A DNA stretch of 40,222 bases from Candidatus Uhrbacteria bacterium RIFCSPLOWO2_01_FULL_47_25 (lineage in GTDB: Bacteria; Patescibacteriota; Patescibacteriia; GWA2-46-9): NCBI GenBank assembly GCA_001791325.1, contig MGEK01000024.1, forward strand, positions 1-40,222, in the 5' to 3' direction. Numbering within the stretch: position 1 is the stretch's first letter; each line of letters begins with the position of its first letter. The position numbers and the translations under genes are program-made. Below the pieces are notes generated by a model. The model had not been told where the DNA came from. It did no database searches and saw only the letters and a list, made by a program, of their open reading frames with translations. This document shows, in pieces, positions 1 to 40,222 of the stretch.

Positions 1-3000
1 CGGAATGTGAGGAGGAGCAGATGCTTCTGACGGCCTGGAGCCAGCCCCCTCTACTGGAACAGCAGGAGCATGATTTTCCGCTACGCGCTCATCGGCAATA
101 CGTATTATCCCTTCAGTGGTTAAGCCTCCGGTATCAGGAACCATTACACGCACGACACCACGATCGTCATAAACATGAACAATACTGTGCCCGCCTTCAT
201 GCGTAATACCAGCGGTCCACTTTGAGGGCAGATGCATCTCGTTTGTGATATCAACGCTTCTGTCTCCAGCTTCAGGAGTTAATATACCACCACCGCCACC
301 CATCTGCCGTTCACCACCTCCCCCACTTGTTGACAAATTAACACCGACGCGTCCATGACCAACTACCCAATCCTTCGCCCAAATAGCTGGGCTAAAGGTG
401 CGAACCACGTTTTCTTTGAAACCAGCGGCGACTGATCCTACTGTTGATCCTAAAATTCCATCATGCTCTTCCATGTGAGCAAGAATTTGATCAATACTAA
501 AACTTGCTTTCACTGCATCCCATCCCACCGCCACCGTTAAAGCAGATTTACCAATGCCAACTGTACGCGCAATACTACCCAGCGCTTGAGCAGTACGTAA
601 CCCCTGCGCCTTTTCCTCTTTTGACCAATTCCGATAACGACCCTTATGAACAAATGTTTTGGCAATTGATGTCAACTTGGCTGTATCGCTCATGGTCTCC
701 CAAAACCCGCCCTTAATCACGTTTTCCCAAAATTCTGGCCGATCCACTAACGCTGGGGTTACGCGTTCAACAGGCTCTCCATCTTTCGCTTTCGATAGAC
801 GGCGGCTATTCTCCCGACCAGCCTTACGCTCGGCCTCCGCTTTACGATTAAGGTACTCCCGATTTAACCGCTGGTGTCGCTCGGCAACGGACATTGCGCC
901 ATACATCACTCCACGACCGGCGAGCGCCATCGGCACTACCGCAGACGAAGCAACGAGAACAGTATTTAGACTCTCCTTCACCGTCCGCATTCCATTTATC
1001 TTTGTCGTTGCGTAATTCTTAACGCAGTCCCTTATCGCCCGGTCCATCTCTTCCGCCCTCCTCTCAAACTCACGCCGCGTACGCTCCTCATTAAACTGCT
1101 CAAGCTCTTGCCTATTTTGAGCGTGCTCGGCCGACGAGAGGTTCCCCTCGCGCGCGTAGGTATCCTCGGCGCCAAGTTGCCCTTCGAGTCGTCCACGCTT
1201 GGCCCGCATGCGCATTTTACGATGCTCCCAGAGAACCTTTGCCATTTCTTGTCTAAGAGCGGCACGATCCGGCTCTGCGACGTGTTGCATAATAGCGCCC
1301 TCTTGACGAGTACGAGTCATACTATGATTTTTTTGATCTGGATCAAGCGGAGCGTCCCCAACCCCTTCACGAAACTTTTTCAAAGCCTCACGCACGGAAA
1401 CGTTGGCCGTCGGAGTTTCTTTCTTCTCCTTGACAGTGTGCAGAAGTTTTTGCATCTCTTCTTCCAGCCCACCTCGGCCAAGAAAGCCGCGAACGGCGAA
1501 ACGTTGTTGCACATAATTTTTGATTATGCCAGGAGCCGACGCACCAAGAATCGGCCCCAAAACAGACCACAGACCGCGCGCCGTAGAGCGGATTACACTA
1601 CGACCAGCTTGGTCAGAGGGTGGACGCGGTAGAGGCTCCACGGACTCTCCACCAGTACCTGGGGTATTCTCTGGCGTCGTTATTGAAGGAATGTCGGGCC
1701 GAGCAGTCAATTCCGGCGGCTGAATTGGCGACGGGATTTCTGGACCGGGTGACAGTTCCGACTTTGGCGGATGTTCCGGCCCTGTAATTTCTCGTTTACG
1801 AATACCATATACTTCTTCCATTGCCTTGGCCACCTCTGGTGTAACCATTTCAGGAACGGCATGATCGTCTGATACCCGTCGCTTTAATTCACGCAGCGAT
1901 AATGTGCCGGCGCTAAGTTGTTTTTCAACATCTCTTCGTGCTGCTTCGCGTAGTCTATTCTGAAGAGTGAGCTCTTTGGGAAGACTCCCCTCCAATTCCA
2001 CGCGCCGAACGGTACCATTGGGGGCAATGCCTACGACGCACCGTACGCCCATACCGTCTGGGCCATCGGACTCCAAGAAAACATATGATCCATCGGCTCC
2101 ACCCCTTCCTTCTCTGGGTTTCCATTCGGGATGCCAATCGCCAAAAACATTAGCTTTTATCTCAACTGTCTCACCAATTTCTTTTGGATGATCAATGCCA
2201 ATTTCTTGCTCGCTGGGTTGAGGTTTTGCCGCCGTTTCCGGCTGACGCTCGTAAGGATAACGGCCGTCTAGACGTCTCCGCTCTAACTCTAAACGTACAC
2301 TCGCAAGAATACTGTCCTTTTCCGGGCCATCAGGAAGCGGCGTTGCTGATCCTTTTTTGATCTTGCTCGGCTCATACGGATGCTCTGGCACGTACTCTCC
2401 GTCAACCCTATTCAGTTTCACATTAACATGAATAATACGACCGGTTGGTAACTCACACCCCAGCTCGTTAGCGCCGACCCGCGTCCAGGTAAGAACGTCA
2501 GCTCGACGCTCGATACTTTGCTCTATTGTAACAGCTGGCACTGGTGCCGCCACGGGCGGTTCTGGACCTTGCCCTGAAAATTTCTCGGGCACAACGCCTG
2601 CCAAATCAGTAATGCCTTTATGGGCAAAAACTCTGAGATCGCTCGCGAGCTCGTCCGTTTTATCGCCAATAGCTCGCAAAACTGCACGTTTGTAAAAAGC
2701 ATGCTCATCTGCATCCTCTTTTCTAAAATCGTAAGCCCTGTCGCCTATATACTTACGCAACGTAACTTCTTTGCCAACCCTCGCATTAAGCTTTAGTCGT
2801 GCGCGAATAACGCCAGAACCATCGGCGAGCGGACCTATAAGTACAACCTCTCCTCGCCGGGCATCGCCTTCAAACTTCCAACTAGTCACCTCTGGCCAAC
2901 GTGTCCGAGCGCTCTCTCGCCGATCATTCCCAGGATTGCTTGGCGTCGCCGGTTCTTTGTTGACACTGGAAGGCGGAGCAGTATCAACTGATTGTGTAAG

Positions 3001-3714
3001 TGCATCAGGTAGCGACTCTGGCGATGGCGACGAACTTACTTTGTAGACCTGAATCCATTCTTTCCATTCGCCTGGAGTTATTTCTTTGGAAATAGCCTTC
3101 CCTACTGCCGCCCTAACAAGCTCTTCATGACCATCCGGCAGAGAATAACCATCAGCGCAATCTATTCCAGCAACCTCTTGATTCTCATTGAAGCGAACTA
3201 TGAAGCCAGCAGGCATTTCGCCCGCTGGTTGATACGTCGCGTAAACACCTTCTGAATCGTAACTGAAACTCCACTCACCTTGCTCGTAAGGATTTTCCGG
3301 CCCAGTCACCTCGGCTGTAATTCCATCTATCACAGAGGTTGCCGTGGCATCGCCAGCGACAAAATTTCTCGCTTCTGCAACTGCCGCATCATCACCGCTA
3401 GCAACTGCGTCAACAACATCCTGAATGTCTTTCGCCAGTTTAGCAACAACCTCGTCATCATGAATCACGTCCGCTGGCATTGATCCCCTTACCCCCTCAT
3501 GAGTAATTATAGGCTCAACCCTTGCGTCCACCGCTTCTGTAGACACTCTTTTAATATCTGTGACAGCATCATTGACGACCCGTGGAGTAGCTACATCCTC
3601 CTTCTCCTTGCCATGCAAAAAATCTGTTAAAGCACGCTGCTCTGGCGTGTCGGGAGGCGAACCATGCGAAGACCGAAACCGTTTTGCTCTGTGCCGATGA
3701 TCTGTGATTGCCAT
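1..3714 (-). CDS. Very large protein of unknown function, C-terminus beyond the window
   Basis: Reading the minus strand from the ATG at 3714 gives 1238 uninterrupted codons to the left edge with no stop, so the gene is partial at its 3' end. The product is hydrophilic and Pro/Glu/Arg-rich. In the first half about four loosely similar units can be seen, each with strands such as WSFSYDSEG, WKFEGDARRGEV, WTRVGANELG or GSYVFLESDG followed by a charged helix. Around residues 675-735 is a Pro-rich linker, then a hydrophobic stretch near LWSVLGPILGASAPGII, a charged coiled-coil-like region, another hydrophobic stretch (VLVASSAVVPMALAG) and a Gly-rich linker near residue 1145. No N-terminal signal peptide is visible. 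The start is 2 nt after the stop of the 178-residue gene, without a clear Shine-Dalgarno site, so translation is probably coupled. I do not recognise the family. Confidence 0.85.
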   Translation of the reverse strand, partial: MAITDHRHRAKRFRSSHGSPPDTPEQRALTDFLHGKEKEDVATPRVVNDAVTDIKRVSTEAVDARVEPIITHEGVRGSMPADVIHDDEVVAKLAKDIQDVVDAVASGDDAAVAEARNFVAGDATATSVIDGITAEVTGPENPYEQGEWSFSYDSEGVYATYQPAGEMPAGFIVRFNENQEVAGIDCADGYSLPDGHEELVRAAVGKAISKEITPGEWKEWIQVYKVSSSPSPESLPDALTQSVDTAPPSSVNKEPATPSNPGNDRRESARTRWPEVTSWKFEGDARRGEVVLIGPLADGSGVIRARLKLNARVGKEVTLRKYIGDRAYDFRKEDADEHAFYKRAVLRAIGDKTDELASDLRVFAHKGITDLAGVVPEKFSGQGPEPPVAAPVPAVTIEQSIERRADVLTWTRVGANELGCELPTGRIIHVNVKLNRVDGEYVPEHPYEPSKIKKGSATPLPDGPEKDSILASVRLELERRRLDGRYPYERQPETAAKPQPSEQEIGIDHPKEIGETVEIKANVFGDWHPEWKPREGRGGADGSYVFLESDGPDGMGVRCVVGIAPNGTVRRVELEGSLPKELTLQNRLREAARRDVEKQLSAGTLSLRELKRRVSDDHAVPEMVTPEVAKAMEEVYGIRKREITGPEHPPKSELSPGPEIPSPIQPPELTARPDIPSITTPENTPGTGGESVEPLPRPPSDQAGRSVIRSTARGLWSVLGPILGASAPGIIKNYVQQRFAVRGFLGRGGLEEEMQKLLHTVKEKKETPTANVSVREALKKFREGVGDAPLDPDQKNHSMTRTRQEGAIMQHVAEPDRAALRQEMAKVLWEHRKMRMRAKRGRLEGQLGAEDTYAREGNLSSAEHAQNRQELEQFNEERTRREFERRAEEMDRAIRDCVKNYATTKINGMRTVKESLNTVLVASSAVVPMALAGRGVMYGAMSVAERHQRLNREYLNRKAEAERKAGRENSRRLSKAKDGEPVERVTPALVDRPEFWENVIKGGFWETMSDTAKLTSIAKTFVHKGRYRNWSKEEKAQGLRTAQALGSIARTVGIGKSALTVAVGWDAVKASFSIDQILAHMEEHDGILGSTVGSVAAGFKENVVRTFSPAIWAKDWVVGHGRVGVNLSTSGGGGERQMGGGGGILTPEAGDRSVDITNEMHLPSKWTAGITHEGGHSIVHVYDDRGVVRVMVPDTGGLTTEGIIRIADERVAENHAPAVPVEGAGSRPSEASAPPHIP

Positions 3715-3716
3715 AT

Positions 3717-4253
3717 TCACGATTTTATGGAACGAAGCAATTCTTCGACCCGTTCTTTATCTAAACGCTCAATAACTTTGGCCACGGAGCTGTATTGTTT
3801 TATGCGAATGTTCCGAACGCGATGTTGAAAATACTCCTTAAGTACCCTCAATAATATAACCTGCTGTTCTGGGGTTAAATGAGTTTTAGCATTGTTTTCG
3901 CCAGAAAGACGAACGCGCTTCAGCACCGGAGCTCGCACAGGAACGTCATCGGCAGAATCCACGTATGTAGTAGCGACTTGCTTCAGTTCTTTCTTAAATT
4001 CATCGTCAATACTCTTGGTGGCTGCATTTAAAAACTCCGTCTCCAGAACATTTGCCAGCCGCTCAAGTTGGATCTTACTCATATACGGCAATAATGTTGC
4101 CCACGACTTTTTTGCCTGCGGCGACATATCAGATACTGCTAAATAAAAAGAAATCCTCATTATGGCGTCTGGCTCTTTCGTGTTTTTGGCCCTAGTGATG
4201 TTATGTATTGCTGACTTCTTTACGGTTTTCATTAATTTTTTGGGATTTTTCAT
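3717..4253 (-). CDS. Small helical protein of unknown function, partner of the large gene
   Basis: 178 residues from the ATG at 4253. The frame stays open upstream to an ATG at 4313, but the shorter start is preferred because a strong promoter (4266-4294) would start transcription only a few bases before 4253, and the longer start would lie inside that promoter. The protein has a Lys-rich N-terminus (MKNPKKLMKTVKK), then two helical blocks: one starting MSPQAKKSW with a leucine-rich pattern LLPYMSKIQLERLANVLE, and one starting LTPEQQVILLRVLKEYF. The middle is a short linker with DDVPVRAPV. It ends 2 nt before the start of the very large protein, so the two form an operon. No family recognised and no catalytic motif seen. 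Confidence 0.75.
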   Translation of the reverse strand: MKNPKKLMKTVKKSAIHNITRAKNTKEPDAIMRISFYLAVSDMSPQAKKSWATLLPYMSKIQLERLANVLETEFLNAATKSIDDEFKKELKQVATTYVDSADDVPVRAPVLKRVRLSGENNAKTHLTPEQQVILLRVLKEYFQHRVRNIRIKQYSSVAKVIERLDKERVEELLRSIKS

Positions 4254-4265
4254 ATATTTATTATA

Positions 4266-4294
4266 ATGATAACATATTATGGCGATTTTGTCAA
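4266..4294 (-). promoter_or_regulatory. Promoter of the 178-residue gene and large protein
   Basis: On the minus strand there is a perfect -35 TTGACA (4294-4289), a 17-bp spacer and a -10 TATCAT (4271-4266). The predicted start point lies about 6 nt before the ATG at 4253, so the transcript would be nearly leaderless. It is back to back with the leuA promoter. Confidence 0.7.
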
Positions 4295-4303
4295 AAATTT
4301 TCA

Positions 4304-4332
4304 TTGACAACAATTATCAAAGAACATACCAT
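4304..4332 (+). promoter_or_regulatory. Promoter of the leu leader and leuA
   Basis: TTGACA at 4304-4309, a 17-bp spacer and TACCAT at 4327-4332. The predicted start near 4339 is about 11 nt before the leader-peptide ATG at 4351. Three similar 7-mers, TTGTCAA (4288), TTGACAA (4304) and TTATCAA (4314), overlap the two divergent -35 boxes and could be operator half-sites. That last point is inference. Confidence 0.65.
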
Positions 4333-4350
4333 TTAACCATACTTTAATTT

Positions 4351-4434
4351 ATGCATCAAGCCATACAACAAGCCAACCTGCTTTTGGGACTCCTTTTGCT
4401 TAGCCCTTCGGGTGGAAGGTTCGCTTGTGCGTAG
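4351..4434 (+). CDS. leuL: Leucine-rich leader peptide of the leuA attenuator
   Basis: A 27-codon reading frame, ATG at 4351 and TAG at 4432. Residues 10-17 read LLLGLLLL, encoded by CTG CTT TTG GGA CTC CTT TTG CTT, i.e. seven leucines in eight codons, directly ahead of a leucine-biosynthesis gene. Known leu leaders (for example enterobacterial LeuL, 28 residues with four consecutive Leu) work by ribosome stalling at Leu codons when charged tRNA-Leu is scarce. There is no Shine-Dalgarno site, and the predicted 5' leader is only about 11 nt. It is too short for standard gene finding. The name is by function and position, not by sequence homology. Confidence 0.8.
   Translation: MHQAIQQANLLLGLLLLSPSGGRFACA
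4368..4428 (+). promoter_or_regulatory. Pause (1:2) hairpin over the leucine codons
   Basis: ACAAGCCAACCT (4368-4379) pairs with AGGTTCGCTTGT (4417-4428), 11 of 12 positions complementary. The Leu codons 4378-4401 start in the 5' arm and fill the loop, so a ribosome stalled there would keep this hairpin open. Confidence 0.65.
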
Positions 4435-4491
4435 CTGAATTTTAAAATAACTCTAGATACTCATAAGCCAGCCCTCCACCGAGGGCTGGCT
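4411..4491 (+). terminator. Attenuator: terminator hairpin and competing antiterminator
   Basis: The terminator stem is AGCCAGCCCTC (4466-4476) with GAGGGCTGGCT (4481-4491), 11 perfect pairs and loop CACC, followed by a modest U-rich run TTCGTTTA. The upstream segment GGTGGAAGG (4411-4419) can pair with CCCTCCACC (4472-4480), eight of nine positions, which would block the terminator. That upstream segment is freed when the 1:2 hairpin is open. This is the geometry of classical amino-acid attenuators. The U tract is weaker than in enteric examples. Confidence 0.7.
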
Positions 4492-4583
4492 TCGTTTATG
4501 GCTCTTTGCCCAAACGAAAAAACTAGGAGGGAAACGTTCATTAACAACGCGCTACATTGAAATTAACAAGGACGCACCGTCAT

Positions 4584-4613
4584 CACTTTCCAATTCTATG
4601 GAATTGGAAAGTG
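4584..4613 (+). promoter_or_regulatory. Second leader hairpin before leuA
   Basis: A perfect 13-bp stem CACTTTCCAATTC / GAATTGGAAAGTG with loop TATG, extendable by TCATC/GATGA across a small bulge. It lies about 40 nt before the leuA ribosome site and lacks a U tract, so it is more likely an mRNA stabiliser or translational element than a terminator. Between 4492 and 4583 I see only a short ATG frame from 4498 and an unattached AGGAGG at 4528. Confidence 0.5.
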
Positions 4614-4666
4614 GTAGATGATAAAAACAACCCAACACAACCAATACGCAAAAAGGAGGAGTCAAC

Positions 4667-6241
4667 ATGACAGCAGCAGAAAAGGTGCAGATCTTTGACA
4701 CCACGCTTCGCGACGGCGAGCAGTCGCCCGGTGCCACCATGAACACGGGCGAGAAGGTGCTGATGGCGCGCCAACTGGAGCGATTGGGGGTGGACGTGAT
4801 TGAGGCCGGCTTTGCCGCTTCATCGCCCGGAGATTTTGAGGCGGTAAAGCGCGTGGCCGAAGCAGTAAAGAGGCCGATTGTTCTAAGTCTTGCCCGCACA
4901 AGGCCGAAAGACATTGAGAATGCCTTGAAAAGCGTGGCTAATGCCCGCCGCCCTGGTATCCACATTTTCATCGCTACCTCAAAACTGCACATGAGAAAGA
5001 AGCTCGGGATGAGCCCAAACGAGGTGCTGGATGCCGCATGCCGAGCGGTTGAATTTGCGGGGCGATTCATTGACTACATAGAATTCTCGGCTGAAGATGC
5101 CTCGCGCAGTGATCCGGACTATCTGGTGCAAGTCTTCGGCGAGGTCATCAAGGCCGGCGCCACGACCTTGAACGTGCCAGATACCACCGGCTATGCGGTT
5201 CCTGAAGAGTTTGGCGCGCTGTTTCGCTATCTCATCAGCCACACGCCGGGCGGCCAGAGGGTGTGCTGGAGCGCGCATTGCCACAACGATCTTGGGCTGG
5301 CGGTGGCCAACTCGCTCTCCGCTGTCAAGAACGGCGCGCGACAAATTGAGTGCACCATCAATGGCATTGGCGAGCGCGCCGGCAACTGCTCATCGGAAGA
5401 AGTGGTCATGGCCATGAAAACGCGGCGCGATTTCTTTGGCCTTGCAACCAACATCGCCACCAGAGAAATCTATCCAACGAGCCGCCTGCTTTCGCATATC
5501 ACGGGGCTCACCGTGCCCATCAACAAACCAATCGTCGGTGACAACGCCTTTGCCCACGAAGCCGGCATTCATCAGGATGGAGTGCTGAAAGAGAAGCGTA
5601 CCTATGAGATCATGCGACCGCGAGATGTGGGCATGGCCAGCAATAAGCTGGTGATGGGCAAACACTCGGGGCGAAGTGGTTTTGTGGATCGCTTGAAAAC
5701 ACTGGGTCTTCTTCGGCCGGATGTGGATATTGACAAGGCGTTCGCGCGCTTCAAGGAACTAGCGGATTTGAAAAAAAGCATTTACGAAGATGATCTCCGT
5801 GTTCTCATCGCCAAGCTGGTGCTTGAAACACAAGAACGCTATGAACTGGTAAGAGTGGCCCCGAGCGCCGTCATAAACTTATCAGACAAACAGCACCGAC
5901 GGCATCATCTAACACGAGCCCGAGCGACTGTCACTATTCGCGTTGATGGTAAACCTAAAACCCTCAAGGCAGAAGGTGACGGCATGGTGGATGCTTGCGC
6001 TTTGGCCATTGGGAAACTGACGGGGCACCCGTTCAAGCTTGAGCGCTACGGCGGCAGTAAAATGACCGGCGGCGCTGAAGCGCAAGGTCAAATCTCATGC
6101 CGCATTCGGGTGGGAGAAATGAGCATGGACGGACACGGCGTCCACACGGACGTGGTTACTGCCAGCGCCTTGGCATTTGTGAACGCTCTCAACCGTCTGG
6201 AAATGTGGGACAGATACCGCCAAAGGAATGGCGGTGTCTGA
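4667..6241 (+). CDS. leuA: 2-isopropylmalate synthase
   Basis: Condenses acetyl-CoA with 2-oxoisovalerate, the committed step of leucine synthesis, in the cytoplasm. At 524 residues it has the full type-1 length. The HMGL-type TIM barrel shows [10 protein letters not shown] (11-20), HCHND (204-208, metal site) and NGIGERAGN (232-240). The C-terminal part from about residue 370 matches the LeuA allosteric dimer domain, where leucine feedback acts. The start is fixed by a perfect AAGGAGGA six bases before the ATG. No other leu or ilv gene is in the window. The gene is transcribed against its neighbours, has its own attenuator and terminator, and uses GC-rich codons unlike most genes here, suggesting transfer from another lineage (inference). 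Confidence 0.96.
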
Positions 6242-6265
6242 CCCCCTCACAGCGGTCATTCAACA

Positions 6266-6303
6266 AGGGCCGGAAGCTCATTAGCTTCCGGCCCTCATTT
6301 TTT
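6266..6303 (+). terminator. Intrinsic terminator of leuA
   Basis: A perfect 13-bp stem AGGGCCGGAAGCT / AGCTTCCGGCCCT with loop CATT, followed by CA and seven T residues. It starts 24 nt after the leuA stop. Confidence 0.93.
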
Positions 6304-6366
6304 AAACTTATGGAATTATCTCTACCCTGAACCGTCCAGGCAACATACACATGACCCCGCACAAGG

Positions 6367-6388
6367 CGGGCGCGACCGGATTTGAACC
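6367..6388 (-). pseudogene. tRNA-Asp 3'-end fragment (T-arm and acceptor)
   Basis: 22 bases identical to the 3' end of the intact tRNA-Asp (6459-6480). The match ends where hairpin H0 begins, in the T-arm. It looks like the 3' piece of the same broken copy whose 5' pieces lie at 6641-6772. Confidence 0.7.
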
Positions 6389-6420
6389 CCATAGTATCCG
6401 CCTACGGCGGAACTACGGAG
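6387..6420. repeat. Hairpin H0
   Basis: Imperfect palindrome starting CCCCATAGTATCCGCC and returning through GGCGGAACTACGGAG. It belongs with H1-H3, which share the base CCCCGTA...TACGGGG but have different tips. Confidence 0.6.
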
Positions 6421-6458
6421 CACAGCCGGCGACGACTAATCTACTCTGCCTCACTCTG

Positions 6459-6533
6459 CGGGCGCGACCGGATTTGAACCGGCGATCTTCTCCGTGACAG
6501 GGAGACGTGTTAACCGGGCTACACCACGCGCCC
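6459..6533 (-). tRNA. tRNA-Asp(GTC)
   Basis: 75 nt with acceptor stem GGGCGCG/CGCGCCC, anticodon stem TCTCC/GGAGA, loop CTGTCAC with anticodon GTC at 6498-6496, and T-loop TTCAAAT. The D-arm GTGTAGCCCGGTTAACAC is intact and the discriminator is G, as expected for tRNA-Asp. The 3' CCA is not encoded. It sits between pieces of a broken second copy. Confidence 0.95.
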
Positions 6534-6603
6534 GCGGAAAGAGACAGAAAACTAATATATCAAATTGTAACAAAACTAATACATAACATAAAAGCGATCC
6601 TTG

Positions 6604-6640
6604 CCCCGTACTATTTGCCTGCGGCAAATCAGTGCGCGGG
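6604..6640. repeat. Hairpin H1
   Basis: Imperfect palindrome CCCCGTACTATTTGCC ... GGCAAATCAGTGCGCGGG with a TGC tip. It lies immediately after the anticodon-arm piece of the broken tRNA-Asp, reading the minus strand. Confidence 0.6.
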
Positions 6641-6667
6641 TTCTCCATGACAGGGAGACGTGCCGTG

Positions 6668-6703
6668 CCCCGTATCATCCCGTGTAGCGGGATTGATATG
6701 GGG
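6668..6703. repeat. Hairpin H2 inside the broken tRNA-Asp
   Basis: CCCCGTATCATCCCG ... CGGGATTGATATGGGG with a TGTAG tip. It separates the D-arm from the anticodon arm. Confidence 0.65.
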
Positions 6704-6716
6704 TTAGACCGGGCTA

Positions 6717-6756
6717 CCCACGCACCAGTCCCGCCTGATGTCGGGACGGTACGGGG
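6717..6756. repeat. Hairpin H3 inside the broken tRNA-Asp
   Basis: CCCACGCACCAGTCCCG ... CGGGACGGTACGGGG with a seven-base tip. It separates the acceptor 5' strand from the D-arm. With H0-H2 it forms a small family with conserved outer bases and tips that vary while staying paired. Confidence 0.65.
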
Positions 6757-6800
6757 CCAGCACCACGCGCCCGAACTGTGCGGGGTCAAACGAGCTACGA

Positions 6801-7151
6801 TCACTGACTTAACACCTTTTTCATCAAGGCCTTGAATATAACCGAATGTTCAGCCGCTAGCTCGGCCAAAATCTTTCTATCCAGCTCAATATTCTTCCTT
6901 TTCAATATATTAATGAAACGAGAATAAGACAAACCGTAGGGTCTGACGGCCGCGCCAATACGTATCTGCCACAAGCGCCGGAATTCCCCCTTTTTCTTTT
7001 GCCTATCACGATAAGCATAAACACCGGCTTTGACCACGGCCACCTTGGCTAGCTTGATCCGATTCTTGCGGCCCCACATGTAGCCCTTGGCCCGCTTCAA
7101 AATGTTCTTGCGCCTTTTGGCATGCATCATGCCGCGTTTAACTCTGGGCAT
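6801..7151 (-). CDS. rplT: Large-subunit ribosomal protein L20
   Basis: 116 residues, the usual length, with the L20 opening MPRVKRGMMHAKRRKNILK and the basic helix core (KGYMWGRKNRIKLAK). L20 binds 23S rRNA early in 50S assembly. It is last in the infC-rpmI-rplT order that is conserved in bacteria and in many species controlled by L20 itself. The start codon lies one base from the end of element E1, so its 5' untranslated sequence is the E1 terminal repeat (AACGGGG, then T, then ATG). Confidence 0.97.
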   Translation of the reverse strand: MPRVKRGMMHAKRRKNILKRAKGYMWGRKNRIKLAKVAVVKAGVYAYRDRQKKKGEFRRLWQIRIGAAVRPYGLSYSRFINILKRKNIELDRKILAELAAEHSVIFKALMKKVLSQ

Positions 7152-7152
7152 A

Positions 7153-7286
7153 CCCCGTTAGAAAGCCTTCCCAGAAAAAATGTTCATAACATTTTTTCTG
7201 ATTAAATTAACTGTTGAGTAAATTAACATAAATACGTTGGTGGTAATAAGAATAATTAATATTAGCTAAACGGACTTCTAACGGGG
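7153..7286. repeat. Element E1 (YCCCGTTAGAA family, subfamily A)
   Basis: Ends CCCCGTTAGAA (7153-7163) and TTCTAACGGGG (7276-7286). It contains the hairpin CAGAAAAAATGTT / AACATTTTTTCTG (7172-7200). The right end supplies the stop codon TAG (7280-7278) of rpmI, and the left end abuts the rplT start. It shares its scaffold with E2. Flanking CAT occurs on both sides. Confidence 0.85.
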
Positions 7287-7493
7287 CATGAAACGACGGA
7301 TATTTTTTTGATCAGACGCAAAAGCGCTGTGACGACGACGTTTCTTGGTCGTTGTCTTGCTTGACTCGCGGGCATTGAAATGATCTTGACCGGCGGATTT
7401 ACGAATTAGCTTAGGCGCCTTACCCCAACGGTTTGGCTTCTTGCCGCTTAATTTAAATCTCTTAGCAATGCTTTTTCTAGTTTTTAGTTTCAT
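7278..7493 (-). CDS. rpmI: Large-subunit ribosomal protein L35
   Basis: 71 residues, close to the usual 64-66. It has the L35 opening MKLKTRKSIAKRFKLSGKK and the basic KKRRRHSAF segment. It is second in the infC-rpmI-rplT operon. The usual C-terminus near LLPY is here FMPR: its last two codons and stop (CCC CGT TAG) come from the terminal repeat of element E1. No Shine-Dalgarno site is seen directly before the ATG. Confidence 0.95.
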   Translation of the reverse strand: MKLKTRKSIAKRFKLSGKKPNRWGKAPKLIRKSAGQDHFNARESSKTTTKKRRRHSAFASDQKNIRRFMPR

Positions 7494-7524
7494 ATAACTT
7501 AATATCTAAAATTAACGGGGCAGT

Positions 7525-7652
7525 CCCCGTTAGAAAGCCTTCCCAGCCCCGCTACTGCGGGGCTGATAAGATAAGCGGTTAGATAAATAATCATAGTAGC
7601 GTTGGTGATTAGAGAGATAGAGCCAAGGCATTAAGACGGCTTTCTAACGGGG
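7525..7652. repeat. Element E2 (YCCCGTTAGAA family, subfamily A)
   Basis: Perfect 15-bp ends CCCCGTTAGAAAGCC (7525-7539) and its complement (7638-7652). The inner hairpin CAGCCCCGC/GCGGGGCTG (7544-7565) occupies the same place as the AT-rich hairpin of E1, between AGCCTTCC and GAT. The right end supplies the TAG (7646-7644) that ends infC. Just outside the left end is TAACGGGGCAG (7514-7523), which looks like a leftover half of another copy. Confidence 0.88.
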
Positions 7653-8192
7653 CAGGCAAATTAATGAAAGTTTGCCACCTTGTCTTTGTAATGGCTGTTC
7701 AATGCTTAATGAATGGCGGGTTTTTAACTGCTCAATGAATGATTCCATAATGGAGCGGGCAATATCTTGGTGCTGATTCTCGCGACCTCGCAGGGGTAAT
7801 TCAATGCGTAACTTATTCCCTTCTTTCAGAAACTTCACGGCCTGTTCAAGGCGCATATCCTGATCGTGCTGGCTGATCCTAAGAGACAAACGGATGCCTT
7901 TTATTTCCTGCTTCTTCTGCCGAGCCTTTTGTTTTTGAATCTCCTTGCCCTGTTTATACTTCAACTGATGAAAATTCAAAATTTTGGCAACTGGCGGCGA
8001 CGCCGAGGGATAAACTTCCACCAAATCAAGCCCAGCTTCTTCGGCTCGCTTTAGGGCATCCTCTATCGGAACAATACCCGCATTAATCCCGTTTTCATCT
8101 ATCAAACGAACTTCGGGAACACGAATTTCGCGATTAACACGAAACTGTGGAACTGTTGGCGGACGAAAATAAGGTCTAAAAGTTTTGCGCAA
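7644..8192 (-). CDS. infC: Translation initiation factor IF-3
   Basis: 182 residues. The N-domain carries VNREIRVPEVRLIDENG and the C-domain runs through KGIRLSLRISQHD to FLKEGNKLRI. IF-3 binds the 30S subunit and proofreads start codons. The frame opens with TTG at 8192. Unusual infC start codons are well known, so TTG or a nearby codon is plausible, and no Shine-Dalgarno site helps. The last residues are Leu-Pro-Arg, where the family usually has Leu-Ala-Pro-Lys. CCC CGT TAG is the E2 terminal repeat. The 138 bases upstream hold no gene that I can see. Confidence 0.95.
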   Translation of the reverse strand: MRKTFRPYFRPPTVPQFRVNREIRVPEVRLIDENGINAGIVPIEDALKRAEEAGLDLVEVYPSASPPVAKILNFHQLKYKQGKEIQKQKARQKKQEIKGIRLSLRISQHDQDMRLEQAVKFLKEGNKLRIELPLRGRENQHQDIARSIMESFIEQLKTRHSLSIEQPLQRQGGKLSLICLPR

Positions 8193-8330
8193 GGGAAATT
8201 TAGATTAAATTGATTAAGTGGGTGGTCGTCTGGCTACGAGATTACCCGCAGAAAGACGGTAAAAAAGAGATCATAAAAGGTGCTTTTTGCGAAATATGTA
8301 AACCAGTGAAGATCTTATTGCCGCTTAATA

Positions 8331-8609
8331 TTAATAATTATGTTTTGTTTTTGTTTGAAGAAAATGAATGAGCATACTTTTTAGAACCGCCTTACCCTTC
8401 GTTGTCTTAAAGTATCGCTCGCGCTTCATGGCATCAGCTTTGTTCAAAAACGCTTCATAAAAAACAAGTTCTAGTGGCCGGCGATACTTTGTTGATGCAT
8501 TTTTACCGCTATTGTGATCATCTATACGCCGCCGCAAATTCTCTGAGAATCCCGCGTAAAATCGTTCATCTCTAAGACTGCGAAGAATGTATACATAATA
8601 GAATTTCAT
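8331..8609 (-). CDS. GIY-YIG nuclease-domain protein (UPF0213/YhbQ-like)
   Basis: 92 residues with the signature tyrosines in YYVYILRSLRD, then RFYAGFSENLRRRIDDHNSG, and a glutamate region MKRERYFK. These fit a single-domain GIY-YIG protein, with the motif slightly changed to FYAG. Such proteins are common in this group as DNA-repair or orphan nucleases, and the substrate is unknown. It stands alone between infC and ssrA. It is read in the same direction as its neighbours, but no shared promoter is evident. Confidence 0.9.
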   Translation of the reverse strand: MKFYYVYILRSLRDERFYAGFSENLRRRIDDHNSGKNASTKYRRPLELVFYEAFLNKADAMKRERYFKTTKGKAVLKSMLIHFLQTKTKHNY

Positions 8610-8655
8610 CTGTTATTTGATTACCCTGAACCAGTCGCGTTGCTCCGGTACAGGG

Positions 8656-8748
8656 CATGTACCACTCGCCTTGCTGACGCTATGGCGATGCCATGTACCC
8701 TGCACCGCAAAATGCAGGGCGCAGCCCGAGCAAAGCGAGTGGTACATG
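8656..8748. repeat. Palindromic element abutting the tmRNA 3' end
   Basis: CATGTACCACTCGCCTTGCT (8656-8675) and its complement at 8729-8748 match at 19 of 20 positions, with inner stems CCCTGCA/TGCAGGG and GGTACA/TGTACC nearby. The right arm overlaps the encoded CCA of ssrA. It may shape tmRNA 3' processing or be another inserted palindrome. There is no U tract on the minus strand. Confidence 0.65.
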
Positions 8749-9134
8749 GTGGAGATGAGGGGAATTGAACCCCTGTCTGAAGAGTGGGTAACAAGAAAGA
8801 CTACAGGATTAGCTTGCGGGATAATTTAAATCACTAATTGTCCGAAGCGCCAACCAATGATCGAGTTCCCTTTGATAGCGCCGCCTCGCCGGAAACTAGC
8901 TAAACGGCGCGCTAAGGTTATATGACACCCCATTTCTCCTTCCCCTAGCAAAAGGAGTGGGATGGCTCTCGCCTTAGTTAGGCAAGAACAGGTACAAGAG
9001 TCAAAGACGCAAAAGCGTTTCTGATCTTGCTAGCCAGTGTATTGGCAATTATTTTTTTGAGAGATATTAAAGAGCGATCTCGCGCTCTACCTGCCTTTCT
9101 TGAAAAGAACTCTCCATCGAATCCAATCATCCCC
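8747..9134 (-). ncRNA. ssrA: Transfer-messenger RNA (tmRNA)
   Basis: The 5' end GGGGATG (from 9134) pairs with CATCTCC at the 3' end (one G-U), giving the alanyl acceptor stem, followed by GATTGGATTCGATGG, typical of tmRNA 5' ends. The T-arm is AGGGG-TTCAATT-CCCCT, and CCA is encoded at 8749-8747. The tag frame begins at GCC (9046) after an A-rich run and reads ANTLASKIRN then AFASLTLVPVLA, 22 residues, ending in TAA and a second TAA nearby. The tag is about twice the length of that of E. coli. tmRNA with SmpB rescues stalled ribosomes and marks products for proteolysis. smpB lies just upstream on the same strand. Confidence 0.93.
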
Positions 9135-9147
9135 GCGAACGAAGTGA

Positions 9148-9174
9148 GCGCCCCGACCATAACGTCGGGGCTAC
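9148..9174. promoter_or_regulatory. Hairpin between smpB and ssrA
   Basis: GCCCCGAC and GTCGGGGC pair around CATAAC directly after the smpB stop. On the minus strand no U tract follows, so it may be a processing or stabilising hairpin of an smpB-ssrA transcript. On the plus strand CCTTTTTC follows, but no plus gene ends there. Ends are approximate. Confidence 0.4.
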
Positions 9175-9653
9175 CTTTTTCTCTTGAGGACGTATCGCCG
9201 AAGCTCACGCTCTGTCTCCCGACGACGGATTGTCGCTCGCTTATCAATAGTGGATTTGCCACGGGCCAACCCCACCAAGATCTTCAAGCGACGGTTGAGA
9301 GTATACACGCGAAGCGGCACTAGTGTCAAGCCGGCAGTTTGAATCTTCCCCATCATGGCCATGAGTTCATGGCCATGAAATAAAAGCCGACGAGGCCTCA
9401 AAGGATCGTAGCTGGGCAAGGGTCCGGCTTTGGTGTATGGCGGTATGTGAGCATTAATTAACAACGCCTCAAATCTCTGGCGACGCTTGCCATGACTGGC
9501 CGCCGGACGCACTGAAATATACGCATTTCTGATGTCACCATGACCGGTTTTTAGAGACTTAACCTCTTGTCCAGTAAGCACAATCCCCGCCTCCCAGGTG
9601 GCAAGAATATGATAGCGCCAACGGGCTTGTTTGTTTTCCATAATAACCGGCAT
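9171..9653 (-). CDS. smpB: SsrA-binding protein SmpB
   Basis: 160 residues with the SmpB motifs ARWRYHILATWEAGIVLTG, EVKSLKTGHGDIRNAYISV and GLTLVPLRVYTLNRRLKI, and a basic tail ending RYVLKRKR. SmpB binds the tRNA-like end of tmRNA and mimics the anticodon arm in the A site. The first ATG is at 9653. A second, at 9641 (MENKQARW), matches where many homologues begin, so the true start could be four residues later. Directly upstream of ssrA, its RNA partner. Confidence 0.96.
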   Translation of the reverse strand: MPVIMENKQARWRYHILATWEAGIVLTGQEVKSLKTGHGDIRNAYISVRPAASHGKRRQRFEALLINAHIPPYTKAGPLPSYDPLRPRRLLFHGHELMAMMGKIQTAGLTLVPLRVYTLNRRLKILVGLARGKSTIDKRATIRRRETERELRRYVLKRKR

Positions 9654-9663
9654 AAAACGGCTT

Positions 9664-9692
9664 TTGAGCTTTATCTTAAATTAGGTTATACT
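9664..9692 (+). promoter_or_regulatory. Promoter of the AI-2E family gene
   Basis: TTGAGC (9664-9669), a 17-bp spacer and TATACT (9687-9692). The predicted start is about 13 nt before the ATG at 9713, so the leader is very short and has no Shine-Dalgarno site. Confidence 0.55.
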
Positions 9693-9712
9693 AAAAACAG
9701 TATATAGCACTA

Positions 9713-10759
9713 ATGAATATGACTAAAGGTGTCACACCGCACATGGTTACCGTGTCCACTCTGACGCTTGTCAAGGTGGCCTTAATATTGCTGTTGTTAT
9801 GGGCATTGTATCTCATTGCCGATGTACTCATTCTTCTGATCGCTTCACTCCTTTTTGCCGCCGCTCTTGATCCTTGGGTTGATACCCTGCAAAAAAAATA
9901 CCATATACCCCGGGCAGTCTGCATGTTGACTATTTACGCCATTCTCATAGCCGTCATCAGTTCAGCGATTGTGCTTATCGCTCCGCCCCTCATTGATGAG
10001 ATCGGACAAATCGCTCAAGCCTTTCCCCACTACTACACACAAATTAATGAGTGGCTAATCAATGTGAATCAGCAAACTGGCAGTAACGGCGCACCACTAC
10101 AAAGTCTCTCTAACGCCGTGACGAGCGCAACCACTGGCGCCTTCTCGGTTGTGTCTAGTATTTTTGGAGGGATTGCCTCATTCATTTTAGTGCTATTTAT
10201 TACTTATTATCTGGTGGTGGATGAGGGCGCCATTAAACGAATCGCCATGATCGCTCCCAAACAACATCAGGCCTATTTTACTAATCTCATCACTCGCCTA
10301 CAAAAACAAATGGGCATATGGTTGCGCGCCCAAGTGACATTGATGGCTATTATTGGCGCCGTGACTTATCTTATCCTTTTAGCTATCGGCATGCCCTATG
10401 CTCTCGTTCTCGCGATGATAGCGGGGCTAACCGAATTCATACCATACCTTGGACCGCTACTAGGGGCTGTGCCAGCAGTGATTATTGCCTCCTCTATCTC
10501 ACCGTTGATGATTCTTACTGTTATCGCCGCTTATTATCTGATGCAGCTTTTTGAAAACAACATCATTGTACCAAAGATTATGGAAAAGGCTCTTGGCCTC
10601 TCACCAGTAGTTTCCATTATGGTTTTCTTGATTGGGGCGAGGCTGGCTGGCATAGCTGGAGCGCTCTTAGCCATACCCATAGCCACGGCAGCTATGGTAG
10701 TGATAAATGACTTACTCTCGTCAAGAAACCGATCGGAAGCTAAGCCGAATTCACGCTAG
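9713..10759 (+). CDS. AI-2E family (UPF0118/PerM-like) membrane permease
   Basis: 348 residues with the family layout: two N-terminal transmembrane helices, a soluble amphipathic region (about 95-150) and a C-terminal block of helices with GLTEFIPYLGPLLGAVPAVI, the signature of this family. Members have been linked to autoinducer-2 export and to Na+/Li+-H+ antiport. The substrate cannot be told from sequence. ATG at 9713 is used. A second ATG three codons on (9722) is possible. The following AT-rich spacer (10762-10838) is low-complexity. Confidence 0.92.
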   Translation: MNMTKGVTPHMVTVSTLTLVKVALILLLLWALYLIADVLILLIASLLFAAALDPWVDTLQKKYHIPRAVCMLTIYAILIAVISSAIVLIAPPLIDEIGQIAQAFPHYYTQINEWLINVNQQTGSNGAPLQSLSNAVTSATTGAFSVVSSIFGGIASFILVLFITYYLVVDEGAIKRIAMIAPKQHQAYFTNLITRLQKQMGIWLRAQVTLMAIIGAVTYLILLAIGMPYALVLAMIAGLTEFIPYLGPLLGAVPAVIIASSISPLMILTVIAAYYLMQLFENNIIVPKIMEKALGLSPVVSIMVFLIGARLAGIAGALLAIPIATAAMVVINDLLSSRNRSEAKPNSR

Positions 10760-10761
10760 AA

Positions 10762-10838
10762 TTTTGAATACGGAATTATGAATTTGGTTTGATTATTTTC
10801 AACATTCATTATTCCTGATTCTTTATTCACCATTCCAT
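10762..10838. repeat. Low-complexity AT-rich spacer
   Basis: Degenerate ATTCATTATTC / TTTATTCACCATTC-type words. Very similar strings occur at 34832-34930. No gene seen. Confidence 0.5.
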
Positions 10839-10845
10839 CACTAGT

Positions 10846-10947
10846 GTGGCTGACCATTTAGAAACCATTGTCGCACTCTGCAAACGCCGGGGGTTCATTT
10901 TCCCCGGTTCTGAAATTTATGGCGGGCTGGCCCTCCTAAATTTCTGA
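10846..10947 (+). pseudogene. Remnant of a second glyS 5' end
   Basis: GTG at 10846 opens 33 codons to TGA at 10945. The translation ([20 protein letters not shown], then SEIYGGLA) aligns without gaps with residues 2-28 of the intact GlyS that starts at 10957, differing at several positions. The last 26 bases are nearly identical (one difference), then the sequence breaks into LLNF and a stop. It looks like the head of an older or foreign glyS left by recombination, or a decayed tandem duplicate. It may still be translated as a short peptide. Confidence 0.8.
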
Positions 10948-10956
10948 ATTTATAGT

Positions 10957-12279
10957 ATGGCCGATCTCATGGATAAAATTGTTTCTCTCGCGAAGCGTCG
11001 CGGCTTCGTGTATCCGGGTTCTGAAATTTATGGGGGGCTGGCGAACTCTTGGGATTATGGCCCCTTGGGAGTGGAGCTCAAAAACAACATAAAACAAGAA
11101 TGGTGGAAGAGATTTGTGCATGGCCGTGACGATATCGTCGGTCTTGACGCCGCACTTCTTATGAATCCAAAGGTTTGGGAAGCGAGTGGGCACTTAAAAA
11201 ACTTCCAAGACCCACTAGTGGAATGTAAGAATTGCCATGAACGATTTAGAGCAGATGATATTGATTTAAAAAAATCCTGCCCAAACTGCGAGACGATCGG
11301 CACATTCACCGCCCCCTCGCAATTCAATTTGATGCTGAAAACGTTTCTAGGCCCGGCTGAAGACAAGGCCAACATCGTGTATTTTCGTCCAGAAACGGCG
11401 CAGGCAATGTTCGTAAATTTTAAAAACGTGATACAAACGACGCGAGCCAAACTCCCTTTTGGCATTGCCCAGACGGGTAAAGCCTTTAGGAACGAAATCA
11501 CGCCCGGCAACTTCATTTTCCGCACGCGCGAGTTTGAACAAATGGAAATTGAGTACTTCGTTCCTCCACCCAAAAAAGACGCGGAGTGGCAAAAGCACTT
11601 TGATTATTGGCTTCAAGAAATGAAATCTTGGTTAAAGCACCTAGGAGTTTCTGAAAAACATCTCCACTATGTGGATATTCCAGATGGCGAACGAGCACAC
11701 TACTCCAAGCGTACCGTTGACATTGAATATGACTATCCATTTGGCCAGAAAGAACTTTACGGCCTTGCTTACCGTGGCGACTTTGACCTTAAAAACCATG
11801 CAACAGCAAGCGGAGAAGACTTAACCTACGCTGACCCGGACACTGGTGAGAAATTTCTCCCGCATGTCATTGAGCCAACTTGGGGCGTGGACCGCACAGT
11901 GCTCGTGGCACTTCTGGAAGCCTACGACGACACACAAAAGGATCGCATAGTCTTGCGCCTCAAGCCATGGCTAGCGCCATACAAAGTGGCCGTATTCCCG
12001 CTTTTAGCCAACAAACCCGAACTCATCAAAAAAGCTCGAGATATCTACAAACTACTTACTACAAGCTACTCACTGACTCCAATCGCTTGGGATGATCGCG
12101 GCAACATAGGCAAGCGCTATTATTCACAAGACGAAATCGGCACGCCATATTGCGTCACCGTTGACTTTGACACGCTTGAAGATAATACTGTCACCGTACG
12201 CGATAGAGACACGATGAAGCAGGAGCGAATAGTAGCAACCGATTTGCCATCATACCTTAAAGAAAAACTTACAGCTTAA
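10957..12279 (+). CDS. glyS: Glycine--tRNA ligase (single-chain, class II)
   Basis: 440 residues of the eukaryote/archaea-like homodimeric type rather than the alpha2-beta2 form. It opens with [24 protein letters not shown] zinc-ribbon-like CKNC...CPNC lies near residues 89-111. The class II core includes FRPETAQ, FRNEITPG and REFEQMEIEYF, and the anticodon-binding domain is at the C-terminus (VAVFPLLANK). It charges tRNA-Gly with glycine. No Shine-Dalgarno site precedes the ATG. It is preceded by a 33-codon copy of its own N-terminus and followed after 12 nt by the M16 peptidase gene. Confidence 0.97.
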   Translation: MADLMDKIVSLAKRRGFVYPGSEIYGGLANSWDYGPLGVELKNNIKQEWWKRFVHGRDDIVGLDAALLMNPKVWEASGHLKNFQDPLVECKNCHERFRADDIDLKKSCPNCETIGTFTAPSQFNLMLKTFLGPAEDKANIVYFRPETAQAMFVNFKNVIQTTRAKLPFGIAQTGKAFRNEITPGNFIFRTREFEQMEIEYFVPPPKKDAEWQKHFDYWLQEMKSWLKHLGVSEKHLHYVDIPDGERAHYSKRTVDIEYDYPFGQKELYGLAYRGDFDLKNHATASGEDLTYADPDTGEKFLPHVIEPTWGVDRTVLVALLEAYDDTQKDRIVLRLKPWLAPYKVAVFPLLANKPELIKKARDIYKLLTTSYSLTPIAWDDRGNIGKRYYSQDEIGTPYCVTVDFDTLEDNTVTVRDRDTMKQERIVATDLPSYLKEKLTA

Positions 12280-12291
12280 GACTTACAACTT

Positions 12292-13563
12292 ATGGCTTAC
12301 CCCCACACTAAACTCTCAAACGGACTCACTCTTTATATTGTGCCGATGCCCAGCACGGAAACGGCAACCGTACTCGTACTTGTCCGTGCCGGATCAAAAT
12401 ATGAAACGAAACGTATGAATGGTCTGTCGCACTTTCTAGAGCATATGTTTTTTAAAGGTACGACCAACCGGCCAACGCCATTGGCTGTCGCGGAAACTTT
12501 GGATCGGGTGGGCGGCGAATACAATGCTTTTACTGACAAAGAACGCACCGGTTACTATGCTAAAGTTGATGCCAAGCACTTGGAGCTCGCCATTGACTGG
12601 GTGTCTGATATGCTCTTGAATCCCCTGCTTAAAGAAGAAGAAATTGAAAAAGAAAAAGGAGTAATCGCCCAAGAGATCAGCATGTATTATGATACGCCAA
12701 CGTCTTATATCAGCGATGTGTTTGAAAATTTACTCTATGGAGATCAGCCGGCTGGCTGGGACATTGCCGGAACAAAAGAAATAATTTCCAAATTCACGAA
12801 GCCCGACTTCACAAAATATCTTGCTGAACGCTATGTGGCAAAAGAAACTATTGTGGTAGTGACTGGAAATATCAATGAAACTAAAACAAAAAAACTAATA
12901 AGCCGCTATTTCCCCACCCTCAAAACTGGCCGAGCGCCAAATAAACCTAAGGTACATGAACAGCAAAAAAATATCGGCTTCAAGCTATTTGCCAAAGACA
13001 CTGATCAAACTCATCTGGAACTTGGCGTTAGAGCTTTTAATACTTATGACAAACGCCGTTACGCTTTAGGGATTTTGGCCACGATTCTTGGCGGCAATAT
13101 GAGCTCGCGATTATTTATGTCTCTAAGAGAAGAGCACGGTTTAGCTTATTATGTGGCCACCCGCGCTCATCACTACACCGACACCGGATATTTGTCAACC
13201 CAAGCGGGGGTGCCAAATAAGGACGTGGACAGAGCTATATCTGTGATTATGCAAGAATATGATACTGTACGGAAATTCCGAGTTAAACCGGATGAACTCA
13301 AGAAAGCCAAAGACTACATCAAGGGTAAATCAGTAATTGGACTGGAGTCGTCAAGCGCTCTGGCTGGTTTTGTCGGCGATCAAGCCATGCTTTATGGCCG
13401 AGCCTTAGCCATTGACGAAATTTTAAAACGCGTTGAAGCGGTGACGGTAAGCGAAGTGCAAAGCGTAGCCAAAACAATTTTCAAAGCGAACAGATTGAAC
13501 CTAGCGGTCATTGGGCCAAAGGGCGAAGAAGCTAAACTTAAACGAAATCTTAAATTCAATTAA
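12292..13563 (+). CDS. M16-family zinc peptidase (insulinase/processing-peptidase type)
   Basis: 423 residues. The inverted zinc site HFLEH is at 47-51, with the third ligand Glu127 in VIAQEISMYYD. This fits HxxEH-x(74-76)-E exactly. The second, non-catalytic half contains ILGGNMSSRLFMSLREEHGLAYYV, the R/Y region typical of these proteins. Likely a cytoplasmic or surface-associated peptide-degrading enzyme; the substrate is unknown. It starts 12 nt after glyS and is probably cotranscribed. It ends 28 nt before element E3. Confidence 0.95.
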   Translation: MAYPHTKLSNGLTLYIVPMPSTETATVLVLVRAGSKYETKRMNGLSHFLEHMFFKGTTNRPTPLAVAETLDRVGGEYNAFTDKERTGYYAKVDAKHLELAIDWVSDMLLNPLLKEEEIEKEKGVIAQEISMYYDTPTSYISDVFENLLYGDQPAGWDIAGTKEIISKFTKPDFTKYLAERYVAKETIVVVTGNINETKTKKLISRYFPTLKTGRAPNKPKVHEQQKNIGFKLFAKDTDQTHLELGVRAFNTYDKRRYALGILATILGGNMSSRLFMSLREEHGLAYYVATRAHHYTDTGYLSTQAGVPNKDVDRAISVIMQEYDTVRKFRVKPDELKKAKDYIKGKSVIGLESSSALAGFVGDQAMLYGRALAIDEILKRVEAVTVSEVQSVAKTIFKANRLNLAVIGPKGEEAKLKRNLKFN

Positions 13564-13591
13564 TGATCAAAAGGGAACTGGTTTTAATAAA

Positions 13592-13689
13592 TCCCGTTAG
13601 AAATTCCCGCGAGGTATTGCGACCTCCACGTGAATGGTCCCGAGCGGTAACCCACGCCGCAGAGTGGCGGAGTGTTATTTCTAACGGGA
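13592..13689. repeat. Element E3 (YCCCGTTAGAA family, subfamily C)
   Basis: Perfect 13-bp ends TCCCGTTAGAAAT / ATTTCTAACGGGA with a perfect 4-bp flanking direct repeat TAAA (13588-13591, 13690-13693). Its plus strand aligns with the minus strand of E6. It supplies the TAG (13683-13681) of the minus-strand membrane protein. Confidence 0.87.
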
Positions 13690-14136
13690 TAAATAGATAG
13701 TGACCAAGAAAAAGCCAAATTGCACCACGCCTCCAGCAACGAGTGGTATCTCGTAATTAATGAGTTTGTGGTTTCGCTCGTGAAAGCGCGCAAAATGCGG
13801 CCATAATTTGCCGTGAGAAAGCTCGGAAAAACCGGCCAGCACATCGGGCATAATAGCGCCAAGCGCACCGGCCATGGCGCCAATAGCGTTATTAAAAAAG
13901 CCGCCTAACCACAAAACTGCTATTAAAGACATGGCCGCCAGACCGTCAATTATTGCCAGAATCACGAGCCAATGAAGTCGTTCTGGGCAAAAAAGCAGTC
14001 GTCCAGATCTTTCGTCGCCATGCGGAATTATATCCGCGACAAAATGCGACAAAAATCCTGCCCAAAAAGAGAAGGCTGGCGGCTCTAGCCTCTCACCAAT
14101 AGCCGCGCCAACAGTAGCATGAACAATTAAAAACAT
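13681..14136 (-). CDS. Small integral membrane protein, possibly DUF457/YdjM-like
   Basis: 151 residues with about four transmembrane segments. SHFVADIIPHGDE (around residues 31-43) and GALGAIMPDVLAGFSE resemble the His/Asp pattern of the YdjM-type membrane 'metal-dependent hydrolase' group, but the resemblance is weak and the function is unknown. The ATG is two bases from the end of E4 and the stop lies inside E3 (residues Leu-Ser-Arg, TAG), so the whole gene is framed by the two repeat elements. It follows the glycogen cluster on the same strand. Confidence 0.8.
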   Translation of the reverse strand: MFLIVHATVGAAIGERLEPPAFSFWAGFLSHFVADIIPHGDERSGRLLFCPERLHWLVILAIIDGLAAMSLIAVLWLGGFFNNAIGAMAGALGAIMPDVLAGFSELSHGKLWPHFARFHERNHKLINYEIPLVAGGVVQFGFFLVTIYLSR

Positions 14137-14138
14137 AA

Positions 14139-14237
14139 CCCCGTTAGAAGGCCATCAATTTAATATGAGCTATTTTTGTTTGCGGCAAGAGTGGGCATGA
14201 TTAGTCATTCCATAGTTAAGTGGGCCTTCTAACGGGG
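14139..14237. repeat. Element E4 (YCCCGTTAGAA family, singleton)
   Basis: Perfect 15-bp ends CCCCGTTAGAAGGCC (14139-14153) and complement (14223-14237). The galT-like stop TGA (14240-14238) abuts one end and the next gene's ATG lies 2 nt from the other. The core does not resemble the other copies by eye. No clear flanking repeat. Confidence 0.83.
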
Positions 14238-15173
14238 TCAACGCCGATAAAAAATAGCGGCTTTCTCGGGCGGCACTGGATTGATAATAATACCCGAAGC
14301 AATTTCCACCCCAGCCCAAGTACTGCCGCGCGGCGTAATTTTGATATACAAATGTTCGTCGGTGTCGTGAACTATCTGATGAAAATAATAATTGTAAGCA
14401 AGTTGAAGATTATGAACTATCTTGTTAATAGACTGCTTCATCATTCGGGCAAGCGATTGTCGTTCAGCTAAAGTTAAATCAGTAATATTATCAACATGCC
14501 GCTTAGGCATAAGCCAAAGCTCATAATTGTATACTGAAGCGTATGGCGTAAAGGCAACTACTTTTTTGTCTTCATATACAAGCCGCGGACCGCGCCGTTC
14601 TTTGGCAATAACATCGCAGTAGATACAATGCCCGGTTTTAAGTTTATACGCTTGCACGCGCTGGGATTTATCCATGTAATGCTGGGGCACAAAACCGGTG
14701 GCAAAAATCTGCGAGTGAGAGTGCTGAATGGTCGCGCCAGCCTTACCGCCGTTGTTTTTAAAAATCAAAATATATTCAATTTTAGAATTAGCCATAATGC
14801 TTTTGGTGCGGATGGCGTAAACTTCCAAAAGTTTTGTAATGTGGTTTTGTGGTAATTCTTCCAGTTGCAAATTATGATTCTGCGTCTCCACAACCACTTC
14901 CTGCCAGCCATAAGCTTTAGGATTGTCTAAAGTAACGGCCGGATATTTATTAGGCAAAGTAATCATCCGCCAATTTTTCCTACCCCCCCAGATGAAAAGT
15001 TTCTTCTTTAAATCAAGATGCGGGAAACAAAGACCACAATCTTTAGGTTCAACCGTTAAATGACCCGGGGAGGACTCGTAGTTAATATCATGAGTCTCGG
15101 GACGGCTACCGCGGCGCGGCGCAATAATCACATACTTATCTAGAATATAATCTTTTCGCAGTTCTGATTTCAT
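14238..15173 (-). CDS. galT: GalT-like nucleotidyltransferase (HIT superfamily)
   Basis: 311 residues. The active-site region GATIQHSHSQ (146-155) matches the galactose-1-phosphate uridylyltransferase fold, though the classical HPH is HSH here. Cys pairs C46/C49 and C183/C186 suggest metal sites. GalT exchanges UDP-glucose and hexose-1-phosphate. Relatives act on ADP-glucose, and the setting among glycogen synthases makes that alternative worth testing. The start overlaps the end of the upstream GT5 gene by four bases (ATGA type), so translation is coupled. Confidence 0.85.
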   Translation of the reverse strand: MKSELRKDYILDKYVIIAPRRGSRPETHDINYESSPGHLTVEPKDCGLCFPHLDLKKKLFIWGGRKNWRMITLPNKYPAVTLDNPKAYGWQEVVVETQNHNLQLEELPQNHITKLLEVYAIRTKSIMANSKIEYILIFKNNGGKAGATIQHSHSQIFATGFVPQHYMDKSQRVQAYKLKTGHCIYCDVIAKERRGPRLVYEDKKVVAFTPYASVYNYELWLMPKRHVDNITDLTLAERQSLARMMKQSINKIVHNLQLAYNYYFHQIVHDTDEHLYIKITPRGSTWAGVEIASGIIINPVPPEKAAIFYRR

Positions 15174-16573
15174 TTCATTAGATGCTTATATAGCTTTAAA
15201 TATTCTTTGGCAGACGCTTCCCATGAAAAATCATGTCGCATGGCTCGACGCCGCACTGTCTTTATTTTAGCACGATTGCTATAAAGAGCGAGGGCGTGGT
15301 CAATAATTTTTTGAAGTGCCCGAGAGTTAAAGTCGTCAAAAACTAAACCGCTCCCACCCGGCTCGCTAATGTCAGTAACCGTATCTTTAAGGCCGCCGGT
15401 CGCCCTAACAATGGGGATGGTGCCGTAACGCATAGCAATAAGCTGGCCTAGACCACATGGCTCAAAGCGCGAGGGCATCAGAAAAAAATCACTGCCTGCA
15501 TATATTTTTTGCGCTAAAACCGCATCAAAACCTATTTTGCCATAACAAAATTGCGGGTAACGTTTTGCTAAGTCTAAGCATAATTCTTCCAAATTTTTCT
15601 CTCCCTGCCCCAAAAATACGAATTGCAAGCGCTTATCTTTTATGAACGGTTCTATGGCTTCAACTAAAATATCTACGCCTTTTTGATTCGTGAATCTTGA
15701 TACTATCCCAAACACCGGGACAAGAATATTTTCTAGCCCTCCGAACCGACGCAGGGCAGTGGTATTTAAAAATTTACGCTCAAGGTGATGCGCGTCGTAG
15801 CGCCTTACTATACAGCGATCGGTCGCTGGATTAAAAACTTGCGTATCAATACCATTAACAATACCTGTAAGTTCTCGTTGCCGACGCCGTAATATGTCCT
15901 CCAACCCTTCGCCGCAGGGCGCAGACTGAATTTCCAGAGCGTAAGTAGGGCTAACCGTGGAAAGATAATCGGCCTTTTCTAGACCAGCTCTAAATAAATT
16001 AAAATTTTTAGCTCCACTAACGGATAAACCGGCACGTATCATAGTAGCCAAAGAAGCCCACCCCTGATTTGCCAGGTTATGAATTGTTAAAAGAACCGGC
16101 GCGTGCGTTGAGTCAAGAAATAAAGTCACGGGTGCGGCGTGCCAATCATGTAGATGCCAGATATCTGGTTTAAATTTTATTATCTCTGGCAGAAGTACGG
16201 CCGCTTTTGAAATAAATAAAAACCGTTCCACTTCTGCCTCGCTTCCCGCTATGGCCGTCGGGCTGTCATAAACGCCGCCAGTGCCCACCACCCGCGGCTG
16301 ATCAATTAAATAAACTGGCACGCGGCTTTTGGGAATTATGGTTTTTCTGATATTGACGGACAACTGTTCATTATTCCATGGCACAAACATTTTGCCTGTA
16401 ATTTTGGTAGGATAGATCTTTTCATCGTGCGTCCCGTAATAACCTGTAATAACACGAACATCAACGCCGAACTTACTCAAGGCCTTAGGTAAAGCCCCCA
16501 CCACGTCACCCAAGCCGCCTACTTTTGCTAAAGGGGTGACTTCAGAAGCCACAAAAAGTACTTTAATTTTCAT
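15170..16573 (-). CDS. glgA: Glycogen/starch synthase, GT5 family (second copy)
   Basis: 467 residues. N-terminal KVGGLGD (17-23) binds the nucleotide sugar phosphates. LHDWHAAP, SRFTNQKGVDIL and MPSRFEPCGLGQL are the GT5 hallmarks, the last carrying the conserved Glu. It transfers glucose from ADP- or UDP-glucose to an alpha-1,4-glucan. A GAGG site lies seven bases before the ATG. It is the third gene of a cluster with another GT5 and a GH57 enzyme, six bases after the latter. It is clearly diverged from the first GT5 copy, so the two probably differ in donor or acceptor. Confidence 0.94.
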   Translation of the reverse strand: MKIKVLFVASEVTPLAKVGGLGDVVGALPKALSKFGVDVRVITGYYGTHDEKIYPTKITGKMFVPWNNEQLSVNIRKTIIPKSRVPVYLIDQPRVVGTGGVYDSPTAIAGSEAEVERFLFISKAAVLLPEIIKFKPDIWHLHDWHAAPVTLFLDSTHAPVLLTIHNLANQGWASLATMIRAGLSVSGAKNFNLFRAGLEKADYLSTVSPTYALEIQSAPCGEGLEDILRRRQRELTGIVNGIDTQVFNPATDRCIVRRYDAHHLERKFLNTTALRRFGGLENILVPVFGIVSRFTNQKGVDILVEAIEPFIKDKRLQFVFLGQGEKNLEELCLDLAKRYPQFCYGKIGFDAVLAQKIYAGSDFFLMPSRFEPCGLGQLIAMRYGTIPIVRATGGLKDTVTDISEPGGSGLVFDDFNSRALQKIIDHALALYSNRAKIKTVRRRAMRHDFSWEASAKEYLKLYKHLMK

Positions 16574-16579
16574 ATAACC

Positions 16580-18082
16580 TCATGCACCTCGCTGTTCCGG
16601 CTGGCCGCCGCGGATGCGTCTATAATCGGATCTGTATTTTTCAATAATTTTCTCTATCTCTTCGTTGGGCATCTCTTTTCTTAAGAGATCGATGGCATTA
16701 ATCGCTTCATAGATATCAGTTTTATGTTCGAGTCGCCAGACAGCATCTCGCCATAGAATAGCCTTCTCATATTCACCCTTCGCTGCCGCTTCCTTTTCGA
16801 GCATCCTCATCATATCTAAGAATGCCAAATAGGTGGCACCTCCCTCGCCTCCCAGTCTCCATGTACGATCCTTAAACGGTATCTTGTAAGCGGCATTTCT
16901 TTCGCGCATCATACGCCTGATTTTGCCACTTCTTTGCCACTGAAAGGCGGTGGAGATAATTCTTTCATAATAATCAGCAGCCATTCTCAATTTTTCTTCG
17001 GAAATGTTTGGAATAAGCCGAATGGTTTCCAATAAGCGATAGACTCCCACTTCGATCATCTCTAAACTCCACCAAGGTTTGGCCGAAGCCCACCAAAAGT
17101 GATCCGAAGCTAAACAAATATCCATCATGTGTCGCACCTCTGGAAAGGCGAGGGAGTGTGAATCAAGAGCGTGCACTTCTTCTAAGACAGAATTAGTCAG
17201 CTCCCATTGCCATTGATGCAAAATATTTTCCGGATCAGACCACGATAAAAATTGAATGCCTTTTTCAATATCATCGGGGCTACTGGCCCAGGTGGAAGGA
17301 ACGGGAACCACGGAAACGGTTTCGTGGCAATGCTTTACTAAATCCGAGATGGTCACTAAATCAAACCCTTTAGAGGCAAAGATTTCAAACAGCATCTTCT
17401 CAAGACCCGGCCGATGATGCCCAAAGGTTTCGCCATCCATTCCCGTTATAAGATACCTGTCGCTGGCAAAGTCTTCTCTCATTGCTTCTTTCAATGAATC
17501 GTATGATCGCACTACAGCGCTCATAATCAAATTGCTGGGGCGCCTTTCTCTAAAAAAAACTAGTAGATTAGTGCCTTCTATTTTATGCAGTTTATGATAA
17601 TCAACTGTTTGAGTTCTGCCTGATTTGGCAATTTCGTCCAAAATCATCCATTTAAAGCCCAAAGATTCAACGATTTTAGGAAGTCGTTCGTCATAAGCCA
17701 TCTCCGGCGGGAAAAAACCGATGGGACGAAAGCCATGATTAAAATAAAAATGAAGTGTCTCGTTGTTGGCTTCTATTTGTCTGATAATTTCTTTTTCTTC
17801 AAGAAAGGGCAAAAGGGCGTGGTATTTAGCCGAAGAGGTCAGCTCTATGCGGCCTTCTTTAACAAGTTCCCTCAACATATCAATTAGATCTTTATATTGA
17901 TATTTATCCAAAAGCTCTAAAAGTGCTCCGTTGATATTTAAAGTCAGCCTGACTTTTTTGTGTTTTTTTATCCCCCGTAAGATCGGCCGGTAGCTCTGCG
18001 CCACGACTGCCTCTAGAATGTCCGGCTGCTGCTCGGCCGGCTGGTAGATATGGAGGAAGTTTGCCCAAACAAGTTTACGCAT
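16580..18082 (-). CDS. Glycoside hydrolase family 57 protein (amylase/glucanotransferase type)
   Basis: The start ATG at 18082 (500 residues, MRKLVWANFLHIYQP) is chosen over the longer open frame to 18196, because that extension overlaps the upstream GT5 gene by 100 bases and has no homologous look. HIYQP (11-15) is the GH57 start motif. FFPPEMAY carries the presumed nucleophile Glu127, and TGMDGETFGHHRPG carries the acid Asp216. The enzyme probably cuts or rearranges alpha-1,4-glucan made by the flanking synthases. It starts 5 nt after the GT5 stop, and the next synthase follows after 6 nt. Confidence 0.92.
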   Translation of the reverse strand: MRKLVWANFLHIYQPAEQQPDILEAVVAQSYRPILRGIKKHKKVRLTLNINGALLELLDKYQYKDLIDMLRELVKEGRIELTSSAKYHALLPFLEEKEIIRQIEANNETLHFYFNHGFRPIGFFPPEMAYDERLPKIVESLGFKWMILDEIAKSGRTQTVDYHKLHKIEGTNLLVFFRERRPSNLIMSAVVRSYDSLKEAMREDFASDRYLITGMDGETFGHHRPGLEKMLFEIFASKGFDLVTISDLVKHCHETVSVVPVPSTWASSPDDIEKGIQFLSWSDPENILHQWQWELTNSVLEEVHALDSHSLAFPEVRHMMDICLASDHFWWASAKPWWSLEMIEVGVYRLLETIRLIPNISEEKLRMAADYYERIISTAFQWQRSGKIRRMMRERNAAYKIPFKDRTWRLGGEGGATYLAFLDMMRMLEKEAAAKGEYEKAILWRDAVWRLEHKTDIYEAINAIDLLRKEMPNEEIEKIIEKYRSDYRRIRGGQPEQRGA

Positions 18083-18087
18083 ATACA

Positions 18088-19548
18088 CTAGATTAATGGC
18101 TGACGCAAGCTCTTGCGGTAAACGGCCACATATTTTTTTGCCGGCACAGCCCAAGAAAACGATTGCCGCATTCCTCTCTCCATCAAAGCTCGCCAAGCGT
18201 CTTGATATTTAAAATTTTCCACGGCCCGGGTAATGGTCATAAGTAAATCACGACTGTCATAGGCCTTAAAAACAAAACCATTGCCCTTGCCGGTGCGCGG
18301 ATTATAATCTTCAATCGTATCAACCAAGCCGCCGGTGGCGTGCACCACCGGCACCGAGCCATAACGCAAGCTGATGAGCTGACCCAGACCGCAGGGCTCA
18401 AATCTTGAGGGCATTAAAAAAACATCAGAGCCGGCGTAGTGCAGAGTAGCATGTTCAACATCAAACTCAAGATGAGCGGCAAACCTGGCGCGGTATCGCC
18501 GGCTGGCCCGACGAATGGCCTGCGCGTAATGAGCGTCTCCCCCGCCAAAAATCACCAATTGCAAATCAAGCCGCAATAGTGAATCAATAATTTCCAGAAT
18601 CAAATCAAAACCCTTTTGCTCTGACAGCCGGGCGACCATGCCAACCAGCGGGGTGCGTGACGATTCCGGCAGACCGTAATGACGCTGAAGATAGCGCTTG
18701 TTTTCACCCTTGCGCTCAAGATGCTCCAAATCATAGTTGGCGGCCAGCCCTGGATCAGTGGCCGGATTGTAGTCTTGATAATCTAAACCGTTCACGATGC
18801 CAAAGAGATGACCCCGGCGATTAATCAGCAAACGATGCAGATCTTCGCCAAAGTCCTTGGTTAATATTTCATCAGCATATTGCTCGGATACGGTAGTAAT
18901 AATGTCAGCCGCCATAATGGCGCGTTTGGCAAAATTTAATTTTTCCCATGCTTCCACGTCCCACCAATCCGGTAAGGCGCCTCGGCCGTTATCACGATAG
19001 TCGGGCGACACCTCCCACCAGTTATGACCGAACTGAAACGATAAGTTATGAATCGTAAAGACGGTGCGCGTATTGGGGTATTTACTGTGATATCCATTAC
19101 GCAATAAATAAGGAATAAAACCGGTGTGCCAGTCGTGGCAATGTATAATATCCGGCCCTAACCCCAGACGATCAATCGCTGCCAGCACGGCTACGTCAAA
19201 CACATAAAATCTTTGATTATCTTCATGATCGCCGTAAATACCGCGCCGACGGCCAAAATAATCATCATCGCCTATTAAATAAACCGGCAGATTTGGCTGC
19301 AGCCAGCCGCGCCAAATTTTCGCCGTTACCGATTCACCATTCGGCAACGCCACCTCAAGATCAGAAACTATCTCTTCTAAATTATGCGCCGAATAATCAA
19401 GTTTGGCGTAATAAGGAGTAAAAACGTTAATATCGTGACCCAAATCGCAAAGCGCGCGTGGCAGTGATCTGGCTACGTCCCCCAGGCCGCCGGTCTTGGT
19501 AAAAGGAGACACCTCGCTTGAGACGTGTACTACAGACAAACGTTTCAT
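18088..19548 (-). CDS. glgA: Glycogen/starch synthase, GT5 family (first copy)
   Basis: 486 residues with KTGGLGD (18-24), CHDWHTGFIPY, VARLSEQKGFDLI and MPSRFEPCGLGQL. First gene of the minus-strand order GT5-GH57-GT5-GalT. It extends storage glucan from a nucleotide-glucose donor in the cytoplasm. No Shine-Dalgarno site is evident before the ATG. The 80 bases upstream are AT-rich with a possible -10 (TATCAT) but no convincing -35. No branching enzyme, phosphorylase or glgC is in the window. Confidence 0.95.
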   Translation of the reverse strand: MKRLSVVHVSSEVSPFTKTGGLGDVARSLPRALCDLGHDINVFTPYYAKLDYSAHNLEEIVSDLEVALPNGESVTAKIWRGWLQPNLPVYLIGDDDYFGRRRGIYGDHEDNQRFYVFDVAVLAAIDRLGLGPDIIHCHDWHTGFIPYLLRNGYHSKYPNTRTVFTIHNLSFQFGHNWWEVSPDYRDNGRGALPDWWDVEAWEKLNFAKRAIMAADIITTVSEQYADEILTKDFGEDLHRLLINRRGHLFGIVNGLDYQDYNPATDPGLAANYDLEHLERKGENKRYLQRHYGLPESSRTPLVGMVARLSEQKGFDLILEIIDSLLRLDLQLVIFGGGDAHYAQAIRRASRRYRARFAAHLEFDVEHATLHYAGSDVFLMPSRFEPCGLGQLISLRYGSVPVVHATGGLVDTIEDYNPRTGKGNGFVFKAYDSRDLLMTITRAVENFKYQDAWRALMERGMRQSFSWAVPAKKYVAVYRKSLRQPLI

Positions 19549-19629
19549 ACGCGAGCGCCATGTCTAATAATGATAATTCTAATTAAAGGATTTAAACCCT
19601 TTTGCTGCGCTAAATTTATAGTCACAGAA

Positions 19630-20106
19630 TTATCCAAGCCAATTCCGCAGTTTTGGATAACGAGAACAAATGGGCAAACTGGCACACCACTCCTCAAGAC
19701 CCCAAATACGTCCAGACCTAAAGCTTCCTAAAACTAAAAGAGCCGACGCGTAGATAATGTGCTGATCAACCAAATATGAATTGTCTTTAATATAAGGAAA
19801 GGTCAATATGGGCAAATAGTACAAGAGCATCATAATTGCGCCAAGGGACGAACTTAAACGCACGAATAATCCAAGAATCAACGACAGGCCAAGCAATGTC
19901 AACCCCCACTCATTTACAAAATTGGTAATGGGTAACAAGCTCGGACTCACCAACCACTGGTAGAAGACAGGAAAGGTCTTTGCCCCCCTAAGATATCCGG
20001 CCGCCGACCAATTAGGGTTAATAATTTTCGTTATACCGGCATAAAGATACATCCAGCCCAGAACAACACGCAAGAGAAATAAGGAAATTTTTTGAGCTTG
20101 AGTCAT
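19630..20106 (-). CDS. DoxX/DoxD-like membrane protein
   Basis: 158 residues with four predicted transmembrane segments. LRVVLGWMYLYAGITKIINP is the DoxX-family first helix. Relatives include the DoxD subunit of thiosulfate:quinone oxidoreductase and components of radical-detoxifying membrane complexes. No active site can be assigned here. It starts one base after the stop of a second DoxX-like gene and ends the redox gene group. Confidence 0.85.
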   Translation of the reverse strand: MTQAQKISLFLLRVVLGWMYLYAGITKIINPNWSAAGYLRGAKTFPVFYQWLVSPSLLPITNFVNEWGLTLLGLSLILGLFVRLSSSLGAIMMLLYYLPILTFPYIKDNSYLVDQHIIYASALLVLGSFRSGRIWGLEEWCASLPICSRYPKLRNWLG

Positions 20107-20107
20107 A

Positions 20108-20494
20108 TTATTTCAGCCACTCCTTTAGCGATTTAGGCCAGCCGAGCAAGACAAGTAATGCTAATGGCGCTCCCCAGTTGGCCCATCGCTCCACAAAATC
20201 CCACACCGGATCGGGCCCAATCGGCCAGCGAATCATGGCCGTCCAAAGCCCCCACAGCGCCATATACAAAAGCGCAATCGGAATCGGCCGTATTAAAATA
20301 AGAAGCGCTAAGGCGACGTCAATAACACCAACAATCAGCAGAAGTGTCACAATCGTTTGCTCTCCTGTGATACCAACCGCCTGAAAGTATTTAAACCACC
20401 CCTCTTTCCCTTGCAGTGCGAACATACCGTGTCCCAGAAATTCTCCGGCTATGGCGATGCGCAAAATCCACTCTACGGTTTTATTATTATTCAT
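20108..20494 (-). CDS. Small DoxX-like membrane protein
   Basis: 128 residues, four hydrophobic segments. ILRIAIAGEFLGHGMFALQGK matches the DoxX first-helix pattern, but the rest is divergent, so the assignment is moderate. The paired arrangement with the next gene (TAA, one base, ATG) suggests a two-subunit complex. Confidence 0.75.
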   Translation of the reverse strand: MNNNKTVEWILRIAIAGEFLGHGMFALQGKEGWFKYFQAVGITGEQTIVTLLLIVGVIDVALALLILIRPIPIALLYMALWGLWTAMIRWPIGPDPVWDFVERWANWGAPLALLVLLGWPKSLKEWLK

Positions 20495-20579
20495 AAATAA
20501 TGAGAGTCAATATTATTAAAAAAACATAAACCCTTGCATTGAAACTAGGGGTGGCCGACCCCTGTCATTCATTGGCTCT

Positions 20580-21296
20580 TTAAAAGATGGGGTTAAGAGA
20601 ATAAATCATGTAAAGACCTAAAATAAGCATGAACAGGCCAATGCCCAGGCGCATTAGACCGCGATGCTCTTGGCGCCAAGCCTCCAGCCTCTCTGAAGAG
20701 GTACCAAAATAAGATATGCCAATGATAACAAGAAGCGGCAGAATGAAAATCAAGTTATAAAGAAGGAGCAAGGGCACGGCCGCCGCAAACTCTCCTTGGG
20801 AAAGAAGCCCCAAAATGGCAAGGTATGGCGCGCCCGTGCAGGGCAACTCAACCAACACCACAAAAATACCAAGCCCGACAATGGTTAAAAAAAGCAGGGC
20901 CGGATGCCGCCCCTCCATCCCCTCAATTTTGTTCGTGTAATATTTTATTCTCTCGGCTCCGCCCGGCACAATCTGCAGAGTAAAGCCGCGGCCGTACCAA
21001 AAATAATCTTTGATTTCCAAAAGACCGGCAATAATCGCAATTAAAGCCGCCACCCAATAAAAAGTAGTGGCTAGGCCCGTATTTAAGGCCAACTTCAAAA
21101 TGCCAAAACCTATCAACAAATAAGTAATATAAACAACGGCGCTGTACAGCAACCCCCCCAAGAGCATCCGTCGCGGACTTTTGAAAAGCTTGGTCATGAA
21201 AGCCACCAAAAAAATCAGAACGCCAAAAACGCAAGGGTTGATGCTGTCTATGAGGGCGGCCCCAAGAACAATGCCGATGGTAAGCTGATCACTCAT
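20580..21296 (-). CDS. CcdA/DsbD-type thiol transporter
   Basis: 238 residues, six hydrophobic segments. SINPCVFG (C22) and VELPCTGAPYL (C153) are the two half-sites of the CcdA/DsbD transmembrane family, which carries electrons from cytoplasmic thioredoxin across the membrane to reduce extracytoplasmic disulfides. It starts 42 bases after the VKOR-thioredoxin gene, so oxidation and reduction of exported thiols are encoded together. Confidence 0.9.
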   Translation of the reverse strand: MSDQLTIGIVLGAALIDSINPCVFGVLIFLVAFMTKLFKSPRRMLLGGLLYSAVVYITYLLIGFGILKLALNTGLATTFYWVAALIAIIAGLLEIKDYFWYGRGFTLQIVPGGAERIKYYTNKIEGMEGRHPALLFLTIVGLGIFVVLVELPCTGAPYLAILGLLSQGEFAAAVPLLLLYNLIFILPLLVIIGISYFGTSSERLEAWRQEHRGLMRLGIGLFMLILGLYMIYSLNPIF

Positions 21297-21338
21297 AAAA
21301 ATATAGTTACCTTAATAATGATTATATAAATTAACAGT

Positions 21339-22145
21339 TCATTCTGTAGAACCAGACATTTCCATAAGTGCTTCAATAGTTTGCAATCCCACCACTCGCC
21401 TCACCTCAACTCCATCACGCTCTAAAATCCAGGTTGGCGTACCGGTAATATTATTCTTAAGACATAATTCCGGATTGCCATTTGGGCCGTCCGGATGGCA
21501 CTCCACGGCATTTAATTTTTTATAGGCGTCGCCCAAAAGTTTTTCTTGCCGCCGGCAATTTGAGCAAGTGTAAGACTTATAATAAACCCAGCCGGTTTCA
21601 TTTAGACGATTGACCAAGCCGGAATAATCTTTCTTTACCACCGTGCCGGTTTGGGCAAAAAATAATACGCCCGAGACAACTGCGCCAGCAATAACAATAG
21701 GGATCACCAGCCGACCAATATCTTTGGTGTAGTTTCTAACAGCGATAAACAAAGTAACAAGAATCGCGAGCATTAAGGCCTTAGACGTTTCACACAAAAT
21801 GCAAAATGATTTAATAAATAAAATTTCTGTCAGGGTCAAATACAGCGACGGAATGAGTACAAAAACAGTAAGAAAAAACAGCGATTGAAAAATTGGCAAG
21901 CTCTTTTTGGTCAAACTAACAACTAAAATAGTAGTAAAATAAAGAAGGCCCAAAACCGAAACCGGAATGCCGAATACCTCCGAATAAATGCTAGTGGTTA
22001 CCACATCGCAGGAAACTTCGGCCGAGAGATCACAAAATGATTTAACGTTGGCATAATGAATATAGGTTAAATATGTCATTATGCCCAAACCAATGACGGC
22101 TAAAATCGCTATAAAATAACGGTAAGAATTTTTGACCTGATCCAT
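21339..22145 (-). CDS. VKOR-family protein with C-terminal thioredoxin-like domain
   Basis: 268 residues. The N-terminal VKOR domain has loop cysteines C38 and C46 and the active pair CILC (115-118) next to membrane helices. After a further membrane helix (about 146-165) a thioredoxin-like domain carries CSNC (194-197) and cis-Pro GTPTW. Fused VKORs of this kind take electrons from exported protein thiols through the Trx domain and pass them to quinone, replacing DsbA/DsbB. Position beside the cysteine-pair-rich giant protein suggests that protein as a client. No Shine-Dalgarno site is obvious. Confidence 0.93.
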   Translation of the reverse strand: MDQVKNSYRYFIAILAVIGLGIMTYLTYIHYANVKSFCDLSAEVSCDVVTTSIYSEVFGIPVSVLGLLYFTTILVVSLTKKSLPIFQSLFFLTVFVLIPSLYLTLTEILFIKSFCILCETSKALMLAILVTLFIAVRNYTKDIGRLVIPIVIAGAVVSGVLFFAQTGTVVKKDYSGLVNRLNETGWVYYKSYTCSNCRRQEKLLGDAYKKLNAVECHPDGPNGNPELCLKNNITGTPTWILERDGVEVRRVVGLQTIEALMEMSGSTE

Positions 22146-22252
22146 AATGTTAATATTGTCTATTAAAAAGATGACAACCCATCTTAAATAATCTAATTAC
22201 GCTTTCCTGCATATATTATATCACAATTTACCGACCCAATTAACCCCCTATA

Positions 22253-22283
22253 GTCCACAGCCCCGCAGTGCGGGGCTGTGGAC
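22253..22283. repeat. 31-nt perfect palindrome downstream of the giant gene
   Basis: GTCCACAGCCCCGCA, one base, then its exact complement (22269-22283). It lies 19 nt after the giant gene's stop. It could be that gene's terminator, but the minus strand then reads TATAGGGGG with no U tract. AGCCCCGC/GCGGGGCT is the same tip that occurs inside E2. Confidence 0.7.
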
Positions 22284-22301
22284 GAAATTAACACACTAGA
22301 C

Positions 22302-25300
22302 TTATCTTTTTGCCCCAGAGTAGGAAATAGCTCTGACCGCGTCCCAATCAGCCGCTAAAGTAGGCACTTTCTTGAAGATAGCTTTGTAGCTATTGATAGC
22401 GGCCTTTTCCGAATCAAGATTACGTACGGCTGATCTTAAGCCATAGGCCATGACCGTGACTGCCGCGTCATCGCGCGCGTTAGTGCGGTTTGGATCGCGA
22501 AGATATATCTTCTTGAAAGTGACAGATACTGCTTTTTCTCTCGTCGCGCTCAAGGCTGATGGCCAGCGGCCATTAGCAATCTTGATAACATCCTGCCAAT
22601 CTGCTTCATTAGTCGGCACCTTGCCGTAAGCGGCACGGAAGCTGTTCACCACACCGCCGCGCTCACCGGCGCCAAGAACTTGAGTTGTGCTCGTGCCATA
22701 GGTCACGAAGTTCAAAACTTTTGCTTTTGTGGCGGCTGGAGTGTTGGCCACTATAATTCGCGCGACAATGGTAGACTCGTAACGCTGTTCCAATCCAAGG
22801 TCGCGTGATTTGCCAGCTTCTTTGGCAATTGTCTCTGCGTTTGCCGTGGCTATGTTTGTAGCTTCACTAATAATTTGCGTAATCGGTGATGCTTCAACCG
22901 GAGCAGCCACTGGTTCGCTAGCAACTGGTGTCTTTGACGTGGTGTCTGTGGTAGTCGGCTGTTTAGTAGTAGTCGGTGTTGTTTGTGTTGGCGCTGGTGT
23001 ATATATGCCACCGCCTGATGACGCGCCGCTAGAGACCGCGGATGTCGCCATGCTGACCTCGCTGGAAGCCAGTGATTCACCCACGGCATTCAAAGCCGTA
23101 ATCTTGTAGTAGTAGGTGGTGCCGGCGGTAAGAGCGGTATTAGTATAAGTGACGGTTGAACCGCTAGATACAGTTGGATCAGCGTCTGTAACTCGTGTGA
23201 ATGTTCCACCTGAAGTCCCGCTGCGATAAATGGTATATCCTGTCGCTCCACTAACTTGCGTCCAGCCCATAGTTATGGAAGTGGTCGTGCCGCTGGTTCT
23301 GGCTAACCCCGAGGGTGCGGATGTGGGCGCGCCGTCAGCCGAAACAACCGGCGCGTAAAGGGAGAAGTGGTCAGTAGCGGCCGAAATTGTGGCGGTGGCA
23401 ACATTAGTGCTGAATTCAGAAGTCGTATCAATGGTCGTCATATCAGTAATAATATTACCGCTTGAATTTTTGTAAGTAATCGTTGTTGGCTTAGTCACCC
23501 AGTTTGAAGTGGTCTCATCCCAGTAGGCCATCTTCAAGGTGTCTGCTTCAGCTTGGGTGTTGATTGAAGTATCACTGCCAGAGGCCGTGGCTGCCAATTC
23601 CGCAAGAGTGTAGGTCATTTCCACGGTAATAGAACCATTAAGAGTGGTGATGGGATTGCCGCTTGAATCAGTGGCCTTAATTTCTTTAGCCATGTTGACA
23701 TATGAACCTGTGGAACTGTCAAAACTCTTTAGGGGCTTAGCTGAGCTGGTTTCGCGAACATTGTTGGTTTCTTTGGCTTGCACATTACCGGCCGAAGTAG
23801 AGGTGCCTAGGGCATTTGCCGGAATGGTTAATTTCACCCCAGCGGTAGTGTCCTCAAGAGTGCCGCCGCTCGCCGGTGTGATTGGTTTTGTCTTTGGCGC
23901 GGCTAAACTAACAGCCGTGCTTACAGTAATATCTTTACTGCTGACCGATCCACCGGTCACATCAATCGGATTTTGGGCGTAAGCGGCTTCGGCATACCCG
24001 TCGGCCACTGCCATCACGCGCCAGACGCCAGAGTTTACGTAAAGAGTGTAGTTACCAGTGGCATCGGCCTGCGCTCCGGCAAATCCGCCGCCCTGCTTTT
24101 CCGCCCTGATAAAGGCGTTGGCCGCGCCATTTGAACCAATGAATACCCGACCAGCAATGGTTGTTGAAGCCGCGCTCACGGTCAGAGTCTGCGCCGCGGT
24201 AGTATCGTTCACAATTAAGTTGCTTGGTTCACGGAAAAAGCCCGGCTTCATAGCGTTAACTTTGTATGTGCCATCAGCCATGTTAAGGGTAAAGCTTCCA
24301 TTAGTAGCGGTCTTCGTGCCAAAGTGCACGCCGTTTGCATTGCTCACCACTTCCACCCATGCGTCAGCGAGATTATTCGTGCCGTCAGTTACTGTGCCGG
24401 TCACGGCACGCAGAGTCGGCACGGTTACGGTTAACGCTTCATTGCTGTCAACGGTAACTACGCCAGTCGTAGAGCTGTAAACTGTGCCGCCCGTGCCGGC
24501 AATATCAGTGAGGCCAATGGCTGTGCCCGGCATACCAACGCGAACATTATAGCCACTGTTGGGCAAGGAATCGGGCACCTGGAGCGTCCCCGTGGTAGTG
24601 TTGTTTATTTCCACGCGATTACCTACTCCGTTGGAGCTGAAAAGATCAATGAATGCTTTGGTAACGCTTGCCGAGAATGTGACAGTGACAGTGCGCGGCG
24701 TGGTCACTGTAATATCTTTACCTGTGACATCACTGCCAGCCACATCAAAGGCGGCCAGAGGCGCGCTTTCGCCAACATTTGGAATAAAGGCGCGAATAAT
24801 ATAACCGCTGCCGACAGGCACCTTGAAGCTGTATATGCCATCAGCGCCGGTAATTGTTTCGTTAAACATTCCATTACCAGAGAGCCGGACAAACGCGCCC
24901 TGCACCGCTACCCCGCCAGAAGTTACCGTACCTGATACGGCACGGAACGTACCAGTGGCGGTCGGCGAGAAGTTCTGGTTAGTGGCGCTAACGCCATTGA
25001 TGGTGACGGTTAATTCCGCCAAGTTGCCGTATTGCGGCAGGAATGTCCCCACTTTCCAGGTGCCGTTTGAAACATACAACGTGTAGTTGCCGGAAGAATC
25101 AGTATTGGCGTTAGCGTATCCTGGACCGTCATTACGATAAGCATACACATTAGCGCCCTGCGCCACGTTCGTGCCGTCAGTCACTTTTCCGGAAATGGTG
25201 TAGTCGGGCTTAGCCACTTTCAAGATGAATGAGGTGGCCGCGGCCGTCGGCGTAATAGCCGTAGTCGCGCCGTCAATCAATAGATAAGTCGTAGCGTCAG

Positions 25301-28300
25301 TAGTTACAACCACCGACACTTCTTTGGATGGCGGCATGCCCGGGACAAACGAGCCAACAATATAACTGCCGTCCGTAACACCTAGCGTGAAAGCTCCCGC
25401 TGAATCCGCCTGCGTACGCGTGCCAAAACCGCCGTTGGGAGAATAAGCGTACACCTCAGCATTAGCCATTACTTTGCCAGCGCCATCCTTCACGACACCC
25501 CTAATTTGCTTCGAGGCGGTTGAGAGCGTAAAGGTGATACTGCACCCGGCCGTACCGTCAACCGTGCAAGTAGGATTCGTCACCCGCACATCTTTGGGCT
25601 TTGGCGGCAGGTAATTTGGCGTGGGCGGCGGGCCAGCCATCATGCCCTTAGGCATCTGCGGCCCTACCCCGACAAACCATGTGCCGTCAGTCAAATTGAT
25701 GGTAAAGGCCTGCGGGTTCGTCGTCACAGACACCTGTTTCGCCTTGAATCCGCTCGGAGAACCGGCGAAAATGTCCATGGCTTCGCCAACCCCATTAGCG
25801 ATATTCACCGTGATATTTGTGCCGCCGGTCGAGGCGTTAGCAATCGTGAAGTTATAGGGAATAGAGTTGTCGTTCGCGCCACTGTTCGCGGTATCCGCTG
25901 TTTCGTTGATTATGATACGCTCGGGCATGGTCTTACCGGTGTACTCGGTTGCGCCAAGGGTAATCATCTGATCAGTAAAGAGCATATAGTCGCCAGCTTG
26001 GAGATTAGTGAAGGTGTAAGTGGCAGATCCGCCGGCAAAAGTTGTGGAGGTCGTATCCCTGGGGCCAGTCATTGGCGACATTAGATAGACGCTCATTGTG
26101 CCAGCGCCAGCGCCAGTAGCAGTAATGGTGCCGGTCAGGGTGTATGATTCACCGCTAATACCCTGAATAAAGAACGGCTGTGAGGTCATTGACTCAAGCG
26201 TGGTCGCACCATTCTTGGTTTTTATATCCACCATGTAGCCAGTGGTGTTAAAGTCTTTGGGCACCGTGGAATTCTTAATGCCGGCAATGTCAATCGTCAG
26301 GAAATCATGGCCTGCGGTATTGGTGGCGGCCGAGAGATAAACAGTGACTGTGCGAGATGAAGTGTTCACAACAACACCGTCGCCAGCTAACCCCCCTTGA
26401 GCCGCGCCAGTATCGTCGCTGTTGGCCGTGCCCGCGCATGACGCGCCGGTTGGCGCGCCGACCGCGGCGCACTTAAAGGTGATTGCGCCGGTACCGGGCC
26501 CATTAAGGTCAGTGCGCATTGGGCTATTAACATCCTGCCTTGCCGAGCTCACGTCAAAACCAGTTGGGAAAGTCAGAACAACAGCACCGCTCGCCGGAAT
26601 CTGCGCCGAGATAGGGATACGCACACCATAGATGGTTGTTTGCCCAGCCATCATGTTGAATGGCCTCACCTCTGCTGGTGGGGCAAAGCCGAAGGTAGTG
26701 CTCGAAAAATTGGTGGGTGTAAATCCGCCCTGCGTGCCAAACATATCTCCACCAGATGATCCCGGACCAAGAGCGCCTTTGGTTGTCGCGCTATTGCCGA
26801 TTGGTGACTTCCCAGTGGTGGTGCCGCTTATGGCGTTGCCAGAGAGGTCTTTGACATTGGCCACGGAAACGTAAATTTCTTTGCCAATTAGACCAGTCAC
26901 CGCCGTGCTGTGATAACCACTAATAGTCACTGTGTTCGTGGCGGCATCATAAGCGAAGCTGGCTGTGGGTGGGCTATTGGGGTCCGTTGGGATGGTAATG
27001 GTCGTGCCACTCGCTGAATCGTCCGGAGGAGTAGCGTATTTAATCGTGTAGTTACCGGGCTTTAAGACACTGGCGGCGTAGTTGATGGTATCCGTCACTT
27101 TGGCCGCGTTCATCGGTTCAGAGAAAGAAATCGCCAAATTGTAATCATCGGCGTTAACGAACGCGACATTGGGAGCGGCTGAATCTGCCGCGCCAGTCGT
27201 GAAGGTGCGAGTGACGGCCGCAATAGCCACTCCATTTAATCCCTGAATGCTAGCTGTCAAATTAAGCGTGTAGGTGGTGTTTGGCGTTAAGGCCGATTGC
27301 GGTATAAACATGGCTTGGCGGCCGATAGGATCATACTCAACTGTGCCATTAATCGCGGTTGAACCAATGGAGAGATAGAATGTGCTCGTACTGATGGTTG
27401 AAGAGTTCATGTCTTTACTGAATCCCACGCTAACAGCCCCAACGTTAACTGGAACATTGGAAGCGCTATTGTCTGGGTAAGAACCCATGATTGTTGGCGC
27501 TACGTCATCAGTGGTAGCGCTTGTCTTAAAGTCAGCTCGGAACATGGAAGTTGCAATTTGATCGGGCGGACCAAGTGTGATCATAGTTCCTGCCCTAGCG
27601 CCTCCCAAAACTTTCAAGCGATAACTGGTACTCGCCGCAAAGGTTCCGCTATTGTAGGAATTGAGCAGTGTGACGGTGGCGTTCTTCTTAGTTGTGTCAA
27701 GGGCAACGGTGCTAATGGCGCTTGAAGAAACATTGGCTTCAATTGTGCCGGAAACAGTGAAAAGCTGAACATTATCTTTCAAGAGATAGCCGCCGCCGTC
27801 ATCAGCCATTGGTTCGGAGAAGTTAATAACTACTTTACTGTTACGAGGCACGTCAATCGCGCCCGGCGTGGGAGTCGTGCCAAGAACGTACGGCGGAACG
27901 AATTGGCCAGAGCCAAAGGTGCCGCCGCCAGAAAACGTACCAGTGGTGCTATTGAAACCGCTAAAGTTGGCGGTGGAACCAGTGGTAAAGGTGAAGGCAT
28001 ATCCGCCGTCTGGTTGATTGCCCTGAATTGGGTTACCAGCCGTGTCAGTCACATTAGCGCTAACTTTAACGGCAATGGTCTTATTGTCGCCTAAAGTACA
28101 CGGAGCCCCGCTACAGCCGCTTTGTGACAGCGACCAAACAGCCATATTGGCTTCTGGCGGAAGCATTGGAACGCCAACTGGCGCCGTTGAATAATAAGTC
28201 CATGAACCCTTAGTTGAGGTAATATCGCTCAAAGCGCCAGTGGAGATATTCACTTCGTTTATGGTGAGGTTAGTGGCTGTAATGGTTGATTGGCTCATGG

Positions 28301-31067
28301 TTTTGCTGAGCACAACGAAAATCTTGAAGTTGGAATCGCTGCCAGGCATATTCATCATCCCATCCATTGGACCAGTAAACTTCACGCGAGCTCTGGTAGT
28401 GTCACCGCCAAATCCGCCAAATGACCCTTGGCCAAGCTGGAAATTAATACTAGTGGAGCCGGCTGGAATACCGTTAATCATCCGGTCAGAATAACCTTCC
28501 CTGACCGCCACGATGTCATAAGTGCCGGCAGTTAATCCGGTTAAAGTATAGGCGCAACTCGCATCAGTGGATGTGCTAAAGCCAGTACCTTCGGCAAAAA
28601 CAGCGGCTAATTGCACGCCAGCCGAACAAGTGCCAGTGCCGTCTTGCACCGAACCAGCGATCGTGCTTGCTCCAGCCGTGACCGAGGTCAATTGAAATGG
28701 CGTTGTGCCGTCAGGTTGCTTAAAGTTAGTAGTGTTTGTGCCATCACTTGCCTGCAAGTAGTAGCGTACGATTGTACCAGCGGTGCTAATCGTGGCTGAC
28801 GGAATACGGTATCTAAAGTAACCATTGCCAACAGCCGTTGGCGCCGCTCCTTCGGTGGTGGGATCGCAAGCCGCGCCCGCGCAGTAAAATATCTTGGTTG
28901 TGAGGGCTGGCGTAGAGGTCGCGGTAGCCATGTTGTCGTTCACCCGAGCATAGATATCTAAATTGGCGATAGCTGTGGCTTGGAAAACTGGCCGGTGCAT
29001 AACCATTGGCGGCGTGACATCAGAAATTGAAGATACGGTCGTAAAGCCCCTGACTGGCGTCTGCTCAAGCGGAGTAGCCACATCAGAAACATTGGCTACT
29101 GTTTCGCTATAAGTTTTCACTTGCCAATAGTAAGTAGTATTTGGCGCCAAGGGGGTTGCCTGCGTAATGATACGGAATGTCCCCTGCCCATACATCAAGT
29201 TGCAAGTCGTGACGTCGCAGTGAGAACCGTTGGTGTTCTGGCCATCAGCCGGTTTAGGGAAAGTGTAGTCCCAAAGTGCCGTGCCGGCAAAATTGGAAGT
29301 GGATTTAACTATGACGCGATAGCTGTTAACGCTCACGTTTGTTGAAGGGCTAAATCCAAGGCCTGGAGGAAGAGGCACGTTGGTAGCGTTCTCGCCGGGC
29401 ATCAAAAGATTAAGGCCACTGCCGCCGGCCGCGAAGACGTTAAAGCCATTGGGCATAGTGACTATTTGAGCGCCAGTGGTCACTTTGACATCGCGGTTAC
29501 CAACACTTGCGCCACCGGCAATACTCACTGATATAGTTATGCTAGTTGAGCTGGAGCTTGTAGGAACACAACCGCCCGCCGAGCAAATATTGGTATCTTC
29601 AGTACCGCTGGATAAAAACTGCACTCTGCTTGAGCCGCTAAAAGTTGTATTCGAACCCGTGATAGTCACTGACATACTGGTCGCTCCTTGCGGCCCGCCG
29701 CCCGGACTAACATTCATAATGCCCGGCACGCCGCCGCCCGCGGATGCTATGTTCAATGTAAACATCCTAGTGGCTGTGGCGGGAGTTCCCGCAAAGTCCG
29801 TCACGGTCAACGTAAATTGGTAGCTCCCAGGGTTGGCCACGGCGCTTGTGCCAAACAATTTACCGGTCTGATTGTCGGTTGGCGTAGCCGTGAGACTAGT
29901 AAATCCTAAACTCGCCAGCAGAGTAGCATCGGCCGAGCTGACGCTCCATTTATAATTCCCAGATGACGGAGTGCCGCCTGCGGCAGCAAACGTCACGAGA
30001 GGCGAACCAACCGCGTACGTTGTGCCGACACTTGCTGTTGGGATAGTCGGAGTGCTAATAGCGAGCGCGCTAGTAACAGGTACCGCACCAGTACCCACCG
30101 CCGTGCCTCCAAAGTCAGCAATCTTGTTTGAACCAGCGGCTAAGGTTGAAGGCGATCCGTCAACATCACCACTGTCCAAATTGTCGCTTAAAGTAACGAT
30201 GGCAAAATCTTGACCCTCGGTATGACTAATAGCACTAATGGTTGTCCCGCCGGTTGTACCAAGATCACTGAAAGTAAATGGGCTGTCGGCCAAAGCAATG
30301 GCGCCGCCTACTCCGTATTTTCTAACGGGTTTATTAAAACGCACGGTTAAAGTGCTGGCCCCAGCGTAACCTGATACGCTTGTGATTGCCACTACGGCAG
30401 TATCCGCGCGGAGGAAGTTCATAGGAGAAGGGGCTTCCGCTGCCGGCCCATTACCGTCAGAAGTTACTACGCCGCTGGCTGGGACTACCGCTCGGATTTC
30501 ATCGTTGTTGCTAATGCCAGCCGCGGTTTTTATTACAATATAAAATATCTTAGCAGTGCCATTGGGGAGGTTGCGATCGGTATCATTGACATCGGTCGTC
30601 AAAGTTATGTTAGTGGTACTTGGAGTCCAATTTGGAGAAGCGGCCAAAGTCACAATCGGATCAATGCCATCCTCAAAAGTGCCGGCCACTCCGCTGTCAG
30701 TATAGAGCGCCACGCCAGAGGTCGCGTCAGTTGCTATTGCCAGCAAATCAGTGGTGGCAAACCCTGTACCACTAAAATTCACTGTTGCCGAAGTCAGAGT
30801 CTGACTAGCTTGCGAAGCAGTGGTACTAATTTTTAAAATCGCGATGGCTGGTGAGCTCGCAGGTATGGGCACACCTGGAAAACTACTATTAATTTGCCCG
30901 TGGGTAACGGTCACGGTGCTTGCCGCGCGCACCGTTAATTTTTTAATCGGTCCGTTCCATCCCGGAAACGTAAAAATGACAGCTAAAGCTGCCACCACAA
31001 CGAGCGACGCCATAGACGCCGCAAAAACGTCAATTTCAAACTTTTCCCTCTTTGGAAGTTGCTCCAT
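22302..31067 (-). CDS. Giant cell-surface protein with Ig-like, carboxypeptidase-regulatory and FN3 domains
   Basis: 2921 residues. A cytoplasmic N-tail and one transmembrane or signal-anchor helix (about 13-33, SMASLVVVAALAVIFTF) precede a very long Ser/Thr/Gly-rich exterior. I see Ig-like modules of the Big_5 type (FSKDMNSSTIS, GVAIAAVTRTFTTGA), an IPT-like unit (MNVSPGGGPQGATS), at least six carboxypeptidase-regulatory-like repeats (ISGKVTDGTNVAQGANVYAY and relatives), one fibronectin III domain (about 2580-2670), a Pro/Thr linker (about 2682-2726) and a C-terminal domain (about 2795-2921) with repeats ending ADWDAVRAISYSGAKR. Closely spaced Cys pairs (ICSAGGC, HCDVTTC, YCAGAAC, GCSGAPC) suggest disulfides. 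Probably an adhesin or sheath protein; ligand unknown. No Shine-Dalgarno site at the ATG. Confidence 0.93.
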   Translation of the reverse strand: MEQLPKREKFEIDVFAASMASLVVVAALAVIFTFPGWNGPIKKLTVRAASTVTVTHGQINSSFPGVPIPASSPAIAILKISTTASQASQTLTSATVNFSGTGFATTDLLAIATDATSGVALYTDSGVAGTFEDGIDPIVTLAASPNWTPSTTNITLTTDVNDTDRNLPNGTAKIFYIVIKTAAGISNNDEIRAVVPASGVVTSDGNGPAAEAPSPMNFLRADTAVVAITSVSGYAGASTLTVRFNKPVRKYGVGGAIALADSPFTFSDLGTTGGTTISAISHTEGQDFAIVTLSDNLDSGDVDGSPSTLAAGSNKIADFGGTAVGTGAVPVTSALAISTPTIPTASVGTTYAVGSPLVTFAAAGGTPSSGNYKWSVSSADATLLASLGFTSLTATPTDNQTGKLFGTSAVANPGSYQFTLTVTDFAGTPATATRMFTLNIASAGGGVPGIMNVSPGGGPQGATSMSVTITGSNTTFSGSSRVQFLSSGTEDTNICSAGGCVPTSSSSTSITISVSIAGGASVGNRDVKVTTGAQIVTMPNGFNVFAAGGSGLNLLMPGENATNVPLPPGLGFSPSTNVSVNSYRVIVKSTSNFAGTALWDYTFPKPADGQNTNGSHCDVTTCNLMYGQGTFRIITQATPLAPNTTYYWQVKTYSETVANVSDVATPLEQTPVRGFTTVSSISDVTPPMVMHRPVFQATAIANLDIYARVNDNMATATSTPALTTKIFYCAGAACDPTTEGAAPTAVGNGYFRYRIPSATISTAGTIVRYYLQASDGTNTTNFKQPDGTTPFQLTSVTAGASTIAGSVQDGTGTCSAGVQLAAVFAEGTGFSTSTDASCAYTLTGLTAGTYDIVAVREGYSDRMINGIPAGSTSINFQLGQGSFGGFGGDTTRARVKFTGPMDGMMNMPGSDSNFKIFVVLSKTMSQSTITATNLTINEVNISTGALSDITSTKGSWTYYSTAPVGVPMLPPEANMAVWSLSQSGCSGAPCTLGDNKTIAVKVSANVTDTAGNPIQGNQPDGGYAFTFTTGSTANFSGFNSTTGTFSGGGTFGSGQFVPPYVLGTTPTPGAIDVPRNSKVVINFSEPMADDGGGYLLKDNVQLFTVSGTIEANVSSSAISTVALDTTKKNATVTLLNSYNSGTFAASTSYRLKVLGGARAGTMITLGPPDQIATSMFRADFKTSATTDDVAPTIMGSYPDNSASNVPVNVGAVSVGFSKDMNSSTISTSTFYLSIGSTAINGTVEYDPIGRQAMFIPQSALTPNTTYTLNLTASIQGLNGVAIAAVTRTFTTGAADSAAPNVAFVNADDYNLAISFSEPMNAAKVTDTINYAASVLKPGNYTIKYATPPDDSASGTTITIPTDPNSPPTASFAYDAATNTVTISGYHSTAVTGLIGKEIYVSVANVKDLSGNAISGTTTGKSPIGNSATTKGALGPGSSGGDMFGTQGGFTPTNFSSTTFGFAPPAEVRPFNMMAGQTTIYGVRIPISAQIPASGAVVLTFPTGFDVSSARQDVNSPMRTDLNGPGTGAITFKCAAVGAPTGASCAGTANSDDTGAAQGGLAGDGVVVNTSSRTVTVYLSAATNTAGHDFLTIDIAGIKNSTVPKDFNTTGYMVDIKTKNGATTLESMTSQPFFIQGISGESYTLTGTITATGAGAGTMSVYLMSPMTGPRDTTSTTFAGGSATYTFTNLQAGDYMLFTDQMITLGATEYTGKTMPERIIINETADTANSGANDNSIPYNFTIANASTGGTNITVNIANGVGEAMDIFAGSPSGFKAKQVSVTTNPQAFTINLTDGTWFVGVGPQMPKGMMAGPPPTPNYLPPKPKDVRVTNPTCTVDGTAGCSITFTLSTASKQIRGVVKDGAGKVMANAEVYAYSPNGGFGTRTQADSAGAFTLGVTDGSYIVGSFVPGMPPSKEVSVVVTTDATTYLLIDGATTAITPTAAATSFILKVAKPDYTISGKVTDGTNVAQGANVYAYRNDGPGYANANTDSSGNYTLYVSNGTWKVGTFLPQYGNLAELTVTINGVSATNQNFSPTATGTFRAVSGTVTSGGVAVQGAFVRLSGNGMFNETITGADGIYSFKVPVGSGYIIRAFIPNVGESAPLAAFDVAGSDVTGKDITVTTPRTVTVTFSASVTKAFIDLFSSNGVGNRVEINNTTTGTLQVPDSLPNSGYNVRVGMPGTAIGLTDIAGTGGTVYSSTTGVVTVDSNEALTVTVPTLRAVTGTVTDGTNNLADAWVEVVSNANGVHFGTKTATNGSFTLNMADGTYKVNAMKPGFFREPSNLIVNDTTAAQTLTVSAASTTIAGRVFIGSNGAANAFIRAEKQGGGFAGAQADATGNYTLYVNSGVWRVMAVADGYAEAAYAQNPIDVTGGSVSSKDITVSTAVSLAAPKTKPITPASGGTLEDTTAGVKLTIPANALGTSTSAGNVQAKETNNVRETSSAKPLKSFDSSTGSYVNMAKEIKATDSSGNPITTLNGSITVEMTYTLAELAATASGSDTSINTQAEADTLKMAYWDETTSNWVTKPTTITYKNSSGNIITDMTTIDTTSEFSTNVATATISAATDHFSLYAPVVSADGAPTSAPSGLARTSGTTTSITMGWTQVSGATGYTIYRSGTSGGTFTRVTDADPTVSSGSTVTYTNTALTAGTTYYYKITALNAVGESLASSEVSMATSAVSSGASSGGGIYTPAPTQTTPTTTKQPTTTDTTSKTPVASEPVAAPVEASPITQIISEATNIATANAETIAKEAGKSRDLGLEQRYESTIVARIIVANTPAATKAKVLNFVTYGTSTTQVLGAGERGGVVNSFRAAYGKVPTNEADWQDVIKIANGRWPSALSATREKAVSVTFKKIYLRDPNRTNARDDAAVTVMAYGLRSAVRNLDSEKAAINSYKAIFKKVPTLAADWDAVRAISYSGAKR

Positions 31068-31102
31068 ATGTTTTTATTTTGATTATTTATTTTGACTAAA
31101 TT

Positions 31103-31118
31103 GCGCTAATTTTAGCGC
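31103..31118. promoter_or_regulatory. Palindrome at the start of the giant-gene transcript
   Basis: GCGCTAATTTTAGCGC, 7-2-7 perfect. It lies 5-20 bases into the predicted transcript of the giant gene and could be an operator or a 5' mRNA hairpin. Confidence 0.4.
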
Positions 31119-31129
31119 TTTATGTACGT

Positions 31130-31158
31130 ATTATAGCATATTCACCAACTTTTTGCAA
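31130..31158 (-). promoter_or_regulatory. Promoter of the giant surface-protein gene
   Basis: On the minus strand TTGCAA (31158-31153), 17-bp spacer, and a perfect TATAAT (31135-31130) preceded by TGC, an extended -10. Predicted start near 31123 gives a 5' leader of about 56 nt. Confidence 0.75.
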
Positions 31159-31197
31159 GGTTTACCCAAATATTATTCTATGATAAGATGCGGCGGG

Positions 31198-31215
31198 TAT
31201 AATTACGGACCGTAA
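31198..31215 (+). promoter_or_regulatory. glnA -10 box and overlapping palindrome
   Basis: TATAAT at 31198-31203 on the plus strand, with no good -35 at 16-18 bp. It overlaps TTACGG-A-CCGTAA (31203-31215), a perfect 6-1-6 palindrome at the expected transcription start. A weak -35 with a start-site palindrome fits a regulated promoter; the regulator is unknown. Confidence 0.45.
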
Positions 31216-31254
31216 ATTCTCAACTTAACAAGAAAAACCAAATGGAGGGACCCA

Positions 31255-32598
31255 ATGGCCGCAAGAAAGAAAGATGACGAGACTCAAGCAAGGCGGATTC
31301 AAGCAGTCGTGAAAAAGGAGGGCGTAGCTTTCATCAGTCTGCAATTCTCGGATCTCTTGGGACAGCCCAAGATCGTCACGGTGAGCGCGGAAAAGCTGGA
31401 TGACATCTTGGACAGCGGCATCTGGTTTGACGGCTCTTCGGTTGAAGGGTTTGCCCGAATCGCCGAAAGCGACATGTTGCTCCGACCTGATCTCAACACC
31501 TTTGCCATTGTCCCGTGGAACACTGAAAGAAAAACCGCACGACTCATCTGCAATGTTTTCATGATGTCTGGCGAACCGCTGCAAGCCGACCCTCGCTACA
31601 TCCTCCAACAGGTTTTGCGGAGAGCGAAGGAAAAGGGCTTTGATGACTACTGTGTCGGAGCCGAGCTGGAGTTTTACCTCTTGGAGCGCTCGGCTCTGCC
31701 CAAACTACAGCCGCATGACCATAAGGGGTACTTTGACTATACCCCGCAATCCCGCGCCATCAACGTCATCGAGAAAACAATGGAAGCCCTCATGGCCTTT
31801 GGCATCCAGAGCGAGATGTATCATCATGAAGTTGGCCGCGGCCAGCACGAAATTGACGTACGCTACGCCAATGCTCTCGTCGCCGCCGACAATCTCCTGA
31901 CCACCAAACTCGCCCTCAAGGCCTACACCTCTGGCACGGAGCTCAAAGCCACCTGGATGCCGAAACCCTTGACTGGCTTTGCGGGCAATGGTTTGCACGT
32001 GCACCAAAGCTTGTGGAAGAATGGAGGCAACGTCTTCTATGCCGCCCAAGGAGAACATGGCCTGTCCAAAATCGCCATGCATTTTTTGGCCGGACAACTC
32101 GCACACGCCAAGGCCTTGAGCGCGATTGTCTCCCCCACTGTCAACTCCTACAAACGGCTGGTTTCTGGCTTTGAGGCGCCGGTGTATATCTGCTGGGGGC
32201 AGACCAACCGCTCTTCGCTCATCAGAATCCCCCACTCATCCAAAGAGAGGGTAGCCCAAGGGGCTCGCCTGGAATACCGCGCTCCTGATCCATCATGCAA
32301 CCCCTACCTCGCTTTCGCCGCACTGCTCGCCGCCGGCCTGGACGGAATCAAACAGGGCGATGCTCCGCCCAAAGCAGTAGAGGAAGATGTTTACCACATG
32401 AGCCAAGAATCGCTCGCCAAGCAAAACATCGCCACTTTGCCGGGTGACCTGCGCGGCGCCATTGAAGCGCTGGAGAGTGACGAGGTGATCCTAAGCATCT
32501 TCGGCGTGGCCAGAGATCGCTACCTGGAGGCCAAAAAACTGGAATGGCGTCAGTTCATGTATGAAGTGACGCCATGGGAGGTTGATAGGTATCTCTAG
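31255..32598 (+). CDS. glnA: Glutamine synthetase, type I
   Basis: 447 residues. Makes glutamine from glutamate, ammonia and ATP. Signatures seen: WFDGSSVEGF, the metal and ammonia site EVGRGQHEIDVRY, NGLHVHQSL, the ATP region VNSYKRLVSGFEAPVYICWG and RLEYRAPDPSCNPYLAFAALL. Length and the absence of the long insert fit the short GSI-alpha type, and I do not see the adenylylation-site motif. GGAGGG seven bases before the ATG sets the start. It stands alone between two minus-strand genes, with its own promoter and terminator and codon use like that of leuA, consistent with acquisition by transfer (inference). Confidence 0.96.
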   Translation: MAARKKDDETQARRIQAVVKKEGVAFISLQFSDLLGQPKIVTVSAEKLDDILDSGIWFDGSSVEGFARIAESDMLLRPDLNTFAIVPWNTERKTARLICNVFMMSGEPLQADPRYILQQVLRRAKEKGFDDYCVGAELEFYLLERSALPKLQPHDHKGYFDYTPQSRAINVIEKTMEALMAFGIQSEMYHHEVGRGQHEIDVRYANALVAADNLLTTKLALKAYTSGTELKATWMPKPLTGFAGNGLHVHQSLWKNGGNVFYAAQGEHGLSKIAMHFLAGQLAHAKALSAIVSPTVNSYKRLVSGFEAPVYICWGQTNRSSLIRIPHSSKERVAQGARLEYRAPDPSCNPYLAFAALLAAGLDGIKQGDAPPKAVEEDVYHMSQESLAKQNIATLPGDLRGAIEALESDEVILSIFGVARDRYLEAKKLEWRQFMYEVTPWEVDRYL

Positions 32599-32652
32599 TC
32601 ACCATACCCAACCGGCTGACTAACACAACTTAGAGGAGGGTAGATCTAAAAT

Positions 32653-32683
32653 GCGCCCCGCCACCAGCGAGGCGCGTTTTTTT
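32653..32683. terminator. Terminator of glnA, probably shared with the peroxiredoxin gene
   Basis: GCGCC-C-CGC pairs with GCG-A-GGCGC (one C-A mismatch) around CACCA, then GCG and seven T residues on the plus strand. In the opposite direction ATTTTAG follows, so it can serve the convergent gene that ends at 32686. Confidence 0.85.
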
Positions 32684-32685
32684 AA

Positions 32686-33210
32686 TCACACTTTGCCAAG
32701 CGTTTTTTGTCCCTCTTCCCAGTCCACCGGACAAAGTTCGCCTGATTGTATGGCCTTCAGCACACGCAGGGTTTCTTTGACCGAACGGCCAACTGAACCG
32801 GCGGAAATAACAATGTATTTCACGCTGCCATCTGGATCAATAATAAAGAGTCCCCTCTCTGCCGAACCGTCATCTTCGTTTAATACGCCGTAATCTCGCG
32901 CCATACGCTGCGTAGTATCAGCCAAAATTGGATAGGCAACTTCGGCAAGATCACGTTCAAACCAAGCCTTGTGCGACCACTCTGAATCAGTGGAGGCGGC
33001 GAGAATTACGCAGTTGAGCGCCTTAAATTCGCTCTCGTGTTTCGCAAAGCCGCGAAGCTCTGTTGGACAAACAAACGTAAAATCACGCGGATAGAAGAAT
33101 AGCACCAACCATTTTCCTTTGTAGTCTACAAGGTTCACTTTGGTAAACTCACCCTTATGGCAAGCGACGATGTTCCGGAAATCCGGAGCTGGTTTATTTA
33201 GATGAAGCAT
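32686..33210 (-). CDS. 2-Cys peroxiredoxin (AhpC/TSA family)
   Basis: 174 residues. The peroxidatic cysteine is C48 in FYPRDFTFVCPTE, and the resolving cysteine is C160 in GELCPVDW, so this is a typical 2-Cys enzyme reducing hydrogen peroxide and organic peroxides. No AhpF or dedicated thioredoxin reductase is nearby, so the reductant must come from elsewhere. It lies 105 bases after the superoxide dismutase gene, whose product it would clear. The spacer holds AT-rich repeats and two small hairpins. Confidence 0.95.
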   Translation of the reverse strand: MLHLNKPAPDFRNIVACHKGEFTKVNLVDYKGKWLVLFFYPRDFTFVCPTELRGFAKHESEFKALNCVILAASTDSEWSHKAWFERDLAEVAYPILADTTQRMARDYGVLNEDDGSAERGLFIIDPDGSVKYIVISAGSVGRSVKETLRVLKAIQSGELCPVDWEEGQKTLGKV

Positions 33211-33212
33211 AT

Positions 33213-33308
33213 AATTGAAGAATATAGAATATTGAATTTATCAGCCCACGGCTGATCCGCCTCGGGCGGAGAATGAAGTAAGTAGTATGTAGTGGGTAGT
33301 AAGTAGGA
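33213..33308. repeat. Repeat-rich spacer between SOD and peroxiredoxin
   Basis: GAATATAGAATATTGAA words, two abutting mini-hairpins (TCAGCC/GGCTGA and TCCGCC/GGCGGA, 33240-33270) and a run of GTAGTATGTAGTGGGTAGTAAGTAG. No gene. Confidence 0.5.
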
Positions 33309-33314
33309 AAATTT

Positions 33315-33923
33315 TCATCGTTTTATTTGACGAGCCATTTCATAAACGGCGTTGGCCGCTTCCCAATTTAGATTTGCAAAGTAGTCATTAATGTATTTGG
33401 CCCGATCAGAACCGTAATCAATAAAGTAAGCGTGTTCATAAACATCCAAAACAATAATGGGAATGGCGCCCCACACGCCGCCCTGATTATGGGCGTCACC
33501 GGTGTACACACGCAACGTTGCTTCATGTGTATCCCAAGCGAGTACTACCCAGCCGCGAGCGGCCAGGCCACACGCTCTAAAGTATGATAAAAAGTTTACC
33601 ATGGATCCATACTTCTCTGTCAACGCCTCGGCAAGCTTCCCCGAAGGCTCACCGTTACCGCCGAGCACATTGAAGTAATACTCATGAAGGTACACGCCGT
33701 TAACGGCAAACGTTTCCCCGTCTTTAAGCGCCCGCAGTTCAGAGTAGCTTTGATTTGCCAGAGAAAGATCTTTTTTGCCATGACTGAACTCGTAAAGCTT
33801 GTCGCCGATTTCATTTTTCTTATTGACATAGCCCTGATAGAGCTTGTCGTGATGAATGGCCAGCGTCTTTTCGGAAATACCGATCAGAGCTTTCTTGAAT
33901 GGTAATGGTTTTGGTTCGTACAT
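33315..33923 (-). CDS. Superoxide dismutase, Fe/Mn family
   Basis: 202 residues, usual length. Metal ligands by motif: H24 (LAIHHDKLYQGYV), a His in YLHEYYFN, and Asp and His in DVYEHAYFIDYG, where most members have DVWEHAYY. The second-shell KHH is KLY here. GGVWGAIPIIVLD precedes the ligand motif. It converts superoxide to peroxide, and the peroxiredoxin gene follows. Metal preference cannot be read safely. Directly downstream of the iron-sulfur assembly genes. Confidence 0.95.
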   Translation of the reverse strand: MYEPKPLPFKKALIGISEKTLAIHHDKLYQGYVNKKNEIGDKLYEFSHGKKDLSLANQSYSELRALKDGETFAVNGVYLHEYYFNVLGGNGEPSGKLAEALTEKYGSMVNFLSYFRACGLAARGWVVLAWDTHEATLRVYTGDAHNQGGVWGAIPIIVLDVYEHAYFIDYGSDRAKYINDYFANLNWEAANAVYEMARQIKR

Positions 33924-33925
33924 AT

Positions 33926-34017
33926 ATTTTGAAGTTAAAAGTTAAAATTCATAGTTCAAAATTTCAAGTCAAAAGCCAAAAGTTTTGAATTTTGCATTTT
34001 GACTTTTGAATTATCCA
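33926..34017. repeat. Low-complexity spacer of AAAAGTT / TTTTGAA words
   Basis: Degenerate repeats such as AAGTTAAAAGTTAAAATTC and CATTTTGACTTTTGAATT between SOD and the NifU-like gene. No gene or promoter recognised. Confidence 0.5.
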
Positions 34018-34688
34018 TAGTATTTCTCCTTATAAAACCTGATCAACTGCTCCACTTCAGCGACAACGTCCGGATTGCCAATCCCTGCTTTGGTTTTCTG
34101 CTGAACTTTTTCCAAGGTATCTGCTCCATCCAGCACAGCTTCTTCTATGTCGCGATCTGTGACGTTTGTTTGTGAATCAATGACTCGCGCGCCCTCCACA
34201 ATAACCCGATGAAACTGCCCGCTATTTCTGAAGTAATAATTCAAAGCCGCTCGCAGAGCTTTATCTCCCAAAACCGAACAATGAATCTTGCGATTAGGCA
34301 AACCATCCAATCTCTCCATAATATCACGCGGCGTTATTTTTAACGCCGCTTCGGTCTGCATGCCACTATTTTCAGTGACCATAACCGAGAGCATTGAAGT
34401 AGCGGCGATGGCTGAACCACAGCCAAAAGTGCGCCACTTGCACTCAATAATCTTATCGGCAGACAGATCAACCTTCAGCCACATTTTCATTTCGTCTCCA
34501 CAAGCCGGAGAGCCGACTCGGCCAACTGCATTATACTCTGTTTCATCTACCTCTTCCAACATTAGGTTGCGAGGATTGAAAAAATGCTCTTTAACTGTGT
34601 CACTGTAAACCCAACCGCGCCCTTTGTGATCGCGTACGTCGGCAGTACCGATTTCGGTAGATTTTACTGAAGCTGAATTCATGAACAT
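34011..34688 (-). CDS. NifU/IscU-like Fe-S scaffold with a cysteine-less BFD-like tail
   Basis: 225 residues. An N-terminal extension (1-30) precedes an IscU domain with ligands C63 (PACGDE, Asp65), C90 (FGCGSAIA) and C137 (HCSVLGDKAL). The segment 165-218 (RVIDSQTNVTDRDIEEAV ... KTKAGIGNPDVV) aligns by eye with the BFD [2Fe-2S] domain that follows IscU in NifU proteins, but all four cluster cysteines are replaced (C-x-C by D-S-Q; CGxC by NPDV). The scaffold itself should work, while the tail cannot hold a cluster. Downstream of iscS, from which sulfur would be delivered. Confidence 0.9.
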   Translation of the reverse strand: MFMNSASVKSTEIGTADVRDHKGRGWVYSDTVKEHFFNPRNLMLEEVDETEYNAVGRVGSPACGDEMKMWLKVDLSADKIIECKWRTFGCGSAIAATSMLSVMVTENSGMQTEAALKITPRDIMERLDGLPNRKIHCSVLGDKALRAALNYYFRNSGQFHRVIVEGARVIDSQTNVTDRDIEEAVLDGADTLEKVQQKTKAGIGNPDVVAEVEQLIRFYKEKYYG

Positions 34689-34720
34689 AAATTTCTAATA
34701 TCTAATATCTAATTTCTAAA

Positions 34721-34821
34721 CCCCGTTAGAAATTAGATTGTAATACACTCATATAATATGTACTTGACGCGAAACAACCTTATTTCCATCGTAGTAACCA
34801 TTGATTATATTTCTAACGGGG
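34721..34821. repeat. Element E5 (YCCCGTTAGAA family, subfamily B)
   Basis: Perfect 13-bp ends CCCCGTTAGAAAT (34721-34733) and complement (34809-34821), with direct repeat TAAA on both sides (34717-34720, 34822-34825). The core aligns along its whole length with E7, including the shared block CATTGATTATATTTCTAACG. It lies between iscS and the NifU-like gene. Confidence 0.9.
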
Positions 34822-34831
34822 TAAACAATAT

Positions 34832-34930
34832 TTAATGTGAATCATGAGTCATGAATCAGGAATTATGATTGTCCTATATTCCATATTTTTCTCACTATTC
34901 ACCATTCATTATTCTTTATTCATTTAAATT
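34832..34930. repeat. Low-complexity AT-rich spacer
   Basis: Words such as ATGAATCAGGAATTATGATT and CACCATTCATTATTCTTTAT, close to those at 10762-10838. With E5 and the palindrome at 34972-35079 this makes up the 340-base gap between iscS and nifU. No gene seen. Confidence 0.5.
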
Positions 34931-34971
34931 AGCGCTTAGGATTTAGGAATTAACTTTCAAGGCTGGTGCGT

Positions 34972-35079
34972 GCCCCCACACTCACTCTCCCTCAACAAAC
35001 ACAGTGATGATACCCGTTGCAAGAGTGTTCACTTATTTCTCCGGGTCAGGGGGTAAGTGGTGATAGTGAGTGTGGGGGC
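34972..35079. repeat. 108-bp palindromic element overlapping the iscS 3' end
   Basis: GCCCCCACACTCACT (34972-34986) and its exact complement (35065-35079), 15 bp, around a 78-bp core. The last 16 codons and the stop of iscS lie inside it. It has different ends from E1-E7 but a similar size and position. Confidence 0.7.
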
Positions 35080-36333
35080 GTGCTGAAGAATCTTCGCGTG
35101 CTTATTTAGTGCTGGATCCATTTCCAGCTTCACTGGCGACACTTCGCGCAAAGTTTTCACAATGGCTGGCAAAATCTCCAAAACATAATCAATGTCTTCG
35201 CTCGTGGTACGGCGGCCAAGTGCGAAGCGCATACTGCCATGCGCAAATTCATAAGGAAGTCCTAAGGCCAAGATAACGTGCGAGGGATCAAGTGTGGCTG
35301 AATCGCAAGCCGAGCCAGTGGCGGCATATATACCATACTCATTAAGATAAAGAAGCATGGCCTCACCCTCCACATCAAGAATAGTGACATTGGCATTGTT
35401 TGGCAGACGCTTGGTTGGATGCCCATTCAAACGGCTTTTGGGAATGCGCTGAAGAACGCCAGCAATGAGTTTGTCGCGAAGGTTTATTAAACGCTGGTTT
35501 TCTGTCTCACGATTTTTTTGCGCTAATGCCAAGGCGGTTGCCAAACCTACTATGCCGGCAACATTTTCCGTGCCGGCAACCAAACTGCGTTCCTGCCCGC
35601 CGCCCAGGATGAGCGGTTCAAGCTGAACGCCCCGGGCCACGAACAAAACTCCCGAGCCCTTAGGACCATAAATTTTACTGCCATTTAAGGTCAAAAGGTC
35701 AACACCGAGGTCTTTCACATCAAGTGACAACGCCCCAGCCGCCTGACACGCATCAGTGTGAAAGTAGATACGCGGCAACTGGTGAGGCGCCCGAATCTTG
35801 TTCAGACGTCTCACGAGCTCTCCGATCTCGGCGATCGGCTGAATCGTACCTATTTCGTTATTGGCATACATTACAGAAACTAAAATAGTTTCCGGCCGAA
35901 TGGCTTTTTCCAAATCCTCCAGCCGAACGAGACCGTCATGGTCAACTGACAAAATAGTAACTTCAAATCCTTCTTTTTGGGATAAATATTCAAATGGTTT
36001 TAAAACCGCATGATGCTCAATGGCCGTGGCAATGAGGTGCCTGCCTTTACTTTTATTGGCCCGCGCCAAGCCAAGAATAGCCAAATTGTCGCTCATGGTG
36101 CCGCTGGCGGTAAAAATTATTTCTTCTGGAACGGCATTAAGTATTTTGGCAATTTGAGAACGGGCTTCGGCTATGGCGGCTTTCGCCGCTCGGCCAGAAT
36201 CATGAATTGATGAAGGATTGCCAAAAAGTTTTTGACCAAACGGCGCCATGACCGCTTCTACCTCTGGCGCCAAGTAGGTGGCGGCCGCGTGATCAAGATA
36301 AGCTTCTTTCTTTTGTTTGATTTCTGGCAACAT
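35029..36333 (-). CDS. iscS: Cysteine desulfurase (IscS/NifS class)
   Basis: 434 residues. PLP enzyme that takes sulfur from cysteine for Fe-S clusters. It has the N-terminal YLDHAAAT-like motif, the PLP aspartate region FHTDACQAAG, Lys in LTLNGSKIYGPKG, and the catalytic cysteine loop ATGSACDSATLDPSH. The C-terminal tail, from about residue 419 (APTLTITTYPLTRRNK), is encoded by an inserted palindromic element and is probably not ancestral. It starts 5 nt after the Rrf2-type regulator gene. The scaffold gene follows beyond element E5. Confidence 0.95.
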   Translation of the reverse strand: MLPEIKQKKEAYLDHAAATYLAPEVEAVMAPFGQKLFGNPSSIHDSGRAAKAAIAEARSQIAKILNAVPEEIIFTASGTMSDNLAILGLARANKSKGRHLIATAIEHHAVLKPFEYLSQKEGFEVTILSVDHDGLVRLEDLEKAIRPETILVSVMYANNEIGTIQPIAEIGELVRRLNKIRAPHQLPRIYFHTDACQAAGALSLDVKDLGVDLLTLNGSKIYGPKGSGVLFVARGVQLEPLILGGGQERSLVAGTENVAGIVGLATALALAQKNRETENQRLINLRDKLIAGVLQRIPKSRLNGHPTKRLPNNANVTILDVEGEAMLLYLNEYGIYAATGSACDSATLDPSHVILALGLPYEFAHGSMRFALGRRTTSEDIDYVLEILPAIVKTLREVSPVKLEMDPALNKHAKILQHAPTLTITTYPLTRRNK

Positions 36334-36338
36334 AATTT

Positions 36339-36770
36339 TTACTTTGCTTTCAGTTTCGCTCCACCTAAATCAACCAACGTCATTGATGATAATGTTTTGT
36401 TAATTTGATCATTAAGTTTCTGCCAAACAAATTTAGACGGACAGCGTAATTGCATCGGGCAACGATAGTTAGAATTATTGCCAACACAGGCCAGTGTCTT
36501 TGTGTGTCCTTCAAGAGCGGCAACGATATCTGAAATACTTATTTTCTCGGAAGGTTTTGCCAATTTATAACCACCACGGGCACCTCGCGCAGCAACAATC
36601 AAACGGTGCCTTCGCAGCTGACCAGCCAACTCTTCTAAATACCCGAACGACAAATTCTCACGCCTAGCAATGGTGTGGAGAGAAATAAACTCGCCATTGG
36701 CATTGGCTATTTGTGTCATTAAGCGAAGTCCATAGTGGCTTCGCGATGAAACCTGTAAAAAACCCCTCAT
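36339..36770 (-). CDS. Rrf2-family transcriptional regulator (IscR-like)
   Basis: 143 residues. N-terminal winged helix (YGLRLMTQIANANGEFISLHTIA ... YLEELAGQLRRHRLIVAARGARGGYKLA) and three cysteines, C95, C104 and C110, spaced like the [2Fe-2S] ligands of IscR (here x8 and x5). It probably senses Fe-S status and represses its own operon, Rrf2-iscS-nifU. Upstream at 36771-36879 is an AT-rich leader in which I cannot fix a promoter. Confidence 0.93.
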   Translation of the reverse strand: MRGFLQVSSRSHYGLRLMTQIANANGEFISLHTIARRENLSFGYLEELAGQLRRHRLIVAARGARGGYKLAKPSEKISISDIVAALEGHTKTLACVGNNSNYRCPMQLRCPSKFVWQKLNDQINKTLSSMTLVDLGGAKLKAK

Positions 36771-36879
36771 TTAACTATAAATACTGGTTAATAAAAAGGT
36801 GGATAAACTGTTAATCCCTAGTAGAGCGGTAGGAATTATTATACACGCAGCCCATCCTTTATGTCAAAAACTATTTTTA

Positions 36880-36959
36880 TCCCGTTAGAAATAATACCCC
36901 GCCGCTTGCGGCGCGGGTTGCTCTGTTTGAGGTAATTCCCACGGGAATTTCTAACGGGA
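36880..36959. repeat. Element E6 (YCCCGTTAGAA family, subfamily C)
   Basis: Perfect 13-bp ends TCCCGTTAGAAAT (36880-36892) and complement (36947-36959), with flanking direct repeat TTTA (36876-36879, 36960-36963). Its minus strand aligns with the plus strand of E3, including a GC-rich hairpin (CGCCGC/GCGGCG). It supplies the TAG (36953-36951) of comEC. Confidence 0.88.
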
Positions 36960-38501
36960 TTTATTGCTTTGAGAATTACCGATCGCAACGCGAGGAAATA
37001 AAAATCTTACATTATAATTATACCAAACCAGCCACCCGCCCAGAATCAAGTAATAAACTACCAAGAACCATAAACTAATAGACATCTCAACGGAAGCGAC
37101 TGGCAGACGCGAAGCTATATCAATGACCTTCAGAACATAGATTGCCCCAACCCATCCGCTAAATCCTATAATCTGACCAAGTGGCGTCACTATAAGACCG
37201 ACCAAACCGCCCAAAAAACCGAAAAACATAATAAACGCAATGGGCGGCACCACCAACATATTCACTGCGGGAGCAACTAGTGAAAGACGACCAAAATAAT
37301 AAAGAATAAGCGGGGTCACGAATATTTCGGCGGACACAGCCATGAGTAGTGCGGCTTTGAAACCGAGAAGATTGGGCCAGCGCTGAGCCAGACGATTAAG
37401 CAATGGATAAAGATAAAGCATGCCAAGAGTGGCTAAAAATGAAAGCTGAAAACCAATATCTTGAACAAGCAAGGTCGGCTCAATTAACAACATCACCACG
37501 GCCGCCAGCATAAGGGCATTGCGTGAACTGGATGCTCGTCCGGATTGATTTGCAATCACCACCAGCATCCCCATAATAGCGGCTCGGACAATAGAGGCTT
37601 CAGCGCCAACCATGGTGACAAACAAAAAAAGAATTGCTCCCACAATCACTGTGCGCCAACGACGTGGTGCAGTAATGGTTTTTAAAACAATCAACAAGAA
37701 TGAGGCAATTATAGTCACATTGAAGCCGGACAGGGCAACAAGATGTGCTGTCCCCGTGATATTTAGCGCATCCCGCCACTCTTGATTAAGGCCGGAACGC
37801 CCACCAATAAGCAGGCCAGTGACAAACCCAACGGCTGGCTCGGGCATGATTCTCGTGAGCGACCGGACGTATGATTCTTTAATAACCCCCAAAATTGAAA
37901 CAAGATTACGAGATAAATGCGGCTGAATGATTGTTTCTGGAAACAAACAAATAACCGTCGGCTGCGCGGCATTCTTGTCCGCGGTGATTTCACAAGTTAG
38001 TTTCAGCCTGTCACCCGCCATTACTTCGGGAAACGGACGCGCGACCACTGCAATGGTTCTACCGCTTGCCGATGATATTACTTCATCAACTAAATCAAGT
38101 TTCAAATCATAGCGAATTGAACGATTTTGACGCGCCGGAACACCAACCACTTGCCCTTGTAATAAATGTTTTTGGCCGACTAATTGGTTAATTGATTCAG
38201 ACGACGATAAATTATGAAAAATTTCCGAACGCGCCACGCCTATAATCAACGCTAACATAACCAAGGAACCAAAACATGCCAATAGATGGCGCCGATAACA
38301 CAGGATGGCCACAATTACCAACCCCCACCCGCCAATGTAAAGATAAACGAGCGGCGGAGAAATAAAATTCCCCAACGCTATGCCAATAACTAAACCCAGA
38401 CAAATAAAAAAGAACTGCCAGGAAGGAGACAGGTGGCGTAGCCACCCAGAATATAGAATATAGAATATAGAATATCGGAACCGCTGAAACCGAATCTGCA
38501 T
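36951..38501 (-). CDS. comEC: ComEC/Rec2-type DNA-uptake channel protein, no metallo-beta-lactamase domain
   Basis: 516 residues. After two or three N-terminal helices comes an OB-like soluble part (about 100-200, HLLQGQVVGVPARQ), then the competence domain with many helices including GLLIGGRSGLNQEWRDALNITGTAHLVALSGFNVTII and RAAIMGMLVV. This is the membrane channel for single-stranded DNA entry in natural transformation. The C-terminal metallo-beta-lactamase domain of full-length ComEC (about 750 residues) is absent, and the last codons (Lys-Ser-Arg, TAG) come from element E6. The N-terminus YSIFYILYS is written by an AGAATAT microsatellite, so the exact start is uncertain. Confidence 0.92.
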   Translation of the reverse strand: MQIRFQRFRYSIFYILYSGWLRHLSPSWQFFFICLGLVIGIALGNFISPPLVYLYIGGWGLVIVAILCYRRHLLACFGSLVMLALIIGVARSEIFHNLSSSESINQLVGQKHLLQGQVVGVPARQNRSIRYDLKLDLVDEVISSASGRTIAVVARPFPEVMAGDRLKLTCEITADKNAAQPTVICLFPETIIQPHLSRNLVSILGVIKESYVRSLTRIMPEPAVGFVTGLLIGGRSGLNQEWRDALNITGTAHLVALSGFNVTIIASFLLIVLKTITAPRRWRTVIVGAILFLFVTMVGAEASIVRAAIMGMLVVIANQSGRASSSRNALMLAAVVMLLIEPTLLVQDIGFQLSFLATLGMLYLYPLLNRLAQRWPNLLGFKAALLMAVSAEIFVTPLILYYFGRLSLVAPAVNMLVVPPIAFIMFFGFLGGLVGLIVTPLGQIIGFSGWVGAIYVLKVIDIASRLPVASVEMSISLWFLVVYYLILGGWLVWYNYNVRFLFPRVAIGNSQSNKSR

Positions 38502-38545
38502 TATTAGTTTCTATCTATATTCTAAATTCCATATTCTATATTCTT
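38448..38545. repeat. AGAATAT microsatellite and inverted copy at the comEC 5' end
   Basis: Four tandem AGAATAT units (38448-38475) inside the comEC start region, and ATATTCTATATTC at 38531-38543 in the reverse sense between prfB and comEC. Together they can form an AT-rich hairpin around the comEC start. Confidence 0.6.
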
Positions 38546-39664
38546 GATGTCGTTTCGGCTTTTCTTTCCTGCTCCAAAATCCAACGCAAATAAGATTCCA
38601 TAAATGGCTCCAACTTGCCGTCAAGCACGACATCCGTGTCACTAGTCTCAAATTTAGTGCGATGGTCTTTAACTAATTTATACGGCTGCAATACGTACGA
38701 ACGCGCTTGATTCCCCCACTCGGCTGACTGATAAGCACCACGAAGTTTATGTTTTTCGTCCTGCTGTTCGCGCAGGGCCAACTGATGTAGTTTGCTTTGT
38801 AAAATTTTTAGCGCTGTTTCCTTGTTCTGTTGTTGCGACCGTTCATTCTGACAAGAAACAGTTATGCCGGTAGGCAGATGCACAACGCGCACGGCGGAAT
38901 AAGTAGTCTGCACGCTCTGTCCGCCATGACCGGATGAAAGATAAGTATCAATGCGCAAATCCTTGGGGTCAATCTGCCTCTCCTCCACTGGATCAAGCTC
39001 GGGCAAAACCTCCACTAAAGCAAACGACGTATGCCTCATTTTCTCCGCATCAAATGGAGAAATACGTACCAAACGATGAACGCCCTGTTCGCTCCTTAAA
39101 TATCCATAAGCCCAACGCCCCTCAATGGCAATAGTCACGCTTTTGATTCCCGCTACCTCGCCTCTATGCTCATCAATAATCCTAGATTTCCAGTTATGCG
39201 CTTCGGCAAAACGCATATACATCCTAAGCAGCATGGACGCCCAATCTTGCGCCTCGGTGCCGCCAGCGCCGGCGTGAATGGCTAAAATGGCGCTACGCTC
39301 GTCATAGCGACCTTGAAACAGTGTTATAAATTCCAAATCGTAAAATTTTTTTCTAGTTTCTTCCAATCCCTGACACAACGATTGCTCAAGCGATGTATCG
39401 CCCGAATTTAAAACAACTTCAGTTAATTCTCGCAAATGACCAACTTCTTCGGTTAAAGAATTCCAAGATTGCAATTCCTTCCTAAGATCACTTGCTCGTT
39501 CGCTTCTTTTTCTGGCCGATTCCTGTTCGCTCCAAAAATCGGCGCGGCTCATAGCCGCTTCCAATTCCTTAAGCTCAACCGATACTGACTCTAGGTCAAA
39601 GTACCCTCCGCGTCGCGGCGATTTTTTCGCCGAGACTTAAAATTTCTTTAAGCAACTCCCTCAT
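38536..39664 (-). CDS. prfB: Peptide chain release factor 2, with programmed +1 frameshift
   Basis: The zero frame starts at ATG 39664 (MRELLKEILSLGEKIAATRRVL) and meets TGA at 39598-39596. Slipping +1 at CTT-TGA (CTT 39601-39599, T 39598 skipped, GAC 39597-39595) joins the long frame, giving about 375 residues. Upstream of the slip is the Shine-Dalgarno-like GGAGG that stimulates it in other bacteria. RF2 features: stop-recognition SPF in RISPFDAEKM and catalytic GGQ in SGHGGQSVQ. RF2 reads UAA and UGA, and its own level sets the rate of frameshifting. The presence of the TGA slip site shows UGA is a stop in this genome. Confidence 0.95.
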
Positions 39665-39667
39665 ATA

Positions 39668-39704
39668 AATGATAAGCTCTAATTTCTAAGCACTAATCTC
39701 TAAA
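39668..39704. repeat. Low-complexity spacer beside E7
   Basis: Words CTAATTTCTAAGCACTAATC, mirrored on the other side of E7 at 39807-39835 (TTAGAGATTAGGAATTAGAG). It extends the terminal inverted repeat of E7 to 25 bp. Confidence 0.5.
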
Positions 39705-39806
39705 CCCCGTTAGAAATTAAGCTGTAAGACAGCATATCTTATACGTATCTTAAGCGGAATACCCTTGTTTTCCTCATAACAATCATTGATTATATTTCTA
39801 ACGGGG
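39705..39806. repeat. Element E7 (YCCCGTTAGAA family, subfamily B)
   Basis: Perfect ends CCCCGTTAGAAAT / ATTTCTAACGGGG, which continue outward into the flanks so that 39693-39717 and 39794-39818 are a perfect 25-bp inverted repeat. The core is about the same length as E5 (102 versus 101) and similar throughout. It lies between the HtrA-type gene and prfB. Confidence 0.9.
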
Positions 39807-39856
39807 TTTAGAGATTAGGAATTAGAGATTAAAAATTGCCCAACTGGTTATGGGGG

Positions 39857-40222
39857 TTACTTCCTCTCTATCAGCACAACCGTCACAGTCTTGGTCTCTC
39901 CGCGGTGCATTATTTTAAGAGGAACACTATCCCCAACTCCATAACGAGCAATCGCTTTAACCAACGGATTATCTTCTGTGATTTTCTCGCCGCCGACTTC
40001 TAAAATGATGTCGTTTTCAACTAAACCGGCTTTGTCTGCTGGACTGCCCGGGGTCACGGCCAAATCAGTCTGTGTTTCCCCGCGCACAATTAGAGCTCCA
40101 TAATCAACGGGTAGTGATTTTTCTTTGGCTAGATCTGACGTAATAATAACATACCTCACGCCCAAAAAGGGTCTCACAATCTTGCCGTATTTTTTGACGC
40201 TGGCAATAACTTGCTTAGCTTC
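39857..40222 (-). CDS. HtrA/DegP-type serine protease, C-terminal PDZ part only
   Basis: 121 residues in frame to the right edge, so the N-terminal protease domain lies outside the window. The stretch EAKQVIASVKKYGKIVRPFLGVRY is the usual join between an S1C protease domain and its PDZ domain. The PDZ follows with LGVRYVIIT, AVTPGSPADKAGLVENDIIL and GDSVPLKIMHRGE. Such envelope proteases degrade misfolded exported proteins. Catalytic residues cannot be checked here. Confidence 0.9.
   Translation of the reverse strand, partial: EAKQVIASVKKYGKIVRPFLGVRYVIITSDLAKEKSLPVDYGALIVRGETQTDLAVTPGSPADKAGLVENDIILEVGGEKITEDNPLVKAIARYGVGDSVPLKIMHRGETKTVTVVLIERK

Follow-up and report, generated by a model that had tools for sequence, protein, structure and literature searches.

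How does an intact tRNA gene come to lie inside the ordered pieces of a broken copy of the same tRNA? The question is raised by the tRNA-Asp locus of the window, a stretch of 40,222 nt that makes up one whole contig (C24) of the genome of Candidatus Uhrbacteria bacterium RIFCSPLOWO2_01_FULL_47_25 (hereafter G000; 1.197 Mb, a draft in 40 contigs). We compared G000 with G001, a sister species of the same genus and likewise a draft, and with the outgroups G002 (same family as G000), G016 and G018, the last two covered by their 30 best-scoring tRNAs each. The data are DNA sequence alone, with the genus represented by the draft assemblies of the two species G000 and G001. Among the named genomes compared by ribosomal protein L20, identity was 83% in Candidatus Uhrbacteria RIFCSPLOWO2_02_FULL_48_12. 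As control DNA we sampled 292 kb of G000, roughly 24% of the genome, on different contigs and stretches.

The locus spans positions 6351-6790 on the minus strand, between rplT and a LeuA-like gene. Read 5' to 3' on that strand, it starts with GGGCGCGTGGTG, hairpin H3, TAGCCCGGTCTAAC, hairpin H2, CACGTCTCCCTGTCATGGAGAA, hairpin H1 and AAGGATCGC, continues with a spacer, an arm, the intact tRNA and a second arm, and ends with GTCGCCGGC, hairpin H0 and TTCAAATCCGGTCGCGCCCGC. Its features are listed here in the same order, after the upstream neighbour (R1 is a covariance model of the hairpins, described below).

6801-7151, minus: rplT (ribosomal protein L20), upstream neighbour and anchor for the orthologous locus
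6773-6790, minus: outer 5' arm TTTGACCCCGCACAGTTC, which pairs with 6351-6365
6761-6772, minus: positions 1-12 of the outer (broken) tRNA-Asp, i.e. the 5' acceptor strand and the start of the D-stem
6717-6756, minus: hairpin H3 (z -3.8), overlain by an R1 match at 6718-6758 on the plus strand
6703-6716, minus: D-arm piece of the outer tRNA-Asp
6668-6703, minus: hairpin H2 (z -4.8; R1 match with E 6.5e-7, H2 being among the sequences that built R1)
6641-6662, minus: anticodon-arm piece of the outer tRNA-Asp, 21/22 identical to the intact gene
6604-6640, minus: hairpin H1 (z -2.8; R1 match with E 6e-7, H1 being among the sequences that built R1)
6594-6602, minus: variable-region piece of the outer tRNA-Asp
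6536-6549, minus: inner 5' arm of the new cassette (TTCTGTCTCTTTCC)
6458-6533, minus: intact tRNA-Asp(GTC), nested in the broken copy (Rfam, 66.1 bits)
6444-6457, minus: inner 3' arm of the new cassette (AGAGTGAGGCAGAG)
6425-6433, minus: 5' T-stem piece of the outer tRNA-Asp
6387-6420, minus: hairpin H0, folding to -21.8 kcal/mol, at the outer copy's T-loop boundary
6366-6386, minus: outer tRNA-Asp from the T-loop to the 3' acceptor strand, identical to the intact gene
6351-6365, minus: outer 3' arm CTTGTGCGGGGTCAT

An earlier note on this DNA had read the region as a tRNA-Asp copy in ordered pieces, cut by four hairpins around an intact tRNA-Asp, and both the reading of the locus and its folding bear this out in substance. 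As judged by ARAGORN and Rfam, a scan that the note had proposed, the gene at 6458-6533 is the sole intact tRNA-Asp at the locus. The inverted repeat enclosing the whole, put at 12 bp in the note, is real and measures 23 nt at 87% complementarity with the outer acceptor stem included. The pieces named there were all found, although a further one, AAGGATCGC, had been overlooked, and the base CCCCGTA/TACGGGG that the note ascribed to all four hairpins is not literally present in each: the consensus is rather about CCCCGCACCA-stem-loop-stem-GGTRCGGGGCA. H3, H2 and H1 are more stable than their shuffles in two-base blocks (z values as listed), and the whole 441-nt strand folds far better than shuffles made in the same way (z -11.9). 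The intact gene is the sole gene in the roughly 160 nt between the outer halves, which hold neither an integrase gene nor a long element, and across the whole window Rfam matched only tRNA and tmRNA, with no group I intron core. The Asp locus is a nested (matryoshka) gene: a former arm-bounded tRNA-Asp has been split and now stands around a new intact tRNA-Asp with arms of its own, and the dead outer copy is in addition interrupted by small palindromes.

The hairpins share a common build of 9 bp, a one-base bulge and then an inner stem of 6-7 bp. The outer stem is conserved with its bulge (about CCCCGCACC / GGTRCGGGG), and the inner stem is variable yet still paired. Hairpins built in this way are also found at other tRNA loci and in G001. 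R1, built from seven hairpins including H1 and H2, matched 28 times in G000 and 37 times in G001 at E of 1 or less (strand duplicates counted), as well as one marginal match in G002; at E of 0.01 or less there were 16, 15 and 0, respectively, and other genomes of the class mostly had none, with a maximum of 6. Several matches adjoin tRNAs and the majority lie away from them, so that related copies occur in number at unrelated loci. Small hairpins of the family away from tRNAs showed no preference for the loops of other stems (p 0.22). Upstream of tRNA-Lys(TTT) (L003, around 1350-1465) we also observed palindromes with CCCCG ends nested in each other, in which no tRNA relic was recognised.

Nor is the layout peculiar to tRNA-Asp: it is found at about half of the tRNA genes in both genomes of the genus, and this genome-wide nesting of cognate tRNA genes, beyond the one locus of the earlier note, is the main finding. 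Blast of every G000 tRNA against its own flanks returned broken copies at many genes. When 5' and 3' tRNA halves were compared with 300-bp flanks (100 shuffles each, z of at least 4), broken pieces in the predicted positions (5' upstream, 3' downstream) flanked 26 of 46 tRNAs in G000 (12 on both sides) and 18 of 39 in G001 (5 on both sides), as against 4/46 in G002, 3/30 in G016 and 0/30 in G018. The pieces are strongly polar, with 16 5' pieces upstream and 22 3' pieces downstream in G000 (2 upstream-3' and 3 downstream-5' in the opposite sense), and 12 and 11, respectively, in G001 (1 and 0 in the opposite sense). With all tRNAs as references, the best match of fragments scoring at least 36 was to the amino acid of the flanked tRNA in 39 of 46 cases, some of the assignments here and of the joins below being made by eye. 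Of the seven exceptions, one hardly distinguishes Phe from Thr, and the remaining six are 5' pieces lying downstream of a tRNA but assigned by inspection to the one that follows; the polarity is therefore almost complete. The 292-kb control DNA of G000 held no tRNA relic better than E 0.046, and a chance origin of the pattern is rejected by the shuffles, the outgroups and the control DNA. As a separate observation, the same-family outgroup G002 has one likely nested case at tRNA-Ser(TGA) (C3:24640-24726), where an outer tRNA-Ser is broken within its anticodon loop.

The 5' and 3' halves of the outer copies are complementary. When hairpins and insert were omitted and the halves joined by hand, six outer copies yielded whole tRNAs, each carrying the anticodon of the tRNA that it encloses: Asp-gtc, Thr-cgt (two layers), Glu-ctc (in G001), Leu-caa and Pro-cgg, the Asp and Pro joins having needed choices at the breakpoints. 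Three more joins, two for Gln and one for Ser, failed to be recognised properly as tRNAs. The Thr(CGT) locus has three nested layers with three different acceptor stems, each matching within its own layer (with single mismatches in the relics), and the complete outer tRNA-Glu(CTC) of G001 is cut between C34 and T35. Breakpoints concentrate in the anticodon loop: 19 of 60 fall at positions 33-36 (7% expected, p=2e-8; some breakpoints were refined by eye). Many others lie at the end of the D-arm or near the T-loop, the T-loop excess not being significant (9/60, p 0.33).

The flanks carry a signal of their own. Pairing between the two flanks of a tRNA exceeds that of mispaired flanks in G000 (p 8e-5) and G001 (p 0.014), an excess absent in G002 and G016, and the effect is greater at tRNAs with relics (p 0.017 in G000, 7e-4 in G001). 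The arm motif CCCCGCACC has a density of 79 per 100 kb in the flanks of tRNAs, a figure somewhat inflated because the flanks of clustered tRNAs overlap, versus 4.5 in the 292-kb control. Together with CCCCGTTAGAG and CCTGCCCGCCAT it is one of the arm families that recur at different tRNAs, and the arm CCCCCACACTAAT is common to an outer tRNA-Gln layer and an insert in the RNase P RNA.

Comparison of the two species provides states before and after the event. At the Asp locus, the gene at work in G001, taken together with its arms, matches the outer, broken copy of G000 at 103 of 112 positions; its arms agree with the outer arms of G000 at 15/19 (5') and 14/16 (3'), and with the inner ones at 7/28 and 5/23. 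Since the working gene of G001 corresponds to the outer copy and not to the inner arms, it appears that the gene still in use in G001 has been broken in G000, which now seems to use the inner tRNA-Asp. G001 has relics of its own around tRNA-Asp. At Thr(CGT), the middle layer of G000 is an unbroken gene in G001, flanked by the arms CCTGCCCGCCATGTCCCGA and GGCGATGGCAGGCGGG; in G000 this layer, bearing the arms of G001, is split at TATC/G (C34/G35), inside the CGT anticodon, and what splits it is a different, arm-bounded tRNA-Thr(CGT). For the tRNA-bearing inserts at both loci we thus have the empty and the filled site, and, as far as genome comparison can tell, the two pairs support real insertion. 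Furthermore, of the tRNAs orthologous between G000 and G001, ten are 100% identical and twelve fall below 80%, a division into near-identical and very different orthologues that would be expected if some tRNAs had been replaced.

The explanation that we favour, with a probability of about 0.58, is that tRNA cassettes bounded by inverted repeats were inserted in the loops of the resident cognate tRNA and replaced it in place. From the observations above we infer the cassette insertion itself and a selection for cognates. A palindrome-bounded cassette with a tRNA would enter a loop of the resident gene, most often the anticodon loop but also the D-arm and T-arm boundaries, by an insertion acting on stem-loops, be it through a structure-directed nuclease or recombinase or through template switching. 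Nearly every anticodon in G000 is served by a single gene, and because of this the only insertions to survive would be those bringing a working cognate tRNA. The outcome would be serial in-place replacement of tRNA genes, after which the dead outer halves would gather more palindromes and decay. Repeated palindrome insertion and a tRNA-targeted element, two of the possibilities raised in the earlier note, gain support from the dispersal of the hairpins in G000 and its sister species, the enrichment of arms beside tRNAs and the recurrence of the layout at many other tRNA genes. A stronger version, in which mobile palindrome-bounded tRNA cassettes form an active replacement system that recognises tRNA-gene loops, inserts (often inside the anticodon), kills the resident and takes over its function in serial swaps at fixed chromosomal places, is put forward tentatively, the odds leaning somewhat against it.

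No mobilising enzyme for the putative cassettes was identified, and a Y1 transposase (PF01797) is absent from all three genomes searched (0/3; positive controls match in 5/14). Small GIY-YIG ORFs adjoin several tRNAs in both species (L007, L014, L015, L002; L164, L175, L120, L050), another lies near the tmRNA in the window (8331-8609), and the 292-kb control DNA holds one; as a lead only, the ORFs beside tRNAs may be a candidate for the nuclease. A viral source of the cassettes was considered and set aside: three exact viral matches, on inspection, had no such hairpin or tRNA cassette, and phage matches to the window are confined to tRNA-Asp.

The main rival dispenses with cassette insertion. 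Replication forks would stall in the tRNA or its arms, and slippage at the hairpins would produce partial tandem duplications of the upstream arm with the 5' part, or of the 3' part with the downstream arm, the copy kept whole being the functional one. Slippage accounts for the polarity and for relics being found only beside cognate tRNAs. It explains Thr(TGT), where successive layers repeat the same arms CCCGCACCTTTCTTGA / TTTGGAAAGGTGCGGGA, equally well, and is also in keeping with Lys(CTT), where the upstream piece is identical to the intact gene at 29/29 positions. For these two loci it is a serious rival. It does not, however, explain Thr(CGT), where the layers have different acceptor stems, each fitting its own other half, and where G001 has an uninterrupted layer with the same arms; nor does it explain Asp, where the inner arms bear no relation to the outer ones and the working gene of G001 is orthologous to the outer copy of G000. 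As an account of the whole pattern we consider it unlikely. The inner and outer copies of Gln(CTG) share an identical stretch of 44 nt but have different acceptors, which suggests local copying or recombination, and not a foreign cassette, in at least some events.

It is improbable that REP-like palindromes simply landed by chance in decaying tRNA pseudogenes near functional tRNAs, making the nesting incidental. While the dispersal of the hairpin family, most of it away from tRNAs, is what such a history would leave, chance decay would not be expected to produce the polarity, the cognate identity and the complementary halves, the arm motifs are enriched beside tRNAs and the Y1 transposase is missing.

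A still poorer prospect is that the outer halves make up one tRNA whose very long intron, spliced out, contains the inner tRNA, a relative of the multi-intron tRNA entertained in the earlier note. Some joined halves are indeed complete tRNAs with intact anticodons, and the arms make a helix at the junction. The outer copies are nevertheless redundant, an intact cognate gene always being present; the Asp copy would need four more hairpins removed, several outer copies lack tRNA parts (those of Thr(TGT) are without part of the anticodon stem), and at one and the same locus the outer copies have decayed differently in the sister species, whereas the intact gene is conserved. The sole interrupted tRNA found without an intact copy, tRNA-Asn, has a group I intron instead. 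Finally, an artefact of metagenome assembly is scarcely credible: G000 is a draft in many contigs, but the independent draft of another species nests likewise, partly at the same loci, and the outgroup drafts do not.

Two other RNA genes of these genomes are also interrupted. tRNA-Asn(GTT), missed by tRNA scans, contains a group I intron of about 600 nt (RF00028) in G000 (L256, C6:35835-36532) and G001 (L257, C4:10667-11275), and as a candidate for a split tRNA it is rejected on that ground. Its insert seems to contain a small HNH-type reading frame (read by eye); the intron of G000 has a long palindrome, that of G001 is without one. The RNase P RNA measures 354 nt in G002 and has long palindromic inserts in G000 and G001 (L031; L323, L324), where the enlarged RNA falls short of the family cut-off score.

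Few genes are as conserved, or as hard to replace, as those for tRNAs. Finding about half of those of a lineage inside older cognate remains points to a route by which essential RNA genes may be replaced in place, with a fossil record of the earlier layers. Replacement could explain why some tRNAs are identical between the two species and others only 66-79% alike, and the loci open to test the idea that insertion into bacterial DNA can be guided by the structure of stem-loops rather than by sequence. They are also a warning that tRNA annotation in Patescibacteria may conceal interrupted copies.

The Rickettsia palindromic elements are palindromic mobile elements found in RNA genes. In sponge mitochondria, repetitive hairpin-forming elements have been reported inside rns and rnl (PMC2800124), and a mobile DNA family of yeast mitochondria is a further palindromic mobile element for comparison (PMC4478555). 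The likeness to these lies in short dispersed hairpins, which here sit within the RNase P RNA as well as within dead tRNA copies; a palindrome-bounded cassette with an intact tRNA inside a cognate tRNA gene was not found described in the open-licence literature, preprints and subscription papers lying outside the search. REP palindromes, which come with Y1 REP-associated transposases (PMC3733652), are similar as dispersed palindromes of 20-40 bp with a bulge. They differ in that the present family has a clear tie to tRNA genes and, in an informal look at the consensus and the copies read, no GTAG or CGTC end tag; REP/RAYT is unlikely because the transposase is missing from the three genomes. 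The split, permuted and intron-bearing tRNAs of Archaea and algae (PMC3218864) share with our loci tRNA pieces that lie apart in the genome. Here, however, the pieces are redundant relics in a bacterium, apparently with no sign of joining. Group I introns in bacterial tRNA genes interrupt the anticodon loop, as does the one in tRNA-Asn of G000. The nested inserts share this position but differ in carrying a tRNA, and no intron was matched in the window or at the scanned Thr loci, where Rfam gave only tRNAs above its cut-off. Integrative elements that use tRNA sites also target the tRNA gene and restore its function with incoming sequence. In this they resemble the cassettes proposed here; the difference is that the Asp insert is without an integrase and that a whole tRNA is enclosed by both halves of the old one.

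Follow-up and report, generated by a model that had tools for sequence, protein, structure and literature searches.

The short palindromic repeats scattered along this stretch of DNA (the window, 40,222 nucleotides in full) are mobile, and we place a probability of roughly 80% on their belonging to a superfamily of non-autonomous, MITE-like elements that are inserted into YNNR targets by an enzyme acting in trans. A preliminary description of the window had picked out seven segments that begin with YCCCGTTAGAA and end with its complement, and had suggested either a miniature mobile element or a conserved structured RNA at gene ends. All seven are present and palindromic, with perfect arms of 11, 15, 13, 15, 13, 13, and 13 bp, respectively. 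Shuffling of the window under a dinucleotide model gave 0.03 arm hits and 0 pairs per shuffle, which places the paired ends above chance. The elements and the genes that they adjoin most closely are as follows.

6801..7151, minus strand: rplT (ribosomal protein L20; PF00453, 2.8e-37), with its start codon adjoining the element at 7153-7286
7153..7286, minus strand: element, family 0, C-type, 134 bp, from the rpmI stop (TAG within the element) to the rplT start
7278..7493, minus strand: probable rpmI (L35), from position and sequence
7525..7652, minus strand: element, family 0, 128 bp, 15-bp perfect arms, upstream of rpmI
7644..8192, minus strand: infC (IF-3), PF05198 and PF00707
13592..13689, minus strand: element, family 1, T-type, 98 bp, exact 4-bp repeat TAAA/TAAA
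14139..14237, minus strand: element, 99 bp, 15-bp arms
34721..34821, strand unassigned: element, family 2, 101 bp, exact TAAA repeat
36880..36959, plus strand: element, family 1, T-type, 80 bp, exact TTTA repeat
39705..39806, strand unassigned: element, family 2, 102 bp, flanks TAAA/TTTA

The clearest local case is an operon with the order infC, element 7525-7652, rpmI, element 7153-7286, rplT. The first of these elements provides the TAG stop of infC, whose protein ends ...LPR*, and the second provides the stop codon of the probable rpmI, with its C-terminus ...MPR*, and lies 1 nt from the ATG of rplT (TATG). Elsewhere in the window, the element at 14139-14237 is positioned 2 nt upstream of the ATG of a gene at 13681-14136, the one at 36880-36959 overlaps the stop of a competence-protein gene (36951-38501), and the one at 34721-34821 is embedded within a longer repeated flank. 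The original placement of all seven at the ends of minus-strand genes was half correct, as the elements at 7153-7286 and 14139-14237 also border start codons. The reported lack of a transposase holds for the ten window proteins that were scanned, none of which is one. The window also contains a lone unpaired end, TTCTAACGGG, at 30320-30329 inside an ORF of 2,921 aa (22302-31067), at 34973-35078 what may be a third type of end, CCCCCACACTCACT...AGTGAGTGTGGGGG, accompanied by a CGTG repeat, and a 32-bp partial copy (6357-6388, 88%) of part of the adjacent tRNA-Asp (6458-6533).

In the host genome (G000; 1,196,999 bases in 40 contigs), YCCCGTTAGAA occurs 86 times in the forward and 83 times in the reverse direction, and the reversed control pattern 1 and 2 times. 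The proposed genome-wide check came out in favour of a repeat family, with these ends far commoner than the control across the genome. When one mismatch per arm was allowed, pairing gave 107 elements of 29-285 bp, with size peaks at 29, ∼94-104, and ∼122-136 bp, and left only 17 ends unpaired. Their anatomy, short and non-coding with inverted ends, is that of MITEs. In another genome (G140), a 53-bp element at L061:6912-6964 forms an in-frame fusion with the N-terminal end of a pilin-like protein (...FLTGFTLIELLVV...).

Evidence for mobility comes from target duplications, nested copies, and empty sites, and these support the earlier suggestion of a miniature mobile element. Across the host genome and G380, a genome of the same genus with roughly 70-88% identity at shared sites, an exact 4-bp direct repeat flanks 74 of 131 elements (12.4 by shuffling); repeats of 3 and 5 bp number just 5 and 1. 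Among 300 unique elements from all genomes there are 167 exact flanking repeats, and every one of them fits YNNR. The two flanks vary in concert (for example, TTGA/TTGA and TCTA/TCTA), and insertion is orientation-locked, with family 0 having CATA 22 times and TATG once among exact repeats, and family 1 dividing 23 to 1. About 40% of copies have no exact flanking repeat, which counts against the MITE-like explanation. Some elements have inserted into others: a composite of 237 bp is resolved as 132 + 4 + 101, and the same composite is found at two sites. Comparison with G380, which has 27 and 25 ends in the two directions, identified occupied and empty versions of the same site. In the cleanest pair, the element at L150:18326-18419 in G380 has TAAA on both sides and the host genome has a single TAAA; other filled and empty pairs between the two genomes are at C38:8680, C2:1840, and L157:1099. 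Thus the elements are dispersed, multi-copy, and polymorphic for insertion, with a target duplication of fixed length (4 bp, YNNR). Family-0 copies are old, their nearest copies being mostly 70-91% identical, whereas family 1 includes younger copies, with identities of up to 99%, that are seldom at starts. At the site orthologous to 14139-14237, G380 has a 151-bp family-0 copy (L151:10285-10435).

The position of elements relative to genes is highly non-random. Within the host genome they are mostly located between co-directional genes, and 94 of 101 outer copies are outside ORF bodies (18% expected). The suggested enrichment at gene 3' ends was not observed, as there is no particular preference for these genome-wide. 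In the host genome and G380 together, an ATG lies exactly 1 nt beyond the element in 44 of 127 cases, compared with 2% for random YNNR targets outside genes; in 15 of the 127 the duplication contains the stop of a gene, and in 21 the element's own TAG serves as the stop. The start-adjacent cases are mostly family 0, oriented 40 to 5 with respect to the flanking genes. For T-type copies (TCCC...GGGA) in other genomes, the start codon consists of the element's last A and a flanking TG in 49 of 57, and C-type copies are start-adjacent in 11 of 65 (GTG included), against a null of 0.6% per side; these counts are not independent because copies share ancestry, although the T-type set spans many genomes. 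Elements often abut the starts of essential genes, and those downstream include recA, rpsD, rplB, fusA, dnaB, alaS, and ssb (N-termini read by eye rather than by HMM). A motif resembling a Shine–Dalgarno sequence is present at −20 to −4 of the start for 59% of C-type copies, never at canonical spacing, and rarely for T-type copies. Two ideas about transcription were considered and set aside: sense-strand promoters are not in excess, as a promoter cassette would require, and the distance to a −10 box is not fixed, which does not fit targeting of transcription start sites. At two orthologous start-codon sites in G380 (L148:9383-9531 and L162:4582-4750), hairpins of the form CCCCGTAATACAACATTCA...TGAATGTTGATATACGGGG replace the element of the host genome.

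Such positions raise the question of whether the repeats are simply regulatory RNA leaders in 5' UTRs, inherited vertically and immobile. The structure lying on the sense strand against the AUG in those 49 of 57 T-type copies is compatible with this, as are the location before ribosomal and other housekeeping genes and the retention of orthologous copies in two species. It is contradicted by sites that are empty and hold one copy of the target, and also by the exact 4-bp duplications, the nesting, and a patchiness that extends to a complete lack of ends in G381, from the same family; the downstream genes are unrelated and many copies are away from starts, so this explanation is very improbable. 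Copies at start codons may have been aimed there or may simply survive there. Under MITE-like insertion they may persist because the start codon is restored by the duplication, together with the element's final A in the case of T-type copies; such a copy would then join the leader of the gene.

The ends themselves have an unusual property. They form a 13-bp inverted end (YCCCGTTAGAANN), pairing as an exact 13-bp stem in which positions 1, 12, and 13 covary. In a set of 146 non-redundant elements with unrelated cores and positions 2-10 fixed, Watson–Crick pairing at these positions is 0.97, 0.93, and 0.94, compared with 0.52, 0.48, and 0.43 after shuffling, and it collapses at position 14 (0.41 compared with 0.30); the search pattern sets positions 2-11 in the GTDB and viral sets, leaving positions 1, 12, 13, and 14 onward unbiased there. 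Position 11 is variable in the host genus, for which the search tolerated one mismatch. Family-0 members have arms altered on both sides while the core is still recognizable, and in one orthologous insertion (C20:22493-22627 and L149:3532-3706) three pairs have changed on both sides. Of the 16 shortest elements, 14 are 29 nt long, a 13-bp stem closed by a 3-nt loop (13 + 3 + 13). A sense-oriented alignment of 23 T-type elements revealed a second helix of 6 bp past a 3 × 1 internal loop, with compensatory changes in 6 of 6 pairs and 92.8% pairing; when the partner was displaced by 1-3 columns, pairing of the whole structure fell to 34-45%. The earlier idea of a structure conserved at the ends of genes is upheld with respect to the covarying 13-bp helix, and is modified with respect to location, the start codon being favoured over the 3' end as a boundary.

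If a transposase did no more than recognize each end as duplex DNA, covariation of this type within one family would be unexpected, a point against the MITE-like explanation. Taken together, the pairing of the ends, the orientation lock, and the 29-nt elements lead to the suggestion that folding of the strand plays a part at some point, either in transposition or as RNA. They are also the reason for considering an element recognized through its structure as a single strand, with an HUH/Y1-like enzyme, a tyrosine recombinase, or a reverse-transcription route acting on the folded strand; this would account for the compensatory maintenance of the stem and inner helix and for strand-specific insertion. 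Confinement of covariation to exactly 13 bp, the asymmetric 3 × 1 loop of the second helix, and the three double-sided changes between C20:22493 and L149:3532 are consistent with such a route, as are the orientation-locked targets and the 29-nt minimal elements. The flanks vary jointly, as in a genuine target duplication, whereas HUH transposition produces none, and Y1_Tnp is absent from the host genome and G380, unassociated with the elements elsewhere, and never encoded between these ends; this alternative is therefore possible but doubtful. A broader proposal, that a mobile hairpin, folded as single-stranded DNA or RNA and aimed at start codons, serves as a transplantable 5' leader of essential genes across several uncultivated phyla, is put forward only tentatively.

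When inverted ends accompanied by YNNR repeats were sought in an unbiased way, a second end type emerged in the host genome, YCCCGCACC (YCCCGCACCNNN), with 40 pairs. All 17 of its exact repeats are YNNR, terminal position 1 covaries likewise, and 8 copies adjoin an ATG. The paired form YCCCGCACC...GGTGCGGGR is present in both the host genome and G380, with examples at L107:2618-2829 and L091:2801-3005.

A 4-bp duplication points to staggered insertion into double-stranded DNA, most simply by a DDE-type transposase in trans. Within the MITE-like explanation, the enzyme is probably of this type, making its joins 4 bp apart. The 13-bp inverted ends would flank a non-coding core of 3 to ∼250 nt, the core would set the orientation in which the enzyme inserts the element at YNNR, and recognition of the two ends may at some step involve a folded single strand. 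Across ∼2.8 Mb examined, no copy carrying a transposase gene between these ends was found, nor were autonomous copies with a long end-to-end distance. What looked like autonomous candidates in G024 are distinct small elements located around housekeeping genes, and a 1.3-kb pair in G140 is made up of a small element and an end unrelated to it. Searches with five enzyme families (Y1_Tnp, DDE_Tnp_1, rve, IS1595, and RVT_1) gave no clear candidate. Y1_Tnp (PF01797), found in neither the host genome nor G380, is present in 13 of 30 positive and 10 of 30 negative genomes, with no association, and these ends do not flank any Y1 gene; most element-rich genomes lack DDE_Tnp_1 and rve, and IS1595 transposases are rare or without association. 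Reverse transcriptase has a weak association (18 of 30 positive and 9 of 30 negative genomes, p = 0.04, uncorrected for phylogeny), which is also in the direction that a single-strand, reverse-transcription route would predict. Nine contig ends of the host genome share an IS-like terminus and six its probable partner (AGGAGTGCAA...GGCCT..TA..CA), for example at the start of L070, the end of L073, and both ends of L091. Other groups of contig ends share further termini, and therefore the interiors of multi-copy ISs are missing from this assembly. Because the assembly breaks at the ends of multi-copy ISs, the missing enzyme or parent is weak evidence against the MITE-like explanation.

The same searches bear on whether these are REP/BIME sequences mobilized by a RAYT transposase, to which short, intergenic palindromes in many copies would correspond. 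The Y1_Tnp domain is lacking in the host genome and in most element-rich genomes, and the elements have 4-bp target duplications. REP hairpins are GTAG-footed, and the element ends do not resemble them. An origin of this type is highly unlikely.

The distribution of MITE-like elements with these ends is patchy. Most of 380 genomes of the phylum have none or are at chance level, and roughly two dozen have many paired ends. Paired exact ends were found in at least 115 stretches of GTDB species genomes, and the record titles of the matches listed include Patescibacteria, Omnitrophota, Deltaproteobacteria, Planctomycetota, Nitrospirae, Cloacimonadota, and others, of which single off-phylum records are possibly mis-binned because the GTDB matches are mostly metagenome bins. 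Paired ends are also present on some contigs of viral collections. There is no match to any curated covariance model in Rfam, nor to plasmid and phage records for the elements tested, and nothing was found in the literature searched. Relative to these sources the repeat family is apparently new, as had been proposed from the window. They could be ordinary MITEs of a single IS family, the autonomous member of which has already been recorded under these ends, for example in ISfinder, given that their general anatomy is MITE-like; the end sequence is without a literature match, and the end pairing and start-codon rule are atypical of MITEs, making this improbable.

This is a small, highly coding genome, yet it harbours more than 100 elements, many of them against the starts of genes for ribosomal proteins, replication, and translation. 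Should this be confirmed, they would constitute a mobile element that crosses phyla and is moved by an enzyme that has so far not been found, with consequences for the annotation of start codons and for the predicted terminal residues of proteins, such as ...MPR* and ...LPR*. A testable question is how translation proceeds with a 13-bp stem directly abutting the AUG.

Several known systems share some of these features. Integron attC sites are also folded, with covarying arms and GTTRRR-like boxes, but the elements described here have the reverse box order, 4-bp target duplications, and dispersed single insertions rather than arrays. The REP/BIME sequences with RAYT (related to IS200/IS605) are similar in their palindromic hairpins, high copy number, and strand-asymmetric structure, and differ in that the present elements have target duplications and no associated Y1 transposase, so that they fall outside the REP/RAYT class. 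Rickettsia palindromic elements and mitochondrial byp elements are small hairpin insertions that are tolerated in or against coding genes. Their sequences are different, and our elements are mainly at gene boundaries with reconstruction of start codons, and no bypassing is shown. The elements behave like bacterial MITEs such as RUP of pneumococcus, Correia/NEMIS, and ERIC, which are also <∼300 bp and non-coding with inverted ends and a target duplication, have a high copy number, are mostly intergenic, and are able to fuse to ORFs (PMC2229807). These MITEs mostly have 5'-TA-3' termini (PMC2229807). Unlike them, the elements described here combine a 4-bp YNNR duplication and exact 13-bp pairing, maintained by compensatory changes, with orientation-locked insertion and frequent placement at start codons.
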